Positions 1 to 64,000 of a DNA stretch of 64,000 nucleotides are shown here, in pieces. Under the pieces are notes generated by a model. It searched no databases. It saw nothing but the letters and a program-made list of their open reading frames with translations, and was not told the DNA's origin. The stretch comes from Sphingorhabdus sp. EL138 (GTDB lineage Bacteria > Pseudomonadota > Alphaproteobacteria > Sphingomonadales > Sphingomonadaceae), in the NCBI RefSeq assembly GCF_900258045.1, contig NZ_OGVD01000001.1, forward strand, positions 1 to 64,000. Direction: 5' to 3'. The position numbers and the translations under genes are program-made. Numbering within the stretch: the first letter of the stretch is position 1; each line of letters starts with the position of its first letter.

Positions 1-1
1 C

Positions 2-688
2 TTCGTATCTGAGGCCAGTGTTTACCGGCTCCTCAAGGCCCATGATCTGATCACCAGTCCGGCCTTTATCGTAATGAAAGCAGCGAGCGAGTTTAAGGAC
101 AGGACGACTGCACCTAACCAGCTCTGGCAGACCGACTTTACATACCTCAAGATCATAGGCTGGGGCTGGTATTATCTCTCCACCATCCTCGATGACTTCT
201 CCCGCTACATTATCAGCTGGAAACTGTGCGCAACGATGAAAGCAGAAGATGTAACGGATACACTGGAGATGGCATTGACGGCATCTGGCTGCGATCAAGC
301 ACATGTGCTGCATAAACCGCGTCTGCTCAGCGACAATGGTCCCAGCTATGTTGCAGGAGAACTGGCCGACTGGCTCAAGGATCGAAAGATGCGCCATGTT
401 CGCGGTGCACCGTTCCATCCCCAGACACAGGGCAAGATCGAGCGCTGGCACCAGACCTTGAAGAACCGCATCCTGCTGGAAAACTATTATCTACCCGGTG
501 ATCTGGAAAAGCAGGTCGAGGCGTTCGTCGAGCATTACAATCACGAGCGTTATCATGAGAGCCTCAATAACGTAACACCTGCAGATGCCTACTTCGGCAG
601 AGCTCAATCCATCATCAAACAAAGAGAAAGGATCAAACAACTCACATTTAGAAAACGACGCTTGCTTCACAGCAAGCTGGCAGCTTAA
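2..688 (+). CDS. IS3-family transposase OrfB (integrase core), 5' end outside window
   Basis: DDE transposase that catalyses strand transfer of the element. The frame is open from base 2, so the first methionine at 74 is internal. All three catalytic acidic residues are visible: Asp in TDFTYLK, Asp in LLSDNGPS and Glu in GKIERWHQ, with the spacing of the rve integrase core. The C-terminal tail is basic. The N-terminal helix-turn-helix region and OrfA lie outside the window. This copy looks intact as far as it can be seen, unlike the truncated copy near 42-43 kb. Confidence 0.9.
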   Translation, partial: FVSEASVYRLLKAHDLITSPAFIVMKAASEFKDRTTAPNQLWQTDFTYLKIIGWGWYYLSTILDDFSRYIISWKLCATMKAEDVTDTLEMALTASGCDQAHVLHKPRLLSDNGPSYVAGELADWLKDRKMRHVRGAPFHPQTQGKIERWHQTLKNRILLENYYLPGDLEKQVEAFVEHYNHERYHESLNNVTPADAYFGRAQSIIKQRERIKQLTFRKRRLLHSKLAA

Positions 689-733
689 TATCGACCAACC
701 AGATGGTGCCAAACTCTCACCAAAGTGAATGAC

Positions 734-764
734 ACATCTGTCTCATTTTATCTGACGACTGACA
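734..764 (-). repeat. terminal inverted repeat of the IS3-family element
   Basis: Read on the minus strand it starts TGTCAGTCGTCAG and ends AGACAGATGT. It matches the end at 43188-43218, which starts TGTCCCCCGTCAG and ends in the same ten bases at the same distance. This fixes the element boundary at 764. Homology of the interrupted hydrolase to its paralogue resumes at about 767. Confidence 0.75.
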
Positions 765-766
765 CC

Positions 767-1528
767 CACCAATATCGGAACCTTATCAGAGAGCTCAGTG
801 ACGATTACTATTTGATTGCACCGGATTATCCCGGGTTCGGAGCGAGTGATTTTCCAAGCGCTGATACTTATGAATACTCATTCGATAACATAGCAAACAC
901 CATCGATAAGTTTTTGGAGCAGCGCGGAATTGAAAAATATTCTCTCTTTCTCCAAGATTATGGTGCACCGATTGGATACCGTATCGCAACAGCACATCCT
1001 GAGCGCGTGCAATCATTGATTGTTCAAAATGGAAACACTTATGACGAAGGGCTCAATAAGGAAGCTTGGGCTCCCATCATGAAACTATGGGAGCAAGGTC
1101 GCGGGAACAAGGAACTCGAAACTGCAATTGCATCCTCGGTGTTTGGTTTGGAAGGCCTGAAATGGCAATATACCCACGGAACGCGCAATCCGGACGCAAT
1201 TTTGCCTGACAACTGGTTGCTCGATTATCAAAGCTTATCGCGCGCTGGCCAACATGATGTCCAACTTGGATTGTTTTACGACTATCGAAACAACGTAGCG
1301 AAATATCCTGAGTGGCAGGCATATTTACGCAAGCACCAGCCTCCAGTGTTGCTTGTCTGGGCAAAAAATGATGCCTTTTTCCCGACCCCTGGAGCAGACG
1401 GTTATAAGCGCGATGTTAAAGACCTCGACTATAACCTTCTCGACACTGGGCACTTTGCTCTCGAGGAAGACGCGCCTTTGATCGCAGAGAAAATCCGGAC
1501 TTTCTTGGTCAAACGAGCAATTGAATAA
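767..1528 (+). pseudogene. alpha/beta hydrolase (haloalkane dehalogenase/epoxide hydrolase type), 5'-truncated by IS
   Basis: Closely related along its whole length to the intact hydrolase at 24676-25641, but homology starts at the residues HQYRNLIREL, equivalent to about residue 69 of that protein. The signal peptide, first strands and HGFP oxyanion segment are gone, replaced by IS sequence. An open frame starting at 725 inside the IS end would give a chimeric protein with about 14 IS-derived residues. The rest keeps the Asp nucleophile in LFLQDYGAPIG, the acidic residue in WAKNDAFFP and the His in DTGHFAL. Without the N-terminal strands and export signal it is almost certainly inactive. Confidence 0.85.
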
Positions 1529-1551
1529 CTGTCCGGGGGCAAAAGCTGAAA

Positions 1552-1595
1552 GGCACTAAGAGCAGGCGAGCGTTGGTTCGTCTGTTCTTGGTGCC
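1552..1595 (+). terminator. hairpin downstream of truncated hydrolase
   Basis: Stem of about 18 pairs (5' arm starting GGCACTAAGAGCAGG, 3' arm ending TTCTTGGTGCC) in which all three non-Watson-Crick positions are G-U pairs. Loop of about 8 nt. It starts 24 nt after the stop codon at 1528. No clean T-run follows, so termination is likely but not certain. Confidence 0.5.
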
Positions 1596-1792
1596 CTTAC
1601 TTAGTAAAATAGACTGATAACATTGGCGGATTACCGGAGATTTTAATAGCGGAGCTTATCGAGTTATTGTTGCTCAGCGATAAAAAGCTTAAGCAATTGC
1701 CATTATATTGGAATCGACGAATTAATACGATTCAAAAGTTGAGTACGTCAGTGGATCACACATACAAACTGAATGAAACATAACACGCGGTA

Positions 1793-2695
1793 TTATTCTC
1801 GAATATCGTTGCGGAATTGTCCTGGGGGAACTCCAATCACGCGAATAAAAGCGTCCGTTAAATGACTTTGTGATGAAAACCCGGCATCTAGAGCAATTTC
1901 TGCGAGACTACGTTGGCTGTTTGCCAATAAATTTTGGGCTTTTCTGATTCGATGCCTGAGAACATATTGATAAGGAGACAATGACGTTTCGGCTTTAAAC
2001 ATCCGTGTAAAATGAAATTTGCTAATTCCAGCTAGATTAGCCAACATATCTACAGTAATTTGTTGGTCGCTGTGTTCGTCGATAAAAGCAGTTATCAAGT
2101 TTAGCTTTTGAGGAGATAGATGATGCCTGTTTTCCTGTTCATCCTTGTTCTCAAGTTGCTGAAACGTGTCAGCGAGCAAAAGAGATGCAAGCGCTTCTGC
2201 CCTCAAGGTTCCGCCGAACCCGTCGGAAACCAAAAAATCCATCAACAATCCAGAAAGCTCATTAAATTTGCGCAGAGATCGGCCATAGTCTCGGTGCTCA
2301 TCGAATGATATTTTCGGGTTAAGCTGAGTCAGGTACTGATCTTTAAGTCTAGAACCAAAAGCGATATAAAAAAGATCTGCTTCGCAATCGACTTCGAAAG
2401 ATTGCTCGAATCCCTTTGGAGTAAATGAGAAGTCTCCCCGGTCTCGACTAAAACTATACAACTTTTGAGAGCCCGTGCGCCCCGTCGCCGAAAACGGCGA
2501 CGAATGTAAGGTAATCGTATCCCAATCTGCGGTGAATCTAGCTGTTTTTGGCGCCATCCAACCGATGACTAAATCATCACTTTGCCAACGTTTTTTTATT
2601 TGACCGGAAAACAAAGGTTCTCCTGACAACGACTCGTTCAATTTCAACCTATCATAAGTGGGTATGCCTGTAGGTTGATCGGTATAAACCAGCAT
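1793..2695 (-). CDS. AraC-family transcriptional regulator
   Basis: A 300-residue DNA-binding regulator. The N-terminal part (about 1-170) has the look of an AraC effector/cupin-like domain. The C-terminal 100 residues carry two helix-turn-helix motifs: the first around ITVDMLANLAGISKFHF, the second around LAEIALDAGFSSQSHLT, which is the AraC signature. The ATG at 2695 is preceded by a good ribosome site (GAGGTGA, about 6 nt spacing). It lies downstream of a second AraC gene on the same strand, with a perfect 13-bp inverted repeat between them. A decayed homologue lies at 21110-21678. It probably controls the neighbouring cluster. Confidence 0.85.
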   Translation of the reverse strand: MLVYTDQPTGIPTYDRLKLNESLSGEPLFSGQIKKRWQSDDLVIGWMAPKTARFTADWDTITLHSSPFSATGRTGSQKLYSFSRDRGDFSFTPKGFEQSFEVDCEADLFYIAFGSRLKDQYLTQLNPKISFDEHRDYGRSLRKFNELSGLLMDFLVSDGFGGTLRAEALASLLLADTFQQLENKDEQENRHHLSPQKLNLITAFIDEHSDQQITVDMLANLAGISKFHFTRMFKAETSLSPYQYVLRHRIRKAQNLLANSQRSLAEIALDAGFSSQSHLTDAFIRVIGVPPGQFRNDIRE

Positions 2696-2765
2696 ATTGG
2701 ATCACCTCGGGAAATCAGATCAATTCTCGTCTCGACTATTCGCTGCAGAATGTTTCCTAACACAC

Positions 2766-2794
2766 ATTCAACAAACATATTATGTTTGTTGAAT
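2766..2794. promoter_or_regulatory. perfect 13-bp inverted repeat upstream of AraC gene
   Basis: Arms ATTCAACAAACAT and ATGTTTGTTGAAT separated by three bases (ATT), perfect over 29 bp. It lies about 70 nt upstream of the AraC start at 2695 and about 80 nt beyond the 3' end of the other AraC gene. AT-rich, with no T-run on either side. An operator or autoregulatory site is more likely than a terminator. Confidence 0.5.
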
Positions 2795-2872
2795 TTCCAA
2801 TGTATTGCTTCTTCGTTCAAGCGGATTGGCGTATGATTATGACAAACCGACAGGGGCCCATCAATACGTACG

Positions 2873-3796
2873 TTAGGACATGGCTTCTTGGCAATTTCTG
2901 TACACCTTAGGGGTCACCCCCAAACGTTGCTTGAACGTAGTGGTCATGTGAGACTGCGAGGAGAATCCGCAATCATATGCAATTTGACAAATTGTTAACG
3001 TTGACTCACGCAGTAGACGTTGCGCTTTTGCAAGCCTTCGCTCAAGGACAAATTGATAGGGAGAACGGGCAAAACACGATTTAAACTCACGAACAAAATA
3101 CCATTCAGAGATACCAGCGATCAAAGACAGTTGTTTTAGAGTTATGCGCTCGCCGAGGTTATCTTCTATCCATGTAACAGATTTACGAAGTTTTTCTTGT
3201 TTGGTTGCATTTGCGACAGGAAAAGCAAATTTTGCGCGTTGATCCTGGATCTGAAGTGCATTGAAGATTAGAAACGCTGCAGATTCCATCAATGATATCG
3301 AAATGTCAATTGAGGAGATATGCTCTTCGTAAAATCGTGAGCACGTTTCGAAAATTAGAATATCTCTGAATATTTGAGTTCCAATTTTTTCCCAATTAGG
3401 GATGTCTGAGGTTTGTGAACCCCAATCGAAACTAAGTGTAACCGCTCGGCAAGAGCGATCCAGTTCGACGCAAGAAAATTCGTTGGGGCTGGTTAAAAAC
3501 AATGCTCCTCGAGTGAGTGTTCCGGTCGTTCGGTTTGTTTTGTTCCAGATTCGGGCTTCGGCGCAGCCAGCAACGATTGCTACCAGTAAGAGGCCATTGC
3601 TACTTCCCAATTCGTTTGTTCCGGCTGGGAGATCAATCTGCGTTGTTGTTATTGAATTCGGAAGCGGAAAGCTGATGTCGTTTGGAATTTGCGCGATTGT
3701 CCAACTTGGTATTTCAAGCTTCTTTTGAATATGTATATTCACAGTAAAATTCCCAAAATTGAAACATTTGTGGTGATGCCAAATGGATAATGGCAC
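2873..3796 (-). CDS. AraC-family transcriptional regulator
   Basis: About 307 residues, with a variable N-terminal sensing domain and a C-terminal AraC DNA-binding domain: first helix-turn-helix near ITLKQLSLIAGISEWYF, second near ICQIAYDCGFSSQSHMT. The longest frame begins at a GTG (3796). A GTG at 3742, with GGGA about 12 nt upstream, is an alternative that removes 18 residues. A clear but broken homologue lies at 26493-27119 in cluster II, where it directly follows an amine-oxidase fragment. That suggests this regulator belongs with the amine oxidase/cupin cluster rather than with the unrelated AraC protein downstream. Confidence 0.8.
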   Translation of the reverse strand: MPLSIWHHHKCFNFGNFTVNIHIQKKLEIPSWTIAQIPNDISFPLPNSITTTQIDLPAGTNELGSSNGLLLVAIVAGCAEARIWNKTNRTTGTLTRGALFLTSPNEFSCVELDRSCRAVTLSFDWGSQTSDIPNWEKIGTQIFRDILIFETCSRFYEEHISSIDISISLMESAAFLIFNALQIQDQRAKFAFPVANATKQEKLRKSVTWIEDNLGERITLKQLSLIAGISEWYFVREFKSCFARSPYQFVLERRLAKAQRLLRESTLTICQIAYDCGFSSQSHMTTTFKQRLGVTPKVYRNCQEAMS

Positions 3797-3963
3797 TCTC
3801 AGTTCATGATTCTGGGTTTACGCAAAGAATAACGAGCGATCTTCGCAATTCATGCGCATTTTCTATATTCGTGCTCAAAAATGCATAAATCGATTTTTTG
3901 CTGTTCAGACGACGATATTCGATTGTCATCCGTGCTATGATAGAATTCGGTTCAAAAATTGGA

Positions 3964-5211
3964 TCATTCTTCTACATGCCTTAGAATCATCGCTATCTCA
4001 TGGTCACCTGTGCTGAACAGCGCGATGCCATTACTTCCAATAGGCATTATCGATAGTTCCTTCGCAGCTTGGCTTAATATTCTTGCGCCAGTAGCACCGA
4101 ACGGATTGCCCAAGGCTAAGGAGCCGCCATTGGGGTTTAGTTTATTCCATGCGATATCTTCGAACTCGACGGACGATGGGGTATATTCACCAGAATTGGA
4201 GGGACCAAAAATGCAACGAATTGTTGCCAGCAATTGTTGAGATGAGTTCTCTTGAATTTCCCACAATGCAATATCTTCGACGCCTATCTTTTGCCTCAAT
4301 AGTACTCTGCTAATTGCTCTAATTTGCGACGGTATTCGGTTATTGAAATCGGTTAAATCGGTAGACATTTGCCAGTCAATAATTTTGATTCCAGGTTTGG
4401 CCTTTAGTCGGGCTAGCCCGCACTTATCGGCTATCCATACTCCTGCAGCACCATCAGCAAGAGAAGCAGAATTATACTCTGACAAGTTCCTAACGCCTAG
4501 CTTCTGAGAACTTGACGCGAATACTGCGGATTGATCTAATGCAATATTAACGTTGGGAATTTTATCGCAGGTTACGCCAGCAAATGGGACAATCAAATCA
4601 TCAAAAAAACCCGAAGATTGCGCGCCGATTGCATTTGCATGGCTTGATGCAGTTAAAATTTGTTGCTCAATGCTGGATTCGTCGATTTCATGTTCCAAGC
4701 GTTCTTGTATTACCCCTCCAACGCTTGACCTTAACTTTGATACATCTGTTGTTTCAAAACAAGAGATGTTGAAGCTTTTGAATACTGATTGTGAGATAGC
4801 GTCATCTTCCAATACGGCATTTTGGATTTTTTGTGCAATGGGAGGTTTTAGACCGATCGGAATATGGCTGCCAGTTTCGGAACCTCCAATGAGGGCTAGA
4901 TGCAGCTCGTTTGATCCTAACATTTGAATGGCATTGATCGCAGACATCAAACCATTCGTAGATCCAGACACATATGGTCCGTTTTTTTGGTTCGAAATTC
5001 GACTAATTGTCTGTTGTATTTCTTCTTGTAACCCGTGTGGATTGATATCTGGGATGACTTGATCCCAAAAAACTATGTCGGGATGCGCAAAACCCACCAT
5101 TTCGCTTACAACTTGTCTAGCGAGCAGGCTCGACGAGAAGCCTGAATACTGAGCCCCAGACCCGACAAAGGGAGTACGCTTACCAGGAACTAGATATGTT
5201 CCGACAGCCAT
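3964..5211 (-). CDS. thiolase-superfamily protein lacking the catalytic residues
   Basis: 415 residues, the usual thiolase length, with an N-terminal KRTPF motif, a central segment (HANAIGAQSSGFFDDLIVP) and the thiolase-II signature NPNGGSLALGNPFGATGAR near residues 359-377. Active thiolases use an N-terminal Cys in CxSG, a His in GHP and a C-terminal Cys in CxGGGxG. Here these are Ser84 (STNG), Asn369 (GNP) and FSTGD. It is therefore unlikely to perform acyl-CoA condensation or thiolysis by the standard mechanism. It could be a pseudoenzyme, an SCP2-thiolase-like binding protein or a decaying gene; the frame is fully open. It lies between the amine oxidase and the AraC genes on the same strand. 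Confidence 0.75.
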   Translation of the reverse strand: MAVGTYLVPGKRTPFVGSGAQYSGFSSSLLARQVVSEMVGFAHPDIVFWDQVIPDINPHGLQEEIQQTISRISNQKNGPYVSGSTNGLMSAINAIQMLGSNELHLALIGGSETGSHIPIGLKPPIAQKIQNAVLEDDAISQSVFKSFNISCFETTDVSKLRSSVGGVIQERLEHEIDESSIEQQILTASSHANAIGAQSSGFFDDLIVPFAGVTCDKIPNVNIALDQSAVFASSSQKLGVRNLSEYNSASLADGAAGVWIADKCGLARLKAKPGIKIIDWQMSTDLTDFNNRIPSQIRAISRVLLRQKIGVEDIALWEIQENSSQQLLATIRCIFGPSNSGEYTPSSVEFEDIAWNKLNPNGGSLALGNPFGATGARILSQAAKELSIMPIGSNGIALFSTGDHEIAMILRHVEE

Positions 5212-5449
5212 AGGCTTTCAAAACAAGAGGGTCCGTTCAACATTCTCTTCCTCGCTAATCTATGTCGCAGTTGCGTTTACAGATAGCTTATTATCAGAGA
5301 CGGTCTTTCGAAAATCCAGAAATTCCAGAAAGTTGCTATTCAAAACCCGAGTCATTTCCCGATTTAGGAGCACTGATTGTGACATGTATGTGGGTAAATA
5401 TCGAATGCAGCCGTCTTTGCTCTCACCATAATCTAGACGAAGTGCCCGC

Positions 5450-6526
5450 CTACCGAAGAATCTGGTCCTTAATTTGACGAGCCACACGCGTTCCCGCTTC
5501 AATAGCTCCTTCCATTAACCCTCCATGTTCCGTCGAACTTTCGGCGCTCGCTAGAAAAAGTCTTCCTTCGAACCAATCCACTGCCAGTGCTCGCTCTCCA
5601 TACGATGGATGCTTGCGCAAGGCTATTTTGTCGATATCGTTTGCTGTAAATGGTTCTTCGGACCAATCTTGATATTCGAAAGCAATGGGTTTCCCTGCCT
5701 GTTCCCCAAAGAGACGTGACAGCTGAGTCAAAGCTGCTTGTTTTAGCTTTTTTTGGTTTTCTTTGCGATAAGCAATGGGCCATCCAACAAACCCAAACAA
5801 AGAGAACAAACCCTCGCTCGCATCACTTTGATCCGCAACTTCCACCAAGGGGCCGGCGTGACTTGTTGCTGAGCCCGATAGTCCGTTCTCACGCCAAAAT
5901 GCAGTTTTATATGTTGCAACGATTTTCGCATGCCCGGCCATCCAAGTCGGCCATCTTGTTAGTGCTCGTTCGAGTTCCTGTGGAAGAGGTGGAAAGACGT
6001 CCCACTGAACAACCAATGGGCCAGGGGCTGCAACAACGATTATGTCTGCCGATATCTTTTGACCTGCTTCGGTTATAACAAATGGCTTCGCCTTACAATT
6101 CAGTACTACCACCTCTGCTGAGAATTGGATGGTTCCCTCAGGTAGTTCATTGGCCATTGCATGAGCAAGTCCTTGAGCCCCGGTCTTTAGACGTCGCGCA
6201 TCACCATATCGTTTGGGAAAGCTTCCTCTTTTGACATCCGACTTGGTTTCGAACAAGAAATCTCCTTCTTCAAACTGTTCTAGCATTTCAATGCCTAGCT
6301 TATCCACCAAACCACTCATTCTGGGTTGAAAAATAGGCCAAAACCAGGCTGGCCCAAGATCGAATGCACCTTTGTTAACAACATGACTGAGCGCTCGCCC
6401 ACCAATACGGTCTCGAGCTTCAAGAATTGTTATGTCAACGCCAGTTTTCGAGAGCTCCCTAGCTGCCATTAAGCCGCTTAACCCTGCTCCAATTATGAGT
6501 ATATGTTTAGAGTTAGAGTCGCCCAT
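5450..6526 (-). CDS. FAD-dependent amine oxidase (flavin monoamine oxidase family)
   Basis: About 358 residues. The N-terminus has a dinucleotide-binding fold (GAGLSG) followed by LEARDRIGGRA, which binds the FAD ribose and pyrophosphate. The C-terminus has the family motif GRLFLASAESS...GGLMEGAIEAG. It would oxidise an amine or a related C-H substrate. No signal peptide, so cytoplasmic. It is shorter than typical monoamine oxidases (about 430-500). The ATG overlaps the cupin stop codon as TGATG, as in cluster II, so the two are translationally coupled. Cluster II keeps only the first 50 or so codons of its counterpart (26342-26490). Confidence 0.8.
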   Translation of the reverse strand: MGDSNSKHILIIGAGLSGLMAARELSKTGVDITILEARDRIGGRALSHVVNKGAFDLGPAWFWPIFQPRMSGLVDKLGIEMLEQFEEGDFLFETKSDVKRGSFPKRYGDARRLKTGAQGLAHAMANELPEGTIQFSAEVVVLNCKAKPFVITEAGQKISADIIVVAAPGPLVVQWDVFPPLPQELERALTRWPTWMAGHAKIVATYKTAFWRENGLSGSATSHAGPLVEVADQSDASEGLFSLFGFVGWPIAYRKENQKKLKQAALTQLSRLFGEQAGKPIAFEYQDWSEEPFTANDIDKIALRKHPSYGERALAVDWFEGRLFLASAESSTEHGGLMEGAIEAGTRVARQIKDQILR

Positions 6527-7038
6527 CAAACTGCCGGTGGAACAGCATAACGAAGATGCCCAGATTTCACCCAGATATCGGCTCCGTCTTCGCCCGAATT
6601 GAAATTTGCATCATATCCATCCGGCAATCTAAGCCATTCAGATTTTTCAAATGTTTCACCATTTTCCAATATCGCGCGTGATAATATTAGAATTTCGGCA
6701 CCACCTTCCGTGTTGACGGTAGTTTTGATATTAGGAAGCCATTTTTCATTGGAAATTACTTCACGCTGATCTTTATAGAGTGTTGCGGTGGAGACACCGG
6801 CTCTATTGGAGTCTTCGGTGAATTGCGGCCCTTCTATGCGCAAATTTTCAGGTTTCCTGTCATCCATGTTGAACTGCCAAAGCGTTACAAAGATGGTGCA
6901 GACGAGTTTTGATCCCGGACTATGCGAAGAAGTTGGCGGATTACGGATATAGCCCCCCATGAATACCAATGCCACAATCGTTCCTGATGGAATTCCCAGT
7001 TTCGATAATTGCAGTTTGTTGTTCACACCGGACTCCAT
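6526..7038 (-). pseudogene. ChrR-like cupin with deleted metal-binding N-terminus
   Basis: Residues from about 28 onward (GGYIRNPPTSSHSPGSK to the end) align with the intact cupin at 25665-26342. The first 80 or so residues of that protein, including the HTHTGGEE metal site and the first cupin strands, are missing and replaced by about 27 unrelated residues. The open frame persists and the TGATG link to the amine oxidase is kept. The protein cannot bind metal through the first cupin domain and is probably non-functional, although the second, metal-free half is intact. Confidence 0.7.
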
Positions 7039-7282
7039 GCGATTTGGATTAATACCTTTGGTTTTATGACTGTAAGTTGAGGGATAATTTCAATATACCG
7101 GACAATGAGAATTTTGGATTCCTGCGATTTGATAGTTCAATAGATATTTCGGAGCCGCCGGGCTCTGAGCCGAAAATATCAGAAAACTCTGAGAAGCTAG
7201 CCTTCAGTCTCGTAAATCAGTAACGAGAAATGCTACGGTTGAGGTCGAAAAATTCCTGTATCGATTGACTGGGCCTATGATG

Positions 7283-7431
7283 AAAAAAATGAGCAGGTGT
7301 TGGGGAAAACACCTGCCCATAGGGAACGTCCGGGGAGGATCGGAGGGAGGGTTCGGGACGCTCCGTCAGAGAGATTTCGGAAACCGGGTTGATCGACTTG
7401 GAACAACTGGTTTTCATCATAATCTGCTCTG
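7283..7431 (-). ncRNA. candidate structured RNA / leader with tandem C-loop hairpins (copy I)
   Basis: On the minus strand, hairpin 1 (7324-7363) has an 8-bp stem GAGCGTCC/GGACGTTC with a C-rich loop containing CCCTCCCTCC and CCTCCCC. Hairpin 2 (7293-7316) has a perfect 9-bp stem GCAGGTGTT/AACACCTGC with loop TTCCCC, and is followed 3 nt later by a T7 run, the form of an intrinsic terminator. A homologous element with the same two-hairpin layout lies at 24077-24219, upstream of cluster II; shared blocks include CAGAGCAGAT, GAAATCTCTCT and CTCCCTCCGAT. Both lie upstream of, and on the same strand as, their clusters. The architecture recalls alphaproteobacterial CCUCCUCCC-loop sRNAs, but homology to them is not shown. 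A small protein-coding frame also crosses copy I but has no clear counterpart in copy II. Confidence 0.5.
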
Positions 7432-7912
7432 AGTGATAGATGGCAGGAAAACAGGAAATTTGATTCTGGAATCCTACAAATTTTAAGTCCTTGCGATTTA
7501 CGAGCAAGAATATTGAATCACTATGGAAATTTACTAGAATTTGTATTGATTTGACGCCAGTCGGACGGGGGTAGTGTTGTTCAAAGCTCGAGCCGAGATG
7601 GTTGAGAATATTGATTCAGTGTCTTTGTTTTTGGGGACATTTCGAAAGCTAATTCTCAAGGCTAGTCGTGTTTAGTTTTGGCGACTTTTTCTTCGAAAAG
7701 CGCGAGATATTGAAATGGAATTCAATCCCGAAACAATTGGAATTGCTTTAGAGGTTTTTGCCAACCTATGAGACCAAATCAGTTAGTGAGAAGAGTCGAA
7801 ATTTGTATCAGAATGCCCTTGGCACTATTCGAGACTAAGAGCTGCTCGAATAATTCTGACATAAAAAAACAGAAACCATTTAGCTCATTCGATAGATTGT
7901 AAGAAGAAGCAC
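7432..7912. other. intergenic, no gene recognised
   Basis: About 480 bases of AT-rich sequence between the hairpin element and a secreted-protein fragment. No convincing coding frame, repeat or RNA was seen. It may hold the promoter for the minus-strand hairpin element. Confidence 0.4.
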
Positions 7913-8110
7913 TTATGCAAGCGACGTTGATGGTAATGCAAGGAGCGATGTCTTCAAGCCAATATTCTGACTAACCCCTTCGTAACGCAAACGCATATCA
8001 GCTAGCGAGTTTATCTGGATCGCACTCTCATCAATGTTTCCGGTGATTGCATATGCAGCCATCGGGGCTGCCATGGCGGCGCAAAATAATAGAGAAACTT
8101 TCCTCATCAT
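7913..8110 (-). pseudogene. secreted-protein fragment (possible outer-membrane porin N-terminus)
   Basis: 65 codons. The first 22 residues form a clear signal peptide (MMRKVSLLFCAAMAAPMAAYA). The following INSLADMRLRYEGVSQ resembles the first beta-strand of sphingomonad porin/alginate-export-type proteins. The frame then stops after about 20 more residues, far short of any porin. Most likely the 5' stub of a deleted gene; a genuine small secreted peptide is less likely. Confidence 0.4.
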
Positions 8111-8487
8111 TTTTTTAACTCACCTCGTTTTCGTCCGATCAAAAACCGAAGGTTCCGAGCGCTGTTATAGAAAAGGACGTGGGGATTAACAGCGTCCAAA
8201 CTGGCATATACGACTTGGAAGTGGCACTATCTAAAGTACAATTGGCATCCCAGGCCGATAGCAATTCCAGTTGTATTCCATATGGCGAAGGGCTCACTAG
8301 ATTCGCGAGTTGTGGGTCGAACGAGCAACAGCATGACATTGGACGAATTCCTTTTTTCTTTCACATTAATCGGCTAAAACTATGGCTAATAATTGGGATT
8401 GATGACATTTTGAATCGGATGAAAACTCTTGAACCCTTTCGAGCGCGGCTTGCATGTTACTAAAAGCCACCCTATTGGGCGCCGCGG
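8111..8487. other. intergenic, no gene recognised
   Basis: About 380 bases. A 94-codon frame on the plus strand lacks a ribosome site and any recognisable domain, so it was not called. On the minus strand just after the small gene at 8488, CCACCC and GGGTGG can pair across the stop codon and are followed by CTTTT, a weak terminator candidate. Confidence 0.35.
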
Positions 8488-8664
8488 CTAAGTGGGGTGG
8501 TCGTTTGTGGACAGGTTGATGGGATTCTCTGACCCGGCTTCTGCCGATTCCGTCGAGTTTTGCTTTTTATCCAATATGTAGAATTGGAAGATTGCCGACA
8601 AAATAAACCCGGCAATCACAAAAGCCGCGGTTTTCCGATTTTCATTTTTATCGGATTGATCCAC
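8488..8664 (-). CDS. small single-pass membrane protein (GTG start)
   Basis: 58 codons beginning at GTG 8664, three bases after the stop of the upstream small membrane gene. Polar N-terminus (DQSDKNENRK), one hydrophobic segment (TAAFVIAGFILSAIFQFYIL, about residues 12-31) and an acidic, Ser/Asn-rich tail. Tight coupling to the upstream gene supports it as the second gene of a two-gene operon. No family recognised. No strong ribosome site, so it probably relies on translational coupling. Confidence 0.45.
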   Translation of the reverse strand: MDQSDKNENRKTAAFVIAGFILSAIFQFYILDKKQNSTESAEAGSENPINLSTNDHPT

Positions 8665-8667
8665 TGT

Positions 8668-8895
8668 TTATATTTTACTTGATTTCGGGGATTTAGCTGG
8701 CTGTAAACTTGCAAATATCAGGACAAATACCATAGCAAACGCTATGATAAAGAATGCCAATTGCAACCACCAAGCAAGTCTTTGATGCTCGTATGAAAAT
8801 GCAAAAATACCATAGATTATAAGGGCGTACCAACAGAACCCGTACGTTCCCATAAATTGCCGGTTATTAAATACGTTGTCGGCGCACATTTTCAT
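8668..8895 (-). CDS. small membrane protein with two transmembrane segments
   Basis: About 75 residues. The start at 8895 is chosen because AAAGGA lies about 8 nt upstream; a longer frame from 8976 has no such site. Two hydrophobic helices (around YGFCWYALIIYGIFAF and WWLQLAFFIIAFAMVFVLIFA) with a basic, Pro/Ser/Lys C-terminus. No family recognised. It is followed by another small membrane protein gene, so the pair may act together at the inner membrane. Confidence 0.5.
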   Translation of the reverse strand: MKMCADNVFNNRQFMGTYGFCWYALIIYGIFAFSYEHQRLAWWLQLAFFIIAFAMVFVLIFASLQPAKSPKSSKI

Positions 8896-9370
8896 GACCT
8901 GTTCCTTTCTTGCTACAGCCCGCCAATTTGGATTCTTAGAACCCGGACACGGTCTACAAAATGGGTGATGCTCCATATTCGGCCCAGAATATTCTAGAAT
9001 TATCTAGCTTTTAGAATCTTGCATGAGCATTTGATGCGTGACTTTTTCGAATACTCCCATCTAGGCCATAATTCGTGCAGCGGATGTCACTTGGGTTAAG
9101 CGGCGATTTGGTATGAGCCAAATGAACATAAGCTCTGGTTCAGATCTGTCTTTGATATTGAAAACCCTGCTCAATAGACCCGATTCAAAGATCCGTCGGA
9201 TGCCGAGAATCTTGAAACATATCAAAATTTGGAAGAATTTTGTAGATAATCTGCCAATCGAGGACATCAATTTGCGGTAATCGTGAATGTGACAGTTCAT
9301 TCTTCAACGCGATTTGATGATCGAGAGTGCTGTTGTGCACCACCATATGATCTTGAAAAAGGAAAAGAAA
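8896..9370. other. intergenic, no gene recognised
   Basis: About 475 bases between divergent genes. Short frames on both strands look random. It should carry the promoters of the small membrane operon (minus) and the rhodanese lipoprotein (plus). Confidence 0.4.
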
Positions 9371-9799
9371 ATGCATCATTTAAAAACAGCAGCAGGAATT
9401 GGCTCTATATTCGCGTTGATGTCTTGCGGTTCTGCGGATTCTCAAACGCAAACCCCTCAGGCTACTGCAAGTCAATCTTCGGTAACTATGGTAAACGTAA
9501 GCACTGCAAAAGCATTATTGGCGCAGGAAAAAGATGCGATACTGATAGACGTCCGCACCCCAGATGAATTTGCTGCCGGCCACATTGAAGGCGCGCAAAA
9601 TTTCGACCTTAGAAACCCGGATTTTGTCAATAAAATTGATAAGCTCGACAAGAATGAACATTATATTGTTTATTGTCGTTCCGGTGTACGTAGCGCCCAA
9701 GCGACTCAAATAATGGATGAACTTGGGTTCTCCAAAATCACTAATGTAGATGGCGGCATTACAGCCTGGATAGAAGCAGATTATCCTGTGGTTTCTTGA
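9371..9799 (+). CDS. rhodanese-like lipoprotein
   Basis: 142 residues from ATG 9371, preceded by AAAGGA at about 8 nt. The N-terminus is a lipoprotein signal with lipobox ALMSC, the lipidated Cys being residue 19. Then comes a low-complexity Gln/Thr/Ser linker and one rhodanese domain (IDVRTPDEFAAGHIEGA). The active-site loop is CRSGVRSA with Cys102. It probably handles persulfide sulfur, or acts as a thiol protein, in the periplasm, anchored to a membrane. A strong hairpin follows the stop codon, so it is likely monocistronic. Confidence 0.85.
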   Translation: MHHLKTAAGIGSIFALMSCGSADSQTQTPQATASQSSVTMVNVSTAKALLAQEKDAILIDVRTPDEFAAGHIEGAQNFDLRNPDFVNKIDKLDKNEHYIVYCRSGVRSAQATQIMDELGFSKITNVDGGITAWIEADYPVVS

Positions 9800-9809
9800 C
9801 GGTTTCGCG

Positions 9810-9842
9810 CCTGCTCGGCTGTGCTGTGAACAGCTGAGCAGG
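9810..9842 (+). terminator. intrinsic terminator-like hairpin after rhodanese gene
   Basis: 13-bp stem CCTGCTCGGCTGT / ACAGCTGAGCAGG with one G-U pair and a 7-nt loop, followed by TGTTTGGG. It begins 11 nt after the stop codon at 9799. Confidence 0.6.
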
Positions 9843-9964
9843 TGTTTGGGGGAGGAGCGGATAGCCGACTATCGTAACGCCATACTCTGCGGTTCCTCCC
9901 ATTCTTCCGATCCGAGAATTTATGAGACACCAAGAAAATTCTTAACACGAGGCCATTGCCGTTT

Positions 9965-11347
9965 TCATTCCTTTAACGGCTTGAGCGAACCCAAAAGAGT
10001 CGGAATAAATTCACTAACGGTCGGATGAATGTGAACGGCACGCTGCAGCGTTGTATAGGGCGCATCGGCGTACATATTAGTAAGGACGCTGTGGATAGCT
10101 TCGTCTCCATTCACACCAAGGATAGAGGCGCCGACAATTTTTTGTGTGTCGTCATCTACTAGGATTTTCATAAAGCCTTGTGTTTCACCGCGCTCCCGCG
10201 CACGTCCGATCTGATCCATCATTATCGTTCCCGTGAGCATGCTGCGTCCCGATGCGCGTGCCTGTTCCTCGGTCATTCCGGCGCGTCCCAACGGTGGATC
10301 GACATATAGGGCATAACAGGGGATACGATCGGTTACTGATCGTTTTTCACCATCCAGAAGATTGGCCGCAACAATTTCATAATCATTGTAGGATGTATGG
10401 GTAAAGGATCCGCGACCATTGCATTCACCTATTGCCCATATTCCCGGCACATTGGTGGAAAGTTGGTCATCGACCGTGATATAGCCATGCTCGTCATGAT
10501 GGATATTCGCCTCGTCCAAACCCAAATCATCGGTATTGGGTGTCCTACCCGTTGCAACGAACAAATGACTGCCGTGTATGGCAGGTGAGCCCTCATCACA
10601 CAGGACATCAGCAACGATTTCATCATGTTTGGATCGAACTGCGGTGCAATTTGCGTTCAAACGAAATTCTATTCCTTCTCGCGCCAATATGTCTCTTACG
10701 GCAGCGGATATATCTGGGTCTTCCCGCCGAATCAGTCGTTCTGACCGCTCGATTACCGTTACCTTACTGCCAAAACGCCGGTAAATCTGGGCAAATTCGA
10801 GACCAATATAACTACCCCCTATGATCACGAGATGTTCGGGTAGTTCATCAATACCCAATATCGTCGCGTTACTATGATAATCGACCGTTTCGAGCCCCTC
10901 TATGTTTGATGTTGAGGCTCTGGCTCCCACATTCAGAAAAATTCGAGGTGCCTGCAAAATATCGCCTTCGACCTCTACCGCATCAGGACCTTTTAGACGT
11001 GCATGGCCGCGAATGACTGTCAGGTTATCCGTTGCCTGCAACCAAGTTGTCAAACCTTGTTGAGACTGGTTTACAATACCATCCATCCGCGCTTTCACTC
11101 GCTTCATATCAACCGATATCTCATCTTCGATCATCACGCCATAATCGCCAGCACGTCGTGCATCATAGGCAACTCGCGCGCTGGCAACGAGCGTCTTCGT
11201 TGGTATGCAACCTGTGTTAACGCAGGTGCCGCCAAGCAATTTTCGTTCGATGAGCGCTGTTTTATATCCATCGGAAGCAAGGCGTGCGGCGAGCGATGGA
11301 CCCGCTTGACCACCACCAATGATAATAGCATCAAATTTGATTTTCAT
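9965..11347 (-). CDS. FAD-dependent pyridine nucleotide-disulfide oxidoreductase (mercuric-reductase-like)
   Basis: 460 residues, the class I flavoprotein disulfide reductase layout: FAD site GGGQAG near residue 11, redox disulfide GGTCVNTGCIPTK (Cys42/Cys47), NAD(P) site GGSYIG and a C-terminal dimerisation domain ending in HIHPTVSEF, whose His serves the partner active site. It lacks the N-terminal metal-binding domain and C-terminal vicinal cysteines of true mercuric reductase, so mercury reduction is not supported. It is also not an obvious lipoamide dehydrogenase or glutathione reductase. Divergent from the carotenoid oxygenase gene, with 279 bases between them. Confidence 0.85.
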   Translation of the reverse strand: MKIKFDAIIIGGGQAGPSLAARLASDGYKTALIERKLLGGTCVNTGCIPTKTLVASARVAYDARRAGDYGVMIEDEISVDMKRVKARMDGIVNQSQQGLTTWLQATDNLTVIRGHARLKGPDAVEVEGDILQAPRIFLNVGARASTSNIEGLETVDYHSNATILGIDELPEHLVIIGGSYIGLEFAQIYRRFGSKVTVIERSERLIRREDPDISAAVRDILAREGIEFRLNANCTAVRSKHDEIVADVLCDEGSPAIHGSHLFVATGRTPNTDDLGLDEANIHHDEHGYITVDDQLSTNVPGIWAIGECNGRGSFTHTSYNDYEIVAANLLDGEKRSVTDRIPCYALYVDPPLGRAGMTEEQARASGRSMLTGTIMMDQIGRARERGETQGFMKILVDDDTQKIVGASILGVNGDEAIHSVLTNMYADAPYTTLQRAVHIHPTVSEFIPTLLGSLKPLKE

Positions 11348-11626
11348 GGTACCTCTGAATATGTACGGAATTTAGGTTCTGCATTAGCAATCCTAGTTAT
11401 TGAACCCTACAGGACAAGTGAAAATCTCAGTAAGATAAGTTATCCTGTATTTATCGAGTTGCCGAGATTACATTCATATTAGTCGTATGCGGGAGTTTGA
11501 TATTTCAGATTCTTGCGCAGGCCATAGATTGTGACGGTTTGGCAATCTTTGGATCTGGTGCGATCATGATTCTGTTGGCCAGCAACACAAGTGATGCCAG
11601 TATTTGAAATAATATAGGATGAACAG

Positions 11627-12958
11627 ATGACGATTTCCGAAACTGCGGCAGACCCGAAACCGTTCTGGCTCAGCGATAATTTTGCTCCGGTTTTTTCAGA
11701 AACGACGGAGCATGAATTGTCAGTTACCCGCACCATTCCAACCGAACTGAAGGGTCGATATTTCCGTAATGGTGCCAATCCTCCATCTGGAAAAAGTGAA
11801 GACTGGTTCCTTGCTTGCGGCATGATTCACGGTGTCGAACTCAATGGCGGAAAAGCTACATGGTATCGTAATCGCTATATCCAGACCCCTTTGCTCGAAG
11901 AAGAGACACCGAGTCAGGAATCGCGGATGAAACTAGAAAACTCCATCGCCAATACGCATATCGTGGGACATGCGGGTAAAATTTTGGCTCTCGCCGAGTT
12001 AAGCCTACCCATTGAGGTCTCAAAAGATCTCGAGACACGCGGGCCCTATACGTTCGGCGGCAAGCTTAATGCCAATATGACGGCCCATCCCAAAATATGT
12101 CCGATAACCGGCGAGATGTTATTCTTTGGATATAGCTTCATGCCGCCTTTTCTGACCTACCACCGGGCATCAGCTTCTGGAGAGCTTATTCAAACCGAGG
12201 TGATTGACGTCAAAGGCGGCACCATGGCCCATGATTTCAATATCACAGAAAACTATGTGATATTCATGGACCTACCCATTGTCTTTGACATGAAGCTAAG
12301 AATGGAAGGCGGTCTTGGTATCAGGTTTGACGATGAATATGGCGCTCGACTAGGTATCATGCCGCGCAATGGCAACAGCGAAGATGTGATCTGGTTCGAG
12401 ATCGACCCTTGCTACATTTATCACACCATGAACGCTTATGAGGATGGTGATGAGGTTGTTCTGGATGGCTGCCGGTTGGTTGGGTATATGACTGAAGGTA
12501 TGGTCAAGCCGCCGTTGCCTAAGCTTTATCAGTGGCGAATGAACCTGAAAACCGGGGCGGTTACCGAACGGCAGATAGACGATTTGGGAGTGGATTTTCC
12601 TAGAGTTCCGGACAGCAAGGTCGGACAGCCCTATCGCTATGGATATACGGCCGAATTCGGTCAGGATACACCGACGGTAGTTGCCTTTCATAAATATGAC
12701 ATGCCGACGGGAAATAAAACTTCACACCATCTGAAAAACGGACGCACCGGGAGCGAAGCTGTTTTCGTCCCTGCAGCGAACGGCACATCAGAGGATGACG
12801 GATATTTGATGAGCTATGTTTACGATCCGGCTGCAGACAAAAGTGATCTGATAATCTTGGATGCAAAAAACATAGAAAACGATCCTATCGCGGTAATTCA
12901 CTTACCAGCGAGAGTTCCCGCCGGCTTTCACGGCAGCTGGATTGCCGATTCCGAATAA
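11627..12958 (+). CDS. carotenoid oxygenase / lignostilbene dioxygenase family protein
   Basis: 443 residues. Non-haem iron enzyme of the family that splits C=C bonds in carotenoids, stilbenes or phenylpropenes. The four iron-binding histidines are visible: His154 (MTAHPK), His202 (MAHDF), His266 (YHTMNA) and His435 (FHGSW). RYFRNGANPP near residue 45 is the usual N-terminal propeller motif. No signal peptide, so cytosolic. The start at 11627 has AGGATGA upstream. Followed by a member of the REP-like palindrome family at 13048. Confidence 0.9.
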   Translation: MTISETAADPKPFWLSDNFAPVFSETTEHELSVTRTIPTELKGRYFRNGANPPSGKSEDWFLACGMIHGVELNGGKATWYRNRYIQTPLLEEETPSQESRMKLENSIANTHIVGHAGKILALAELSLPIEVSKDLETRGPYTFGGKLNANMTAHPKICPITGEMLFFGYSFMPPFLTYHRASASGELIQTEVIDVKGGTMAHDFNITENYVIFMDLPIVFDMKLRMEGGLGIRFDDEYGARLGIMPRNGNSEDVIWFEIDPCYIYHTMNAYEDGDEVVLDGCRLVGYMTEGMVKPPLPKLYQWRMNLKTGAVTERQIDDLGVDFPRVPDSKVGQPYRYGYTAEFGQDTPTVVAFHKYDMPTGNKTSHHLKNGRTGSEAVFVPAANGTSEDDGYLMSYVYDPAADKSDLIILDAKNIENDPIAVIHLPARVPAGFHGSWIADSE

Positions 12959-13047
12959 GGTCCCGTTATTTAGGCTCGATATAAGATAACTTTTGTAGAT
13001 GGCTGGGAACTAGTCGAATCGAAAAGGCCGATTATGGCGCCTCACAA

Positions 13048-13073
13048 TGTCCGCTTTCGGGATAAAGCGGACA
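13048..13073. repeat. REP-like palindrome, copy 1
   Basis: TGTCCGCTTT, six-base loop, AAAGCGGACA: a perfect inverted repeat. Related copies lie at 14140, 17062 and 17501, each shortly after a gene. The core TCCGCTTTCGGGAT is shared by all four. Confidence 0.75.
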
Positions 13074-13225
13074 CAACGCTAAAGTCTACTAAGGGTGCAG
13101 AAGCAGATGTTAGAAATCAGTTCATTGTCACCGAAGTCACTGTCCGTTTCCTATTGAATTATGCACAATCCCTCCAATAATGAAGCAAGTTGCGAACACC
13201 AAACAATAAACTATGATCGATAGCC

Positions 13226-14131
13226 ATGTGGCGATCGCATTTTGTTGTACTGGGTGAGGAACCTTCCGAGAATAATCTTGCACGGGTTAAAGACGGGTAT
13301 CAGCTTTTTCGCGAGACTCGCACCAGCCTATACTATCTAGCCGCACACAGTAAGCCGCTGGCGCGGCGTCCGGACTTCGGGCAATTTCTGGATCGGAAAA
13401 TCTTGCAAAAGATCGATGCATCTTTTCTGGAACGCTTTTTGTCCGGAGAAAGTGGTGCGGTAGACGTTAAGAATCATGAAGTAAACTTCGACCTTATTCA
13501 ATGCGCAGCGACATTGTCGAAGCAGCTTCAAATGCATGTTTTGGCGGCTGAAGATACTGATGACGAATATGGTATGGCAGTCGGTGTGGGGAACGGTGCA
13601 GTCACATATTTGCGCTTCAAAACAATGCTCAAGGAATCACCGGAAGATAAAGGAGCGGTTGAAGTTGTCTACACATCTGAGATTGGCTTCTCGATTGACC
13701 GTGAACCTGCCGATGATGCTTATGGTGTTGCGCAAAAAGCTATTGACGAAGTGTACGGCGAATCTGAGTTGAACCTATACAATTACAGTGACGCTAAGCC
13801 CACTCGCGCAGAAGCTAGGAAGCATACAGCCGCCAGCAAGCTATCGGTCCAAGCTTATCTCGACAGCTATGGGGTGTTTAAGCGCCTCAGCCATGCACCG
13901 CCGCAACTCACCACTCTTGAACGAATTTTAAGACCCTTTCAATTTCTGATGTCAGCGATTTTCATCCCTTTCTTGTTTGTTGGCATGATGATTTATGTGA
14001 TGATCTATGCAGGGAAACAGGATGTCGATCAGGACCCAAGTCCTTCGAAGTTGGGCTTGATTGGCCTAATAGTATTGGCGTTTCCCCTTTGGTTTTTGGT
14101 TTGGCTGGTGCGGAAGATATTGGGATATTGA
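13226..14131 (+). CDS. uncharacterised protein with C-terminal membrane anchor
   Basis: 301 residues, family not recognised. The soluble N-terminal part (about 1-225) is mixed alpha/beta with no clear motif. Two hydrophobic helices follow (FQFLMSAIFIPFLFVGMMIY and LGLIGLIVLAFPLWFLVWLV) with a short basic tail, so the soluble part likely faces the cytoplasm. No signal peptide. No strong ribosome site at ATG 13226, so the start is uncertain. It lies between two copies of the REP-like repeat and is probably transcribed alone. Confidence 0.6.
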   Translation: MWRSHFVVLGEEPSENNLARVKDGYQLFRETRTSLYYLAAHSKPLARRPDFGQFLDRKILQKIDASFLERFLSGESGAVDVKNHEVNFDLIQCAATLSKQLQMHVLAAEDTDDEYGMAVGVGNGAVTYLRFKTMLKESPEDKGAVEVVYTSEIGFSIDREPADDAYGVAQKAIDEVYGESELNLYNYSDAKPTRAEARKHTAASKLSVQAYLDSYGVFKRLSHAPPQLTTLERILRPFQFLMSAIFIPFLFVGMMIYVMIYAGKQDVDQDPSPSKLGLIGLIVLAFPLWFLVWLVRKILGY

Positions 14132-14139
14132 TCCGAAAC

Positions 14140-14162
14140 GTCCGCTTTCGGGATGAAGCAGC
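14140..14162. repeat. REP-like palindrome, copy 2 (degenerate right arm)
   Basis: GTCCGCTTTCGGGATGAAGC followed by AG in place of the expected GGAC. It starts nine bases after the preceding stop codon. A downstream stretch ending AAAAGCAGACATTAA looks like a further partial unit. Confidence 0.65.
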
Positions 14163-14229
14163 CAGCGACCGCTATGGGCGCAAAAGCAGACATTAACCTT
14201 TCGTAGCCAGTCGTCGCCCTATATTTTGC

Positions 14230-15369
14230 TCATGACCCTCCGGCCTGCATTGTTAAAAACGCAACAAAGCCAGGGTTAGGGAACAATTCTTTCACGGCGT
14301 CCCGGATGACTTTTCTTCCATTGGCACCATTGGTAAAAATTACCGCTCCTTGCCTTTTTGTTGGGGAATAAAAGGCCAAAGTATGTTCTCCAACGTCACC
14401 GCCGCCGTGCATTACAATTGGCCCTGCTTCATCTCCAAAAATCGTCCAGCCTAGTCCGAATCCGAGAATGGTAGGGCAGACTTCTTTTTCAATTCGCCCG
14501 GATGCACATAGCCCATCAGCTTGATTGTCACGAACGTTAAAGCGTGAGACAGAAAGACCGGATTCCAATCCACTTTTGTCCAGTGCTAACACCATGAATC
14601 GGGCATAGTCCCCGATGGTGGTATGTACGTCATCAGCTGCATTCCATTCCTTGCGCACTGATAAACTTACCGGTTTTCCATCTTGCCCATGCGGGACAGC
14701 AACGCGCCCAGCAAACCAAGGCTTTTCTGTAAAACTCGTGCTTTCCATTCCAAAAGGACGAAAGATCGTTTCCGCCACCAAGTCCTCGAAAGGCTTTTTC
14801 AACTTGCTCTGAACGAAGCGACCTACATAGTTGAAACCTTCTCCCGAATATCCAAAATGCGTATCTGGGGCAGCTTTAAACGATAACTTGTTATCGGTCT
14901 GATAACGCCAGTTTGGAAAACCGGTCCGATGCTGCAAAACCATGCGGGGCGTAAGCAACTGGTGGCGTGGATCGTCGATTATATCAGGATCAACCCATGC
15001 CGTGGCCATGCTCTCATCAAGATCAATCGTCCCTTGATCTGCCAGACGCAGAATAGTTTCGGTGACCAGCGGTTTGGTCAGCGAGGCGATATTATAAAGT
15101 GTATCCTGGCTTGCAGATTTTCCTTTGGATTGATTGCCATAAACAGCGGTCCAAGCCACTTTGCCGTCTTCCATCCAGGCAATCGCCACGCTTGGTACGT
15201 TCGTTTTCGCCAACCATTGCGGTGCAAGAAGGTCGATGCGTACTTTCTTTGCATCCGTGACAGCGCTGGTATTGTTGGTAGTCGAAGAAAACGCCGTTTC
15301 TGCCGAAGCTTGATTGTTAGAAATCAAAGTTAGAACCGGAGCCAGTAAGAATGCAGTATATTGAATCAT
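14230..15369 (-). CDS. serine beta-lactamase-fold hydrolase (class C-like), exported
   Basis: 379 residues with an N-terminal signal peptide (about residues 1-23, ending NQASA). The nucleophile motif SxxK is S96-L-T-K99 in YNIASLTKPL. The second motif is YSG rather than the YxN of AmpC. HGGGDVGEH in the last third takes the place of the KTG motif. This pattern fits the esterase EstB/D-aminopeptidase/penicillin-binding side of the family, so true beta-lactamase activity should not be assumed. Divergent from a MarR regulator; a palindrome between them (15404-15429) may link their control. Confidence 0.8.
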   Translation of the reverse strand: MIQYTAFLLAPVLTLISNNQASAETAFSSTTNNTSAVTDAKKVRIDLLAPQWLAKTNVPSVAIAWMEDGKVAWTAVYGNQSKGKSASQDTLYNIASLTKPLVTETILRLADQGTIDLDESMATAWVDPDIIDDPRHQLLTPRMVLQHRTGFPNWRYQTDNKLSFKAAPDTHFGYSGEGFNYVGRFVQSKLKKPFEDLVAETIFRPFGMESTSFTEKPWFAGRVAVPHGQDGKPVSLSVRKEWNAADDVHTTIGDYARFMVLALDKSGLESGLSVSRFNVRDNQADGLCASGRIEKEVCPTILGFGLGWTIFGDEAGPIVMHGGGDVGEHTLAFYSPTKRQGAVIFTNGANGRKVIRDAVKELFPNPGFVAFLTMQAGGS

Positions 15370-15403
15370 CGCGGAGCACCCATTATTCAGATTAAGGATA
15401 GAT

Positions 15404-15429
15404 GTATCTGTGTACTAATACAGTGATAC
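15404..15429. promoter_or_regulatory. candidate MarR operator palindrome
   Basis: Inverted repeat of the form GTATC..TGTA..TA..TACA..GATAC over 26 bp, between the divergent serine-hydrolase and MarR genes. A weaker partial repeat with GTAAGTAGTTAC lies just before the MarR start, and both are followed by TACTCATA. Placement and symmetry fit an autoregulated MarR site. Confidence 0.4.
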
Positions 15430-15575
15430 TCATACGGCGCAATATCAATTATGGAATTCGCACTCCTTTGAATTGGCGATTGCTGTGCTTGTAAAAGTAG
15501 GCATCGGATGAAACCAAATAGCCCGTATTACTAATTAGGCTTGACTCAAAGATATTTATGTAAGTAGTTACTCAT

Positions 15576-16094
15576 ATGGGAAAAGACTATCTCCGAGATG
15601 CAGGAGTGAAGGTGCTGGGTACTCGGCTCCGGCGCTTGTTTGAAAGGCTCAATGGCAATGTTACGGCATTGTATCGTGAGGAACTGGGGTTTGAGCAGCG
15701 CTGGTTTGCTCTTGGCATGCTTCTGCGCGAGCAAGGGGCCATCGACAGCGGAACAGCTGCCTCAATGCTTGGACAGAGTCACGTGGCAGTCGTGCAAGTT
15801 GTCAAAGCAATGGAGAAAGCTGACCTGATTGAGAGGAAATCTCATTCTAGCGATCGACGACGCAAAATGCTGCATTTAACGCCGTTCGGTTCCTCACAAT
15901 TAGCAAAAGCCGATGCAATATCCGACCAAGTGCAGTTGGCTGCCGAAAGCTTGCTTGATGAAGCAGCACCGGGTTTTATGAACATGGTTGATGCATTGGA
16001 TGATGCCTTGGAAAAACGCGATTTTGCGTTACGGATAGAAGATACGTTGAAAGGAAGGACGATCAGCAATGATTATGCAAACACTGATCATTAG
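15576..16094 (+). CDS. MarR-family transcriptional regulator
   Basis: 172 residues. The central winged helix-turn-helix has a recognition region near SMLGQSHVAVVQVVKAMEKADLIERKSHSSDRRRKMLHLTPFG; the DRR wing motif is typical of MarR. Helices at both ends would form the dimer. The 3' end overlaps the S41 protease start by 26 bases, so the two genes are co-transcribed. Divergent from the serine hydrolase, with a candidate palindromic operator in the shared upstream region. Confidence 0.85.
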   Translation: MGKDYLRDAGVKVLGTRLRRLFERLNGNVTALYREELGFEQRWFALGMLLREQGAIDSGTAASMLGQSHVAVVQVVKAMEKADLIERKSHSSDRRRKMLHLTPFGSSQLAKADAISDQVQLAAESLLDEAAPGFMNMVDALDDALEKRDFALRIEDTLKGRTISNDYANTDH

Positions 16095-17004
16095 CGCTGC
16101 CGCCATGGGCGTATGCGCGGAAGAACGCATAGCCGTCGTTGAGATTGCCGACGCAATTGAAACAAGGTACGTTCTGGAATCGAACGCAAAAATAAGCGCC
16201 GAAACTTTGCGAAGGAAAAACTTGCTCGGAACATATGATGAGCATTGTGAAGATGGCGTAGCTTTCGCAGATTTTCTGACACGACATCTCCGGGAAGTAA
16301 CCGGTGACAAGCATTTCTATGTGGAATTTACAGCTGGCCCAAACAACTCGGACGGCGAAGATTGGGTTGCCGAATGGCGCAAAGAAGCCGCATCAAATGC
16401 ATTTGGGGTAAAACATGTTGAACGGTTCGAGGGTAATATTGCCTATTTGGCTCTCTCGAGTTTTTACGAATATGAGCCCGCCGAACGAGCATTGGCGAGC
16501 GCGTTCGAGCTTTTGTCGACCAGCGATGCAGCAATTGTTGACTTGCGAGGAAATGGTGGGGGATCTCCGGAGACTGCTTGGCCAATCGAATGGACATTCA
16601 AAGAGGCCAACAACCCTATTCAGCGTAAAATGGAAACCCGAGTCAGTGAGCCAGAAAAATTGGAAGAACCCAGTTTGAGCTGGCCAAGATACGGTGCCAA
16701 ACGACCGTTGGTCATTCTGATGAACAAATCTAGCTTCTCCGCATCTGAAGCCGTTGCATATGGATTGCAGGCTGAGGGGAGAGCCATCATTATAGGAGAG
16801 CGCAGCGGCGGCGGCGCGCACATGCTGGGTGATGGAGTATCGGTAACTGGCGGATGGAAAATAGGTATTCCCGAAACGCGACCGGTTAACCGCATCACCG
16901 GTACAAATTGGGAAGATGAAGGCGTTGTCCCCGATGTGGAAGTTTCGTCAGACAAGGCATTGGCACGTGCTTTGGTCTATTTACGAGGCAAGCTTTCGAA
17001 CTAG
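16069..17004 (+). CDS. S41-family peptidase (tail-specific/IRBP-like), exported
   Basis: 311 residues. A short N-terminal signal peptide (about residues 1-17, ending GVCA). The protease core has DLRGNGGGS around residue 158 and the nucleophile region SSFSASEAV with probable catalytic Ser224. ERSGGGAH and the terminal EGVVPDVEV are also family features. No PDZ domain is evident, as in IRBP-like members. Overlap with the MarR gene and divergence from an exported serine hydrolase suggest a small cell-envelope module under MarR control. Confidence 0.8.
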   Translation: MIMQTLIISAAAMGVCAEERIAVVEIADAIETRYVLESNAKISAETLRRKNLLGTYDEHCEDGVAFADFLTRHLREVTGDKHFYVEFTAGPNNSDGEDWVAEWRKEAASNAFGVKHVERFEGNIAYLALSSFYEYEPAERALASAFELLSTSDAAIVDLRGNGGGSPETAWPIEWTFKEANNPIQRKMETRVSEPEKLEEPSLSWPRYGAKRPLVILMNKSSFSASEAVAYGLQAEGRAIIIGERSGGGAHMLGDGVSVTGGWKIGIPETRPVNRITGTNWEDEGVVPDVEVSSDKALARALVYLRGKLSN

Positions 17005-17061
17005 CTTTAGGCAGGCTGGTTTCCCGAAGTGCTGACAAAAGCGATGGCACTGACAAACCAA

Positions 17062-17087
17062 TGTCCGCTTTCGGGATGTTGCAGACA
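17062..17087. repeat. REP-like palindrome, copy 3
   Basis: TGTCCGCTTTCGGGATGTTGCAGACA: the outer arms and core match the other copies, the inner right arm is diverged. It lies between the protease stop (17004) and the next gene. Confidence 0.7.
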
Positions 17088-17112
17088 TAGAAAAACGTAG
17101 TAAGCTCTCCAA

Positions 17113-17496
17113 ATGGCCATTTACAAACGAAATGCCGTATTTCCAGATTGGGAACCGGTTCCATGGACTAAGGTTTGGAGCGCCGCTGATCGGCAGGAAG
17201 AAGGATTCCACGAACGTGCTCTCAAACAAATTGCTTGGCAAAAAATTCGTTGGGAAGATTTACCTGAAGGCGGGATATTTGGACATCAAAAGGACTGGTT
17301 ACAGTCAAAGGATATAAGCCATTTCACAACTCTAAACGGTGAAGACTTGTTCTTGATAGACAATACCTGGTTTGGGTTCCCTGATCCTCCGAGATGGGGC
17401 TTAGTATCTCGTCTCCCTGTTCAGAATGAGTTGCCTTGGCAGCATTGGGGGCATTTTCCTGATTTACCGACCGCGTGGCAACTAGAAGTCCAATAG
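17113..17496 (+). CDS. uncharacterised small protein
   Basis: 127 residues, unusually rich in Trp, Pro and Asp, with no signal peptide or membrane helix. The frame ends just before a REP-like repeat. No domain recognised. The composition looks like a folded globular protein rather than a random frame. Confidence 0.55.
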   Translation: MAIYKRNAVFPDWEPVPWTKVWSAADRQEEGFHERALKQIAWQKIRWEDLPEGGIFGHQKDWLQSKDISHFTTLNGEDLFLIDNTWFGFPDPPRWGLVSRLPVQNELPWQHWGHFPDLPTAWQLEVQ

Positions 17497-17500
17497 CTAG

Positions 17501-17527
17501 TATCCGCTTTCGGGATGAAGCGGACAC
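17501..17527. repeat. REP-like palindrome, copy 4
   Basis: TATCCGCTTTCGGGATGAAGCGGACAC. The symmetry extends outward to CTAG on both sides, making this the longest palindrome of the set. It lies between the convergent genes ending at 17496 and 17569 and could act as a bidirectional terminator. Confidence 0.75.
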
Positions 17528-17568
17528 TAGCTTGTGCGCTCGGCGATCCGATTGAGGTGGCGAGGTTT

Positions 17569-17877
17569 TTATTTGCCGTTCAACCAAGCCGCATGTTCTG
17601 CTGATCTTGCGATATCTATATCGACGCGATTCAGATACATGATTGTCCAACCACGTTCGCCCCATTTGTTGGGAACCGGCTCAAAACAACTGGGATACAT
17701 TTCGCATCGTAGCTCCTGCTCTTCTGGAAGGAATAGCAGATTCACCGTGGTTTTTTCTGGTGCTAAGGTTGCAAAATTTCGTTTTACCTTAAAGGCTGCT
17801 CGATCAAAATGAGGTTTCTCCGTCACACCGTCCATCGATAGTGCTATTTTCCGTAACTCTGAATCCAATATTGTCAT
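17569..17877 (-). CDS. MmcQ/YjbR-family protein
   Basis: 102 residues. Family features include an early LSMDGVTEKPHFDRAAFKV segment, a central strand pair and the terminal WTIMYLNRVD..ARSAEHAAW. The fold is CyaY-like; family members are annotated as DNA-binding, but the role is not well established. No signal peptide. Convergent with the gene at 17113, with a REP palindrome between them. Confidence 0.8.
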   Translation of the reverse strand: MTILDSELRKIALSMDGVTEKPHFDRAAFKVKRNFATLAPEKTTVNLLFLPEEQELRCEMYPSCFEPVPNKWGERGWTIMYLNRVDIDIARSAEHAAWLNGK

Positions 17878-18334
17878 TATTGGTTTTTCCTGATGCCCAC
17901 TTTTCGAATTCGAAATCGCTATACATCTGTCCGTCTAATTCGCCGAAACCCCACCAAACAGTATATCGATCAGATCATTTGCCAACTGATCGTTGAGTGG
18001 CTCATGCCCAGCGAGTACAGCATATGCCGGCTTTAGGCGGCAGAAATTGACAACGAAAAGGCAAAAATATTGAGTTCAAAGTGACTGTGCATATTGGCTT
18101 GAACCATCAATGTGATGATCGCCAATTTCTATGGCTGCAGCTCTAATTCGCGGACTGAATTATGGGACTTTCAGCCAGAGAAACGTCACCAGATCGGCGC
18201 AGGTCATTCGCTCATGACAATAACTTGATACTTCAAATTACATGCAAGATGTTTCCGTTGAGCAGGGTTAAAGCATCTAACTCAGGAGTTATTGCTGGTA
18301 GGCAGTGAACAGAATGCGAAAGAGGAATACTCTC
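17878..18334. other. intergenic, no gene recognised
   Basis: About 457 bases, AT-rich, with stops in all frames. No repeat or RNA recognised. It may be a remnant of lost genes. Confidence 0.4.
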
Positions 18335-18481
18335 ATGGCGACGCAAAATAGAAAAAGAAAACCAAGAAAGGTCACATTGGCGGCAGCAATTTCTGCGTTG
18401 TCAGTTACAACCATTTTTCCCCGTTTGATCAACGATAGTAAGACTAACAAATTGGACCCAGCAAGTTTCCAATCAGGCTAA
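18335..18481 (+). CDS. possible small basic membrane or secreted peptide
   Basis: 48 codons with a good ribosome site (AGAGGA about 8 nt upstream). The N-terminus is strongly basic (QNRKRKPRKV), followed by one hydrophobic stretch (TLAAAISALSVTTIF) and a polar tail. The charge pattern fits a signal anchor. No homologue recognised; it could be a 5' stub of a lost gene. Confidence 0.3.
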   Translation: MATQNRKRKPRKVTLAAAISALSVTTIFPRLINDSKTNKLDPASFQSG

Positions 18482-18622
18482 GCCTCGTCAAGTAAAAGTG
18501 GCTGAAACGGGTCGGTTAATAATCACTGCTGGATTGTTTCTATCCATTAAGCATTTAGCCAAATTAGGAATAGTACAGCTCGTGCGTATTTCAAAGTTTT
18601 AAACAAAGATAAAGTCTTGAAA

Positions 18623-18865
18623 ATGAAGCGAAATCACACCGTATATCTATCGGGTTTGCTGGGGCTTATCTTAAGCGCCTTAATCCAATTTCACGCTCCT
18701 ATACGTGAATACCGCGTTATGCCTCCGCCTCTCGTGGATGGACATCAGGTTGCTCCTATTAGCCCCCAACAAAACCGAACTGAGAGATCCAATGCTCCCA
18801 ACCGTAATATCGATAATGCACGACGAGATCGAAATAGCGAAAATAACATTCCAAAACACTTCTAG
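18623..18865 (+). CDS. possible small secreted proline/asparagine-rich protein
   Basis: 80 codons from ATG 18623. The hydrophobic N-terminus (TVYLSGLLGLILSALIQF) is followed by a Pro-rich stretch and an Arg/Asn-rich tail. No clear ribosome site and no known family. The sequence around it appears decayed, so this could equally be a chance frame. Confidence 0.25.
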   Translation: MKRNHTVYLSGLLGLILSALIQFHAPIREYRVMPPPLVDGHQVAPISPQQNRTERSNAPNRNIDNARRDRNSENNIPKHF

Positions 18866-19093
18866 TTCCAGCGCAATGATTATCGCCATCATAGCGGACC
18901 TTGTAATCAAAATTTCTCAAAGGGTGTTTAGGTGACACAATTAACGCACTCCGAACAATATTATTCAAGAGCAAGTATTTGATACAACTAACAACACCTT
19001 GAAATACCTCTAATTGGAGAAGCTTTATCATGGTATTCAGCATCTACGGAATCCCCCAATAGATGTCGGAACATTAAAGAAAGAAGAAACGCC

Positions 19094-19792
19094 ATGACAA
19101 CAGGAAACGATCAGAAACGAATTTTGTTAGTAATGTCCTCTGTAGACGAAATGGGTATTAGCGGTAAGCAGACGGGAACCTGGTTTACCGAATTAGCTGC
19201 GCCATATTATATTTTAACCGAAGCCGGTTACGAAGTAGTATTTGCTTCTCACGACGGCGGAAATGTACCCATTGACCTCCTTAGTATGAAAGCTCCATAT
19301 ACCACAGAATATACCGAACGCTTCTCAAACGACCCTGTCGCCCTATATGCTGCACAAAAAACCCGCAAGCTTTCCAATGTTGATCATGACACATTCGATG
19401 CTCTGTTCTTCCCCGGCGGATATGGGTTGTTGTGGGATCTGGTATCAAGTTCTCATGCCATTAAAATGATTCGTGAATTTTACGAATCCGAAAGGCCAAT
19501 TGCAATGGTCTGTCACGGGCCGGCTATTCTAAGAGATGTTAAAAAGTCTGACGGTGAATATCTGGTTAAAGGCCTCAATCTCACGGGCTTCAAAAATGAC
19601 GAAGACAGTGAAATTGAACTTTTGCATCATCTTCTCTTTTCGTTGGAAGATGAGTTAAAAGCGCGCGGCGCCAACTATGTTAGTATTACCAATTGGGAAC
19701 CGCATGTTGTTGAGGATGGGCCACTTTTGACCGGTCAAAGCCCGGCATCTGCAGTACCTCTTGCGCAGGCACTTTCTAAACGCCTCAGTTAG
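19094..19792 (+). CDS. DJ-1/PfpI-family protein (Hsp31-like)
   Basis: 232 residues with the class I glutamine-amidotransferase-like fold. The nucleophile elbow is AMVCHGPA with Cys140 and His141, and Glu33 (FTELAAP) is the conserved acid, as in Hsp31/YajL-type proteins. The longer form, with the insertion after PGGYGLLWDL, fits Hsp31-like chaperones or glyoxalase III proteins. Cytosolic. A hairpin follows the stop codon and a metallo-hydrolase gene lies about 150 bases downstream on the same strand. Confidence 0.85.
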   Translation: MTTGNDQKRILLVMSSVDEMGISGKQTGTWFTELAAPYYILTEAGYEVVFASHDGGNVPIDLLSMKAPYTTEYTERFSNDPVALYAAQKTRKLSNVDHDTFDALFFPGGYGLLWDLVSSSHAIKMIREFYESERPIAMVCHGPAILRDVKKSDGEYLVKGLNLTGFKNDEDSEIELLHHLLFSLEDELKARGANYVSITNWEPHVVEDGPLLTGQSPASAVPLAQALSKRLS

Positions 19793-19806
19793 AAAAATAC
19801 TGTTAG

Positions 19807-19834
19807 CGCCGGATCTTTGAAATGACATCCGGCG
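19807..19834 (+). terminator. hairpin after DJ-1/PfpI gene
   Basis: Perfect 8-bp stem CGCCGGAT / ATCCGGCG with a 12-nt loop, 14 nt after the stop codon. No T-run follows, so its role as a terminator is tentative. Confidence 0.4.
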
Positions 19835-19945
19835 ACGATAGCAATACCCATTCCGTATTACCGCATGCGGATTCGAAATCTCTAAAGCATGAGAAGGTTG
19901 GTAGATTTCTCAAATCACCAATCAACAGATAAGAAAGAGCATCTC

Positions 19946-20938
19946 ATGAAATTAACAGCAGAGCAAAGCTTGATTGAAGTTGACCATATCGAAATTTTGG
20001 TTTTGATTGACAATCAAACAGACAGCCTTTCGAGCACGCCGGATAATTTCCGGTCAGAGTGGAGCAACCTACATAAGGCAGGAATGAGTCAGTTAAGTGG
20101 CAGCTGCCAATGTTGCGCTAATCACGGGCTTGCACTTTTGGTAAAGGCTTATTCAGGCGATAAAGCCCACACAGTGCTATTTGATGCAGGTCCAGTTGAC
20201 TTTGCAGTGGAGTATAATTCTACTCGTTTAGGTGCGCGATTGGAAGAGGTTGAAGCCGTTGTACTTTCGCATGGCCATTGGGACCATGCTGGCGGTTTGT
20301 TACAAGCTCTCGATCTTATACAGGCTGCTGAAGAAAAACCTGAACTGCCGGTATATTTGCATCCTGAAATGTTTCGTCAAAGAGCTCTGCCTATGCCAAA
20401 TGAAGGGCTCCTTCCAATCAAAGATATCCCGAATCCACAAGATATTGAACACCATCACGGAACGCCGGTTATTACTGATCAATCCGCAGCCTTTCTAGAC
20501 AACATGTTTTATGTCAGTGGAGAAATCCCTAGGATTACATCCTATGAACAAGGATTCCCAGGGCACATGCGCAGATCAGTGGATGGTACCGAATGGGAAC
20601 CTGACCCTTTGATTATGGACGAGCGCTATTTTGCGGTAAATGTGCGCGGGAAAGGATTAGTGGTATTTTCGGCATGCTCCCACGCGGGCATCGTAAACGT
20701 CATGCATGCTGCACGGAATGATTTTCCAGATTCTAGTCTTCATGCGTTAATGGGCGGCTTTCATTTGTCAGGCGGAAACGAAAAGATCATTGAACAAACC
20801 GTCGACGATTTTGGTCAATTTGATGTAGACCTAATCTTGCCTGGACATTGCACGGGTTGGCGCGCCGTCAATAGTCTGGAGCAGGAATTTGGAGACAAGG
20901 TCGTCCCGACAGCCGTCGGAATGTCGATAACGATCTAG
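19946..20938 (+). CDS. metallo-beta-lactamase-fold hydrolase
   Basis: 330 residues from ATG 19946, chosen for the AAAGAG site about 6 nt upstream; an in-frame start at 19889 is less likely. The zinc-binding motif SHGHWDHAGG (His109, His111, Asp113, His114) is intact, and further ligands sit in CSHAG and GGFHLSGG. The pattern matches the subgroup annotated as dihydropterin-phosphate-synthase-like metallo-hydrolases. A CxxC-like CQCC segment lies near residue 54. Cytosolic. It may share transcription with the DJ-1/PfpI gene upstream. Substrate unknown. Confidence 0.8.
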   Translation: MKLTAEQSLIEVDHIEILVLIDNQTDSLSSTPDNFRSEWSNLHKAGMSQLSGSCQCCANHGLALLVKAYSGDKAHTVLFDAGPVDFAVEYNSTRLGARLEEVEAVVLSHGHWDHAGGLLQALDLIQAAEEKPELPVYLHPEMFRQRALPMPNEGLLPIKDIPNPQDIEHHHGTPVITDQSAAFLDNMFYVSGEIPRITSYEQGFPGHMRRSVDGTEWEPDPLIMDERYFAVNVRGKGLVVFSACSHAGIVNVMHAARNDFPDSSLHALMGGFHLSGGNEKIIEQTVDDFGQFDVDLILPGHCTGWRAVNSLEQEFGDKVVPTAVGMSITI

Positions 20939-21109
20939 AGTCCAAAGTCCCATGTTCCATATTTTGCTTCCGCAGAATAAAATTACTTCGTCGACCTTCA
21001 CTAACAGCACACTCTCTGCCAACGCCACAATTCTAGGATTTCAATTGGAAAATTATATTGTACTTTATTCGATCGACCCATTGCCATCCTTATATTGAAA
21101 GGACCTACC

Positions 21110-21678
21110 TCAATCTCTCACGTCAATATTGGTCGGGCGTAAATGGTGCCTATTGGTCAAGGACAATGTTTGATCGAATTCGCCAATTGCGCCAGTCAAC
21201 ATCAATGCTGCCAGCGCCTCACAGCGCAGAACACCGCCAAAGCCATCCGACAACAGAAAATCCGTCACTAATAGGGACATTTCATTATATCCGTTAAATG
21301 GTCCATTATTATGTATTGGACCATCCAATAAAATTTTTGGAGAAAGTTAGTCAACGAATCGATCCTTAAATGGCGGATCGAAGCCCACGTATAGCATTTC
21401 ACCGATACGCTCCGCTTGGTAAGTTACATCAACCCCTTCAGGCATAAAAACCACAGCTTTTTCGTCAACACTAAAAGAATGAGGTTTTAATCTCAGGTTC
21501 TTCCATGACCTCGAGACGGAGTAAGATTGATAAAAATGGCATCATATGTTGTTACCATTTCAACTTCGACATCTCTCTGCTCCGACCACCAACCGAACAA
21601 GAAACCATCACCTTCCCATCGCCTAGAGGATGATTGATTGGCCGTCTCTTTCTTCATTGCAGACTTCTCAACCCTCAA
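21110..21678 (-). pseudogene. decayed AraC-family regulator
   Basis: Three minus-strand fragments in order match the N-terminal and central parts of the regulator at 1793-2695. SSSRRWEGDGFLFGWW (from 21678) corresponds to KKRWQSDDLVIGWM. FSVDEKAVVFMPEGV..ERIGEMLYVGFDPPFKDRFVD (about 21348-21480) corresponds to FSRDRGDFSFTPKGF..ADLFYIAFGSRLKDQYL. FLLSDGFGGVLRCEALAALML (21110-21328) corresponds to FLVSDGFGGTLRAEALASLLL. Frameshifts and stops separate them, and the DNA-binding domain is missing. Confidence 0.7.
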
Positions 21679-22076
21679 ATATTATCAGGTCCTCAGTTTG
21701 ATATCCCATTCTTCTGCGCTAAGTTAACATAACTAACAAATTAGCAAACTACCAACTGAGAGGTTAGCTGTGCGGATTTAGTCCAGAAACTCGGCATCCT
21801 CCGATCATACAGTCAATCCAGATTAGAAATTCACTATCATCAACCATTCAGAACTGACGCCTTACGAAAACTTAGATACTATCTCCTTCAGTTCAAATCT
21901 GAAACTCACTGGAATTCAAAAAGTGAACTTTTTGTAATCCGCTCTCCGTAATCTAATAAAGCCGTTGAATTTTGGAATAAAGCGTTCTGGAAACAAGCTA
22001 ACTACAAATGATGTCAATGGACATCGGTCCATTGACTAAGCCTAGCTTCATTCAATTCTAATTTAAGGAAATATAG
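21679..22076. other. intergenic upstream of bufferin gene
   Basis: About 400 AT-rich bases without a coding frame of note. A purine-rich TTTAAGGAAATATAG just before 22077 supplies the ribosome site of the next gene. Confidence 0.4.
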
Positions 22077-22364
22077 ATGAACAACTCCAAGACTATCACC
22101 GCACTTGCTGCCACACTTGCTGCTACGGCGGCCTTGTCGCTAACTTCAAATGTGGCTCATGCTGCCGGCGCAAAAGAAAAATGCTTCGGTATCTCGCTCG
22201 CCGGAAAAAATGACTGTGCTGCTGGACCTGGTACGAGTTGCGCTGGCACCTCTACGATAAATTATCAGGGTAACGCTTGGACTTACACAAACAAGGGTAG
22301 CTGCGTAGCCAAAGGCGGGACTTTGAAAGCTCACAAAGGAAACGCAAAACCAATTCCAAAATGA
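22077..22364 (+). CDS. bufA1: DUF2282/BufA1-type bufferin precursor (copper-binding RiPP)
   Basis: 95 residues. Signal peptide of about 30 residues ending VAHAA, then a short Cys-rich core with four cysteines (36, 47, 55, 76) in EKCFG, NDCAAG, TSCAG and GSCVA. This is the DUF2282 pattern, whose members were described as bufferins: periplasmic copper-buffering peptides with modified cysteines. Maturation normally needs a DUF692 protein (BufB) and a DUF2063-type partner (BufC) encoded next door, often with a DoxX protein. None lies within several kb here, so this copy is an orphan. A strong hairpin ends the transcript. The next gene encodes Dps, consistent with a metal/oxidative-stress context. 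Confidence 0.8.
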
Positions 22365-22372
22365 GCCATCGG

Positions 22373-22405
22373 CAATGCCTGCTATCGACAAAATAGCAGG
22401 CATTG
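22373..22405 (+). terminator. intrinsic terminator of bufferin gene
   Basis: Perfect 13-bp stem CAATGCCTGCTAT / ATAGCAGGCATTG with a 7-nt loop, followed by the pyrimidine-rich TCTTTCTCTC. It starts 8 nt after the stop codon. Confidence 0.75.
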
Positions 22406-22768
22406 TCTTTCTCTCAACTCGATATCTGCTGCAAAATTGAATCTGCTTCTCTAGATTTTAAAACCAACACATGAGCATTTGAACAAACTGATCTGATTTC
22501 CGCTATGATGCGGGTTTTTCCTCTCAATCTCACATGACGGATTTGTTTCGAGAGATTTTGGGCACAACGCCATCAAAATACCGCTAATACTCAAGAAGAG
22601 TTGTACCTAAAATGACACCCGGAAACGAGTGCGCAACTGTCTTTCAGAGCATGGCAAGATTACAATAACCACGGCATTCTAAAAGCATCATTAAGCAGGA
22701 AGCGTAAACAAAACGCAATCAAACAAAAAGTGCTTTCAAAAATGACTTTGTCAAAGTGGAGATATCGG
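22406..22768. other. intergenic upstream of dps
   Basis: About 360 bases with no gene recognised. It presumably carries the dps promoter. A frame starting at 22730 is in phase with dps but has a poor ribosome site. Confidence 0.4.
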
Positions 22769-23248
22769 ATGTACAAAACAAATAACACTCTTTCTCATAA
22801 TATCAGAACGGCTTCGATCGAACTTTTGCAGGAACGGTTATTTGACGGATGCGATCTGATGACACAAACAAAACAAGCGCATTGGAATGTCAAAGGCCCG
22901 AACTTCATTGCTTTGCACGAGCTATTTGATCGAATACACTCTCAAGTAGACGGTTATGTTGACCTCATTGCGGAACGTATCGTGGCGCTCGGTGGTCAAG
23001 CAAATGGCACTGTCCGCAGTGCTGCTGAATTTTCGTCATTGCCCGAATATCCTCTCGGCTCACAGGAGCAAGTAGATCATGTCGAAAGCTTGTCTAATGC
23101 TTTGGCAGTCTTTGGAGACAAGATCCGTCATGCGATTGATGTAGCCGCCGATATGGACGACCAGAATTCGTCCGATATATTTACCGAAATTTCTCGCGGG
23201 ATAGATAAATCTTTATGGTTTGTCGAAGCCCATAACCAGCAAAACTGA
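22769..23248 (+). CDS. dps: Dps-type ferritin-like DNA-protection protein
   Basis: 159 residues from ATG 22769, chosen for the GGAG site about 8 nt upstream. The ferroxidase centre signature of Dps is present: QTKQAHWNVKGPNF with His38, then LHELFDRIHSQVDGYVDLIAER supplying the second His and the acidic ligands that bridge subunits. It forms dodecamers that oxidise and store iron and guard DNA from peroxide. The N-terminal tail is short. The upstream bufferin gene suggests a shared metal-stress theme, but a terminator separates them. Confidence 0.9.
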   Translation: MYKTNNTLSHNIRTASIELLQERLFDGCDLMTQTKQAHWNVKGPNFIALHELFDRIHSQVDGYVDLIAERIVALGGQANGTVRSAAEFSSLPEYPLGSQEQVDHVESLSNALAVFGDKIRHAIDVAADMDDQNSSDIFTEISRGIDKSLWFVEAHNQQN

Positions 23249-23295
23249 GTCTAAGCACGCGAGTTCCATAACAGCCCAGTAAAAAGGATCGTAGA

Positions 23296-23763
23296 ATGAA
23301 AATGCAAAAAATCGCCATCGCCGCTACCGCCATCTGTCTTCTTACGGCAAGTGGAGCCAGTTTGTTGGCTAAATCAGTTAAGCCATCAGAAATCAAGGTA
23401 ACGGACCGAGTTATACCCGAAGAACAGCGACAATTTGACCCAGGCTTTCCAGGCAATGATGCTATTACATTTGCTGTTGCTTATGGTGATCGTTCCACTG
23501 GTGCTCATGGTACTTATGGGAGTTTTCCAGCCAATTTTGAAACGCCTGAACATACCCACACCCATGATTATCGTGCGATTGTGTTGAAAGGTCAGATGAC
23601 GAACCCTTTTCAAGGGGATAAAAATGCTCCGATACTGAACCCCGGTTCATATTGGGAAGTACCTGCAGGAAGCGTCCATACAACTGCCTGCGTATCCGAT
23701 ACGCCATGCGAGTTTTACATGTACGGTGATCATTCATTCGATTTCAAGCCTACCAAGAATTGA
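23296..23763 (+). CDS. secreted cupin protein (DUF4437-like)
   Basis: 155 residues. Signal peptide of about 25 residues (ending SLLA), then a single cupin domain with HTHTHDYRAIVLKG as the first metal-binding motif and GSYWEVPAGSVHTTAC as the second. Two cysteines (TACVSDTPCEF) may form a disulfide in the periplasm. AAAGGA precedes the ATG. It follows dps by about 50 bases on the same strand and may be co-transcribed. Substrate not predictable. Confidence 0.75.
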   Translation: MKMQKIAIAATAICLLTASGASLLAKSVKPSEIKVTDRVIPEEQRQFDPGFPGNDAITFAVAYGDRSTGAHGTYGSFPANFETPEHTHTHDYRAIVLKGQMTNPFQGDKNAPILNPGSYWEVPAGSVHTTACVSDTPCEFYMYGDHSFDFKPTKN

Positions 23764-24076
23764 CGGTTCGCGCCAAGCATCAATAGCCTTTCGATAATGT
23801 TGTGATTCTAAGCCTTTGCTACGGCATCGATGTTCACAAGCCAGTATTATCAGCAACCCTCAAGTGATTATGAAGGTATCCACAAATGATCCGAAAACAA
23901 ATTGGAGATAGAACAAGATCATTCTCAAACCAGCAGATTAAGCCTTTGTCGATGTATTGCGCGGCAGTCTGAACTTGGCATCCAACGTTTTACGCGTTCA
24001 AGAAATGTGAATGGCAACAATCTGAAATTCATATAATCCAGAATAAAAATAAAAGATTATCGATCATATAACCCTT
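23764..24076. other. intergenic, no gene recognised
   Basis: About 310 AT-rich bases between the cupin gene and the hairpin element. Nothing recognised; a promoter for the element would be expected near the right end. Confidence 0.35.
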
Positions 24077-24219
24077 CAGAGCAGATAATTGAAAAAGGAC
24101 AACTTGATTGCACAGTCCAGATTTTGAAATCTCTCTATAGGCGACCAAAATATCTCCCTCCGATGCTTCTTGGTCGTCCAATATGGGCAGATGTCCCCCA
24201 CCCCCGTACATCTGCCCAT
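24077..24219 (+). ncRNA. candidate structured RNA / leader with tandem C-loop hairpins (copy II)
   Basis: Homologous to the minus-strand element at 7283-7431. Hairpin 1 (24142-24176) has a 7-bp stem CGACCAA/TTGGTCG with CTCCCTCCG in the loop. Hairpin 2 (24183-24219) has a perfect 12-bp stem ATGGGCAGATGT/ACATCTGCCCAT with loop CCCCCACCCCCGT. Loop sequences are C-rich in both copies although the stems differ, so structure and loop composition appear conserved. Unlike copy I, no T-run follows hairpin 2. It lies about 450 bases upstream of the hydrolase on the same strand. It could be an sRNA, a leader or an attenuator. Confidence 0.5.
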
Positions 24220-24675
24220 TTCCACTCTCTAGGAAGAAGCCAACGCGACCGAATAATTACTATGTAATCTGAAACGCAAGGGATGCGCAGATCCAAAGTT
24301 TCGGCTTACTCACGCTTCCGTACGGCCATTCCCATTCAAGGCGAACCTCACCACTATCGCAAGAATCTGGAATTTCCATTTATTGGAATAATCCCATCAA
24401 TTCCGCAGTTATCACTGAACAATTCTAAACTACGCCAGAAAGGTAAAATTGATGGAGTTGAAAGTAAAAAGCAATTTCACAATATCGAAGCACTGCCTTC
24501 TGTCAGCGACGGCTTCCATATTGACTGCTTTGAAGCTCCTGCGGTTATCATTAACTGGCACCTTGGAGACTTCGCTATTAGATATTCAGAATCTGTTCTT
24601 GTTTCCGAAGCAATGGCTGTCGGAAGGGACCAACTGTCACTCAATCAATCGATCATAAATTTTGAAAGGAAGATG
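24220..24675. other. leader region of cluster II
   Basis: About 456 bases. A frame from 24283 runs in phase into the hydrolase, but it has no ribosome site, no recognisable domain, and would place the signal peptide in mid-protein, so it is read as untranslated leader. Confidence 0.4.
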
Positions 24676-25641
24676 ATGAATTTTTATAAAACATTGATAA
24701 ATTTGCGCAGTATGACCGCCGCAATATTGCTAGCGACAATCAGCGCAGTTCAACCAGCCCAAGCAGCCGATGTAAACTATGGTTATGAGGATATAGAAGG
24801 CACGCGAGTGTTTTTCCGCGAGGCAGGCGATCCGTCCAATCCAGCGATTGTCTTGTTGCACGGTTTCCCAAGCTCATCGCATCAATATCGCAATCTGATC
24901 CGCGAATTGAGTGACAAATATTATCTTATTGCCCCGGATTACCCGGGTTTTGGGGCCAGTGATTATCCATCCGCTAGCGAATACAAGTATAATTTCGATA
25001 ATTTTGCTAAAACTATTAATAGCTTTTTGGAACAGAAAGGTATCGCAAAATATTCGCTGTTCATTCAAGATTATGGCTCCCCTGTTGGTATGCGTATAGC
25101 CACAAAACACCCTGAACGCGTACAGGCACTAATCGTACAAAACGGCAATATATATGAAGAAGGATTGGCAAAGGAAGCATGGGGTCCAATCATGAAATTG
25201 TGGGAGGTAGGCCGCGGCAATACGGAATTGGAAACGGCTATTGCTTCACAAGTGTTCGGCCTTGATGGTCTGAAGTGGCAGTACACACACGGCACCCGCA
25301 ATCCTGATAATATTTTGCCCGATAACTGGTTACTTGATTTTCAAAGCCTCTCACGTCCGGGCCAACACGATATTCAGTTGGGATTGTTCTATGACTATCG
25401 CAACAACGTAGCCAAATATCCTGAATGGCAGGCTTATTTGAGAAAGCATCAGCCTTCTGTTCTAATTGTTTGGGCAAAAAATGATGCGTTTTTCCCGGTT
25501 CCTGGCGCCGAAGGTTTCAAGCGCGATGTCAAAGATCTTGATTACAATATCTTGGATACCGGACATTTTGCTCTTGAAGAGGACAGCAAATTGATAGCAT
25601 CGAAAATTCGCGCGTTCCTAGACAAACGCGGCATCAAATAA
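24676..25641 (+). CDS. exported alpha/beta hydrolase (haloalkane dehalogenase/epoxide hydrolase type)
   Basis: 321 residues from ATG 24676 (AAGGA about 5 nt upstream; an adjacent ATG at 24673 is possible). Signal peptide of about 30 residues ending AQA. HGFP (62-65) gives the oxyanion site. The nucleophile is Asp132 in FIQDYGSPVG, the acid Asp270 in WAKNDAFFP and the base His297 in DTGHFAL. An Asp nucleophile places it with haloalkane dehalogenases, epoxide hydrolases and fluoroacetate dehalogenases rather than Ser esterases. Export to the periplasm is unusual for those cytosolic enzymes. First gene of a run with the cupin 23 bases downstream. A 5'-truncated paralogue is at 767-1528. Confidence 0.85.
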   Translation: MNFYKTLINLRSMTAAILLATISAVQPAQAADVNYGYEDIEGTRVFFREAGDPSNPAIVLLHGFPSSSHQYRNLIRELSDKYYLIAPDYPGFGASDYPSASEYKYNFDNFAKTINSFLEQKGIAKYSLFIQDYGSPVGMRIATKHPERVQALIVQNGNIYEEGLAKEAWGPIMKLWEVGRGNTELETAIASQVFGLDGLKWQYTHGTRNPDNILPDNWLLDFQSLSRPGQHDIQLGLFYDYRNNVAKYPEWQAYLRKHQPSVLIVWAKNDAFFPVPGAEGFKRDVKDLDYNILDTGHFALEEDSKLIASKIRAFLDKRGIK

Positions 25642-25664
25642 CCGATGAGATAAAGGAGAGAATA

Positions 25665-26342
25665 ATGGAGCTCAATGCAGATTTTACAGCCCGTGCGCGT
25701 GTATTCAATCGAAGCAATGCGTGGCAAAGCTCTCCGTCAGCAGGTGTTGATCGTAAAATGTTGGATCGTATCGGGGATGAAGTAGCGCGTGCGACAACCA
25801 TTGTTCGATACGCTCCAAATAGCCATTTTCCAAGGCATACCCATACAGGCGGAGAAGAGTTTATTGTGCTTGATGGTGTTTTTCAGGATGAACATGGCGA
25901 TTTCCCGGCCGGTTCCTATATTCGAAACCCGCCAACCTCTTCGCACAGACCCGGATCAAAACCGGGCTGCACAATTTTTGTTAAGCTATGGCAATTTGAC
26001 ATGGAGGACAGGAACTCTGTGAAACTTCATATGGATGACATCGTATCGATTGACGATGTTAGCAGAAATGGCGTTTCCAGCGGTATGCTGCACAAAGATG
26101 ACCGTGAAACGGTTGTTCGCGAAATATGGCAGCCTGATATTGAGGCAATGGTCGATACCAATGGCGGTGCAGAAATCTTGATTCTATCGGGTTCGGTGAC
26201 GGAAAACGAAGAAAAATTTGGCGTACATGACTGGCTTCGTTTGCCCGATGGGTATGAAGGTAAACTGACAGCGGGCCTGAGTGGAGCCACTCTCTGGGTA
26301 AAATACGGTAATCTTCGCTTTGCTACGCCTCCGGCAATCTGA
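25665..26342 (+). CDS. ChrR-like bicupin protein
   Basis: 225 residues with a strong ribosome site (AAAGGAGAG). The first cupin domain has the ChrR-type metal motif HTHTGGEEFIVLDG (His58, His60, Glu64) and a further His at 94 in PPTSSH. A second cupin-like half follows, without obvious metal ligands. There is no N-terminal zinc-binding anti-sigma domain, so it is not a ChrR anti-sigma factor but the stand-alone cupin type, often an enzyme or small-molecule binder. Coupled to the following amine-oxidase remnant by TGATG. The deleted paralogue is at 6526-7038. Confidence 0.8.
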   Translation: MELNADFTARARVFNRSNAWQSSPSAGVDRKMLDRIGDEVARATTIVRYAPNSHFPRHTHTGGEEFIVLDGVFQDEHGDFPAGSYIRNPPTSSHRPGSKPGCTIFVKLWQFDMEDRNSVKLHMDDIVSIDDVSRNGVSSGMLHKDDRETVVREIWQPDIEAMVDTNGGAEILILSGSVTENEEKFGVHDWLRLPDGYEGKLTAGLSGATLWVKYGNLRFATPPAI

Positions 26343-26490
26343 TGCAAGATGTGGATTCTAGAAATATAGTCATCGTTGGCGCCGGTTTGAGCGGTTTGGC
26401 CGCAGTCAAAGAATTATCGTAAATTGGCTCTGCTGTTACAATAGTCGAAGCACGAGACCGGGTTGGTGGCAGAGAACCATCGGAACGCTA
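26342..26490 (+). pseudogene. FAD amine oxidase, 5' remnant
   Basis: Starts with ATG overlapping the cupin stop, as in cluster I. The first 26 codons include the FAD-binding GAGLSG and match the enzyme at 5450-6526. A TAA then replaces a Lys codon, the next codons (TIVEARDRVGGRE) continue the homology, and it ends after about 50 codons. All later domains are deleted, and the sequence runs straight into an AraC remnant. Confidence 0.85.
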
Positions 26491-26492
26491 AC

Positions 26493-27119
26493 GAGAGAGG
26501 CACTTTTTTAACCAGCCCCGACAAACTCTTTTGCGTTGATCTGGATCGTTCTTGCAGGCTCGTTGTGCTCAGCTTCAAGTGAGTTTCGAATTTTTCCGAT
26601 ATTCCGGTTTGGGATAAGATAGGTGTTCAAATATTTAGAGACTTTCTAATATTCGAAACCAGCGTGCGATTTTGCGGTGAACAATTGGCATCAACAGCAT
26701 TTTCAACAGCATCGATAGAATCTGTATTGGTGGAAGCTGCAGCGCTACTTATTTTCAATGCATTACGAGTGATAAGCCAACGCGCTGAATCTTCCATCCC
26801 GATTACAAATTCAACGAAACAAGAAAAATTACGCAAAACGGTTGGTCGGATTGAAGATAATTTGGGAGAGCATATATCATTGAAAGGACCGTCATCAATT
26901 ACCGGTCTTTCAGAGTGGCATTATCTTCGTCAATTTAAAGAACTTTTCGGTCGTTCTCCGCATCAATATGTTCAAGAACGTAGACTAACGAAATCTCAAC
27001 GTCTGTTGCGCGAAACAATGTTGCAAATTTGTCAAATTTCTTTTGAATACCTCTTCTCTTCACAATCTCATATGACAACCGCCTTTGAGAAACATTTTGG
27101 CATCACGCCGAAAGTATAG
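26493..27119 (+). pseudogene. AraC-family regulator remnant
   Basis: Matches the regulator at 2873-3796 from about its residue 93 (FLTSPDK..DLDRSCR) to the C-terminus. An in-frame TGA breaks it near 26579 (after LSFK). The helix-turn-helix region is still readable (GLSEWHYLRQFKELFGRSPHQYV; FSSQSHMTTAF) and an open frame from 26664 covers it, but the first part of the gene is gone and the second helix pair is altered (ISFEYLFSS in place of IAYDCGFSS). The deletion that removed the oxidase 3' end also removed this gene's 5' end and any thiolase homologue in between. Confidence 0.8.
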
Positions 27120-27341
27120 AGAGATAGTCAAAAAATCTCTGTGTTTCAGGAAGAAAATGACAAATTGAAACTTAATCGAATTTCATTGCAGAGCAATAGA
27201 TGATCAAAGCCTCGCGGAGGCTATGGAAGAAACGCCGAGATAACAAAATTTCGATAAGTCTGGTTATTTGAAATCTATTGGCATGCGATGCCATTAACAA
27301 ATCACATTCCTCCTAATCAAGGTATCTGAAAAGGAAATATC

Positions 27342-28160
27342 ATGATGAATTTGAACAACCGCAAACTGACAAAGAAACTGCTGGTAGCGTCGATAGTTAC
27401 GGTGTTTTCGCTGTCGACCAGTATAAGCTCCGTCCTCGCACAAGACATTCAAGTGGCAACGGCTACGACACCTCCAGTGAATGATGGTCTACCTGATCCT
27501 GGTTTCACGATTGATACTGCAACAACTGCAATCGTCATCACCGATCCTCAGGTTGATTTTCTTTCACCGCAAGGTGTGACCTGGGGTGTTGTAGGGAAAA
27601 GTGTTACCGATAATGGCACTGTTGAGAATTTGGAGAAGCTCTTCAAAGTGGCTCAAACAGTTGACATGCCAGTATTTGTCTCCCCGCATTATTATTTCAA
27701 ACATGATCACAAATGGAAGTTTGAAGGTGCACTCGAGCAGCTTATGCACTCCATTGGCATGTTCGATCGTAAAGGTCAGCTGTCGCTGGAAGGGTTTGAA
27801 GGATCTGGAGCGGATTGGCTGCCTCAATATAAGCCATATATCAACAATGGTAAAACCGTCGTCACCAGCCCGCATAAAGTCTATGGACCGGAAACCAATG
27901 ATCTCGTGCTGCAGCTGCGTAAAGCCGGTATCTCAAAAATTATCCTCGCTGGAATGTCCTCCAACCTGTGTACAGAATCGCACATGCGCGAACTAGTTGA
28001 GCAAGGCTTTGAAGTGCAAGTTGTCACCGACGCAACAGCCGGTGCAATAACCGAACATTATAACGGATATGAAGCCTCACTCGTCAACTTCCGCTTCATA
28101 GCAAGTCATATCGACAATACCGAAAATACCGTCACGGCCATTCAAAGCGCCTATCGGTAA
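27342..28160 (+). CDS. exported isochorismatase-family cysteine hydrolase
   Basis: 272 residues. Long signal peptide (about 1-33, ending VLAQ), unusual for this mainly cytosolic family. The catalytic triad is visible: Asp72 in ITDPQVDF, Lys179 in SPHKVYG and Cys210 in SSNLCTES, with the preceding GM providing the usual turn. Members hydrolyse amides or ureas (nicotinamide, N-carbamoyl compounds) or isochorismate. Start at 27342 or the adjacent ATG 27345, with AAAAGGAAA upstream. Apparently a single-gene unit ending near a C-loop hairpin at 28197. Confidence 0.85.
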   Translation: MMNLNNRKLTKKLLVASIVTVFSLSTSISSVLAQDIQVATATTPPVNDGLPDPGFTIDTATTAIVITDPQVDFLSPQGVTWGVVGKSVTDNGTVENLEKLFKVAQTVDMPVFVSPHYYFKHDHKWKFEGALEQLMHSIGMFDRKGQLSLEGFEGSGADWLPQYKPYINNGKTVVTSPHKVYGPETNDLVLQLRKAGISKIILAGMSSNLCTESHMRELVEQGFEVQVVTDATAGAITEHYNGYEASLVNFRFIASHIDNTENTVTAIQSAYR

Positions 28161-28196
28161 ACCGTTTTCAGCGCCTACAACCGTTTGCGTTTTAAT

Positions 28197-28239
28197 ATGC
28201 GGCCCGGCCCTCTCCTCCTCCCTAACGGCCGGGTCGCAT
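28197..28239 (+). terminator. hairpin with CCUCCUCCC loop after isochorismatase gene
   Basis: 13-bp stem ATGCGGCCCGGCC / GGCCGGGTCGCAT with one G-U pair and a 17-nt loop containing CCTCCTCCC. It starts 36 nt after the stop codon. No T-run follows. The loop matches the CCUCCUCCC motif known from alphaproteobacterial CcsR-type RNAs. It could be a transcript-end stabiliser, a processed 3'-UTR RNA or a terminator. Confidence 0.5.
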
Positions 28240-28681
28240 GTAAATCAATGCCTTGATTGTGATTTGACAGGGTTTGACTCTGAAAATTCACTCGCCAGGT
28301 AAGTTATCTCATTGCCGCGCTAGCAAATTAAGGCTTCCTACAAAAATAATGAAATCACATGTAGTGTTATGGCAAAAACAATTTAACGTTCTTTGAAATC
28401 GGAAAGTGAATTTCACCCCCTCTCGGCAATATTCAAGACGTTGCAGAAACCTTCAACACAAGAAAGTTAATTATACCTTCGTAGAATTTTTCAATTCGTC
28501 AAAAATGACAGTTTTGGTCAACCAAATACTTCCGTGAGCTCATAAGCAATTGAATCTTTGCTATTGAATGAGTTCATATTCATTACAATTTCCAATTTAA
28601 ATGGAGATAAATAAGGCAAAATCAAACAGTCGCCTTAGTAATCCTAAGGCCTAGCTGGGTAATTCCAAATAGAAGTCCAAT
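28240..28681. other. intergenic upstream of Lrp-type regulator
   Basis: About 440 AT-rich bases without a gene. A small inverted repeat GCCTTAG/CTAAGGC with a 5-nt loop (28632-28650) lies about 30 nt before the start at 28682 and could be a regulator site or leader hairpin. Confidence 0.35.
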
Positions 28682-29143
28682 ATGAACCGAAGCCGCTATG
28701 TTATCCGGCCCCTCGACAAAATTGATCGAGCAATAATAGCCGCTTTGACCGAAAACGGTCGAATGACCATACGAGAACTTGCAGCAAAAATCGGCCTCTC
28801 AAGCCCAAGTATCAAAGAACGCATCCACAAAATGGAAGATGCGGGCGCGATACAGGGTTTCACAATCGTAGTCGACCCGACGGTATTCGGGCTCTGTGTG
28901 GCTGCACACATACGAATGCGGGCCATGCCAGGCGAAGTCAAGAGAGTGGCGCAGATGCTCATCGACCTTCCCGAGGTAGTCGAGGCAGATCGTGTAACTG
29001 GAGAAGATTGCTTTATGGCAAAAGTGATCGTCAGTGACGTACAAGAGCTCCAATCTGTTGTTGATCAGTTTTTGCCATTCTCATCAACTGACACAGCGAT
29101 TGTTCAATCGACCACGATCGTTAGACGCCTTCCCCGATTGTAA
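28682..29143 (+). CDS. Lrp/AsnC-family transcriptional regulator
   Basis: 153 residues. N-terminal helix-turn-helix (IDRAIIAALTENGRMTIRELAAKIGLSSPSIKERIHKMEDAGAI split over residues 12-55) followed by the RAM ligand-binding domain with the usual VVEADRVTGEDCFMAKV segment. Such proteins sense amino acids or related small molecules. No adjacent target gene is obvious: the exported isochorismatase lies upstream and the conjugation cluster downstream. Confidence 0.9.
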   Translation: MNRSRYVIRPLDKIDRAIIAALTENGRMTIRELAAKIGLSSPSIKERIHKMEDAGAIQGFTIVVDPTVFGLCVAAHIRMRAMPGEVKRVAQMLIDLPEVVEADRVTGEDCFMAKVIVSDVQELQSVVDQFLPFSSTDTAIVQSTTIVRRLPRL

Positions 29144-29404
29144 GGCATCCTATTCTGACGTGAATCGTTCAAAGTAGTTAGCAGATTAGAATCGGAGGGC
29201 AAAACTCCCCGCAGTTTTCGACAAGTAAGTCAAATCGACTAAAATTTGTTTCTAAACCTATATCTGAAATATTGCAGAATGAACTATATTTCATTCAACA
29301 ATTGCAAATTTTTGTTCTTGTTCAAAATAGCAGTTTGGAATCTATACAATGAAACCCCTAAAGTATTTCATATTCCATTATAGAACAGAAAACCTCGTTT
29401 TATA

Positions 29405-30070
29405 ATGTCCTATTCTGCTGCTGCCATCGCGACACTGGCATTACAATGCGCGCCCTCAGTAGCACCCGATACGGTTCTGGCGATTGTTCATACCGAAAGC
29501 CGGGGTCACGTCTTCGCCCTGAACGTCAATGGCGGACGGCAACCGCGCCGCCAGTCCAGCGCAGCAGAAGCAGCAGCCACCGCGAAACGCTATGTAGCCG
29601 CAGGATATTCAGTTGATCTCGGTCTTGGCCAAATCAACTCGCGCAATATGCGTTGGCTTGGTTTGACCTGGGAGACGGTCTTTGATCCCTGCATCAATAT
29701 CGCAGCGTTGGGCAAAGTCATGACCAGTAATTACAATGCGGCAAAAACCGGACGCGATCCACAAACTGCCCTTCGCGTCGCCCTCTCGATGTATAACACC
29801 GGAAGCCAGTCTCGCGGGTTTCGCAACGGATATGTTGCAAAGGTCGTCGGCAACGCTGGAATCACCGATTTGCAAGTGTCTTACACTACGCCGGCATCGC
29901 AGCCAATCGCGGAAACAAGCAGTGCTCTTCGTGCGGATATCTTCGCTGAAAATGCGGTGCGTCAACCGAAGGCTCGCCCTGCTCCGCCCCCGCGCTGGAA
30001 CCTCTTTGAGCGTGCAGCTTACGATCACGAAACCAGAAAACTCGCAGAGAATGAAAGGGGCAGCAGATGA
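29405..30070 (+). CDS. virB1: VirB1 lytic transglycosylase
   Basis: 221 residues. SLT-type muramidase that opens peptidoglycan for assembly of the secretion channel. The catalytic Glu31 lies in IVHTESRG, and VDLGLGQINSRN and LSMYNTGSQSRGF are the family motifs. No obvious cleaved signal peptide. First gene of the tightly packed GC-rich type IV secretion operon; its stop overlaps the next start. The C-terminal tail is Pro/Arg-rich. Confidence 0.9.
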   Translation: MSYSAAAIATLALQCAPSVAPDTVLAIVHTESRGHVFALNVNGGRQPRRQSSAAEAAATAKRYVAAGYSVDLGLGQINSRNMRWLGLTWETVFDPCINIAALGKVMTSNYNAAKTGRDPQTALRVALSMYNTGSQSRGFRNGYVAKVVGNAGITDLQVSYTTPASQPIAETSSALRADIFAENAVRQPKARPAPPPRWNLFERAAYDHETRKLAENERGSR

Positions 30071-30432
30071 GCATCATACTTAAGATGGCGCAGAGCGTTC
30101 GCGCAAGGCGGACATTTTGCGCATCAAAATTCAATTTGTATCGAAGCAATCGGCAAAGCGGGATTATGTGGAGCATAGCACTGATATCCGCACTGCTAAT
30201 TTCGATTACGCTGCCTGAGCCTGCCTACGCACAAAATTTGGAAAGCTTTGCAAGCAATGTGCGTGGCCTTTTATCATCGACGCTTCTTCGCACGCTGGCA
30301 GTGATCGCCGTAATTGTAACCGGCCTACTCTGGTTTACAGGGCGCGCTTCTACTGCTGTTCTGGTGACGGTTATTATTGGCATCGCCATAGTCTTTTCGG
30401 CGGATTCCATAGTTGGCCTCATTGCGGGTTGA
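30067..30432 (+). CDS. virB2: VirB2 pilin (TrbC/VirB2 family)
   Basis: 121 residues, or 88 if translation starts at the internal ATG 30168. Long leader ending PEPAYA, then two hydrophobic helices (LLRTLAVIAVIVTGLLWF and STAVLVTVIIGIAIVF) with the short polar loop typical of conjugative pilins. The main subunit of the conjugative pilus. Confidence 0.85.
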   Translation: MSIILKMAQSVRARRTFCASKFNLYRSNRQSGIMWSIALISALLISITLPEPAYAQNLESFASNVRGLLSSTLLRTLAVIAVIVTGLLWFTGRASTAVLVTVIIGIAIVFSADSIVGLIAG

Positions 30433-30437
30433 AGGCG

Positions 30438-30782
30438 ATGAACGATGAAACCGAAATTCTGACAAAGAACACGCTATTCCTCGCGGTGACGCGCCCAGCG
30501 CTCTGGGCGGGGATTCCAATTGAAGCGGCGGTGTTGCTGTTAATCGCCAGCGCATCGGTACTGATTCAAAGCAATAGCCCGCTCTATGCTGGATTGATCG
30601 CGGCTTTTGGCTATTCAATTTCGCGACTGATCGTGCGGCATGATGTCAACGCGTTTCGCCTGCTGTTCCTTTGGGGCCGGACGAAAGCTGGCAATCGGAA
30701 CCGCAGTTTCTGGGGCGGCAGCAGCTATTCGCCGCTGCCTCTGACGGGCTTGCGCCGCAAAGGCTTTGGCCGTCATGGGTAG
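30438..30782 (+). CDS. virB3: VirB3 inner-membrane protein
   Basis: 114 residues from ATG 30438, which follows GAAGG by a few bases. N-terminal FLAVTRPALWAGIP, a hydrophobic hairpin (AAVLLLIASASVLIQ, LYAGLIAAFGYSIS) and HDVNAFRLLFLWGRTK are standard VirB3 features. Overlaps the start of virB4 by 8 bases. Confidence 0.85.
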   Translation: MNDETEILTKNTLFLAVTRPALWAGIPIEAAVLLLIASASVLIQSNSPLYAGLIAAFGYSISRLIVRHDVNAFRLLFLWGRTKAGNRNRSFWGGSSYSPLPLTGLRRKGFGRHG

Positions 30783-33168
30783 ATTGCTCGCCTCCAATAA
30801 TACTGTGCCGCTCAAAATAGCGCAGCGCGAGGCAACCCCTGAAAAGTATCTGCCCTATGCTCGCCATATAAACGAGGAAATGGTGGCGCTCGATTCTGGC
30901 GACATCATGTTGACTTTCGAACTAACGGGCCGTGCCTTCGAGACGTCCGATGTTCGTGATCTCAACGACTGGCATACGAAATTGAACGGGCTGCTGCGGA
31001 ACTTGCATGATGAGCGGTTATCGGTGTGGACCCATCTTATCAGGATGCGCGTGGATCAATATCCCGGTGGGGCATTCCAATCTGGTTTCGCCGCCGATCT
31101 GGACCGCGCCTATTTTGGCCGCATCAACCGGGAGCGGATGTTCATCAATCGCTTCTTTGTCGGCCTTGTCATTCGCCCTGCTGCAACTGGAAGCGACAAA
31201 ATCATCCAGATCTTCAAACGGAAGGTTTCAAAGCAAGCAGAAAAAGATCCGCTGATTGACGAGGCACTGGTCGAATTGCTCGACGACAAGGCTCGTGACT
31301 TTGAAAAGCTCATGGCGCGCTGTCAGCCGCGCCGCTGCGGGATATACACACACCGCGGATTGATGTTTTCCGAAGCGATGGAAGTCGCTGATATGGTAAT
31401 GACCGGACGCCATGTCCGTGTTCCCGTGGTTCGCGGCCATCTGGGCGGCGCGCTTTACCGCGCGCGGACGATTTTCGGCGCGGAAACTATCGAGGTTCGC
31501 GGTGCCGACACATCTGCCTTTGGCGGAATTTTCGGAATCCGAGAATATCCCGCACAAACCACCCCGCGCCAGTTTGAAGCCTTGCTGTCAGTCGATTTCG
31601 GGTTCGTGCTGACACAGTCTTTCACATTCCTTGGGCGGGCCGCAGCAACCGAGAAATTCCGCCTGCGCATGACGCAAATGGAAAATTCAGGCGACCGCGC
31701 GGTCAGCCAGGCTGATGCGCTGATTGATGCAAGCGACGATCTGATGTCAAATCGTTTTGTTTTGGGCGATCACCATTTCACGCTCGCCGTTTATGGGACA
31801 AACATACGCGCCTTACGCGATCATATGTCTGTGGCGCGAGCGGCGCTTGCCGATACTGGGATGGTCGCAGCACGAGAAGGTGCTGCGCTTGAAGCCGCCT
31901 ATTGGTCGCAGCTTGTCGGCAATTTCGCGTGGCGCGCCCGGCCTGCGCCTATCACATCACTCAATTTCGCTGCCTTCTCACCCTTTCATACTTTTCCGGC
32001 GGGACAAGCGAGCGGCAATCATTGGGGTGATGCAATAGCGCTTCTCAAAACCAGCGCGCGCAGCCCCTATTTCTTCAATTTCCATAAAGGCGATCTGGGT
32101 CACACGCTGATCATTGGTCCTTCCGGCGGCGGCAAGACCGTGCTGCTCAACTTTCTGATGGCACAAGCGGAAAAGACCGGCGCGCGGCAGATTTTCATCG
32201 ACAAAGATCGCGGCGCACAGATTTTCGTGCAAGCAAGCGGTGGCACTTATCTCGCATTGCATAATGGCATCTCCACCGGCTTCTCCCCGCTGAAGGCACT
32301 GACTGACTGCGCCCCGGATAAGAACTTTCTCTCGCTATTCATCCGCCAATTGGTCCGCGCTGACGGCAAGCCTATCTCGGTACAGGAAGAACGACGTATT
32401 GAGGACGGCATAAATGCGGTCATGAAGCTGCCCGTCGCTGACCGCTCGCTAAGCGCACTTCGCTCGATGCTCGGCATGAAGGATGCTAGCGGCGTTGGCG
32501 CGAGGTTAGAAAAATGGACGTCGGAAGGCTCGCTAGGCTGGGTGTTCGACAATCCCGATGACAGCATGACGCTCGACTCCAGGTTCATCGGTTTCGACAT
32601 GACCGACTTCCTCGACAACGCCGATATCCGTACGCCCGTCATGCTGTATCTCTTTCACCGGATCGACCAGCTCCTAACCGGCGAGCGGATGATTATCTGC
32701 ATTGATGAATTCTGGAAAGCGCTGGGCGATGAAGCCTTCCGGCGCTTCGCCCAGGATGGCCTAAAAACTTACCGGAAGCGCAATGCCCTTATGGTGTTCG
32801 CGACACAGTCACCAGCAGACGCGCTTAAAAGCGATATAAGCCATTCGATCCTCGAACAGGTCGCAACCAAGATCATGCTGCCCAATCCCTTTGGTGCTCG
32901 CCGCGATTATGTCGACGGGTTTGCGCTGTCCGAAGCCGAATTCAAACTCGTGCGCGAAGACCTCTCGCCTGAAAGCCACAAGTTTCTGGTCAAGCAGGGC
33001 CATGACAGCGTGGTGGTCGAACTCGATCTGAGCGGTCTTGATGACGCGCTGGCGGTCCTGTCGGGCCGCGCCGAAACCACAGCCCAAGTCGATGAAATCA
33101 TTGCCGAGGTAGGCAGCGACCCTGCCACCTGGCTTCCCCTCTTCCATAGCCGGAGGCGTCCCAGCTGA
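30775..33168 (+). CDS. virB4: VirB4 ATPase
   Basis: 797 residues, the normal length. The largest ATPase of the system, powering pilus biogenesis and substrate transfer. Walker A is GPSGGGKT (448-455) and Walker B is MIICIDEFW. The N-terminal CagE/TrbE/VirB domain covers the first 400 residues. ATG 30775 overlaps virB3. Intact. Confidence 0.95.
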   Translation: MGRLLASNNTVPLKIAQREATPEKYLPYARHINEEMVALDSGDIMLTFELTGRAFETSDVRDLNDWHTKLNGLLRNLHDERLSVWTHLIRMRVDQYPGGAFQSGFAADLDRAYFGRINRERMFINRFFVGLVIRPAATGSDKIIQIFKRKVSKQAEKDPLIDEALVELLDDKARDFEKLMARCQPRRCGIYTHRGLMFSEAMEVADMVMTGRHVRVPVVRGHLGGALYRARTIFGAETIEVRGADTSAFGGIFGIREYPAQTTPRQFEALLSVDFGFVLTQSFTFLGRAAATEKFRLRMTQMENSGDRAVSQADALIDASDDLMSNRFVLGDHHFTLAVYGTNIRALRDHMSVARAALADTGMVAAREGAALEAAYWSQLVGNFAWRARPAPITSLNFAAFSPFHTFPAGQASGNHWGDAIALLKTSARSPYFFNFHKGDLGHTLIIGPSGGGKTVLLNFLMAQAEKTGARQIFIDKDRGAQIFVQASGGTYLALHNGISTGFSPLKALTDCAPDKNFLSLFIRQLVRADGKPISVQEERRIEDGINAVMKLPVADRSLSALRSMLGMKDASGVGARLEKWTSEGSLGWVFDNPDDSMTLDSRFIGFDMTDFLDNADIRTPVMLYLFHRIDQLLTGERMIICIDEFWKALGDEAFRRFAQDGLKTYRKRNALMVFATQSPADALKSDISHSILEQVATKIMLPNPFGARRDYVDGFALSEAEFKLVREDLSPESHKFLVKQGHDSVVVELDLSGLDDALAVLSGRAETTAQVDEIIAEVGSDPATWLPLFHSRRRPS

Positions 33169-33207
33169 GTCCAACAACGGCGCTGAACCACGAAGAAAGG
33201 TAAAATC

Positions 33208-33912
33208 ATGAAGAAATTGACACAGATACTATGTGCAACACTGCTTTTCGCAGCCCCCGTGCCCGCATTTGCCCAAGGCATAGCGGTCCATGACAGCGCC
33301 AGCCTGATCCAGCAAATCAACACGGTCAGGCAAACCATACAAATGGTCCAGCAAGGCAAGGAGCAAATTGCCGAAGCTAAAAAGCTCTATGAGGATTTAA
33401 ACAAGCTCACCGATATTCCGGCATTGGCCCAGCAGCTCAAAACCGATGCGCTACGCGAACTCGACACATCAAACGGTTCCCTCGAAGGGTTCGGAACTGG
33501 CGATCTCAATGTTGTTGGCGCAGGGCGCGCAAAGGCTGATGAAGTCTATCGCGGACTTCTGGACCGGCTTGGCCTTGCAGGCTCGGAGCAGTCGCGCGCG
33601 GCCTTTGATCTGGGTGCGCGTAACATTGGTATCAATGCCGGCCTTGCAGAAAATGTCGGCGCTGCTGTTACATCACGGTCGCAGGGACTGGACCAATTAC
33701 GCAGCAGATTGGCTACCGCATCCACGGCCAAGGAAGTAGCTGATCTGACCGCGCGGTTGCAATTGGAATCTGCCGCCATGCAGAACGACCAGCTGCGCTT
33801 GCAAGCCATCGCCCTACAACAAAAAGCACAGGAACGCGCTCGCGCTGCCGAGGGCCAAGCTGCCTTGGCACAAAAGCTTGATGAAGCAAGCCTCTACTAC
33901 CGGGGGCAATGA
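33208..33912 (+). CDS. virB5: VirB5 pilus-tip protein
   Basis: 234 residues. Signal peptide ending PAFA, then long helical segments rich in Gln/Leu/Ala (INTVRQTIQMVQQGKEQIAEAKKL is split over residues 37-60) typical of VirB5. AAAGG precedes the ATG. Minor pilus component thought to contact the recipient cell. Confidence 0.85.
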   Translation: MKKLTQILCATLLFAAPVPAFAQGIAVHDSASLIQQINTVRQTIQMVQQGKEQIAEAKKLYEDLNKLTDIPALAQQLKTDALRELDTSNGSLEGFGTGDLNVVGAGRAKADEVYRGLLDRLGLAGSEQSRAAFDLGARNIGINAGLAENVGAAVTSRSQGLDQLRSRLATASTAKEVADLTARLQLESAAMQNDQLRLQAIALQQKAQERARAAEGQAALAQKLDEASLYYRGQ

Positions 33913-34172
33913 CCATGCGGGCTGCACGCCTAACGATCCTACTATTGCTCGCGGGGTGCGGCGTGTCTGAGACTTCGAACGGGACGGACAGCGATATGCC
34001 AGCCAGAAGTTGGAAATATTATGCTGCCCACCCTGCCGAGATCGAGCCAATGCAGGAAATTTGTCGCCGATGGGCAGGTTCGAATGCCCCGGTGAGCGAA
34101 CAGCCTGCCGTGATTACGACCAACTGCCGTGCAGCAGCATTCGCCAAGTCACAGCTTCAACTGACCCAATAG
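33909..34172 (+). CDS. EexN-like entry-exclusion lipoprotein
   Basis: 87 residues with lipobox LLAGCG. The mature part carries WKYYAAHPAEIEPMQEICRRW and a second Cys in TTNCRAAAF, the EexN pattern. Position between virB5 and virB6 is standard. It would block redundant DNA entry into cells already carrying the element. The start overlaps the virB5 stop. Confidence 0.7.
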   Translation: MTMRAARLTILLLLAGCGVSETSNGTDSDMPARSWKYYAAHPAEIEPMQEICRRWAGSNAPVSEQPAVITTNCRAAAFAKSQLQLTQ

Positions 34173-34200
34173 AAACAAACCAAAAGGACCAGATGCCGAA

Positions 34201-35196
34201 ATGAATTTTAGCGATCATGTTTTTACCACGATGTTCGAGGCGCTTAACTCCGCCTTGGGCGCGATCGTTGGTAAATATGCTGCTATAATCGGCATTGTAT
34301 CGCCCGCGCTGCGCATCGGCATCGTGATTTATATTTCGCTGCTCGGCTACGCGATCATGCGCGGCGCTGTACAATATCCATTCCGCGAATATGCCTATCG
34401 CGGCTGCCAGCTCGCATTCCTCTATTTTGCCGTAACCTCGCTTTACGGAACCCAGATCGGCATGTTCGCACTTGGCGGCCTGCCAAGCCAGTTCGCCACA
34501 GCTCTTGGCGGCGCGGATGTTGGCGGCCTTGGCGGCTTTTATGACAAGTTGGCAGGCACTGGCTTTGAAACCGCCAACACTATGCGCAAGATCGCGGCGA
34601 ATTATCAGGAAACTCAAGGCACGCTTCCTGATATTGGCTATGCCGTTTTTTCGGGTTTTCTGGTGGTGATGGTCCTTATAGCCACCTTGCTATGTGCTGC
34701 CATCGGTTTCGTCATCAGCGCGTTTGGCTTGTTCGCACTGGCTTTGTTGTCGGTGGTCGGTCCGCTCTTTGTCGCGGCACTTCTATTTGAGTCCGCGCGC
34801 GGCTATTTTTTTGCCTGGCTGGGCGCGTGCATCAACTATTTGATGCTGATCGTCTTCGCGCTGGTATTGACGCTGTTTCTTACCCAGACCGGCGAAGCAA
34901 TCATCGCCACTATTTCTGAAAATGACGAAATCGGTATGGCTGCGATCAAAGCTCTGGCCTTCTACGCACTCGGCTTTTTCTTCTTCCTACAGATCCCGAT
35001 GCTGGCGGCTTCACTTGGCGGCGGCGGCCCCGCCCTCGCCAACCAGTTTGCCTCGGCAATCGCAGCAGCAGGCGGGTTTGTTGTCGGACGCGGAGCAACC
35101 GGTGCGCAGGCAACAAGCCGCGCCATCGAACGCGGTTTTGCAGGCGGCATAGCAAGAATGCGAACATCAGGTTCGGTCAGTCGCGGAACAAATTGA
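34201..35196 (+). CDS. virB6: VirB6 polytopic inner-membrane protein
   Basis: 331 residues with at least five hydrophobic helices, a central periplasmic-type region (about residues 85-145, Gly-rich) and the TrbL/VirB6 sequence pattern. Forms part of the inner-membrane channel. Directly follows the exclusion lipoprotein. Confidence 0.85.
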   Translation: MNFSDHVFTTMFEALNSALGAIVGKYAAIIGIVSPALRIGIVIYISLLGYAIMRGAVQYPFREYAYRGCQLAFLYFAVTSLYGTQIGMFALGGLPSQFATALGGADVGGLGGFYDKLAGTGFETANTMRKIAANYQETQGTLPDIGYAVFSGFLVVMVLIATLLCAAIGFVISAFGLFALALLSVVGPLFVAALLFESARGYFFAWLGACINYLMLIVFALVLTLFLTQTGEAIIATISENDEIGMAAIKALAFYALGFFFFLQIPMLAASLGGGGPALANQFASAIAAAGGFVVGRGATGAQATSRAIERGFAGGIARMRTSGSVSRGTN

Positions 35197-35206
35197 GGAG
35201 CAAATT

Positions 35207-35563
35207 ATGCGCAAACAAATCATGGCTCTGATTGCCGCCTTGGCAATCTCGATACCTGCCAGCCCTATTGTAGCTGCGCCAAAGTCGCCCAAGCTCTCAA
35301 AGTGCGACGGTAAGAAGCGCAGGCCAGCCAATCCTTACGGCTCTATATTGCCGACCGTCGATCCCGAGACTGGAACCTCAACGCCTGCAGGGCAACCGTC
35401 CAGTGATGAACCGGGCGAAGAGCCGAAACGTGAAGGTGTTGAAGTATTCCCGAGCAAATCATCAGCATTGTTAAAACCCAAGAAAAGACGCGGCGACAAA
35501 ACCCAAAACATAGTCCCGCCAATTACCAGCGCGCAGCCAAAGCGCGTTTATCAGAGCTGCTGA
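35207..35563 (+). CDS. small exported protein at the virB7 position
   Basis: 118 residues. Signal peptide of about 23 residues ending IVAA, with no lipobox. The mature part is rich in Pro, Lys, Ser and Gly and ends in Cys (RVYQSC); another Cys lies in LSKCDGKKRR. VirB7 is normally a very short lipoprotein disulfide-linked to VirB9. This protein takes its place between virB6 and virB8 but is longer and not lipidated, so equivalence is only positional. Confidence 0.55.
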   Translation: MRKQIMALIAALAISIPASPIVAAPKSPKLSKCDGKKRRPANPYGSILPTVDPETGTSTPAGQPSSDEPGEEPKREGVEVFPSKSSALLKPKKRRGDKTQNIVPPITSAQPKRVYQSC

Positions 35564-35566
35564 GTG

Positions 35567-36253
35567 ATGGTATGCGGCGTCACCGATAGAGATGATCTCA
35601 AGGCCTATTTTGCGGAAAGCGCAAGCTGGGATCACGATCGCTTTGTTGCATCGCGGCGTTCAAAACGGCTCGCGTGGATAGTTGCTGCGGTTGCCAGCGG
35701 TCTTGCGATTACCGGCGTTGCCGCTGTTGCAATGCTGACGCCGCTTAAAACCGTCGCGCCCTATGTCATCACTGTCGATAAGGCGACCGGCGCGAGTGAG
35801 ATTACCGCGCAGATGTCGGGCGATAACCAGATCACCTACAATGAAGCTGTCGCCAAATACTTTCTCGCCGATTATGTCCGCAACCGCGAGGGCTGGATAC
35901 CACAAGCGCGCAAAGAGTTTTTTGAGGGCGTGCTAGCAATGTCGTCACGCGAGGAACAGGCACGCTGGACCGCCTTCTATAGCAAAAACAATGCAAGCTC
36001 GCCGCAGAACGTCTTTACCGATCTCGATACAATATTCATCGCGGTCAAATCGGTCACATTCGTCTCCAAAAACGTGGCGCAAATACGCTTCACCAAATCG
36101 CTCCAGCAAGGTTCGCGCGTCACTGACACGCAGGCGATCGCAACCGTGACCTACGATACCACAGACACACCAACTACCGAACAGCAACGGTTCAAAAATC
36201 CACTGGGGCTGGAAGTGCAAACCTATCGCGCCGATCTGGAGGTCACACCATGA
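35567..36253 (+). CDS. virB8: VirB8 assembly factor
   Basis: About 228 residues (ATG 35567, or GTG one codon earlier). Short cytoplasmic N-terminus, one transmembrane helix (RLAWIVAAVASGLAITGVAA) and a periplasmic NTF2-like domain with LADYVRNREGW and RFTKSLQ. Inner-membrane nucleation factor of the channel. The stop overlaps the virB9 start. Confidence 0.9.
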   Translation: MVCGVTDRDDLKAYFAESASWDHDRFVASRRSKRLAWIVAAVASGLAITGVAAVAMLTPLKTVAPYVITVDKATGASEITAQMSGDNQITYNEAVAKYFLADYVRNREGWIPQARKEFFEGVLAMSSREEQARWTAFYSKNNASSPQNVFTDLDTIFIAVKSVTFVSKNVAQIRFTKSLQQGSRVTDTQAIATVTYDTTDTPTTEQQRFKNPLGLEVQTYRADLEVTP

Positions 36254-37110
36254 AAAATCTAAGAAACTTCACCCTATTGACGCTGCTGTTTAGCGGATCG
36301 CCAATAATGGCTGGTGAAACCCCTCAGCCAACAGCGCAAGATAGCCGAATTCGCGAAGTCTTCTATAACGAAAATCAGGTCTTCCGTATTGTTGGAGTTT
36401 TTCGGTCGGCAACGCAGATAGTATTTTCTCCGGGCGAACGTGTCGAGCATGTCGCGCTCGGCGACACGATATCCTGGGAAGTTGCTCCGGCTGAAAACTC
36501 GCTATTCATCAAACCACGCGAGCGTGCGGGGCCAACTAACCTTATCGTCATAACTCGCTCAAATGCAGGTAGCCGTACATATACGTTTGAGCTGAGCGCA
36601 CGCCGGGGCGCGATTCGAGAAAAATCACCGGATACCTTCTTTAAGGTAGCCTTCCGCTATCCGCGCGAAGAGGCAGCGGCGGCGCAAGCTGCTGCTACCC
36701 GAGCGGCATACACACAGGCCGTCACGCTGCAATCAGGCGCAATCCGCTCGGCGCTTGATCTGGGCGTTCTCGAAGGCACCCGTAATCTCAAATATAGTGT
36801 TCAGGGGTCGTCGAAAATCCAGCCTTCCGAAATTACTGACAATGGGCAATTTACCGCTCTGCGCTTTCCGAACCAGCGCGAACTACCCGCAATATTTGCA
36901 ATCAATCCGGATGGCACTGAGAGCATTGTCCCGTTTGATGTTCGCGATGAATTTGTGGTGGTGCATGGCGTGTTTGCGCAGCTTCGTTTGAGGCGCGGCA
37001 AGAAGGTGCTGTGCATTTTCAATGAAGCTCCGAATTTTTATGGGCGCGATCCCAAAACCGGCACGGCATCAAGCATCGTTGAACGCACAGATGACGGGGA
37101 GACACGATGA
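36250..37110 (+). CDS. virB9: VirB9 outer-membrane-complex protein
   Basis: 286 residues with a signal peptide (ending IMAG). N-terminal domain with GVFRSATQIVFSPGERVEHVALGD split over residues 50-73 and C-terminal domain with LRFPNQRELPAIFAINPDG, as in the VirB9/CagX/TrbG family. Overlaps virB8 and virB10. Confidence 0.9.
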   Translation: MKNLRNFTLLTLLFSGSPIMAGETPQPTAQDSRIREVFYNENQVFRIVGVFRSATQIVFSPGERVEHVALGDTISWEVAPAENSLFIKPRERAGPTNLIVITRSNAGSRTYTFELSARRGAIREKSPDTFFKVAFRYPREEAAAAQAAATRAAYTQAVTLQSGAIRSALDLGVLEGTRNLKYSVQGSSKIQPSEITDNGQFTALRFPNQRELPAIFAINPDGTESIVPFDVRDEFVVVHGVFAQLRLRRGKKVLCIFNEAPNFYGRDPKTGTASSIVERTDDGETR

Positions 37111-38300
37111 TGGCCGATACAGCCAATGACGTCGGAGCCGCTGAACGCGCTAAAGTCGATCAAACCCCTGACCCAGACGAAATTGACCGCAGCCCGGCGG
37201 GCGAACGCGGCAGTAAAATGCCGTCTATTCCAGGGACAACGATGGACCCAAAAAAGATGATTGGCTTTGCCGCCGCCGCTGGGGCGCTTATGTTTACTGT
37301 GCTTGCACTTGGAACCGGGCTCACTGGCAATTCAGAATTGCCGCCCGTAAAACCCAAACCGGCGCTCGAAGCGGCAGACTATGATCCAGCAACGGTTATT
37401 GCACCGACGCTTGCAGAAGCTGGAACAGACCCCAATGCGCCTATTCCATTGGGAGAACCCGTCGTTCCTGCGATTGGCAAGCAGGCCTTGTCCCCACAGG
37501 GTCAAGCGACGACTACCGTGCAGCCGCGTCAGCAATCGCCAGCTGAAGCACTGCGAGAAGCTTCGCGGCGGTCAACACTTATTGCCTATAGCGGTGAGCG
37601 CGCCGATGGAGGCAGTGCAGCTAACCTTAACGCGGCTGTTAGTGGAATGAGCACCGGAGAAGCTTCACCGCAGCAAACCACAAATCTTGATACGCTCCGC
37701 CGCGCATCGGTCATCGGGCAGGCTCAGGCCCGGTCGCTTCCAGATCGCAATTTTTTGATTACGGCGGGAAGCTTCATCCCGTGCGTGTTGCAAACGGCGA
37801 TGGATTCCAGTCAGCCCGGCTATGTAAGCTGCATTGTCCCGCGCAATGTATATTCCGACAATGGCCGCGTCGTGCTTCTGGAAAAAGGCACGAAAATTTT
37901 TGGCGAATATCAAGGCGGCCTCAATCGGGGTCAATACCGCCTGTTTGTCCTCTGGACGCGCGCAGTGACACCCCGCGGCATCGCGATTGATGTGGGCTCG
38001 CCGGCAACCGACGCACTTGGTCGTGGCGGCGTAGACGGTAAAGTAGAGAATTTTTTCTGGAAACGATTTGGCACCGCTTTGCTTTTCAGCCTGGTCGAAG
38101 ATGCCGCAACCATTGGTGCCGAGGCCCTGGGAAACAATGGTTCGAACACAACCCGTGTTCCATCTGACGCAGCCTCCACCGTCTTGCAGCAGAATGGCGA
38201 CATCAAGCCGGTCCTGCGCAAAAATCAGGGTGAGGACGTTGGAATAACCGTCGCACAGGACTTCGATTTCTCGACCGTTTACGGCCTTGCGCTTAAATAA
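37107..38300 (+). CDS. virB10: VirB10 channel scaffold
   Basis: 397 residues. Cytoplasmic N-terminus, one transmembrane helix (IGFAAAAGALMFTVLALG), a Pro-rich periplasmic linker and the conserved C-terminal barrel (FLITAGSFIPCVLQT, GTKIFGEYQGG, RVVLLEKG). Spans inner and outer membranes and senses ATP use by the motor proteins. It starts with two adjacent ATG codons. Confidence 0.9.
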   Translation: MMADTANDVGAAERAKVDQTPDPDEIDRSPAGERGSKMPSIPGTTMDPKKMIGFAAAAGALMFTVLALGTGLTGNSELPPVKPKPALEAADYDPATVIAPTLAEAGTDPNAPIPLGEPVVPAIGKQALSPQGQATTTVQPRQQSPAEALREASRRSTLIAYSGERADGGSAANLNAAVSGMSTGEASPQQTTNLDTLRRASVIGQAQARSLPDRNFLITAGSFIPCVLQTAMDSSQPGYVSCIVPRNVYSDNGRVVLLEKGTKIFGEYQGGLNRGQYRLFVLWTRAVTPRGIAIDVGSPATDALGRGGVDGKVENFFWKRFGTALLFSLVEDAATIGAEALGNNGSNTTRVPSDAASTVLQQNGDIKPVLRKNQGEDVGITVAQDFDFSTVYGLALK

Positions 38301-39310
38301 TGGCCGCGCCGGGTAAAAACACCGCTGTTCTGGACAGCGTGACCCAGCCTTTAGCTAAATATCTGATTGATGAGAGCGTCACCGAACTGGTTATCAACCT
38401 TCCCGGTGAGGTCGGTATTGAACGGCGTGGGCACTGGACATGGGAAAGCGAGCCTTCGCTTGATTTCAAAACGCTTATGGCGCTGGCGACTGCCGCAGCC
38501 GCCTATACCGCGCAGGATATTACTCGCGAAAATCCTATCGTTTCAACCATCTTTCCAAGCGGTGAGCGGGTGCAAATCATTGTCCCGCCGGTTGTCCCCG
38601 ATGAAACGGTCTCAATCACCATTCGCAAGCCATCAAGCGTGTCCATGACATTGGATGATTTCGAGGCAGCGGGCTTGTTCAAAAACACTCGGATTGCTGA
38701 AAAGAAGGTGAGCCAGCATGAGTTAGACCTACTCACACTGCTTCGCGGGGGTCATCATGTCGAGTTCTTCGATGCCGCTGTTAAAGCAAAGCTCAACATT
38801 CTCATCTCGGGTGCAACCGGCTCGGGCAAGACCACATTTTCCAAGGGATTGATTCAGCTGATCCCTTCCGAAGAACGGCTCTTAACCATCGAAGACACGC
38901 GCGAATTGATCGTTCGCCAGAAGAATGTCGTGCACATGCTGTATGCAAAGGACGGACAAGGTACAGCCAATGTTACCGCCAAACATTTGCTAGAAAGCGC
39001 GCTCAGGATGCGCCCTGACCGTATCTTGCTCCAGGAATTACGTGATGGGACGGCGTTTTTTTACCTGCGCAATGTCAATTCCGGCCATCCCGGATCAATC
39101 ACGACGATCCACGCCGATTCCGCTGAACTGGCGTTCGAGCAGCTGACTTTGCTGGTCAAGGAAAGCGAAGGTGGCTCCGATCTTGCGCGCGATGATATTC
39201 GGGCGTTGCTAAAAATGCTCGTGGATTGCGTCGTGCAAATCAAAAAGACTGACGGTAAATTTCGGGTAACGGAGATCTATTATGACCCAGAAGGCAGGCA
39301 CGCCGCCTGA
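38300..39310 (+). CDS. virB11: VirB11 hexameric ATPase
   Basis: 336 residues. Walker A GATGSGKT (171-178), Asp box TIEDTREL, and GHPGSITTIHADS as the His box. Cytoplasmic traffic ATPase that switches the system between pilus formation and DNA transfer. The start overlaps the virB10 stop by one base; the 3' end overlaps virD4. Confidence 0.95.
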   Translation: MAAPGKNTAVLDSVTQPLAKYLIDESVTELVINLPGEVGIERRGHWTWESEPSLDFKTLMALATAAAAYTAQDITRENPIVSTIFPSGERVQIIVPPVVPDETVSITIRKPSSVSMTLDDFEAAGLFKNTRIAEKKVSQHELDLLTLLRGGHHVEFFDAAVKAKLNILISGATGSGKTTFSKGLIQLIPSEERLLTIEDTRELIVRQKNVVHMLYAKDGQGTANVTAKHLLESALRMRPDRILLQELRDGTAFFYLRNVNSGHPGSITTIHADSAELAFEQLTLLVKESEGGSDLARDDIRALLKMLVDCVVQIKKTDGKFRVTEIYYDPEGRHAA

Positions 39311-41117
39311 CGGCGGGGCGTTAAGATTACTCATCGGAATTCCGTTTGGGCTGCTCATTGCATTCACCATAGCCAGTATGATTGGGTGGCTTATTCTAGG
39401 TCTGCCCGTCACTGCCTATGATCCGCTCAAAATTCCCCAGTTCGTCTGGTATTATCGCGGCGATCCACAAGTTGTCCGGGCGATGACGGGTGGTTTGATC
39501 GGCGGAGGCTTGCTCCTGATTGGCCTAATCTATGTGCTTTGGGCGCGCGGTGCGCCGCTGCATGGAGCAGCGCGCTTTGCCCGTGAAAGCGAGATAAAGC
39601 GCCAGGGCTTTCGCGCCCGCTCCGGTATCGTCCTCGGCCGCAAGGGGGGCCGTTTCCTGACCTTTGGTGGCAGCGAGCATGTCATCGTCGAAGCTCCAAC
39701 CCGCTCGGGTAAAGGCACCGGTATTGTCATTCCAAACCTGCTGACATGGCAAGGCTCAGTTGTTGTCCTTGACGTAAAACGCGAAAATTACGACGCCAGC
39801 GCAGGGTTTCGCGCTCGTTATGGTCAGGACGTCTATCTCTTCAATCCAACCAACCGTGAAGGTCGCACGGCCCATTACAATCCGCTGGCCTATATCAACC
39901 GAAACGACTCAGATGATGTCATCATCGAATTGCAAAAGATCGCCACGATGCTGTTTATCACGCCCGAACGAGGCGAGGCTTTTTGGGCCAACGGCGCACG
40001 AACCGGATTTGCAGGTGTCGGTGCCTGGCTGGCCGAAACCAGCAATGAACCGCTGACGATGGGCGCGATCTATCGCCACCTTACCGAAGGCGACGCGCGC
40101 AGTTTCTTCAAAAAGGAGCTGGCCAAGCCAGAACTCGACTTATCTGCCGGATGCCGGACGGCGCTGGCCGATTTTGCCGGTGGTTCTGACAACAGCTTTG
40201 CGGACATCAAAAAGACCATCACCAGCGTTCTCGGCCTTTGGCTCAATCCACTGGTCGATGCCGCGACTTCGGCAAGTGACTTCGATCTGCGTGATCTTCG
40301 CAAACGACCTTTGTCGATCTACCTGGGTGTGTCTCCCGATGAACTTGACCGCATTGCGCCACTCTACAACCTCCTGTTGCAGCAACTCATCGATCTCAAT
40401 GTGCGCGAACTGCCCGATGAAAACACGCAGGTTCCGGTACTGGTGATCCTCGATGAATTTGCACGGCTTGGCCGCGCATCGGTGCTTGCCAGCGCATTTT
40501 CCTATGTCGCAGGATATGGAATCAGGCTTCTGCCCGTAATCCAGTCTCGCTCGCAGCTGCGCGGTGTTTACGGTGAGCATGTTGCCGATGAAATCGTCGC
40601 CAATTGCGGCGTAGAGGTCGCCTTCACTCCCAAGGAACTGCGCGGTGCGAACGAACTGTCGGAGCGCATTGGCTATGTCGGACAAGCAAGCATTACCAAA
40701 TCGCTGACCATCCACGGCCTGCTTGCCAACCGCTCCAAGTCCATTTCCGAGCAGCGCCGCGCCTTGATGTTACCGCAGGAACTGATGCAGTTTCCAGCAA
40801 ACAGACTAATCTTGCTGCGCGGCGGTATTCCGCCGATCATTGGCACGAAGTTAGCCTATTTCAAGAACCGCTTCTTCAAACGACGGGCCCTGCCCGCACC
40901 CGTGGTGCCGCCGATCGAAAGGCAAGCGCGTGTTACCACGCACCCAGCGCCATTCCGGGACATGAGCGATGAAGAAGCAGAAGGTAATCCGGCCCACCCA
41001 CTGAACCGCAGCGACATTCGAACTGAAGATTATCCAAGTCAGTTCGCCGATCTGCTGGCCATTGATCGCGACGGCGAGGTGCAGGGCATTTTAGAGGAAG
41101 GTGATGAGCATGACTGA
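39282..41117 (+). CDS. virD4: VirD4/TraG type IV coupling protein
   Basis: 611 residues. Two N-terminal transmembrane helices, Walker A PTRSGKG (139-145) and Walker B VLVILDEFARLG. Docks the relaxase-DNA complex at the channel. C-terminal tail acidic. It overlaps virB11 by 29 bases. The presence of a coupling protein shows the system was conjugative rather than only an effector secreter. Confidence 0.95.
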   Translation: MTQKAGTPPDGGALRLLIGIPFGLLIAFTIASMIGWLILGLPVTAYDPLKIPQFVWYYRGDPQVVRAMTGGLIGGGLLLIGLIYVLWARGAPLHGAARFARESEIKRQGFRARSGIVLGRKGGRFLTFGGSEHVIVEAPTRSGKGTGIVIPNLLTWQGSVVVLDVKRENYDASAGFRARYGQDVYLFNPTNREGRTAHYNPLAYINRNDSDDVIIELQKIATMLFITPERGEAFWANGARTGFAGVGAWLAETSNEPLTMGAIYRHLTEGDARSFFKKELAKPELDLSAGCRTALADFAGGSDNSFADIKKTITSVLGLWLNPLVDAATSASDFDLRDLRKRPLSIYLGVSPDELDRIAPLYNLLLQQLIDLNVRELPDENTQVPVLVILDEFARLGRASVLASAFSYVAGYGIRLLPVIQSRSQLRGVYGEHVADEIVANCGVEVAFTPKELRGANELSERIGYVGQASITKSLTIHGLLANRSKSISEQRRALMLPQELMQFPANRLILLRGGIPPIIGTKLAYFKNRFFKRRALPAPVVPPIERQARVTTHPAPFRDMSDEEAEGNPAHPLNRSDIRTEDYPSQFADLLAIDRDGEVQGILEEGDEHD

Positions 41118-41895
41118 CGAATTCGAAGGCGCAGCAAATCGCGCACGAAGCCTTGATGGTAAAGCGAGGCCTGCCAAGGAAAAGCCCGCACCAACCAAGC
41201 CGATGCGCAAAACGGCGAAGCCCACGATCACCGACGACCTCACAGGCAAATTTCTACGTGTCGGTAACAAACTCTACCGGACATCGGACGACAAATCGCC
41301 AATTGTCCGGCTCGAAACTGACCGCCTCAAAACCCGCAATATCGACGCTCTTCCGGATATTATTCGCATCGCTAAGGCCAATGGCTGGAATTCAATCCAG
41401 ATCAACGGCGGCGACAAGTTCAAAAAGGCAGCATTTCTTGCCGCTGCTTCGCAAGGGTTGGCCGTCGAGAACTATCGGCCGTCAAAAGTCGCGCAGGCCG
41501 AAGCCGACCGTCTCAGCGCAAGGATTGCGGAACGGGAAAAACGCCGCGAAGCTCGAAAATCAGGCTCTGAGAAAGCGGAGCCCGAAAAGGAACCGAGCAA
41601 GTTGAAAGCTCTGTCAGAAAGATTTCTGATACAATCTCACGCCGAAAACGCGCGCGATCCAGAGCTCCGGCGTGCGCAAAGTCTGGTCGCCCAGACCATA
41701 TCAATCGGGCACGCAAAATTTCCCGATGATGCGGCCAAAGCGTCAAAAGAAGTCGAAGCCAGGCGGCAGGAAGTCGCGACCCGTATCGCCAAAGGAGACA
41801 AAATTGCGGTCGTTCAGGTCCGCAACCAACAGGCCCAGCGCGTCTGTGAAGTTGAGCGGGATCAAGCATTCCGACGCGTTGGGCGATCTCGTTGA
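41110..41895 (+). CDS. LPD7-domain protein, probable frameshift near 3' end
   Basis: About 261 residues. A basic, Lys/Pro-rich N-terminus, then an LPD7-type domain (ALPDIIRIAKANGWNSIQINGG followed by FKKAAFLAAASQGL..NYRPS), then a charged helical tail. LPD7 usually forms part of large relaxase/primase proteins of mobile elements; here it stands alone after virD4. In the frame shown it ends in RRVGRSR at 41895. The adjacent +2 frame over 41840-41929 reads HSDALGDLVDETYHKHVHAK with codon use like its neighbours, so one indel near 41.84 kb may have truncated the true C-terminus. AGGAAG precedes ATG 41110. Confidence 0.65.
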   Translation: MTDEFEGAANRARSLDGKARPAKEKPAPTKPMRKTAKPTITDDLTGKFLRVGNKLYRTSDDKSPIVRLETDRLKTRNIDALPDIIRIAKANGWNSIQINGGDKFKKAAFLAAASQGLAVENYRPSKVAQAEADRLSARIAEREKRREARKSGSEKAEPEKEPSKLKALSERFLIQSHAENARDPELRRAQSLVAQTISIGHAKFPDDAAKASKEVEARRQEVATRIAKGDKIAVVQVRNQQAQRVCEVERDQAFRRVGRSR

Positions 41896-42130
41896 CGAGA
41901 CCTACCATAAACATGTGCATGCCAAGTGAGCAATACGTGTTTTCTCTGGTCGGAGTGCGTCGACTTTCCGTCAGAGAATAGAGATTAATTGCTGATCGCG
42001 CATGCCAAAGCGAACTTACGCTCCCGCCCCAATCTCAGTCGTAAGCCCCCAAATTAAAGGTCCTCATAAGCAGCCATTCACGTCCGCTGTTTGACTTCAT
42101 TGCGTTTGTATCGATAATAGACTTTATCTT

Positions 42131-42761
42131 CTAGCTGGGACCGTTTTCAGACAGTAGTCTCGGCTTATGCAGAACATGGGCCTGATTGCAGCCAGAGGCT
42201 GTCAGCGCGAGCTCCAAGGTATCGATGACATCCTGAGCCCGCATGGTCGTGCACAGCTTCCACGAGACGATGTAGCGGGAGAAATCGTCGAGGATGGTGG
42301 AGAGATAATACCAGCCCCAGCCGATGATCTTCAAGTACGTAAAATCAGTCTGCCATAGCTGATTGGGTGCAGTGGTCTTGTCCTTAAAATCACTGGCCGC
42401 CTTCATCACGATAAAGGCGGGGCCGGTGATCAGGTCATGGGCCTTGAGGAGCCGACAACGCTGGCTTCCTATACGAAGTAGCCCTTGATGTCCGTGAACG
42501 TTACCGCCAGCTCGCGTGGGCTTAGCTCGGAGCGTTCCAGTGCCATCTCCAGTATCTGATCGTGGATCTCATCCGGTATCCGATTCCATGCCCGCCGAGG
42601 ACCAGGGCGCTTGTCTTCCAGTGCGTCTTCGCCGAATCGCTGATACAGATCATACCAGCGGTAGAAGGTAGGCCGGGCCGGTCCAGCGTTTGTTTGGCCG
42701 GCAGATGCGAACGCTCCACCAACTTGATAATCTCAAGCTTCTCAGTGGCAGGGTATCTCAT
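42131..42761 (-). pseudogene. IS3-family orfB, frameshifted and 3'-truncated
   Basis: The N-terminal part (from 42761, PATEKLEIIKLVERSHLPAK) is out of frame with the catalytic part (42409-42131), which matches residues 25-116 of the copy at 2-688. The frame ends at LLSENGPS, where SDNG has become SENG, so the second catalytic Asp is replaced by Glu and the third catalytic residue is deleted. Inactive. Confidence 0.85.
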
Positions 42762-43132
42762 TCGTCTTCGCCCCCATCCCCGGTCATGCTTTTTTTGAGC
42801 AGGCGGTTGTCCAGCGTGAGTTCGGCCACCACTTCTTTCAGATCGCGACCTTCACGGCGAAGCGTTGTCACTTCTTCATTGTTAGCCGCACGAGCCGTAT
42901 CACCGGCAAGCCTCTTCTTACCTGCTTCCATGAAGTCTTTCGACCATTTGTAATATACACCCTGTGCAATACCTTCACGGCGGCATATCTTGGCGATTGT
43001 ATCGTCTCCGCGCAGACCCTCCAGCACGATCCGTATCTTCTCTTCTGCGCTATATTGTTTGCGGGTCTGACGGCGGATGTCCTTCACCACACGCTCTGCA
43101 CGGGCTTTAGAATTTTTCTGTTTTGATCTCAT
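42758..43132 (-). CDS. IS3-family transposase OrfA
   Basis: 124 residues. Helix-turn-helix of the IS3 OrfA type (YSAEEKIRIVLEGLRGDDTI..CRREGIAQGVYYKWSKDF) followed by a leucine-zipper-like helix (DLKEVVAELTLDNRLLKKS). Basic N-terminus. Intact, but without a working OrfB partner in this copy. Confidence 0.85.
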   Translation of the reverse strand: MRSKQKNSKARAERVVKDIRRQTRKQYSAEEKIRIVLEGLRGDDTIAKICRREGIAQGVYYKWSKDFMEAGKKRLAGDTARAANNEEVTTLRREGRDLKEVVAELTLDNRLLKKSMTGDGGEDE

Positions 43133-43185
43133 CTTCGTTCCTTACGTCACTACGATGATACCAAAATACTCACATCCTACATAAC

Positions 43186-43836
43186 TTACATCTGTCTATC
43201 GAATGCTGACGGGGGACAATCTGGGGCAAGTGGACACAGCGCCTCTGAACAGTGGTTGTCCATTCGATGTTCATAACACAGCGTGCGTTTGAACAACCTC
43301 CCATCTTTCAGCCAAATTCTAGTACGCAATCGTGCGTTTCCGTTAGACTCCACATTCACAAACTCATTCAAACATAGCTGTGGTGCAGTCCTTTGGGTGA
43401 TGTTAACGAGCACGTTTCCGTAGCTGGTTTCCCTTATACATCCCTGAAACGGGCCTTTTTCCCAAATCAGTTGATCATCGTGAAAGATGCTTCGTTGTTC
43501 AATCATCTGTTCTTGACCATCTTCCCAATAAAACTGGCTTCGCTGGATGTGTGCATAGGTGCCAGTTTGAGGAAATTGGTGCTGTACTATCCCGCGATGA
43601 GCATTGAGCAGCTGTCCTTTATTACTGAAATGTTGATGTTCACCTGCCCAGCTCCCTTCGAACGACGCAAATACAGGCATTGTGTTAGCGAGTAGGGAGA
43701 ATTGGTCCTTAGTTTCATCAAGATCTCTAATCCCAGCAGTTACTCGGAAGCGGGCCATCCAGTTAACATATTTTAAGGTTTGTATGAAATCTGAAAACAA
43801 TACCGAGGCAACATGTGCTGCCACTAGTTTCCACAT
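43186..43836 (-). pseudogene. uncharacterised beta-rich protein, 3' end replaced by IS
   Basis: The frame codes for 216 residues, but the last ten or so (after LAPD) are read from the IS terminal repeat, which starts at 43218, so the natural C-terminus is lost. The body alternates short strands with aromatic residues (FEGSWAGEHQHF, RSQFYWEDGQEQ, RTRIWLKDGRLFKRTL), suggesting a lipocalin-like barrel. No family assigned with confidence. The start is uncertain; an internal ATG at MPVFASFEGSW fits the domain boundary better. Same strand as the cytochrome c and CpcT-like genes, so probably the last gene of that run. Confidence 0.55.
43188..43218 (-). repeat. terminal inverted repeat of the truncated IS copy
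   Basis: Reads inward on the minus strand from TGTCCCCCGTCAG to AGACAGATGT and pairs with the end at 734-764. It marks the junction with the gene at 43219-43836. Confidence 0.75.
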
Positions 43837-43918
43837 TCAGGTGATGATTATCGAACAGGTCTGCAAATATAGAATGATGTCTCGGCTTCATAACGCTTAC
43901 TTTGACGTTGAGAATGAT

Positions 43919-44383
43919 CTATTGAGTTTCCTGAGCAAGATATTCGATTAACGCCTTACGTTCGTCAGGATTTGGAACGCCTGCAAAGGCCATCTTGTTT
44001 CCCGGCAAAAATGTTCTCGGATTACTAAGCCAGGCGTCCAGCTTTTCTGGACTCCATATTATTCCAGAAGAAGCCAAGGCCTCGGAATATGCGAAACCAT
44101 TTTTTGAGCCAGCCTTTGAATCAAACAAGCCGTGCAGGTTGGGACCAGTAAGATTTGGTTCTCCGCTGTTGATTGTATGACAACTACGACACTTCAAAAA
44201 TGCGACCATACCTTTGGAATTCGCCTTGGGCGTATTTGATTCGTTCATCGGCTCAGCCGGAGAAGCAGGTTCAACGGATTCTGTTTTTTTTGCAGATTGT
44301 TGATCAGACTCGGATGTTCCAGACTGTGAACAGGATACAAGGAGCGCGCTACCGAATAATAAGGGTATCAAAATTTTGGACAT
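43919..44383 (-). CDS. c-type cytochrome lipoprotein
   Basis: 154 residues from ATG 44383; a GTG 12 bases upstream is possible. Lipobox LLVSCS, then a Ser/Glu/Pro-rich linker of about 40 residues and one class I cytochrome c domain: haem site CRSCH and axial Met in GNKMAFAG. A membrane-tethered periplasmic electron carrier. It lies 35 bases downstream of the CpcT-like gene and near an exported flavin oxidase, for which it is a plausible electron acceptor (inference). Confidence 0.85.
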   Translation of the reverse strand: MSKILIPLLFGSALLVSCSQSGTSESDQQSAKKTESVEPASPAEPMNESNTPKANSKGMVAFLKCRSCHTINSGEPNLTGPNLHGLFDSKAGSKNGFAYSEALASSGIIWSPEKLDAWLSNPRTFLPGNKMAFAGVPNPDERKALIEYLAQETQ

Positions 44384-44418
44384 TAAGGAATTCACGATAT
44401 TTTGGTTTTTTTTGCAAT

Positions 44419-45150
44419 TTATTTGGAACGCTTGAGTTTGTGATAGGTAAAAGAGCCTGCGGTCATAGTGACAATTTTAGTTTCTGCATCAGCTATGCGG
44501 TCGCGAAACCAAAATTCATCTTTAGAAAGTTTGACCTGATAGTCGAATACCTTTTTTCCGAAGGTGCAATCGGGCATAACCATATGCAGCTTTCCGTCGT
44601 CTGCTCGTTTGACAATCATATCGCAATTGTCTGGCAGTGGTGACATTTCCTCGGGTTTGAGATCTGAAAGCCGAGTAGTATCAATATATGCGTTGGCATA
44701 TTTCTTTTTGCCTTCGTCACTAAAATACCATAGTTTAACGCGTACTTCGTTCGTTATTTCGTCGACGTTAATTGTATATATACGTTGTCTATAGGGCTTG
44801 TCGCCAAACGAGAATTCCTCGACGTAGAGAACTCGTTCTCCAAATAGAGGCAGATCGACAGGTCGATAATGGGACCGCATGGGCAAATGCCCACCCATAT
44901 TTTGCCCCTTCTCAGCTTGCCCTTCTATCCAGATTGGCGCTCCATCTGCGCGCAGAGCATCTATTTGAGCATCATTGTCATAATCACCACTCCACCAGTT
45001 CATTATTTTCATGGCAATCGCATTTGCATCATTTCCTGATAATTGCGATTTTCCTGCAATAGCGAAAGAGTCGGTTGCATATGGGACAACACCAATAGAA
45101 AACGCCGCAACCAACACCATTGATCTGGTAATAATGTTAAGACTGAACAC
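44419..45150 (-). CDS. CpcT/CpeT-like protein, exported
   Basis: 243 residues from GTG 45150, supported by AAGGAG 8 nt upstream. Signal peptide about 31 residues (ending SFAIA). The middle has the CpcT/CpeT pattern: NWWSGDYDNDAQ, then HLPMRSHYRPVDLPLFGERVLYVEEFSF..PYRQRIYT over residues 87-129, and a Cys in PDNCDM. The family has a lipocalin-type barrel; cyanobacterial members attach phycobilins to proteins. In a heterotroph the ligand is unknown. Divergent from the exported flavin oxidase, with a CACATATGTG palindrome between. Confidence 0.65.
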   Translation of the reverse strand: MFSLNIITRSMVLVAAFSIGVVPYATDSFAIAGKSQLSGNDANAIAMKIMNWWSGDYDNDAQIDALRADGAPIWIEGQAEKGQNMGGHLPMRSHYRPVDLPLFGERVLYVEEFSFGDKPYRQRIYTINVDEITNEVRVKLWYFSDEGKKKYANAYIDTTRLSDLKPEEMSPLPDNCDMIVKRADDGKLHMVMPDCTFGKKVFDYQVKLSKDEFWFRDRIADAETKIVTMTAGSFTYHKLKRSK

Positions 45151-45184
45151 TCATAAATCTCCTTACGCTCGCTTGACCGATATC

Positions 45185-45194
45185 CACATATGTG
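45185..45194. promoter_or_regulatory. palindromic site CACATATGTG (candidate regulon operator)
   Basis: Perfect 10-bp palindrome in the region between the divergent CpcT-like and flavin-oxidase genes. Similar sites lie at 48464, 50926, 57891-57923 and 58072-58108, all at promoters of the 43-64 kb gene set. Confidence 0.5.
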
Positions 45195-45291
45195 TAAAAC
45201 AATTACCCAATGATGTAAATAGATCAAAGCTAACTTCAGCATATACTCTGCTCGTTCAGATAAATCTGCTGCTAAGGGAAAGAGGAATAAG

Positions 45292-46791
45292 GTGGAGATA
45301 AGAAGGCGAACCTTACTAAAAGCTGGCTCGGTTGCATTGGCCGGGTCTGCCGCGGCAATCGGTTTGAGCAGTTGTAAAGGTGACAAACAAGAAACAGCCA
45401 AGGGAAAGGTAAAAAAGCCCTTTGCCAAAGATCCAGACGTTGTGGTCATCGGTGCCGGACTTTCAGGATTGAATGCAACACTTCTACTTGAAGAAATGGG
45501 CTATAACGTAACTTTGGTCGAGGGGCGCGACCGGGTTGGCGGGAGACTATACACGTTAGATGATGTTCCTGGAGCACCCGAAGCAGGCGGTGCCGGCATT
45601 GGTAGCATTTATGGAAGGCTGCTCGGGACAATCCGCCGATACGATATTCCGATGGGGCTCGAGCGGGCTCGGACCATTCCAGTTCCAGAAATTTCCATGC
45701 TGACTATCAACGGTACGCATATCCCCTTTGATAAATGGGCTGATCACCCCCTCAATCCCTTTCCGAAAGAATATAAAGAGAAACTGCCAGGTTCCATGCA
45801 ATATGGGCTTTATGGAGATGACAATCCACTTTCTGCACCAGGTGATATTCTGGATTCCAATCTGAATCTGGAATCGTTTGACATTTCCGTTTACGAACAT
45901 TTCAAAAAGAAAGGTTTTAGTGAGAAAGCCACCCAGCTGGCTGCTGGCACAAATATGAGCTACAGCGACGTCAATGGCAAATTCGGTCTCTCCGCACTGT
46001 TGATGTATCATGTCATCGCTTTCGGCCGCATGGCCTCTGGAGGCGGCGAAACCCAGGCCGGAGCAGGCGGTAATCAACGAATTCCAGAAGGCATGGCCAA
46101 TAATGTCAAAACCGATATTCATTTAGATACAAAAGTCATTGGTATTCGGCATGAAAACAGCCATGCCGAGATTCATTTGGAAAATGGTCAGATTCTGAAG
46201 GCAAAACAAGTTATCGTAACGGCTCCATTTTCAGCATTGCGGCTAATTGGTTTGGATGCGCCTATGCATCCTTTAAAACGGCAAGCGATTGCAACCATGG
46301 GATATACAAATGTCACGCATTTGCACTTTATCCCTACGCGCAAGTTTTGGGAAGACGATGGCCTTGCGCCATCCATGTGGTGTGATGGACCGATCGGGCG
46401 TTTCATGGCCCTTCGGAATGATCCAAGCAACCCTGAGGAGATCACCAGTTTTATCGCTTTTACCAACGACGCTTTAGCTAATCATCATGACCGCTTGGGG
46501 CCCGAAGCTTCGGCGCAATTTATGCTGAACTATTTGGAGCAAATTAGACCAAGCACCAAAGGAGCCCTAAAATTTGCTAAATATTGGTCATGGCAACTAG
46601 ATCCGTTCGCAGGCGGCGCCTATGCTGCTTGGCGTCCCGGTCAGATCACTAAATTTGGGCAACATGTAGCAACACCAGCCGGCCGAATTCACTTCGCCGG
46701 AGAGCACACGGAATTCAATAATCGTGGTATGGAAAGTGCAATGGAATCGGGTGAGCGCGCCGCCTTTGCGGTTGCGGAGCAGCTGGGATAG
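45292..46791 (+). CDS. Tat-exported FAD amine oxidase, putative lipoprotein
   Basis: 499 residues from GTG 45292 (AGAGGA 5 nt upstream). The N-terminus has a twin-arginine motif (RRRTLLK) and a following lipobox-like LSSCKG, so it would be exported folded with its FAD and perhaps lipid-anchored. FAD site GAGLSG then VEGRDRVGGR, and the C-terminal AGEHTEF..GMESAMESGERAA is the monoamine-oxidase signature. Export suggests substrate oxidation in the periplasm, possibly with the nearby lipoprotein cytochrome c as acceptor. It is only distantly like the short cytosolic enzyme at 5450-6526. Confidence 0.85.
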   Translation: MEIRRRTLLKAGSVALAGSAAAIGLSSCKGDKQETAKGKVKKPFAKDPDVVVIGAGLSGLNATLLLEEMGYNVTLVEGRDRVGGRLYTLDDVPGAPEAGGAGIGSIYGRLLGTIRRYDIPMGLERARTIPVPEISMLTINGTHIPFDKWADHPLNPFPKEYKEKLPGSMQYGLYGDDNPLSAPGDILDSNLNLESFDISVYEHFKKKGFSEKATQLAAGTNMSYSDVNGKFGLSALLMYHVIAFGRMASGGGETQAGAGGNQRIPEGMANNVKTDIHLDTKVIGIRHENSHAEIHLENGQILKAKQVIVTAPFSALRLIGLDAPMHPLKRQAIATMGYTNVTHLHFIPTRKFWEDDGLAPSMWCDGPIGRFMALRNDPSNPEEITSFIAFTNDALANHHDRLGPEASAQFMLNYLEQIRPSTKGALKFAKYWSWQLDPFAGGAYAAWRPGQITKFGQHVATPAGRIHFAGEHTEFNNRGMESAMESGERAAFAVAEQLG

Positions 46792-46847
46792 AAATTGCTG
46801 GGTGGCTAATTCTCCGGTATATGTCGCTGCCCAGCGGTCGACATCAG

Positions 46848-48425
46848 TCAAACCATAATGTGTAAGCTTTTCGTTTCCAGAAAACTTGCAAACCCTTCGT
46901 GTCCAAATTCGCGGCCCGTTCCTGAATTCTTAACACCGCCAAAGGGTATCATCGGATCAATTCCCGGATGTGTGTTGACCGTTATGATGCCTGCTTCTAG
47001 TTGGCTTGCCAAACGATGCGCTACTGACAGATCTTTGGTCCAAAGACTTGCGGCAAGACCAAATTCGGTATCATTGGCCATAGTCACCAACCAATCCAAG
47101 TTCTGCCTGTCAAACGGAATCAATGTCAACACTGGTCCGAATACTTCTTTTTGGGCAATGAGACTTTCAGGATTGGCCACACTGAGGAGAGTTGGTTGAA
47201 AGAAATGTCCCGGTTGGTCCAATATCTCGCCTCCAAATATAAGTTCTGCTCCCTCTGCGCGCGCGTCTGAAACCGTCTCGTCAATACGATCACGGTCTTG
47301 TCTTGTAATGACTGGTCCCATAGTGGTTTCAGGCGCCAGTGCGTCACCAACCACTATGTTATTTGCCAATGCCGCCAGTTTTTCGACAAAGGAAGATAGG
47401 ACCGACTTTTCAACAAATAGTCGCGACGGGCACATACAAAACTGGCCAGCGTTTCCATAACCGGAAACCCGTGCGTGAATTGCCGCCGCATCAATATCGG
47501 CATCATGCATTACTATGAAAGCAGACTTCCCGCCCAATTCGAGCGTCAATCTCTTAAACGTGGAGCTCGCTGCCTGAGATATTTTTCGTCCAACCTCTGT
47601 AGAGCCTGTGAAAGTAATTTTCTTTACCAATGGATTTTGGCACAAATCTGCACCAATAGGGCCATTTCCATTAATCACGTTGACCGCACCAGCAGGAAAT
47701 CCGGCTTCTCGAAACAGCGATGCAATAAACAACGCGCTCATCGGGGTTTGTTCCGCGGGCTTGACTATGGTTGTACATCCTGCCGCTAGGGCAGGTATAA
47801 CTTTGTTTATCATAAATAGGGCTGGCGCATTCCACGGTAAAACGCACGCTACTACACCAATCGGTTCCAAAATCGTTTGCATAGAACACACAGATGTCGT
47901 GCCAGGCTGTGGAATCAAGGGGAAAGACTGACCAGCAATTTTTGTCGGCCAGCCCGCAAAATACCGTATCGTATCAATCAATGTTTCAATTCGTGCGGCA
48001 CCTACCTTCACCAAATCCGAGTTTTGCGCAGCGGCTCCGAAGAGCCGCCCACTATCGCAGGCATCAATGGCACAAATCACGTCGCCATTTTTCTCCAGTA
48101 TATCTGCAAAACGGTGCAACATTGTCTCCCGCTCTCGCGGAGAAACTTTGGACCATATTTTATGAAAGCATTGTTCTGCAGCTTGGGCTACATTATTCAC
48201 ATCGACCGAACTTGCTGCCTGCACATCGCCCCATTTTTCTCCCGTTGAGGGATTAATGGACGAGATAATATCTTCAGATGTGCTGTCCACAAATTCACCG
48301 TTCACGAACAGTTTGTTATTTCTTGCAGCAAAATCTTGGGCTGCTTTTAGACTATCTCTGACCGTCACAATGGTATCCAATCCTGACTGCTTGTGTTCCG
48401 TTGTGCATTTCGTCCAACAGGACAT
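46848..48425 (-). CDS. aldehyde dehydrogenase
   Basis: About 525 residues if translation starts at ATG 48425. The longest frame starts at 48473 but overlaps the palindromic site at 48464-48475, so the shorter form is preferred. NAD(P)-dependent aldehyde oxidation. Catalytic Cys in GQFCMCPSR, general base Glu in LELGGKSAF, cofactor-binding Asn in PWNAPALF and GSTEVG in the Rossmann loop. Typical length. Convergent with the flavin oxidase; amine oxidase followed by aldehyde dehydrogenase is a common pair for turning an amine into an acid. Confidence 0.9.
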   Translation of the reverse strand: MSCWTKCTTEHKQSGLDTIVTVRDSLKAAQDFAARNNKLFVNGEFVDSTSEDIISSINPSTGEKWGDVQAASSVDVNNVAQAAEQCFHKIWSKVSPRERETMLHRFADILEKNGDVICAIDACDSGRLFGAAAQNSDLVKVGAARIETLIDTIRYFAGWPTKIAGQSFPLIPQPGTTSVCSMQTILEPIGVVACVLPWNAPALFMINKVIPALAAGCTTIVKPAEQTPMSALFIASLFREAGFPAGAVNVINGNGPIGADLCQNPLVKKITFTGSTEVGRKISQAASSTFKRLTLELGGKSAFIVMHDADIDAAAIHARVSGYGNAGQFCMCPSRLFVEKSVLSSFVEKLAALANNIVVGDALAPETTMGPVITRQDRDRIDETVSDARAEGAELIFGGEILDQPGHFFQPTLLSVANPESLIAQKEVFGPVLTLIPFDRQNLDWLVTMANDTEFGLAASLWTKDLSVAHRLASQLEAGIITVNTHPGIDPMIPFGGVKNSGTGREFGHEGFASFLETKSLHIMV

Positions 48426-48463
48426 ATACCTGTTATCAAATTGTTGATCGCACGAAGTGAAAC

Positions 48464-48475
48464 ACATATACATGT
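48464..48475. promoter_or_regulatory. palindromic site ACATATACATGT (candidate regulon operator)
   Basis: ACAT/ATGT arms with ATAC between, in the region between the divergent aldehyde dehydrogenase and VOC genes. Resembles the other sites of the set. Confidence 0.4.
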
Positions 48476-48539
48476 AGCGCTAATTCATATAGCAGGATTT
48501 GATTCCTAATCACAACATCTGAAAACCGGATGATAAGCC

Positions 48540-48986
48540 ATGGCGTGCCAATATTTAAGAACATCGATATTTGTCGATGATATCGATTACGCCATCAAAT
48601 GGTATGGTGATATATTCGATATGACCTCTCAACTTGATACCACCATGGTGTTGCCAAGCTCCCTACTGCCTAACGGCAAAGAAGGAGATGTATTGCGTCT
48701 TGTAACTCTAGCAAATAATCAACGGGGGCACGAACCGCTCGCGCTCTTACAATGGATGAAACAGGGAAGCGACACACAAGGAAAACCTAGTCCGGTTGTT
48801 CATCTCGTTCAAGCAGATGATGCTGCACTTATACTAGAACGGGTCAGGAAAACGGGCTCGCAGATCCAATCTGAATATGTTCAATGGGATGCGCAGTTAC
48901 CTGACGGGTCGGTGCTACAAATGGGCGGTTGTTCATTTTGGGATATGAACAATCACTTTTTCGGATACTCGAACCGCCGGTCATAA
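48540..48986 (+). CDS. VOC-family (glyoxalase/dioxygenase fold) protein
   Basis: 148 residues, one vicinal-oxygen-chelate module pair: LRTSIFVDDIDYAIKWYGDIF at the start and GSVLQMGGCSFWDMNNHFFGY at the end. Metal ligands are not obvious, so activity is uncertain. GGATGA precedes the ATG. Divergent from the aldehyde dehydrogenase and followed 13 bases later by the ornithine-cyclodeaminase-family gene. Confidence 0.75.
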   Translation: MACQYLRTSIFVDDIDYAIKWYGDIFDMTSQLDTTMVLPSSLLPNGKEGDVLRLVTLANNQRGHEPLALLQWMKQGSDTQGKPSPVVHLVQADDAALILERVRKTGSQIQSEYVQWDAQLPDGSVLQMGGCSFWDMNNHFFGYSNRRS

Positions 48987-48999
48987 AGCGGGAAGAATA

Positions 49000-50001
49000 A
49001 TGAAGATAATAACCTCATCTATGGTAGAAAAGTATTTGACCACAAAGATTTGTTTGGAAGCAGTAAGAAATGCCATGACGGCTGTTTCGCGAGAAAAAAC
49101 ACATCTCCCAATCCGGCAGTTCATACCAATAATGGGCCGCGAAGGAAAAATGGCTCTCATGCCCGGCGCTATGAACGATCCTGATTGCTTTGGAATAAAA
49201 CTAGTCTGCAAATATCCGCGGGCCGAGGGCAGCAAATATGGAACACATGTTGGTATGGTGCTGGTGTTCGATTCGAAACTAGGCATTCCCTTGGCGATGA
49301 TTGAAGGCGCGTCACTTACAGCTATTCGCACAGCTGCAGCTAGTGCGTTGGCGACTGACCTCCTAGCAAATCGAAATTGCTCTACATTGACGATCATGGG
49401 CAACGGTGAACAAGCAAAACGTCATATTCGTGCTATGCTCGCAGTACGCAATCCAAGCACTATTCTTATTTGGGGTAGAGATCAGGACAAAACAAAATTT
49501 TTTGCATCATCCATGGCGCGAGAAACCAACTGTTCAGTTCATGCACTTAGGCATGCTGAAGAAGCCGTTAGCAGGGCTGATTTGATTTGCACTACAACTT
49601 CATCCAGCGAACCGATCTTACTGGGTGCTTGGCTCAAGCCTGGCACTCACATTAATCTTGTAGGCGCCGCTACTGCCTCATCAGCCGAAGCCGATCAAGA
49701 AGTTGTCAAACGTTCGCGCTTCTTCGTCGATTACCGACCAGCAGCAATGGCCGCTGCAGGAGAGTTATTGCGTGCGATTGAAGGTGGTGCGATCGACAAA
49801 GATCATATTTCTGCAGAAATTGGAGAGGTGGTTCAAAATCCGAATTGTGGTCGGCAGAATGATGGTGAAATTACTGTCTATAAATCTCTCGGTTTAGCCG
49901 CCCAAGATTTGGCAGTGGGCCATCTGTTATACAAATTATCGATCGATCAAAATTTTGGTTTCAAAGTCGATATGATGGATTATGCAGAAATGTCATTGTA
50001 A
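49000..50001 (+). CDS. ornithine cyclodeaminase/mu-crystallin family protein
   Basis: 333 residues. NAD(P)-binding region MGNGEQAKRHIRAML, and the family segments MPGAMNDPDCFGIKLVCKYP and ASLTAIRTAAASALAT. Members are ornithine cyclodeaminases, ketimine reductases or alanine/ectoine-type dehydrogenases. In this setting an imine or amino-acid substrate is plausible, which would suit the amine-oxidase context. Co-transcribed with the VOC gene. The 3' end overlaps the convergent gene by 22 bases. Confidence 0.85.
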   Translation: MKIITSSMVEKYLTTKICLEAVRNAMTAVSREKTHLPIRQFIPIMGREGKMALMPGAMNDPDCFGIKLVCKYPRAEGSKYGTHVGMVLVFDSKLGIPLAMIEGASLTAIRTAAASALATDLLANRNCSTLTIMGNGEQAKRHIRAMLAVRNPSTILIWGRDQDKTKFFASSMARETNCSVHALRHAEEAVSRADLICTTTSSSEPILLGAWLKPGTHINLVGAATASSAEADQEVVKRSRFFVDYRPAAMAAAGELLRAIEGGAIDKDHISAEIGEVVQNPNCGRQNDGEITVYKSLGLAAQDLAVGHLLYKLSIDQNFGFKVDMMDYAEMSL

Positions 50002-50843
50002 TATTCCAACATCTCGGGAAGTCCTAAAACGGAATTAAGGTCCGATAATGTCATTGGCCGGGAGCTATCGTTAGAATTTGGTTCAGCCACTAATGCTTTG
50101 AAACAATTCCGCAATGTATTCGCCACGGGCAAGCTCACCGCTGTTGGCAAAATGACCCCAGAAACAGCGATGTTGGATAGCTGTTGAATTGTTTGAATTT
50201 CACTATCTTTTTGAATGAGGTTATAAAAAACTGGCAAGCCTTCTGCTACTGCCACAACTTTTTCAACGGCTTCTATCGTTTTTAACCCCTCAATGAATAT
50301 AATATCTGCACCTGAATCACGATATGCGGCAGCCCGTTCAAGTGTTTGGCTCAAATCTTCGACGAAAGGACTGTCTGATCGGGCGCTTACCAACATATTT
50401 TCTTTTTTACGAGCATCAACAGCAGTCTTGATCTTGTCTCTCATCGCATCAATGCTGATCAATGTTCTAGTGGTTAGCGCATTTGCTGGCTTTATGGGAA
50501 TCTGATCTTCTATTTGAATAGCGGCCGCGCCTGCTCTTTCAAATTCTCTGACCGTACGACTGGTATGTAAGGCATTTCCAAAACCGCTATCAACATCAAC
50601 AACAATTGGAAGATTAACACGGTCTGTTATCCGCGCGCATATTGCACTCATCTCCGTTAGCGTCAAAAGGCCTACGTCAGGCCGGCCCAATTGGGTGAAA
50701 GCTACAGCAGATCCTGACAAGAAAGCAGCTTCCAATCCTTCTGTCTCAGCCAAAACAGCAGACAAAGCGTCATAAATACCCGGAAGCAATAAGATATCCT
50801 GTTGCTGAAGTCGATTTTTTAGATTGGGTTTATCTGGTTGCAA
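49980..50843 (-). CDS. isocitrate lyase/PEP mutase superfamily protein
   Basis: 287 residues. TIM-barrel of the PEP-mutase/2-methylisocitrate-lyase group. VDVDSGFGNA carries the metal-binding acids, IQIEDQIPIKPAN is the next conserved strand, and SARSDS replaces the usual ARTDA. The lyase active-site KKCGH loop is absent (QIPIKPAN instead), so it is probably a carboxyphosphonoenolpyruvate-mutase-like or oxaloacetate-type C-C lyase. Convergent with the preceding gene. A CACATATATGTA site lies upstream of its start. Confidence 0.8.
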   Translation of the reverse strand: MQPDKPNLKNRLQQQDILLLPGIYDALSAVLAETEGLEAAFLSGSAVAFTQLGRPDVGLLTLTEMSAICARITDRVNLPIVVDVDSGFGNALHTSRTVREFERAGAAAIQIEDQIPIKPANALTTRTLISIDAMRDKIKTAVDARKKENMLVSARSDSPFVEDLSQTLERAAAYRDSGADIIFIEGLKTIEAVEKVVAVAEGLPVFYNLIQKDSEIQTIQQLSNIAVSGVILPTAVSLPVANTLRNCFKALVAEPNSNDSSRPMTLSDLNSVLGLPEMLEYYNDISA

Positions 50844-50925
50844 AAAATACCTCTTTCCCGCTGATGTGCGTCTGAAAAGTCACCTAGATTTTCCTTGCGT
50901 TCTACCATAAATGGGGTAGATTATG

Positions 50926-50937
50926 CACATATATGTA
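50926..50937. promoter_or_regulatory. palindromic site CACATATATGTA (candidate regulon operator)
   Basis: Contains the perfect palindrome ACATATATGT. Lies between the divergent lyase-family gene (start 50843) and the repeat lipoprotein gene (start 51078). Confidence 0.5.
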
Positions 50938-51077
50938 TTGAACTTGATTGTGTAAATCGAATATTTTGAAATTTAACGCAACCAAAGCAGGGCACAGAAA
51001 AGGAGCTTGATCAATGTTTGGTTCACCCAGAATGCGAACAGTTGATCAAAGCCTCAATAACATAGGATGATTCAGTA

Positions 51078-52367
51078 ATGAAAATTGGGATTCAGGTGGC
51101 TAGCACTGTCTTAGCGTTTTTTCTTGCAGGTTGCGGTATTGCCATCGATGCAAAAGCCGAAGGAAAAAAAATAACTTGCGCCCCCACAACTGTTTCAGCT
51201 TATTGTATTCTCCAAACCGCTGAAAAATCTTTGACCGAAATAGAGGATGGCTCAGCCTGGGCAACGAGTGCGGCGGAGCTTGCTGTTGCTTATGACAGTA
51301 ACAGCAATCCTGAAAAATCAATTGCTCTGTTGACGAGGTCGCTGGAGAAAATATCCACCCTGCCCAAAGGCACTGCGCGAGATAGTGCATTAGGCGACGT
51401 CGCAATTTCCATATATTCTATACGCAGAAATGGTAAGGCATTGATGTTGCTCGAAAACGTCAGATCATTATCATCTTCTGTCACGAACGAGGATAAGCGT
51501 GCCGATATTAACGGAAAACGGATAGTGGGTGTGGGTACACACGGTGAAATTGTAATTGCAATAGAGCTTGCCAAAGCAATGCCAGAACAAACCGGATCGC
51601 AAGCGGGCAACAAAGCAATTACCTTTCGAAAACTGTCAGCAAGGTTAGCCAAGTCGGGAGAATTTGATGCAGCCTATTCAGTTGCTCAAGATCTGACGAT
51701 GAGCATTGCTTACTACAGGTCCATGGTGCGCTCTGATATCGCCGTTATGGCTGATAAAAAGGGGGACAAAACAGTATTTGAAAAAATGCTGGCAGAAGCC
51801 GCGCAAATGGCGCGAGAGCAAGACAACGGCTATTTCATCGCTGCAGCGCTTCGCGATATTGGCCAGGCTTATGTTCGTGCAGGTCATGTTGATAAGGCGG
51901 ATCAATATTTCAAGGAAGCGCGTGAAAGCGCTCGTAAAGCGAGAAGCTTTCATGAGCGCGCGCGTTCTATGAGCCGGATCGCTACACGTCTTGGCGACGT
52001 AGGGAGAGAAAGAACTTCTCTGTCCATAATCAATGAATCGATATCACTGGCGCGGCAGGAAGAGAATGAGGCTATGCGACATTACTCTCTCTACGAAATA
52101 GCCGGAGCCGCTGCCATGAGCGGCAATTTTGAAATATCGAGACAGCTAATTGACGATATTCCCAACACCCCCTTTGGATCAGCCACATCACTGAAGAGTG
52201 CAACCCAGCGCGATCTGGCTTGGGGGCTGTTCCGCTACGGCCGGCATGAGAACGCATTGGCAACCGCGCTTGCAATTCGATCGATTCGAGAGCGTGTTCA
52301 TACACTAAGCCGCTTGGTTCGTATTATGAACAACCCCAAGATGGAAGCGCTGCCGCGCTACCTTTAA
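51078..52367 (+). CDS. lipoprotein with TPR-like helical repeats
   Basis: 429 residues. Lipobox FLAGCG near residue 19. The remainder is nearly all helical with TPR-like pairs, such as AAALRDIGQAYVRAGHVDKADQYFKEA, RARSMSRIATRLGDVGRERTSL and HYSLYEIAGAAAMSGNFEIS (about residues 230-370). Probably a periplasmic scaffold or binding protein. AGGATG precedes the ATG. First gene of a run that continues with a hydrolase, a VOC lipoprotein and the IclR regulator. Confidence 0.65.
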   Translation: MKIGIQVASTVLAFFLAGCGIAIDAKAEGKKITCAPTTVSAYCILQTAEKSLTEIEDGSAWATSAAELAVAYDSNSNPEKSIALLTRSLEKISTLPKGTARDSALGDVAISIYSIRRNGKALMLLENVRSLSSSVTNEDKRADINGKRIVGVGTHGEIVIAIELAKAMPEQTGSQAGNKAITFRKLSARLAKSGEFDAAYSVAQDLTMSIAYYRSMVRSDIAVMADKKGDKTVFEKMLAEAAQMAREQDNGYFIAAALRDIGQAYVRAGHVDKADQYFKEARESARKARSFHERARSMSRIATRLGDVGRERTSLSIINESISLARQEENEAMRHYSLYEIAGAAAMSGNFEISRQLIDDIPNTPFGSATSLKSATQRDLAWGLFRYGRHENALATALAIRSIRERVHTLSRLVRIMNNPKMEALPRYL

Positions 52368-52546
52368 ATCAGCAAGATAATGAAACAAAATAATTTGAGC
52401 AATGCGGTCAGTCCGCAATCTGGATCGTTGCGATGCTATTGATACGACATATTCTCTATGCCCTTCTAAAGCTTCGCAGAAATCGTGCAGAAACAACTTT
52501 ACAAAGATTTTCTGTTCTGGTGTCGCGTTTTTTCGGAAGACGAAAC

Positions 52547-53455
52547 ATGCTTAATATCGTCATAAACCGAACCGTTGGTATATGTGTTTTCATATCAATT
52601 GGGTTGCTGCTAAACTCTGAGCAAGCTCTAGCGACCTCTTCGGGGATCAGCATCAAAAGGAGCTTTGTCGACGGACCTTTTGGCCAAATTCATATCCGCA
52701 TAGCAAAGCCGGTAAATGGGGTCGCAAAAACTCCGATATTCTTATTCCACCCAACACCATATTCGAGTGTTTATTATCGTGATTTCATACCCCTGCTTGC
52801 AAAAGATCGTGTGGTCATTGCATTTGATACCCCCGGTTATGGGGATTCAACAGCGCCGAGAAAGCCGCAATCGATAACCGGTTTGGCTAGCGCTGCGATC
52901 AAAGCCCTAGATGAACTCGGTTATGGTGAATCCGGCAATGGGGCGGTCGATATGTTGGGCTATCACACCGGTACTCTTATTGCCGCAGAAGTTGCAATCC
53001 AAAGACCAGATCTAGCCCGGCGACTGGTACTTCCCGGCCTCGCCTATTTCGCTGCAACCACACGAGAAAATTTTTACGTAGAAAGTGTTAAAGAGAGCCA
53101 TATCTCCACAGACGGCTCTCACCTGGACGATCAATGGGAATTCACAACCCGGGCCATGAAGCACGGCTTGACGCTAGAAGAAGCTCAGACAAATTTAGCC
53201 GACTTAATGCAATGTTATCCGCAATGCTGGCACGCTTATCATGGCGTTTTTACCTATAAGGCTGAAGAACGCTTTCCCATGGTTAAGCAAAAGGTTCTGC
53301 TGATTTCGATAGACGGCAGTCTCAATGAAGAAACCAGAGCAGCCAAAGATCTGTTTTCTGATGCCCAGCATGTCTACTTATCGGAAGTGAAAGATAGTGG
53401 ATTTATAATCTCACCTGAAAAACTGGCTGAAGTAACAAAAAAATTTCTGGATTAA
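52547..53455 (+). CDS. exported alpha/beta-hydrolase-fold protein with His at nucleophile position
   Basis: 302 residues from ATG 52547 (GGAAG about 9 nt upstream; an in-frame start at 52433 would bury the signal peptide). Signal peptide about 30 residues ending ALA. The fold is recognisable (FDTPGYGDS, then the elbow MLGYHTGTLIAAEVA). The elbow GxNuxG carries His140 instead of Ser, Asp or Cys, and the C-terminal segment has DSGFII where the catalytic His should be. Either a non-catalytic binding protein or an enzyme with different chemistry. Between the helical-repeat lipoprotein and a VOC lipoprotein. Confidence 0.75.
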   Translation: MLNIVINRTVGICVFISIGLLLNSEQALATSSGISIKRSFVDGPFGQIHIRIAKPVNGVAKTPIFLFHPTPYSSVYYRDFIPLLAKDRVVIAFDTPGYGDSTAPRKPQSITGLASAAIKALDELGYGESGNGAVDMLGYHTGTLIAAEVAIQRPDLARRLVLPGLAYFAATTRENFYVESVKESHISTDGSHLDDQWEFTTRAMKHGLTLEEAQTNLADLMQCYPQCWHAYHGVFTYKAEERFPMVKQKVLLISIDGSLNEETRAAKDLFSDAQHVYLSEVKDSGFIISPEKLAEVTKKFLD

Positions 53456-53503
53456 GTGACAGCTATGCCATCGACTTACGGATTGAATTGGAGAGGACTT
53501 AGT

Positions 53504-54082
53504 ATGAGCAAAAAAATCATGACCCTATGGATGTTGGCCATTGTAACAGCTTGTAGCGAGACCAGCCAACCTGAAAAAAAAACCCCCACAATTGCAGGTC
53601 TAACGATAGAGGAAGCCATGGTTACAAAAAAAGAAGGAGTTCATTTCAAACGCGTCGCTCTTGTAGTTTCAGACATTGACCGGTCACTCAAAATCTATCG
53701 CGATGCCCTCGGCTTTGAACCAAACACAATTAGTAGCTCCCCGCTGGCATCTTTCGGTCATCATATTTTCGGTGCACCCGACAATGCAGAGATGCGCTTT
53801 GTGTCGCTCAATTCCAAACAGGAAATGCGCACTCTTGCATTGAGTGAAGTCAAAGGGGTTGAGCTGACACCGACCCGGACACCCCCCTCCCCATATTCCG
53901 CCGTTCATGTAATAGAAGTACTTGACATAAATGAGAGCATTACCAACATCAAAAAACTTGGCCTCAAAACATCAGAGTTTTACGCGGCAGATTATGACGG
54001 CTATAGTGTAAAAGAACAGGGTTTTTCTGACTATGATGGGCATCAGATTGTTTTATATGAATTGATCCCGCATGAAAAATAG
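53504..54082 (+). CDS. VOC-family lipoprotein
   Basis: 192 residues from ATG 53504, chosen for AGAGGA upstream. Lipobox IVTACS, then a VOC domain: VHFKRVALVVSDIDRSLKIY at the start and GFSDYDGHQIVLYEL at the end, where Glu may be a metal ligand. Lipid-anchored VOC proteins are uncommon. Related to the VOC proteins at 62338 and 48540. Nine bases upstream of the IclR regulator gene. Confidence 0.75.
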   Translation: MSKKIMTLWMLAIVTACSETSQPEKKTPTIAGLTIEEAMVTKKEGVHFKRVALVVSDIDRSLKIYRDALGFEPNTISSSPLASFGHHIFGAPDNAEMRFVSLNSKQEMRTLALSEVKGVELTPTRTPPSPYSAVHVIEVLDINESITNIKKLGLKTSEFYAADYDGYSVKEQGFSDYDGHQIVLYELIPHEK

Positions 54083-54090
54083 GAATTTGC

Positions 54091-54846
54091 ATGGCAGAAG
54101 CAGTCGTAAAATCTGTAAAACGAGTATTCGAAATTTTCGAGTTATTCCGTAGAGAAGCCAAACCCCTACAGGCCGTTGAAGTGGCCCGTGAGTTGGACTT
54201 GCCACCTACCAGTACCCACGCGCTCTTAAACAGCATGCGAGCCTTGAATTATATGGAATATGATGGAGCCAATAGGTCTTTCTTGCCATCTCGAAACTTG
54301 ACAGAATTGTTTGGCTGGTTGTTGGATAGAGTGGAAGATGAAGGACGGCTTATAGAATTTTTGAAACGGCTCAATGAAGAAACACAAGAGACAATCAGTC
54401 TCGTTCGCCGCTTAGATATTCATGCTAAGATCATTTACGGTCATGAATCAATCTATCCCATTGGCGTGCGCATGCAAGAAGGGTTAATGCTTCCCATCAC
54501 ACATACCGTCGCCGGAACGTGTCTTTTGGCTGGATTATCCGACGATGAAATGCACGGCCTCAAAGCTAAACTCGAAAAAAAGGACCCCGATCAATACGAA
54601 ATACTTAACTCTCCCTCAATGAAAGAACGGGTCGAATCTCTGAAAACGGACGGCTACATTATAGACTATGATGTACAGATCGGAGGAATCAGCGCTGTTT
54701 GTATGCCGATTTTATCCGAAGTTTCACGTAAAAGACTTGTTGTGAGTATCGTTGGTCCGACAGAACGGATACGTGTCAGCGCCAAGGATCATGTCAAATC
54801 ATTGAAAAAGCTTGCCAAGCAATATGGAGTAAAAAAACAGTTTTAA
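54091..54846 (+). CDS. IclR-family transcriptional regulator
   Basis: 251 residues. N-terminal winged helix-turn-helix (VFEIFELFRREAKPLQAVEVARELDLPPTSTHALLN spread over residues 10-45), then the IclR effector domain with GTCLLAGLSDDE and DVQIGGISAVCMPI. Such regulators usually control aromatic or organic-acid catabolism, often from nearby divergent promoters. The obvious candidate for binding the CACATATATGTG-like sites in this region, though that is inference. Confidence 0.9.
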   Translation: MAEAVVKSVKRVFEIFELFRREAKPLQAVEVARELDLPPTSTHALLNSMRALNYMEYDGANRSFLPSRNLTELFGWLLDRVEDEGRLIEFLKRLNEETQETISLVRRLDIHAKIIYGHESIYPIGVRMQEGLMLPITHTVAGTCLLAGLSDDEMHGLKAKLEKKDPDQYEILNSPSMKERVESLKTDGYIIDYDVQIGGISAVCMPILSEVSRKRLVVSIVGPTERIRVSAKDHVKSLKKLAKQYGVKKQF

Positions 54847-54868
54847 GCGATTCTCTTTTCGAACATCG

Positions 54869-55177
54869 TTATCTCGCGCCCGACAATTCACCTTCAACCA
54901 GCAGAACTTGACAATCTGAAATCTGCTCGCGCTTTTTCTTCAGCATCTGATATTCCGGACTATCCCAAAATTTTTTCGCGGCTTCAAGATCAGGCCATTG
55001 TGAAATGACAAAAGCTGCATTCTCGCCAAACGCGCCTTCGAGTAGTTTGGCGTCACGAGCAATAAGAATGTATTTTCCACCATATTTACGCACAAGCTCT
55101 GCAGTTGCGAGACTATAACCTTCTCGAAACTTCGGCCAGTCTGACACATGAGCCGTAATAAGCATATAAGCAGCCAT
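54869..55177 (-). CDS. DUF1330-family protein
   Basis: 102 residues from ATG 55177, chosen for the AGGAG site about 7 nt upstream. Dimeric alpha/beta-barrel type: MAAYMLITAHVSDWPKF start, GGKYILIARDAKLLEG, and ISQWPDLEAAKKFWDSPEYQ typical of DUF1330. Function in the family is unclear; members often sit in catabolic clusters. Downstream of the TonB receptor on the same strand, but a terminator lies between. Confidence 0.85.
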   Translation of the reverse strand: MAAYMLITAHVSDWPKFREGYSLATAELVRKYGGKYILIARDAKLLEGAFGENAAFVISQWPDLEAAKKFWDSPEYQMLKKKREQISDCQVLLVEGELSGAR

Positions 55178-55209
55178 TTCATGACTCCTGCCAGTTACAT
55201 CTACAAAAA

Positions 55210-55241
55210 GGGGGCGGGAAGTGATGTGGGTTTCCCGCCCC
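55210..55241 (-). terminator. intrinsic terminator of TonB receptor gene
   Basis: On the minus strand: 10-bp perfect stem GGGGCGGGAA/TTCCCGCCCC with an 11-nt loop, followed by CTTTTT. It lies 26 nt after the receptor stop codon and just before the DUF1330 gene. Confidence 0.8.
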
Positions 55242-55266
55242 TTTGCCATCTATTATATTATCAAAC

Positions 55267-57771
55267 TCAAAAGTTAAACGAGGTTCTGACACCAAATTGC
55301 CGGCGCGGATGCAAAGCAATCTGCGAACCTTCGCGGCGGAAATCAAACAACCCGGTATTACTAGACGTGTCAGCAATATTGTTGATGCTAGTAGGTGTAT
55401 CTTCGCCGAGCAAATTCGTGACAAAAAACTCGATGCGATAGTTTTCACCGCCCAATCCAGCCCGAAGGTTGACGTCAAGGCGATCATCGATTTCCGTCAA
55501 GTTTGCATTGCTATCAAAATAGCTGCTGGTGAAGAAGCCGTCCGCACGGACGAAGATCTCGTCGAAGAAGCCCATATCCACTGGCTGTGTATAAATAGCA
55601 CTTAATGACGCAGTTATAGGTGGGAAGCGTGGTGCTTCTTGTCCTGCAACATTTGCCTCGTCACCAAAGATATCATTAAAATCACCGGCGTCACTTGTCG
55701 CTGGAAAAGATTCAATCTCAGAGTTTACATAGGCGAACGAGCCTTGGAACGTTAGATTTTCAATCGGTCTGGCTGTCCAATCCAATTCGAAGCCGTAAAT
55801 GCGTGTAGATGCCCCATTGTCGGTGAAGGTAATCGTCTGAACACCAGGCGGCATGGTTGAATTATCCAGAATCTGGACGACATTGGTAAAAATCTCGTCC
55901 GAGCGTTTCATATAGAAAGCAGCAACATTGAATGAAAAGTTACCGTCACTTGTCGTCTGTTTCCAACCTATCTCGTAATTCTCAAGTTCTTCCTCATCGA
56001 AAACCACATCTGCACCAGGTGCTAAGGCTCGAACTGCGGCAAGCTCTGTTGCATCCAATTCCGCAATGGTATCATTAAATCCACCAGGTAAATTTCCGAT
56101 GCTGTAGTTGGCGTATAGGAGCGTATTATCGGTAGGCTCATAACTGACCACCACACGAGGCAAAAACTTGTTAAAGGTAGACGGGGAAATCGGTGCGGCA
56201 CCTGCGACAGTCGAGTTCGCGCCCGGTTCACTAATTCTATCTCCTTGATACCGGCCTTCCAAGGATACGGTTAGACCGTCTATGATTTCAACATCTAATG
56301 TGCCAAAAACACCTAGAGTACGAGCGCTGTTTTCACTTGGCGAATCCAGAAAGCCACCGAACAAGCCACCTGATCCAAAGCCAAAGCCGCCATCGGAGAT
56401 GACATCTGCTTTATAGTAGTTGCCTCCCAAAGACCAATTCACACGTTCATCCCACAAGGAGCCCGACACGCGAATCTCTGCACTGATATCTTCTATGCTC
56501 GTTCCAGAAGCTGAAACAAAGGAAGCATCCGTCGTACCGTCGAAATCGAAAACACCAAGTACCGCTTCATCATTGTAGCCAAATAGCGCATCAAACCGCA
56601 AGTTATCACCGAACTCATACTCCATTGCACCACCAATGCGGAATGCTTCACGTCGGATCCCGAAGCCGCCCAATTCGTTCAATGAAATGCCAAGGTCACT
56701 CAAGAAATCGGTTTGCCCCATATTGCCGGTATTGCTTACAATGGTATCAAATACGGCCTGACTGGTGTTTAAGCCGATGCTCGCCAACGCGGGCTGTGAA
56801 ACCCGTCCACGAAAAGCGGTTTCGGTCCTAGTATTCGCTGCAAGCTCCCCAGAAGTTGGGACTCCGGCAAATGGCGCCGTTCGATCAGTCACGCCATTGG
56901 CAACTGGAAATCCACCAAAATTATGTTGAATTACACCGGCCGTTGCTTGAATAGCAGCTGGGCCGTCATTATCCTGATAATAGCGGCTTCTGATCTTAAA
57001 TTTCAATTTGTCGGTGGGTTGGAAAAGCAACGCACCGCTAATGGCCCACGTCTCCTCGGTTCCCAATTCTTGACCCGGTACGGCTGTGTTGGTGAAGTGG
57101 CCTCCATTATAGTTATAGCTTCCGTTAAGTCTGAAATTCAAAATTTCTGGAATGATTGGCCCCTCCACGCTAACGGACGCACGATATTCATCTCGTGTTG
57201 CTGCTAAGAAAGTAGCATTTACCCCAAACTCATCGGCAGGGTCTTTTGTGATATAGTTTATCGCGCCGGAGAAAGAGTTACGCCCAAACTGCGCTGATTG
57301 CGGCCCCTTGATGACCTCAACGCGTTCCAATTCGCCGACACCAATGCCTTGAATGCCGCCTGTGACCACAATACCATCTATCAAGGTGAGGCCAGTTCGA
57401 GATAAAGGCTCTCCGGCAGCATCAAAAACGACACCTCTAAACCTTGGTTGCGTATCAAGCCGCCCCGGCGCAGAGTTGAACGATTCAATATTAAGACCTG
57501 GGGTCGCCTGTGCTATGTCAAGAACACTCTCGTAACCCGCACTTTCAATTTCTGCGTTGTCGAATGCCGTCACAGCTATTGGTGTATCTTGAATTGATTC
57601 GGCTCTTTTCCGGGCCGTAACAACGATCACATTCCCAATCGATTCCGCAGTAGCATCTTCACTGGATGATTGCGCGTAGACAGCCGGTGCAAACACACCG
57701 CTTGCTGCAAACACACCTGCAAAAGCTGGCAGAGCAAATCGGCTTGAAGCTCCCAAAAGTGCATTGTTCAT
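55267..57771 (-). CDS. TonB-dependent outer-membrane receptor
   Basis: About 834 residues from ATG 57771 (AGGAAGGA upstream). Signal peptide of about 33 residues ending VYAQ, a TonB-box-like region (NVIVVTARKR), a plug domain (DTPIAVTAFDNAEIES; RVEVIKGPQSAQFGRNSFSGAINY) and a 22-strand barrel ending in FGVRTSFNF with the C-terminal Phe needed for barrel assembly. No carbohydrate- or siderophore-specific feature is apparent. It imports the likely substrate of this gene set across the outer membrane. Divergent from the MFS gene at 58155, with several palindromic sites between. Confidence 0.95.
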   Translation of the reverse strand: MNNALLGASSRFALPAFAGVFAASGVFAPAVYAQSSSEDATAESIGNVIVVTARKRAESIQDTPIAVTAFDNAEIESAGYESVLDIAQATPGLNIESFNSAPGRLDTQPRFRGVVFDAAGEPLSRTGLTLIDGIVVTGGIQGIGVGELERVEVIKGPQSAQFGRNSFSGAINYITKDPADEFGVNATFLAATRDEYRASVSVEGPIIPEILNFRLNGSYNYNGGHFTNTAVPGQELGTEETWAISGALLFQPTDKLKFKIRSRYYQDNDGPAAIQATAGVIQHNFGGFPVANGVTDRTAPFAGVPTSGELAANTRTETAFRGRVSQPALASIGLNTSQAVFDTIVSNTGNMGQTDFLSDLGISLNELGGFGIRREAFRIGGAMEYEFGDNLRFDALFGYNDEAVLGVFDFDGTTDASFVSASGTSIEDISAEIRVSGSLWDERVNWSLGGNYYKADVISDGGFGFGSGGLFGGFLDSPSENSARTLGVFGTLDVEIIDGLTVSLEGRYQGDRISEPGANSTVAGAAPISPSTFNKFLPRVVVSYEPTDNTLLYANYSIGNLPGGFNDTIAELDATELAAVRALAPGADVVFDEEELENYEIGWKQTTSDGNFSFNVAAFYMKRSDEIFTNVVQILDNSTMPPGVQTITFTDNGASTRIYGFELDWTARPIENLTFQGSFAYVNSEIESFPATSDAGDFNDIFGDEANVAGQEAPRFPPITASLSAIYTQPVDMGFFDEIFVRADGFFTSSYFDSNANLTEIDDRLDVNLRAGLGGENYRIEFFVTNLLGEDTPTSINNIADTSSNTGLFDFRREGSQIALHPRRQFGVRTSFNF

Positions 57772-57890
57772 AATATCCTTCCTCCTGTTCATCTATTCAG
57801 ACCTCAATCAAGGTAATAATCTAAAGACGATCTTGGTCGAAAACGAATTCACGAACATTAACCCAGGGTTGAAAGAATGGCAAATCAAAT

Positions 57891-57923
57891 ACACATATGA
57901 GGAAAACTGCAACCCATATATGT
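57891..57923. promoter_or_regulatory. two ATATG-type sites upstream of TonB receptor
   Basis: ACACATATGAG at 57891-57901 and CATATATGT at 57915-57923 resemble half or full copies of the CACATATATGTG palindrome and lie about 120-150 nt upstream of the receptor start. Confidence 0.4.
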
Positions 57924-58071
57924 CGCTAAAGTTGCGATACTAAAAATTGAAAATGGAATAACACATTGATATAATAGTGATATTGACCACACCCAGGTTG
58001 ACGAGAACCGTTGCAATGATGCAACAAATGGGTTGACTTGCTGTGTTAGGTGGCAATATTTGTGATAACAG

Positions 58072-58108
58072 CACATTCTATATGTTGCATGTTACATACT
58101 TATATGTG
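58072..58108. promoter_or_regulatory. two further ACAT..ATGT sites upstream of MFS gene
   Basis: CACATTCTATATGT at 58072-58085 and ACATACTTATATGTG at 58094-58108: ACAT and ATGT arms with slightly longer spacers than the other sites. About 50-80 nt upstream of the MFS start. Confidence 0.4.
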
Positions 58109-58154
58109 AATTAGAGAATCGCCGATCAGCACTTGCAGCGGACCGATACAGCAA

Positions 58155-59510
58155 ATGAATATGACGAGAGAACATAGCGAAACAGAAGAAGGGAACCTTG
58201 CTTATCCTTCTTATGTACTCTTTGTTCTCTGCTTAGCGTCGGTCATCTCTTTTTTGGACCGCCAAATCATCAATTTGTTGGTAGACCCAATCAAGGCTGA
58301 CATGGGGTTGTCGGATACTCAAATCAGTTTGCTACAGGGCTTTGCCTTCGCTCTATTCTACAGCCTTGCTGCAATCCCTCTGGGACGAATGGTGGATGGA
58401 CGTAATCGCAAAAAGATAATTGCGCTGGGAATGGTGTTGTGGTCCTTTGCAACGGCGCTGTGCGGACTATCGCGCTATTTTTGGCAACTCTTTGTCGCGC
58501 GTATGATAGTTGGCATCGGAGAGGCCACATTGTTTCCAGGCGGCTTTTCAATGCTGGCGGACTACTTTCCGCGTAAAACACTGACCAGGGCGCTGTCGAT
58601 ATTTAATGGATCAACCTTTTTTGGTGCCGGCTTGGCATTGATAATTGGCGGCCAAATTTATGGCGCCATGGATAACATGGACAATCCAAACTTGCCTTTT
58701 GTTGGCTCCGTGAGTCCGTGGCAGCTCACATTTATGGCCGTTTCACTACCAGGATTACTGCTGGTCGTTCTTTTGCTTCTGACGGTCAAAGAACCGAAGC
58801 GTACTGGAGCTAACCATGACAATGGTGGGGAAGTCTATTCGTTACGCGATGGTTGGCACTATCTGAAATCAAACAAAGCCACACTGGCACCGATCATTTT
58901 TGGCACCAGCTTGGTCGCGATGTCACTCTATTCCATTGCTTCTTGGACACCATCTTTTTACATTCGCACTTATGGTATGACGCCGGCAGAAATTGGGAGC
59001 ATTTTTGGCCTATATTTTGTCGTCTTCGGCGGCGCGGGCGTAATCTGCGGTGGTTTCTTAGCCGATTGGCTTAAGGGACGGGGTCGCTCTGATTCAAATA
59101 TCCTCGCTGGGCTGATCGCTGTATTTTGCGCGATTCCGTTCATAGTGCTTTACCCCCTGGTTGACGACCTGCAGCTATCTCTTTGGTTGCTTGCCCCGGT
59201 CATGTTTTTTGGTTCGATGCCTTACGGCACGGGCCCGACAGCACTTCCTCTTCTGGTTCCTAATCGCCTGCGAGGTCAAGTGATGGGCATATATATGCTG
59301 ATTGTGAATTTGATTGGCCAAGGCTGTGGACCTTGGATTGTTGCACTGTTTACCGACTACGTTGTGGGAGATCCAGATAAAGTGGGAATATCCATAAGTG
59401 TTGTATGTTCGATCGGTTTTACATGCGCCGCAATTGTTTTTTTGTTTGGTCGCAAGCCATTTGGCGAACAAATAGCAAAGGAAGAACAGGTCATCTCACA
59501 ACCGGGATGA
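58155..59510 (+). CDS. MFS transporter (spinster-like)
   Basis: 451 residues, 12 predicted membrane helices. Between helices 2 and 3 is GRMVDGRNRKK, the MFS loop motif; the first helix has ISFLDRQIINLLVDPIKADM and SDTQISLLQG, typical of the spinster-like group. Predicted to carry the compound or a breakdown product across the inner membrane. First gene of a plus-strand run to the window end. Homologous to the carrier at 62894. Confidence 0.9.
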   Translation: MNMTREHSETEEGNLAYPSYVLFVLCLASVISFLDRQIINLLVDPIKADMGLSDTQISLLQGFAFALFYSLAAIPLGRMVDGRNRKKIIALGMVLWSFATALCGLSRYFWQLFVARMIVGIGEATLFPGGFSMLADYFPRKTLTRALSIFNGSTFFGAGLALIIGGQIYGAMDNMDNPNLPFVGSVSPWQLTFMAVSLPGLLLVVLLLLTVKEPKRTGANHDNGGEVYSLRDGWHYLKSNKATLAPIIFGTSLVAMSLYSIASWTPSFYIRTYGMTPAEIGSIFGLYFVVFGGAGVICGGFLADWLKGRGRSDSNILAGLIAVFCAIPFIVLYPLVDDLQLSLWLLAPVMFFGSMPYGTGPTALPLLVPNRLRGQVMGIYMLIVNLIGQGCGPWIVALFTDYVVGDPDKVGISISVVCSIGFTCAAIVFLFGRKPFGEQIAKEEQVISQPG

Positions 59511-59531
59511 CGTTCAATTTTGGAGTAACAA

Positions 59532-60311
59532 TTGCCTTTTCTGGAAACACATAACGCCAAGATATACTATGAAACGCACGGTCACGGCGACCCGCCTATC
59601 ATTCTTGCACATGGCGTGGGCGGCAATAGCTTGGCCTGGTGGCAGCAGGTTCCGTTTCTGGCCCAAACGCACCGCGTCATTATATTCGACCATCGCGGTT
59701 TTGGTCGATCAGAGGACCCGGACATGCTCGGACGCAGCGAATTTGTGAATGATCTGGCCGCTCTAATAGATGATCTCAACTTGAAAAACCCCATCCTCAT
59801 CGGTCAATCAATGGGCGGCATCGCTTGCAGCGGCTATCTCGCGAAAAATCCGAACAATGTATCTGCTCTTGTAATGGCCGATACTTTGTTAGGGCTCGAT
59901 ATCCCTGAAGATATCAAATTTGCACTCCAAGAAGAACGTTCACGGTGTGAGCACTTGGCACAAAATGAGCGCGCAATGGATAAATATACGCGAACCAACA
60001 AACCCGCACTTTCCTATCTATTTTCGCATATCTCAGCATTCAATGGCGTAAACCGCAGAAGTTTACAGGGAAATTTTGAGCCAGTTAGCCTGCCTAGATT
60101 GGTTGCCGCCGAAGTACCAATTATGTTCATTGTCGGCCAAGGAGACTTTCTCTTCGCACCACGCTTCGTAAAAGCCGTGCAAGCTGCGATGCCGAACGCC
60201 GACTATACAGAAATTCCGAATACCGGGCATTCGCCCTATTTTGAAGACGCAGACAGCTTCAACAAAACTATCGACAAATTTATCACCGAACACGATTTGG
60301 CAAGGACATAG
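59532..60311 (+). CDS. alpha/beta hydrolase (Ser nucleophile)
   Basis: 259 residues with a TTG start at 59532, supported by GGAG 8 nt upstream. HGVGG oxyanion motif near residue 27, nucleophile Ser93 in GQSMGG, acid Asp in VGQGDFLFAP and base His in NTGHSPYFED. Cytosolic. The pattern fits ester, lactone or C-C bond hydrolases such as meta-cleavage-product hydrolases or 3-oxoadipate enol-lactonase. It follows the MFS gene by 21 bases and precedes a cupin by 3 bases, so it belongs to one operon. Confidence 0.85.
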   Translation: MPFLETHNAKIYYETHGHGDPPIILAHGVGGNSLAWWQQVPFLAQTHRVIIFDHRGFGRSEDPDMLGRSEFVNDLAALIDDLNLKNPILIGQSMGGIACSGYLAKNPNNVSALVMADTLLGLDIPEDIKFALQEERSRCEHLAQNERAMDKYTRTNKPALSYLFSHISAFNGVNRRSLQGNFEPVSLPRLVAAEVPIMFIVGQGDFLFAPRFVKAVQAAMPNADYTEIPNTGHSPYFEDADSFNKTIDKFITEHDLART

Positions 60312-60314
60312 CTA

Positions 60315-60851
60315 ATGGCAATATGCGCAGGTAAAAATTCCTTCATCGTACCACCAGATCACGGGAAAAGCTTTTGGCAGCCCAAACCAACGGGCGGCTA
60401 TGCAACTGTAAAACTTACACCAGGTATCACCGGATTTGACCGGTACTCAGTTGGCTTTCAAGTGTTTGAGCCCGGTGTCAATGTAAAGCGCCACGCCCAT
60501 AACGAAAATCATGAGCTGATCTTTGTTTTTGAAGGCAATGGACAGGTAACTATAGAAGGTGAATCCTATCCGCTTGAACCCGGTTCACTTGCATTGGTTG
60601 GCCCAAAAACATTTCACCACCTGGAGAATACGGGCACAAGGCAGCTAAAAACCATGTGGGTCTTTTCACCGCCCGGGTTGGAACATTGGTTCGAAGCTAT
60701 TGGCCGTCAAAAGAATGAAGGTGAGCCTCAGCCTGAGCCATTTGATCGACCACCAGGAGCGTATTTAAGCCAAAATGAAATTGGTATTATGCGTCCCGAG
60801 GATCATGAGAGCCCGATCAGAAATTCCGATTCCGAACCCACATCAAAGTAA
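60315..60851 (+). CDS. cupin-domain protein
   Basis: 178 residues. One cupin domain with RHAHNENHELIFVFEG (metal ligands His/His/Glu) and GPKTFHHLENTG (His) intact, so probably metal-dependent. The C-terminal 50 residues are Pro/Glu-rich and look disordered. AAGGA lies 8 nt before the ATG, inside the previous gene. Candidate ring-cleaving or isomerising enzyme of the pathway. Confidence 0.8.
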   Translation: MAICAGKNSFIVPPDHGKSFWQPKPTGGYATVKLTPGITGFDRYSVGFQVFEPGVNVKRHAHNENHELIFVFEGNGQVTIEGESYPLEPGSLALVGPKTFHHLENTGTRQLKTMWVFSPPGLEHWFEAIGRQKNEGEPQPEPFDRPPGAYLSQNEIGIMRPEDHESPIRNSDSEPTSK

Positions 60852-60861
60852 AGAGATAGAC

Positions 60862-61224
60862 ATGTCTGCAAATAGTGAAAATTCCAATCAACCTTGGGTC
60901 AGCAGCGATGAAATTGATGGACCTGGCAAAGAATTTTTTGATGACCCATTAATCGATAACATATTGGATTCCTTATTGGAAATGTCGGCGTCGTTGTGGA
61001 ATTGCCAAGATCGGATAATGATATTGGAAGAAGCGTTGAGCAAAGAGCTAAGCAATAGAAACCCGGTCGATGTTTGCGAACTCGTCGAACAGCATGTTGC
61101 TTCTCCAGAACTTCAACAGCAGCGCGACGCCGCAAGAGCAGAAATGATTAACAGAATATTTCGAAGCTTTACGCGCCGCCAACTGCCCCCATCCTTTACG
61201 TCATTTCAAGAGCGAAAATCCTAA
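60862..61224 (+). CDS. uncharacterised acidic helical protein
   Basis: 120 residues from ATG 60862, chosen for AAAGAGA upstream. No signal peptide or membrane helix; two amphipathic helices (LIDNILDSLLEMSASLWNCQ; LVEQHVASPELQQQRDAARA) and a basic C-terminus. Its tight position between the cupin and the methyltransferase suggests a subunit or partner of one of them. Family not recognised. Confidence 0.6.
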   Translation: MSANSENSNQPWVSSDEIDGPGKEFFDDPLIDNILDSLLEMSASLWNCQDRIMILEEALSKELSNRNPVDVCELVEQHVASPELQQQRDAARAEMINRIFRSFTRRQLPPSFTSFQERKS

Positions 61225-61244
61225 AAATTCACGAGGAAAAAACA

Positions 61245-62312
61245 ATGAGCCGCGGAAATATTGGCATTCTACCACGCACGCCCAAACTAGCCGACGAAAG
61301 CTATCTAGACTTTGTTAAAGATGTCCGGATTAACTTCCGGCACGGAATGTTCCCTCCATTGTCTGAGATTATTGATACATTGGTCGATGAACGAATGAAT
61401 GATCAAGAAAGTAAGCCTGATCTGGATGATATTCGAGCAGTAAGCAGCCAACTGTTTAGTGCAAAAGCATGGCAACGGTTCATGCGGACGCACCAAGAAA
61501 TGGCTTGGAGAAGGGCACGCGATTGTTTTGAACCTGTACGAGACCAGCTGGAAACAGAAATCAAGGAAGCGGAAAACCAATCTCCCGGTAAAGTAACACT
61601 CAATCCCAATTTGATCTTACCAGAATATCTCCGCTATCAGATCCACCTTCAGCCCGGCGGATACATTTCCGATGCGTTGGCTGGACGCCATTATTTATAT
61701 GGGACCAAAGTGTTTTATCTTGGGCTTAACGATCAAGATGAGCTGCATCAGGAAATCGTTGATACGACCAAAGCACCAGAGGATGGCAAGGTCAGGCGTG
61801 TTCTGGATGTCGGGTGCAGCTTGGGCCAGGCAAGTATCAAACTAAAGGAAAGATTTCCTGATGCATCGGTTATCGGCATCGACGCTTCCGCTGCGATGGT
61901 TCGGTATGCGCACTGGAATGCAATACAGCGCAATATAGATATAGAGTTTATACAGGCACTGGCGGAAAATACAGGATTTGAGGAAGCGTCATTCGATATT
62001 GTTCTTGTCTATATCTTGTTTCACGAGTTGCCGCTCGAAGTGACCAAGAAAGTGACAAAGGAAATATTTCGCTTGCTCCGGCCAGGAGGCGAATGGTCAG
62101 TTTTTGACTTCCCTACAAATGGGGAATCTTTGTCGCCGGCGCATCATTTTCTTGTCGATTACGACAACAGAAACAATTGCGAACCTTGGTCGCCTCAGTT
62201 TGTCTATTCAGATTTTCGCGGAATTCTCGACGAAGCAGGGTTCGAAGTCACAACTGGCCCAAGCAATACAAACGGTTTCCTCCAGACCTTGACATGCCGC
62301 AAACCGGGTTAA
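61245..62312 (+). CDS. SAM-dependent methyltransferase (class I) with N-terminal extension
   Basis: 355 residues. The C-terminal half is a Rossmann methyltransferase: motif I VLDVGCSLGQAS (near residue 186), then VIGIDASAAMVRYA, and LRPGGEW later. The N-terminal 180 residues are helical and unusual (INFRHGMFPPLSEIIDTLVDE; LQPGGYISDALAGRHYLYGT), perhaps a substrate-binding cap. O- or C-methylation of a pathway intermediate is possible. GAGGAAA precedes the ATG. Confidence 0.8.
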   Translation: MSRGNIGILPRTPKLADESYLDFVKDVRINFRHGMFPPLSEIIDTLVDERMNDQESKPDLDDIRAVSSQLFSAKAWQRFMRTHQEMAWRRARDCFEPVRDQLETEIKEAENQSPGKVTLNPNLILPEYLRYQIHLQPGGYISDALAGRHYLYGTKVFYLGLNDQDELHQEIVDTTKAPEDGKVRRVLDVGCSLGQASIKLKERFPDASVIGIDASAAMVRYAHWNAIQRNIDIEFIQALAENTGFEEASFDIVLVYILFHELPLEVTKKVTKEIFRLLRPGGEWSVFDFPTNGESLSPAHHFLVDYDNRNNCEPWSPQFVYSDFRGILDEAGFEVTTGPSNTNGFLQTLTCRKPG

Positions 62313-62337
62313 CTTCCCCAACACAAGAAAGACGACT

Positions 62338-62835
62338 ATGAACCACAAAAACACAGATGAAAAAGTCCCCACCGACATTCGCAGAGCTTGTTTGCTGGTA
62401 AGCAGCATAGAAAATTCCTTGAAAATCTATCACGAAATCCTCGGACTCAAGTTTTGGCTAGACGAAGAAATGAATGTATCTGGCGAAGGCCTCCCGGCGG
62501 GCGAACCAAATTCATGGATACGTCTTGTGATACTCCAAGCAAACGACCCACTTATCGGCAACTTAGCTCTGCTCGAATATCTTGACCCCCCTCTCCCACC
62601 ACGTGATGCCGATTATCCTAAAAAGCTGGGAATTGGCGGGGTAGTTTTTGTGCTAAATCACAAAGACGTTCAGAGTGTTTATGATCAAATTAGACTGGTG
62701 GACGGAGTGCATATTCAAAGCGCACCCCATGATGTCGAGTTTCCGGCACCCAATAACGGCGTTTTTAAACGACGATTGATGAGTTTCTTCGACCCGGATG
62801 GTTATTTTTTTGAAGTTGCCCAGTTGTTAAACTGA
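62338..62835 (+). CDS. VOC-family protein
   Basis: 165 residues. IRRACLLVSSIENSLKIYHEIL at the N-terminus and SFFDPDGYFFEVAQ at the C-terminus are VOC module ends; the Glu of FFEV is a likely metal ligand, the first-position His is not seen. Cytosolic. Same operon as the methyltransferase. Confidence 0.8.
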   Translation: MNHKNTDEKVPTDIRRACLLVSSIENSLKIYHEILGLKFWLDEEMNVSGEGLPAGEPNSWIRLVILQANDPLIGNLALLEYLDPPLPPRDADYPKKLGIGGVVFVLNHKDVQSVYDQIRLVDGVHIQSAPHDVEFPAPNNGVFKRRLMSFFDPDGYFFEVAQLLN

Positions 62836-62893
62836 CCACTTGAGGCCTTGTCCTACAGCATGAGCATTTAGAACTAATTTGCGGGATACAATT

Positions 62894-64000
62894 ATGACCA
62901 CATTGGGATCCGCCCGCACAGTCGATTATCCAAGCAACAGATATGCTTGGTACACCGTGTTCATGTTGACGATTGCGTACGTCGTTTCGTTTGTTGACCG
63001 ATATATACTCGGGCTTATGATAGAGCCAATCAAAACAGATCTTGGTTTAAGCGACACTCAAATTGGATTGTTATTGGGACCTGCATTTGCGATTTTTTAC
63101 GTCACGATGGGACTACCGTTTGGTTGGCTAGTTGATCGCAAAAAACGTACATGGATCATTTCTGCAGGAATTGCTGTCTGGTCGGCCGCGACAGTCTTAT
63201 CAGGATTTGCGAGAAATTTTGTTCAACTATTTATAGCTCGTATGGGCGTGGGAATCGGAGAGGCGGCATTAAGCCCGGCTGCGCTATCTATGATTTCAGA
63301 TAGCTTTGTAAAGGAACGGCGAGCGCGCGCCGTTGCCTTTTACACAATGGCAGCCTCCTTAGGAGCCGGATTAGCCTCACTACTGGGTGCTGCTCTGTTG
63401 ACATGGGCAGAAACGGTACCAAAAATAAGCTTGCCAGTTGTAGGCATCGTGAACGCTTGGCAGCTTTCCTTCATCATCGTAGGGCTCCCCGGGCTATTGT
63501 TGAGCCTGTTTTTCCTAGTGATGCGAGAACCACCACGAATGGAGTATATCTCAACTAAGGAGGGCCAAGAAAATAGTTCCAGTGTTTCCGAGATGCTACA
63601 CTATGTCGGCGTCAGATGGAGAGCTTTTGCTGGATTTGTTTCACTAATGTGCTTACTTATGATCGAAGCATTTGGGCAAAAATGGGGAGCTCCGCTATTT
63701 GAACGCACCTGGGGTTGGGATGCGGCTAGTTATGCAACTGTGAATGGAATAATATTGCTGGTGTTCGGCCCTTTAACTGTCAACGCTGCTGGATGGGCTG
63801 CTGATCGGTTGCTAGTCAAAGGTATCAGAGATGCTCCGCTGTGTATTACGATCGGTGGTGTAGTTATTATGTTTGTAACAGGTCGGTTTATGCCGCTAAT
63901 GCCAAATCCGGAAATGGCGTTTGTGATGATCTCGATTAATACTGTCGGGATTGCAATGGCAGCAGGCACAGCCATAACTGCTTTGTTGAATATCACGCCA
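62894..64000 (+). CDS. MFS transporter (spinster-like), 3' end outside window
   Basis: Open from ATG 62894 to the window edge, 369 codons. Homologous to the carrier at 58155: FVDRYILGLMIEPIKTDLGL, SDTQIGLLLGPAF, GWLVDRKKRT and ARMGVGIGEAALSPAA match the same positions. About ten helices are visible. Two related carriers flanking five cytosolic proteins suggests one for the substrate and one for a product or related substrate. Confidence 0.9.
   Translation, partial: MTTLGSARTVDYPSNRYAWYTVFMLTIAYVVSFVDRYILGLMIEPIKTDLGLSDTQIGLLLGPAFAIFYVTMGLPFGWLVDRKKRTWIISAGIAVWSAATVLSGFARNFVQLFIARMGVGIGEAALSPAALSMISDSFVKERRARAVAFYTMAASLGAGLASLLGAALLTWAETVPKISLPVVGIVNAWQLSFIIVGLPGLLLSLFFLVMREPPRMEYISTKEGQENSSSVSEMLHYVGVRWRAFAGFVSLMCLLMIEAFGQKWGAPLFERTWGWDAASYATVNGIILLVFGPLTVNAAGWAADRLLVKGIRDAPLCITIGGVVIMFVTGRFMPLMPNPEMAFVMISINTVGIAMAAGTAITALLNITP

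Follow-up and report, generated by a model that had tools for sequence, protein, structure and literature searches.

Two elements in the window (the whole 64,000-nt stretch of DNA analysed) look like two old copies of apparently one small regulatory RNA gene, and a conserved structured RNA common to both is well supported. The best reading, to which we assign an even chance, is that of a small RNA (sRNA) gene under common control with the adjoining gene cluster, the RNA acting in trans. The coordinates and strands given for both elements in the earlier note proved correct on checking, and the shared blocks CAGAGCAGAT, GAAATCTCTCT and CTCCCTCCGAT are exact in the two copies. The elements and their hairpins are as follows.

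7283–7431, minus strand: element I (149 nt), with hairpin 1, hairpin 2, a terminator hairpin and T7
7367–7431, minus strand: hairpin 1 of copy I, its stem identical to that of copy II in 19 of 21 columns
7323–7364, minus strand: hairpin 2 of copy I, loop with CTCCCTCCGAT, three doubly changed pairs relative to copy II
7283–7320, minus strand: intrinsic terminator of copy I, a 13-pair stem followed by TTTTTTT
24077–24219, plus strand: element II (143 nt), with the same three hairpins and TTT only, without a U-tract
24077–24136, plus strand: hairpin 1 of copy II, from the fold
24140–24178, plus strand: hairpin 2 of copy II, loop with CTCCCTCCGAT
24183–24219, plus strand: terminator-like hairpin of copy II, a C-rich loop and then TTT only

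Model R1, a covariance model derived from copy I only, retrieved element II with 58 bits (E 2.4e-13 in the window, 1.4e-11 in the genome), bearing out the previous claim that homologous elements lie upstream of both clusters, each on the strand of its cluster. The next-best R1 matches in the window did not exceed 15.2 bits, a value due to the copy I terminator palindrome read backwards, and no third element was found in the same genome, either with R1 at E 1 or with model R2 at E 10. Local alignment of the two elements scored 94 (shuffled mean 23.4), a score reached by none of 500 shuffles. Identity in the structural alignment is 89/131 (68%), as compared with 245/544 (45%) at the third codon positions of three paralogous gene pairs (Fisher P 2.4e-6, computed with 244/544); in a MAFFT alignment, identity is 62% for the element and 38–51% for the flanking segments. 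Given third positions at 45% and an element at 68% with compensated stems, long selection would be needed after the copies parted.

Folding energies lie below those of shuffled sequences (z −5.47 for copy I, −4.22 for copy II). The fold previously described as two hairpins was indeed recovered, with the correction that three stem-loops are present, the first having been omitted. The arms of hairpin 1 are CAGAGCAGAT and ATCTCTCT, and its stem is conserved in sequence and without covariation; the statement that the stem sequences have changed thus holds for hairpin 2 and the last hairpin, where four pairs (three and one, respectively) are doubly changed and still pair. Within hairpin 2 the 11-nt loop core is identical, while three of the nine stem pairs are doubly changed. 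When the changed positions of hairpins 2 and 3 were placed randomly (100,000 runs), the observed values were reached in 0.04% of the runs for pairs kept and in 0.065% for double changes (0.15% and 0.072% with hairpin 1 included). With two sequences the covariation is thin, since the observed values are equalled or exceeded in 14 to 32 of 500 shuffles and a test with the changed positions fixed gives P 0.054–0.055. The loops had been called C-rich, which is true for hairpin 2 of copy I (15/24 C) and for the last hairpins (TTCCCC in copy I, CCCCCACCCCCGT in copy II, not alignable), and only moderately so for hairpin 2 of copy II (8/21). C-rich loops as such are not special in the window: among 155 strong hairpins on both strands, loops with at least 50% of one base number 13 for C, 13 for G and 14 for A. 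The canonical hairpin plus T7 at the end of copy I was confirmed by a terminator scan, whose loop limit of 8 makes the copy II hairpin uncallable in any case.

The two cluster copies already proposed are real as paralogous pairs (amino acid identity 55% for the cupins, 59% for the AraC-type regulators and 82% for the alpha/beta hydrolases), though rearranged. Both are partly decayed, and the cluster I cupin has had its own N-terminus lost or replaced. The last hairpin is separated from a conserved ATGGAG by 250 nt in copy I and 232 nt in copy II.

2873–3796, minus strand: AraC-type regulator of cluster I, intact, candidate reader of the sites described below
6526–7038, minus strand: ChrR-like cupin of cluster I, first gene after copy I, residues 28–170 corresponding to 83–225 of the cluster II cupin
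24452–24454, plus strand: ATG of the conserved ATGGAGT after copy II, putative start codon
24673–25641, plus strand: alpha/beta hydrolase of cluster II, with a start assigned from the preceding AAGGAAG
25665–26342, plus strand: ChrR-like cupin of cluster II, full length
26496–27134, plus strand: AraC-type paralogue of cluster II, with two stop codons inside

Upstream of each element a conserved block was found, carrying a 20-nt site (site 1) that ends 48 nt 5' of the RNA in both copies, and a similar site (site 2) lies downstream of each element, ahead of the conserved ATGGAG.

7459–7501, minus strand: conserved block before copy I, site 1 at 7479–7498, CCAGAATCAAA starting at −38 from the element 5' end
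7110–7129, minus strand: site 2 of copy I, AATCGCAGGAATCCAAAATT, located past the terminator and ahead of the cupin start
24007–24048, plus strand: conserved block before copy II, site 1 at 24010–24029
24355–24374, plus strand: site 2 of copy II, TATCGCAAGAATCTGGAATT, from a pattern match and the downstream alignment

Alignment of the last 80 nt upstream scored 32 (shuffled mean 19.4; 3 of 500 shuffles as high), a significance that depends on the length taken, as with 150 nt 69 of 500 shuffles score as high. Site 2 of copy II is one of two places with two mismatches to the pattern drawn from the other three sites; without any pattern, site 2 of both copies is aligned in the downstream alignment (55 versus 31.3, none of 500 shuffles). 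The pattern derives from the sites themselves, and in a widened form, fitted to all four, it has five exact matches in the genome, namely the four sites and a fifth inside coding sequence. Allowing up to three mismatches, 203 genome matches were obtained (52 with the pattern reversed), and 13 loose matches occur in the window against 6.6 expected. The scan returned no sigma-70-like promoter at the proposed RNA start in either copy. The position of a site before both RNA and cluster, in both copies, suggests that the two are switched on jointly.

According to this model, each element would encode an sRNA about 145 nt long, transcribed from a putative promoter of its own just 5' of CAGAG and terminated at the last hairpin. 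The AraC-type protein of cluster I is the simplest candidate regulator; binding to site 1, some 48 nt 5' of the RNA, and to site 2, before the first cluster gene, it would cause RNA and cluster to be made together. The RNA would then act in trans on mRNAs through bases that are conserved and left unpaired, above all those of the hairpin 2 loop, CUCCCUCCGAU. If so, this would be an RNA family that has no relative in Rfam and kept its structure while the neighbouring third codon positions fell to 45%, and a clear example of joint acquisition and control of an sRNA with an accessory gene cluster, with short and exact predictions (start at CAGAG, end at 7283, a common operator).

An independent sRNA is favoured over a cis-acting leader or attenuator on account of the conserved block with its site at a fixed distance before the 5' end, the copy I terminator and the second site before the downstream gene. 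The leader, in which the hairpins would form part of the cluster's 5' untranslated region and govern read-through, is rather improbable in our judgement, even if strand, upstream position and the similar distance to the conserved ATGGAG are what it predicts and a terminator within a leader resembles an attenuator. Moreover, the hairpin 2 loop can pair with the 5' arm of the terminator (−10.2 and −10.5 kcal/mol in copies I and II), and hairpin 2 is briefly displaced in the growing copy I transcript. That pairing is nevertheless no better than that of shuffled loops, of which 660 and 105 in 1000 reach energies as low, and attenuation by the one alternative pairing tested was rejected; in the full fold it is the terminator that prevails, copy II, lacking a U-tract, would hardly attenuate, and a second site of the upstream type between terminator and gene is what a second promoter would show.

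The decay of the clusters (two stops in AraC II, a cupin I without its N-terminus, a hydrolase fragment that adjoins a transposase-type gene), together with the missing U-tract of copy II and the lack of a credible homologue in the genomes searched, would also be in accordance with a relic or DNA-level feature, that is, duplicated regulatory remains whose RNA is irrelevant, or hairpins that just end upstream transcription. We regard this as unlikely, as the contrast between gene third positions and an element with compensated stems speaks against it. Very improbable is a short coding RNA with the blocks conserved as codons. Starting at CTCCCTCCG and running towards the terminator, the best frame pair (score 55) gives 14 codons that translate as LPPILPGRSLWAGV and LPPMLLGRPIWADV, and six of the ten base changes in them fall at third positions; however, the distance from GAAATCTCTCT to CTCCCTCCGAT is one base longer in one copy than in the other, the structural alignment has gaps of 1, 11, 2, 2, 2 and 6 bases, and the frames open with unrelated TTG codons, without a common Shine-Dalgarno sequence and ATG. 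A conserved peptide was rejected for the spacing shift and the want of a common start; the conserved reading frame that would have spoken against an RNA was largely not observed, the likeness of the 14 codons in one frame excepted.

As to the targets, the earlier note had proposed that C-rich loops pair with Shine-Dalgarno-like sequences, a function that was not borne out by the tests in the window. The motif CCUCCUCCC is absent from elements I and II, with a single match in the window (28214–28222), and pairing of the loops with 48 start regions of the window, mostly starts of the longest ORFs and in some cases wrong, was as low in energy for 153 of 200 shuffles of loop I, 40 of 200 of loop II and 136 of 200 of the core. 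Generic pairing of the loops with start regions of the window was rejected, being no better than with shuffled loops. The best single duplex among 50 starts is at the start of an amine oxidase ORF at 45292 (−16.4 kcal/mol); having no control of its own, it was not used. The loop core of hairpin 2 contains CCUCC, and the CCUCCUCCC match belongs to a separate hairpin.

28192–28244, plus strand: separate hairpin of 17 pairs behind the cluster II isochorismatase gene, its loop CUCUCCUCCUCCCUAAC with an exact CCUCCUCCC

This hairpin scores 12.6 bits against R2, which does not establish homology with the elements, and is possibly a third RNA of similar function. The CCUCC core and the CCUCCUCCC hairpin behind cluster II favour Shine-Dalgarno targeting only as circumstance. 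A wider proposal, speculative and in our view doubtful, is a horizontally transferred feed-forward module: a new sRNA family travelling with an accessory cluster and an AraC regulator under the same duplicated operator, in which the CUCCCUCCGAU loop would adjust host mRNAs and the CCUCCUCCC hairpin would be a further part.

Rfam has no family for this RNA pair: no match in the window reached a gathering score, only weak sub-threshold matches being present. Rfam includes a suhB model, and suhB gave no gathering match in the window and was absent up to E 5 at both elements. R1 and R2 were run on the genus (32 genomes each), and R2 on family (397), order (396) and class (111) sets, which overlap and each contain the own genome; stricter filters were applied to sets of more than 40 genomes, where a diverged relative may therefore have escaped the search. 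Beyond the two copies, weak matches alone were retrieved in these sets, with no credible homologue. The matches in G359 (23.1 bits, E 0.0035), G489 (22.9 bits, E 0.0034) and G099 (17.6 bits, E 0.099) are of this kind, as are those within the genus in G023, G024, G026, G028 and G029 (E at least 0.1); with hundreds of genomes searched, an E of 0.003 is expected by chance. In G489 and G099 hairpin 1 only was matched; G359 aligned along the whole model but without the CTCCCTCC core and many of the pairs. The pattern AATCTCTCTN{12,26}CTCCCTCCGA occurred in 17 stretches of the genome contigs, in none of which R2 found a match at E up to 1, and nowhere in the viral contigs. The earlier suggestion of a new sRNA or leader family therefore agrees with the absence of Rfam gathering matches and of credible homologues in the genomes searched, with sRNA favoured over leader.

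BLAST of copy I gave hits at E up to 1 in 21 of the 32 genus genomes (best foreign E 9.3e-4), many of the fragments falling on positions 34–62, i.e., the hairpin 1 loop. Twelve such places were aligned, and their flanks were unlike the element and, three related places excepted, mutually unlike; three with ORFs listed lie in or at ordinary coding sequence, and R1 scored the places at 19.3 bits at most, on hairpin 1 only. For the lack of common flanks, the coding context and the low R1 scores they were taken as chance. Against plasmids, copy I gave one match at E 0.07 and copy II none. An element was found only at the own locus among 30 of 37 family cupin loci (within 1,500 bases on either side, so that farther elements would be missed) and among the 8 of 30 hydrolase loci examined. 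Another member of the genus, G029, carries adjacent cupin and hydrolase genes (77% identical) without the element, and two annotated plasmid regions with the cupin lack it as well. Relatives of AraC I were found neither at E up to 1e-50 in the other 396 family genomes nor at 1e-30 in plasmids.

Among known RNAs, Rfam Chlorobi-1 (RF01696; scores 12.8 and 18.1 against a gathering score of 50, opposite strand) and Atu_C7 (RF02501; 13.9 against 45, copy I only) have a GCAGGUGU-type hairpin in common with the last hairpin. CcsR1-4 of Rhodobacter sphaeroides are several homologous sRNA copies processed from a transcript shared with ccaF1 (PMC8307010); the elements share the multiple homologous copies but, unlike them, seem to have an upstream block of their own. 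SuhB of Sphingopyxis granuli TFA, an sRNA encoded in trans, targets a catabolic cluster through the 5' UTR of its regulator mRNA, thnR, and is 61 nt long and highly conserved within its genus (PMC6563040). Our elements resemble it as putative trans-acting sRNAs beside a gene cluster and differ in length, at 149 and 143 nt, in their conservation and in giving no suhB match. The anti-Shine-Dalgarno hairpin sRNAs of Rhizobiales and Rhodobacter (RFMSmelA075, RFMSmelA099, RS0680a) carry CCUCCUCCC in each hairpin loop (PMC3927594). By comparison, the elements lack CCUCCUCCC, hairpin 1 has nothing similar and pairing with the start regions of the window shows no excess. On the other hand, they resemble the sRNAs described there in having several stem-loops and more than one copy per genome, in the conserved pyrimidine-rich loop and variable stem of hairpin 2 (hairpin 1 being the reverse), and in the exact loop motif of the neighbouring hairpin at 28192–28244 (PMC3927594).

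The three sequence blocks claimed by the earlier note as common to both elements, copy I at 7283–7431 (−) and copy II at 24077–24219 (+), were found as exact matches in each copy read on its own strand. A covariance model built from copy I only retrieved copy II as the sole other good match in the window (58 bits, E 2.4e-13), with an E value of 1.4e-11 in the 3.66-Mb genome, and on this basis the two copies are taken as homologous. Beyond them, no credible homologue was found by BLAST, pattern and covariance model searches (R1, from copy I alone, and R2, used for wider searches) in genomes of the genus, family, order and class and in viral contigs.

Instead of the two hairpins previously proposed, three stem-loops were predicted for each element, although the conserved loop and varied stem were indeed found in hairpin 2. 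In the predicted fold of both elements, the arm CAGAGCAGAU pairs with the arm AUCUCUCU in hairpin 1, the loop of hairpin 2 carries CUCCCUCCGAU, and the last hairpin, a strong one, reads AUGGGCAG(G/A)UGU...ACA(C/U)CUGC(U/C)CAU; it is directly followed by TTTCC in copy II and by T7 in copy I, where a terminator was called by the terminator scan. In the structure-based alignment of the elements, which was fitted to the copy I structure and is thus biased towards copy I, 93.8% of the cells were paired (n = 64), and 4/32 pairs, three of them in hairpin 2, were doubly changed and still pairing, against 0 or 1 in a control with slid partners. When changed stem positions were placed randomly, the observed pairing of hairpins 2 and 3 was reached in 0.04% of runs, a figure rising to 5.5% when the changed positions were held as observed. 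For two sequences, the covariation support is good but not overwhelming.

The cupin, AraC and hydrolase paralogues of clusters I and II share 55%, 59% and 82% protein identity, respectively, and are alike at 245 of 544 aligned third codon positions, whereas the elements are alike at 89 of 131 columns. When the intergenic regions were aligned with MAFFT, identity was 62% over the element and 38–51% in the segments around it. Since its identity exceeds that of both third positions and flanks, the element has been held while silent sites drifted. The conserved peptide frame, named beforehand as the finding that would speak against an RNA, is largely absent: the two copies differ by one base in the spacing from GAAATCTCTCT to CTCCCTCCGAT, and no common start was found, comparing the two copies, for the one frame with a similar 14-codon stretch (6 of its 10 changes on third positions). 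Five of the six alignment gaps are not multiples of three. The element is probably non-coding, with some residual doubt.

Local alignment revealed an upstream block of ≈43 nt, conserved at equal distance from CAGAG, the 5' start of the elements, in both copies. It contains a 20-nt site ending 48 nt before each element, of which a relative occurs downstream:

7479–7498 (−), upstream site of copy I, AATCGCAAGGACTTAAAATT, inside the conserved block
24010–24029 (+), upstream site of copy II, AATGGCAACAATCTGAAATT, inside the conserved block
7110–7129 (−), downstream site of copy I, relative of the upstream 20-mer, after the last hairpin and before the conserved ATGGAG
24355–24374 (+), downstream site of copy II, relative of the upstream 20-mer, after the last hairpin and before the conserved ATGGAG

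The first site pattern was made without 24355–24374, one of two places matching it with two mismatches, and this site was also aligned with 7110–7129 by a pattern-free alignment of the downstream regions. Once widened to all four sites, the pattern fitted the genome exactly at five places, the one besides these sites lying inside a putative ptsP coding sequence; as the pattern derives from these sites, this count indicates rarity and is not independent proof. With ≤3 mismatches allowed, 203 places in the genome fit the pattern and 52 fit its reverse. The 20-nt site, occurring twice per regulatory region, is a candidate operator. The order site–RNA–terminator–site–gene is our main new result and is that expected of an RNA gene and a cluster under one regulator. 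The AraC of cluster I (2873–3796) is intact and could be the reader of the sites, while two stops, one TGA and one TAG, interrupt the AraC-type paralogue of cluster II (26496–27134, +).

In our view, the element is real and conserved: a structured RNA, probably non-coding, that is present in two copies. The most likely reading, to which we would give an even chance, is an sRNA gene under common control with its cluster. This reading has two serious rivals, namely that the element is a leader, which we consider rather unlikely, or a relic, which ranks after the leader.

Among 397 family genomes, the AraC of cluster I was found in one, its own (E 1e-50), which makes it as rare as the element, and the cupin in 34, its own included (E 1e-25); the cupin was also found in 177 plasmid records (E 1e-20). 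The rarity of the former and the wide occurrence of the latter would fit a cluster brought in, together with its RNA, from outside the sampled genomes. The first 82 residues of the cluster II cupin have no counterpart in the cupin of cluster I (6526–7038, −), which instead begins with the conserved ATGGAG. Type IV secretion/conjugation genes lie at 30000–42000, their nearest plasmid matches coming from Sphingomonas, Sphingobium and related genera, with ≈73% identity in the two best cases; the contig, 684 kb in length, may be chromosomal, and this region is perhaps an integrated conjugative element. An integrase-core (transposase-type) gene (74–1528, +) lies beside an N-terminally shortened hydrolase copy, and an inverted 323-nt copy of 26–348 (80%) was detected 42 kb away, at 42132–42454 (−). 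Four palindromic copies of approximately TGTCCGCTTTCGGGATAAAGCGGACA (13045–13073, 14136–14164, 17059–17087 and 17498–17526), each behind a plus-strand ORF, are candidate terminators or members of a repeat family.

A separate hairpin shares the strand of element II:

28192–28244 (+), 17-pair hairpin, AUGCGGCCCGGCC[CUCUCCUCCUCCCUAAC]GGCCGGGUCGCAU, 31 nt past the end of the isochorismatase gene in cluster II

Its loop carries the anti-Shine-Dalgarno motif CCUCCUCCC exactly, at 28214–28222, where CCTCCTCCC has its single occurrence in the window (0.18 expected from shuffles; present in 17 of 100 shuffles). CCTCC lies in the loop of 3 of the 155 strong hairpins of the window, the other two being hairpin 2 of copy I and of copy II. 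Having no U-tract after it, no Rfam match and a score of 12.6 bits with R2, it is not established as a homologue of the elements. It is nevertheless a better candidate for the anti-Shine-Dalgarno kind than they are, and lends some circumstantial backing to the function proposed in the earlier note; being tied to the elements by place and loop alone, it leaves the likelihood of the three readings unchanged.

That function was pairing of C-rich loops with Shine-Dalgarno sequences. A core that would pair with GGAGG, CCUCC, is present in the hairpin 2 loop, but when loop and core were each tried against 48 start regions from the window, neither paired better than shuffled loops. Eight cluster starts were tried as duplex partners, the best ranking about sixth of 50, a rank obtained without a shuffled control. 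Attenuation through the hairpin 2 loop and the 5' arm of the terminator was rejected, this pairing also being no better than with shuffled loops. PMC3927594 describes the RNA families of the original analogy as having 3–4 hairpins, with CCUCCUCCC in each loop and variable stems. Both elements differ from these RNAs in lacking CCUCCUCCC, and resemble them in the variable stem and conserved loop of hairpin 2; they are a new RNA family of a known kind.
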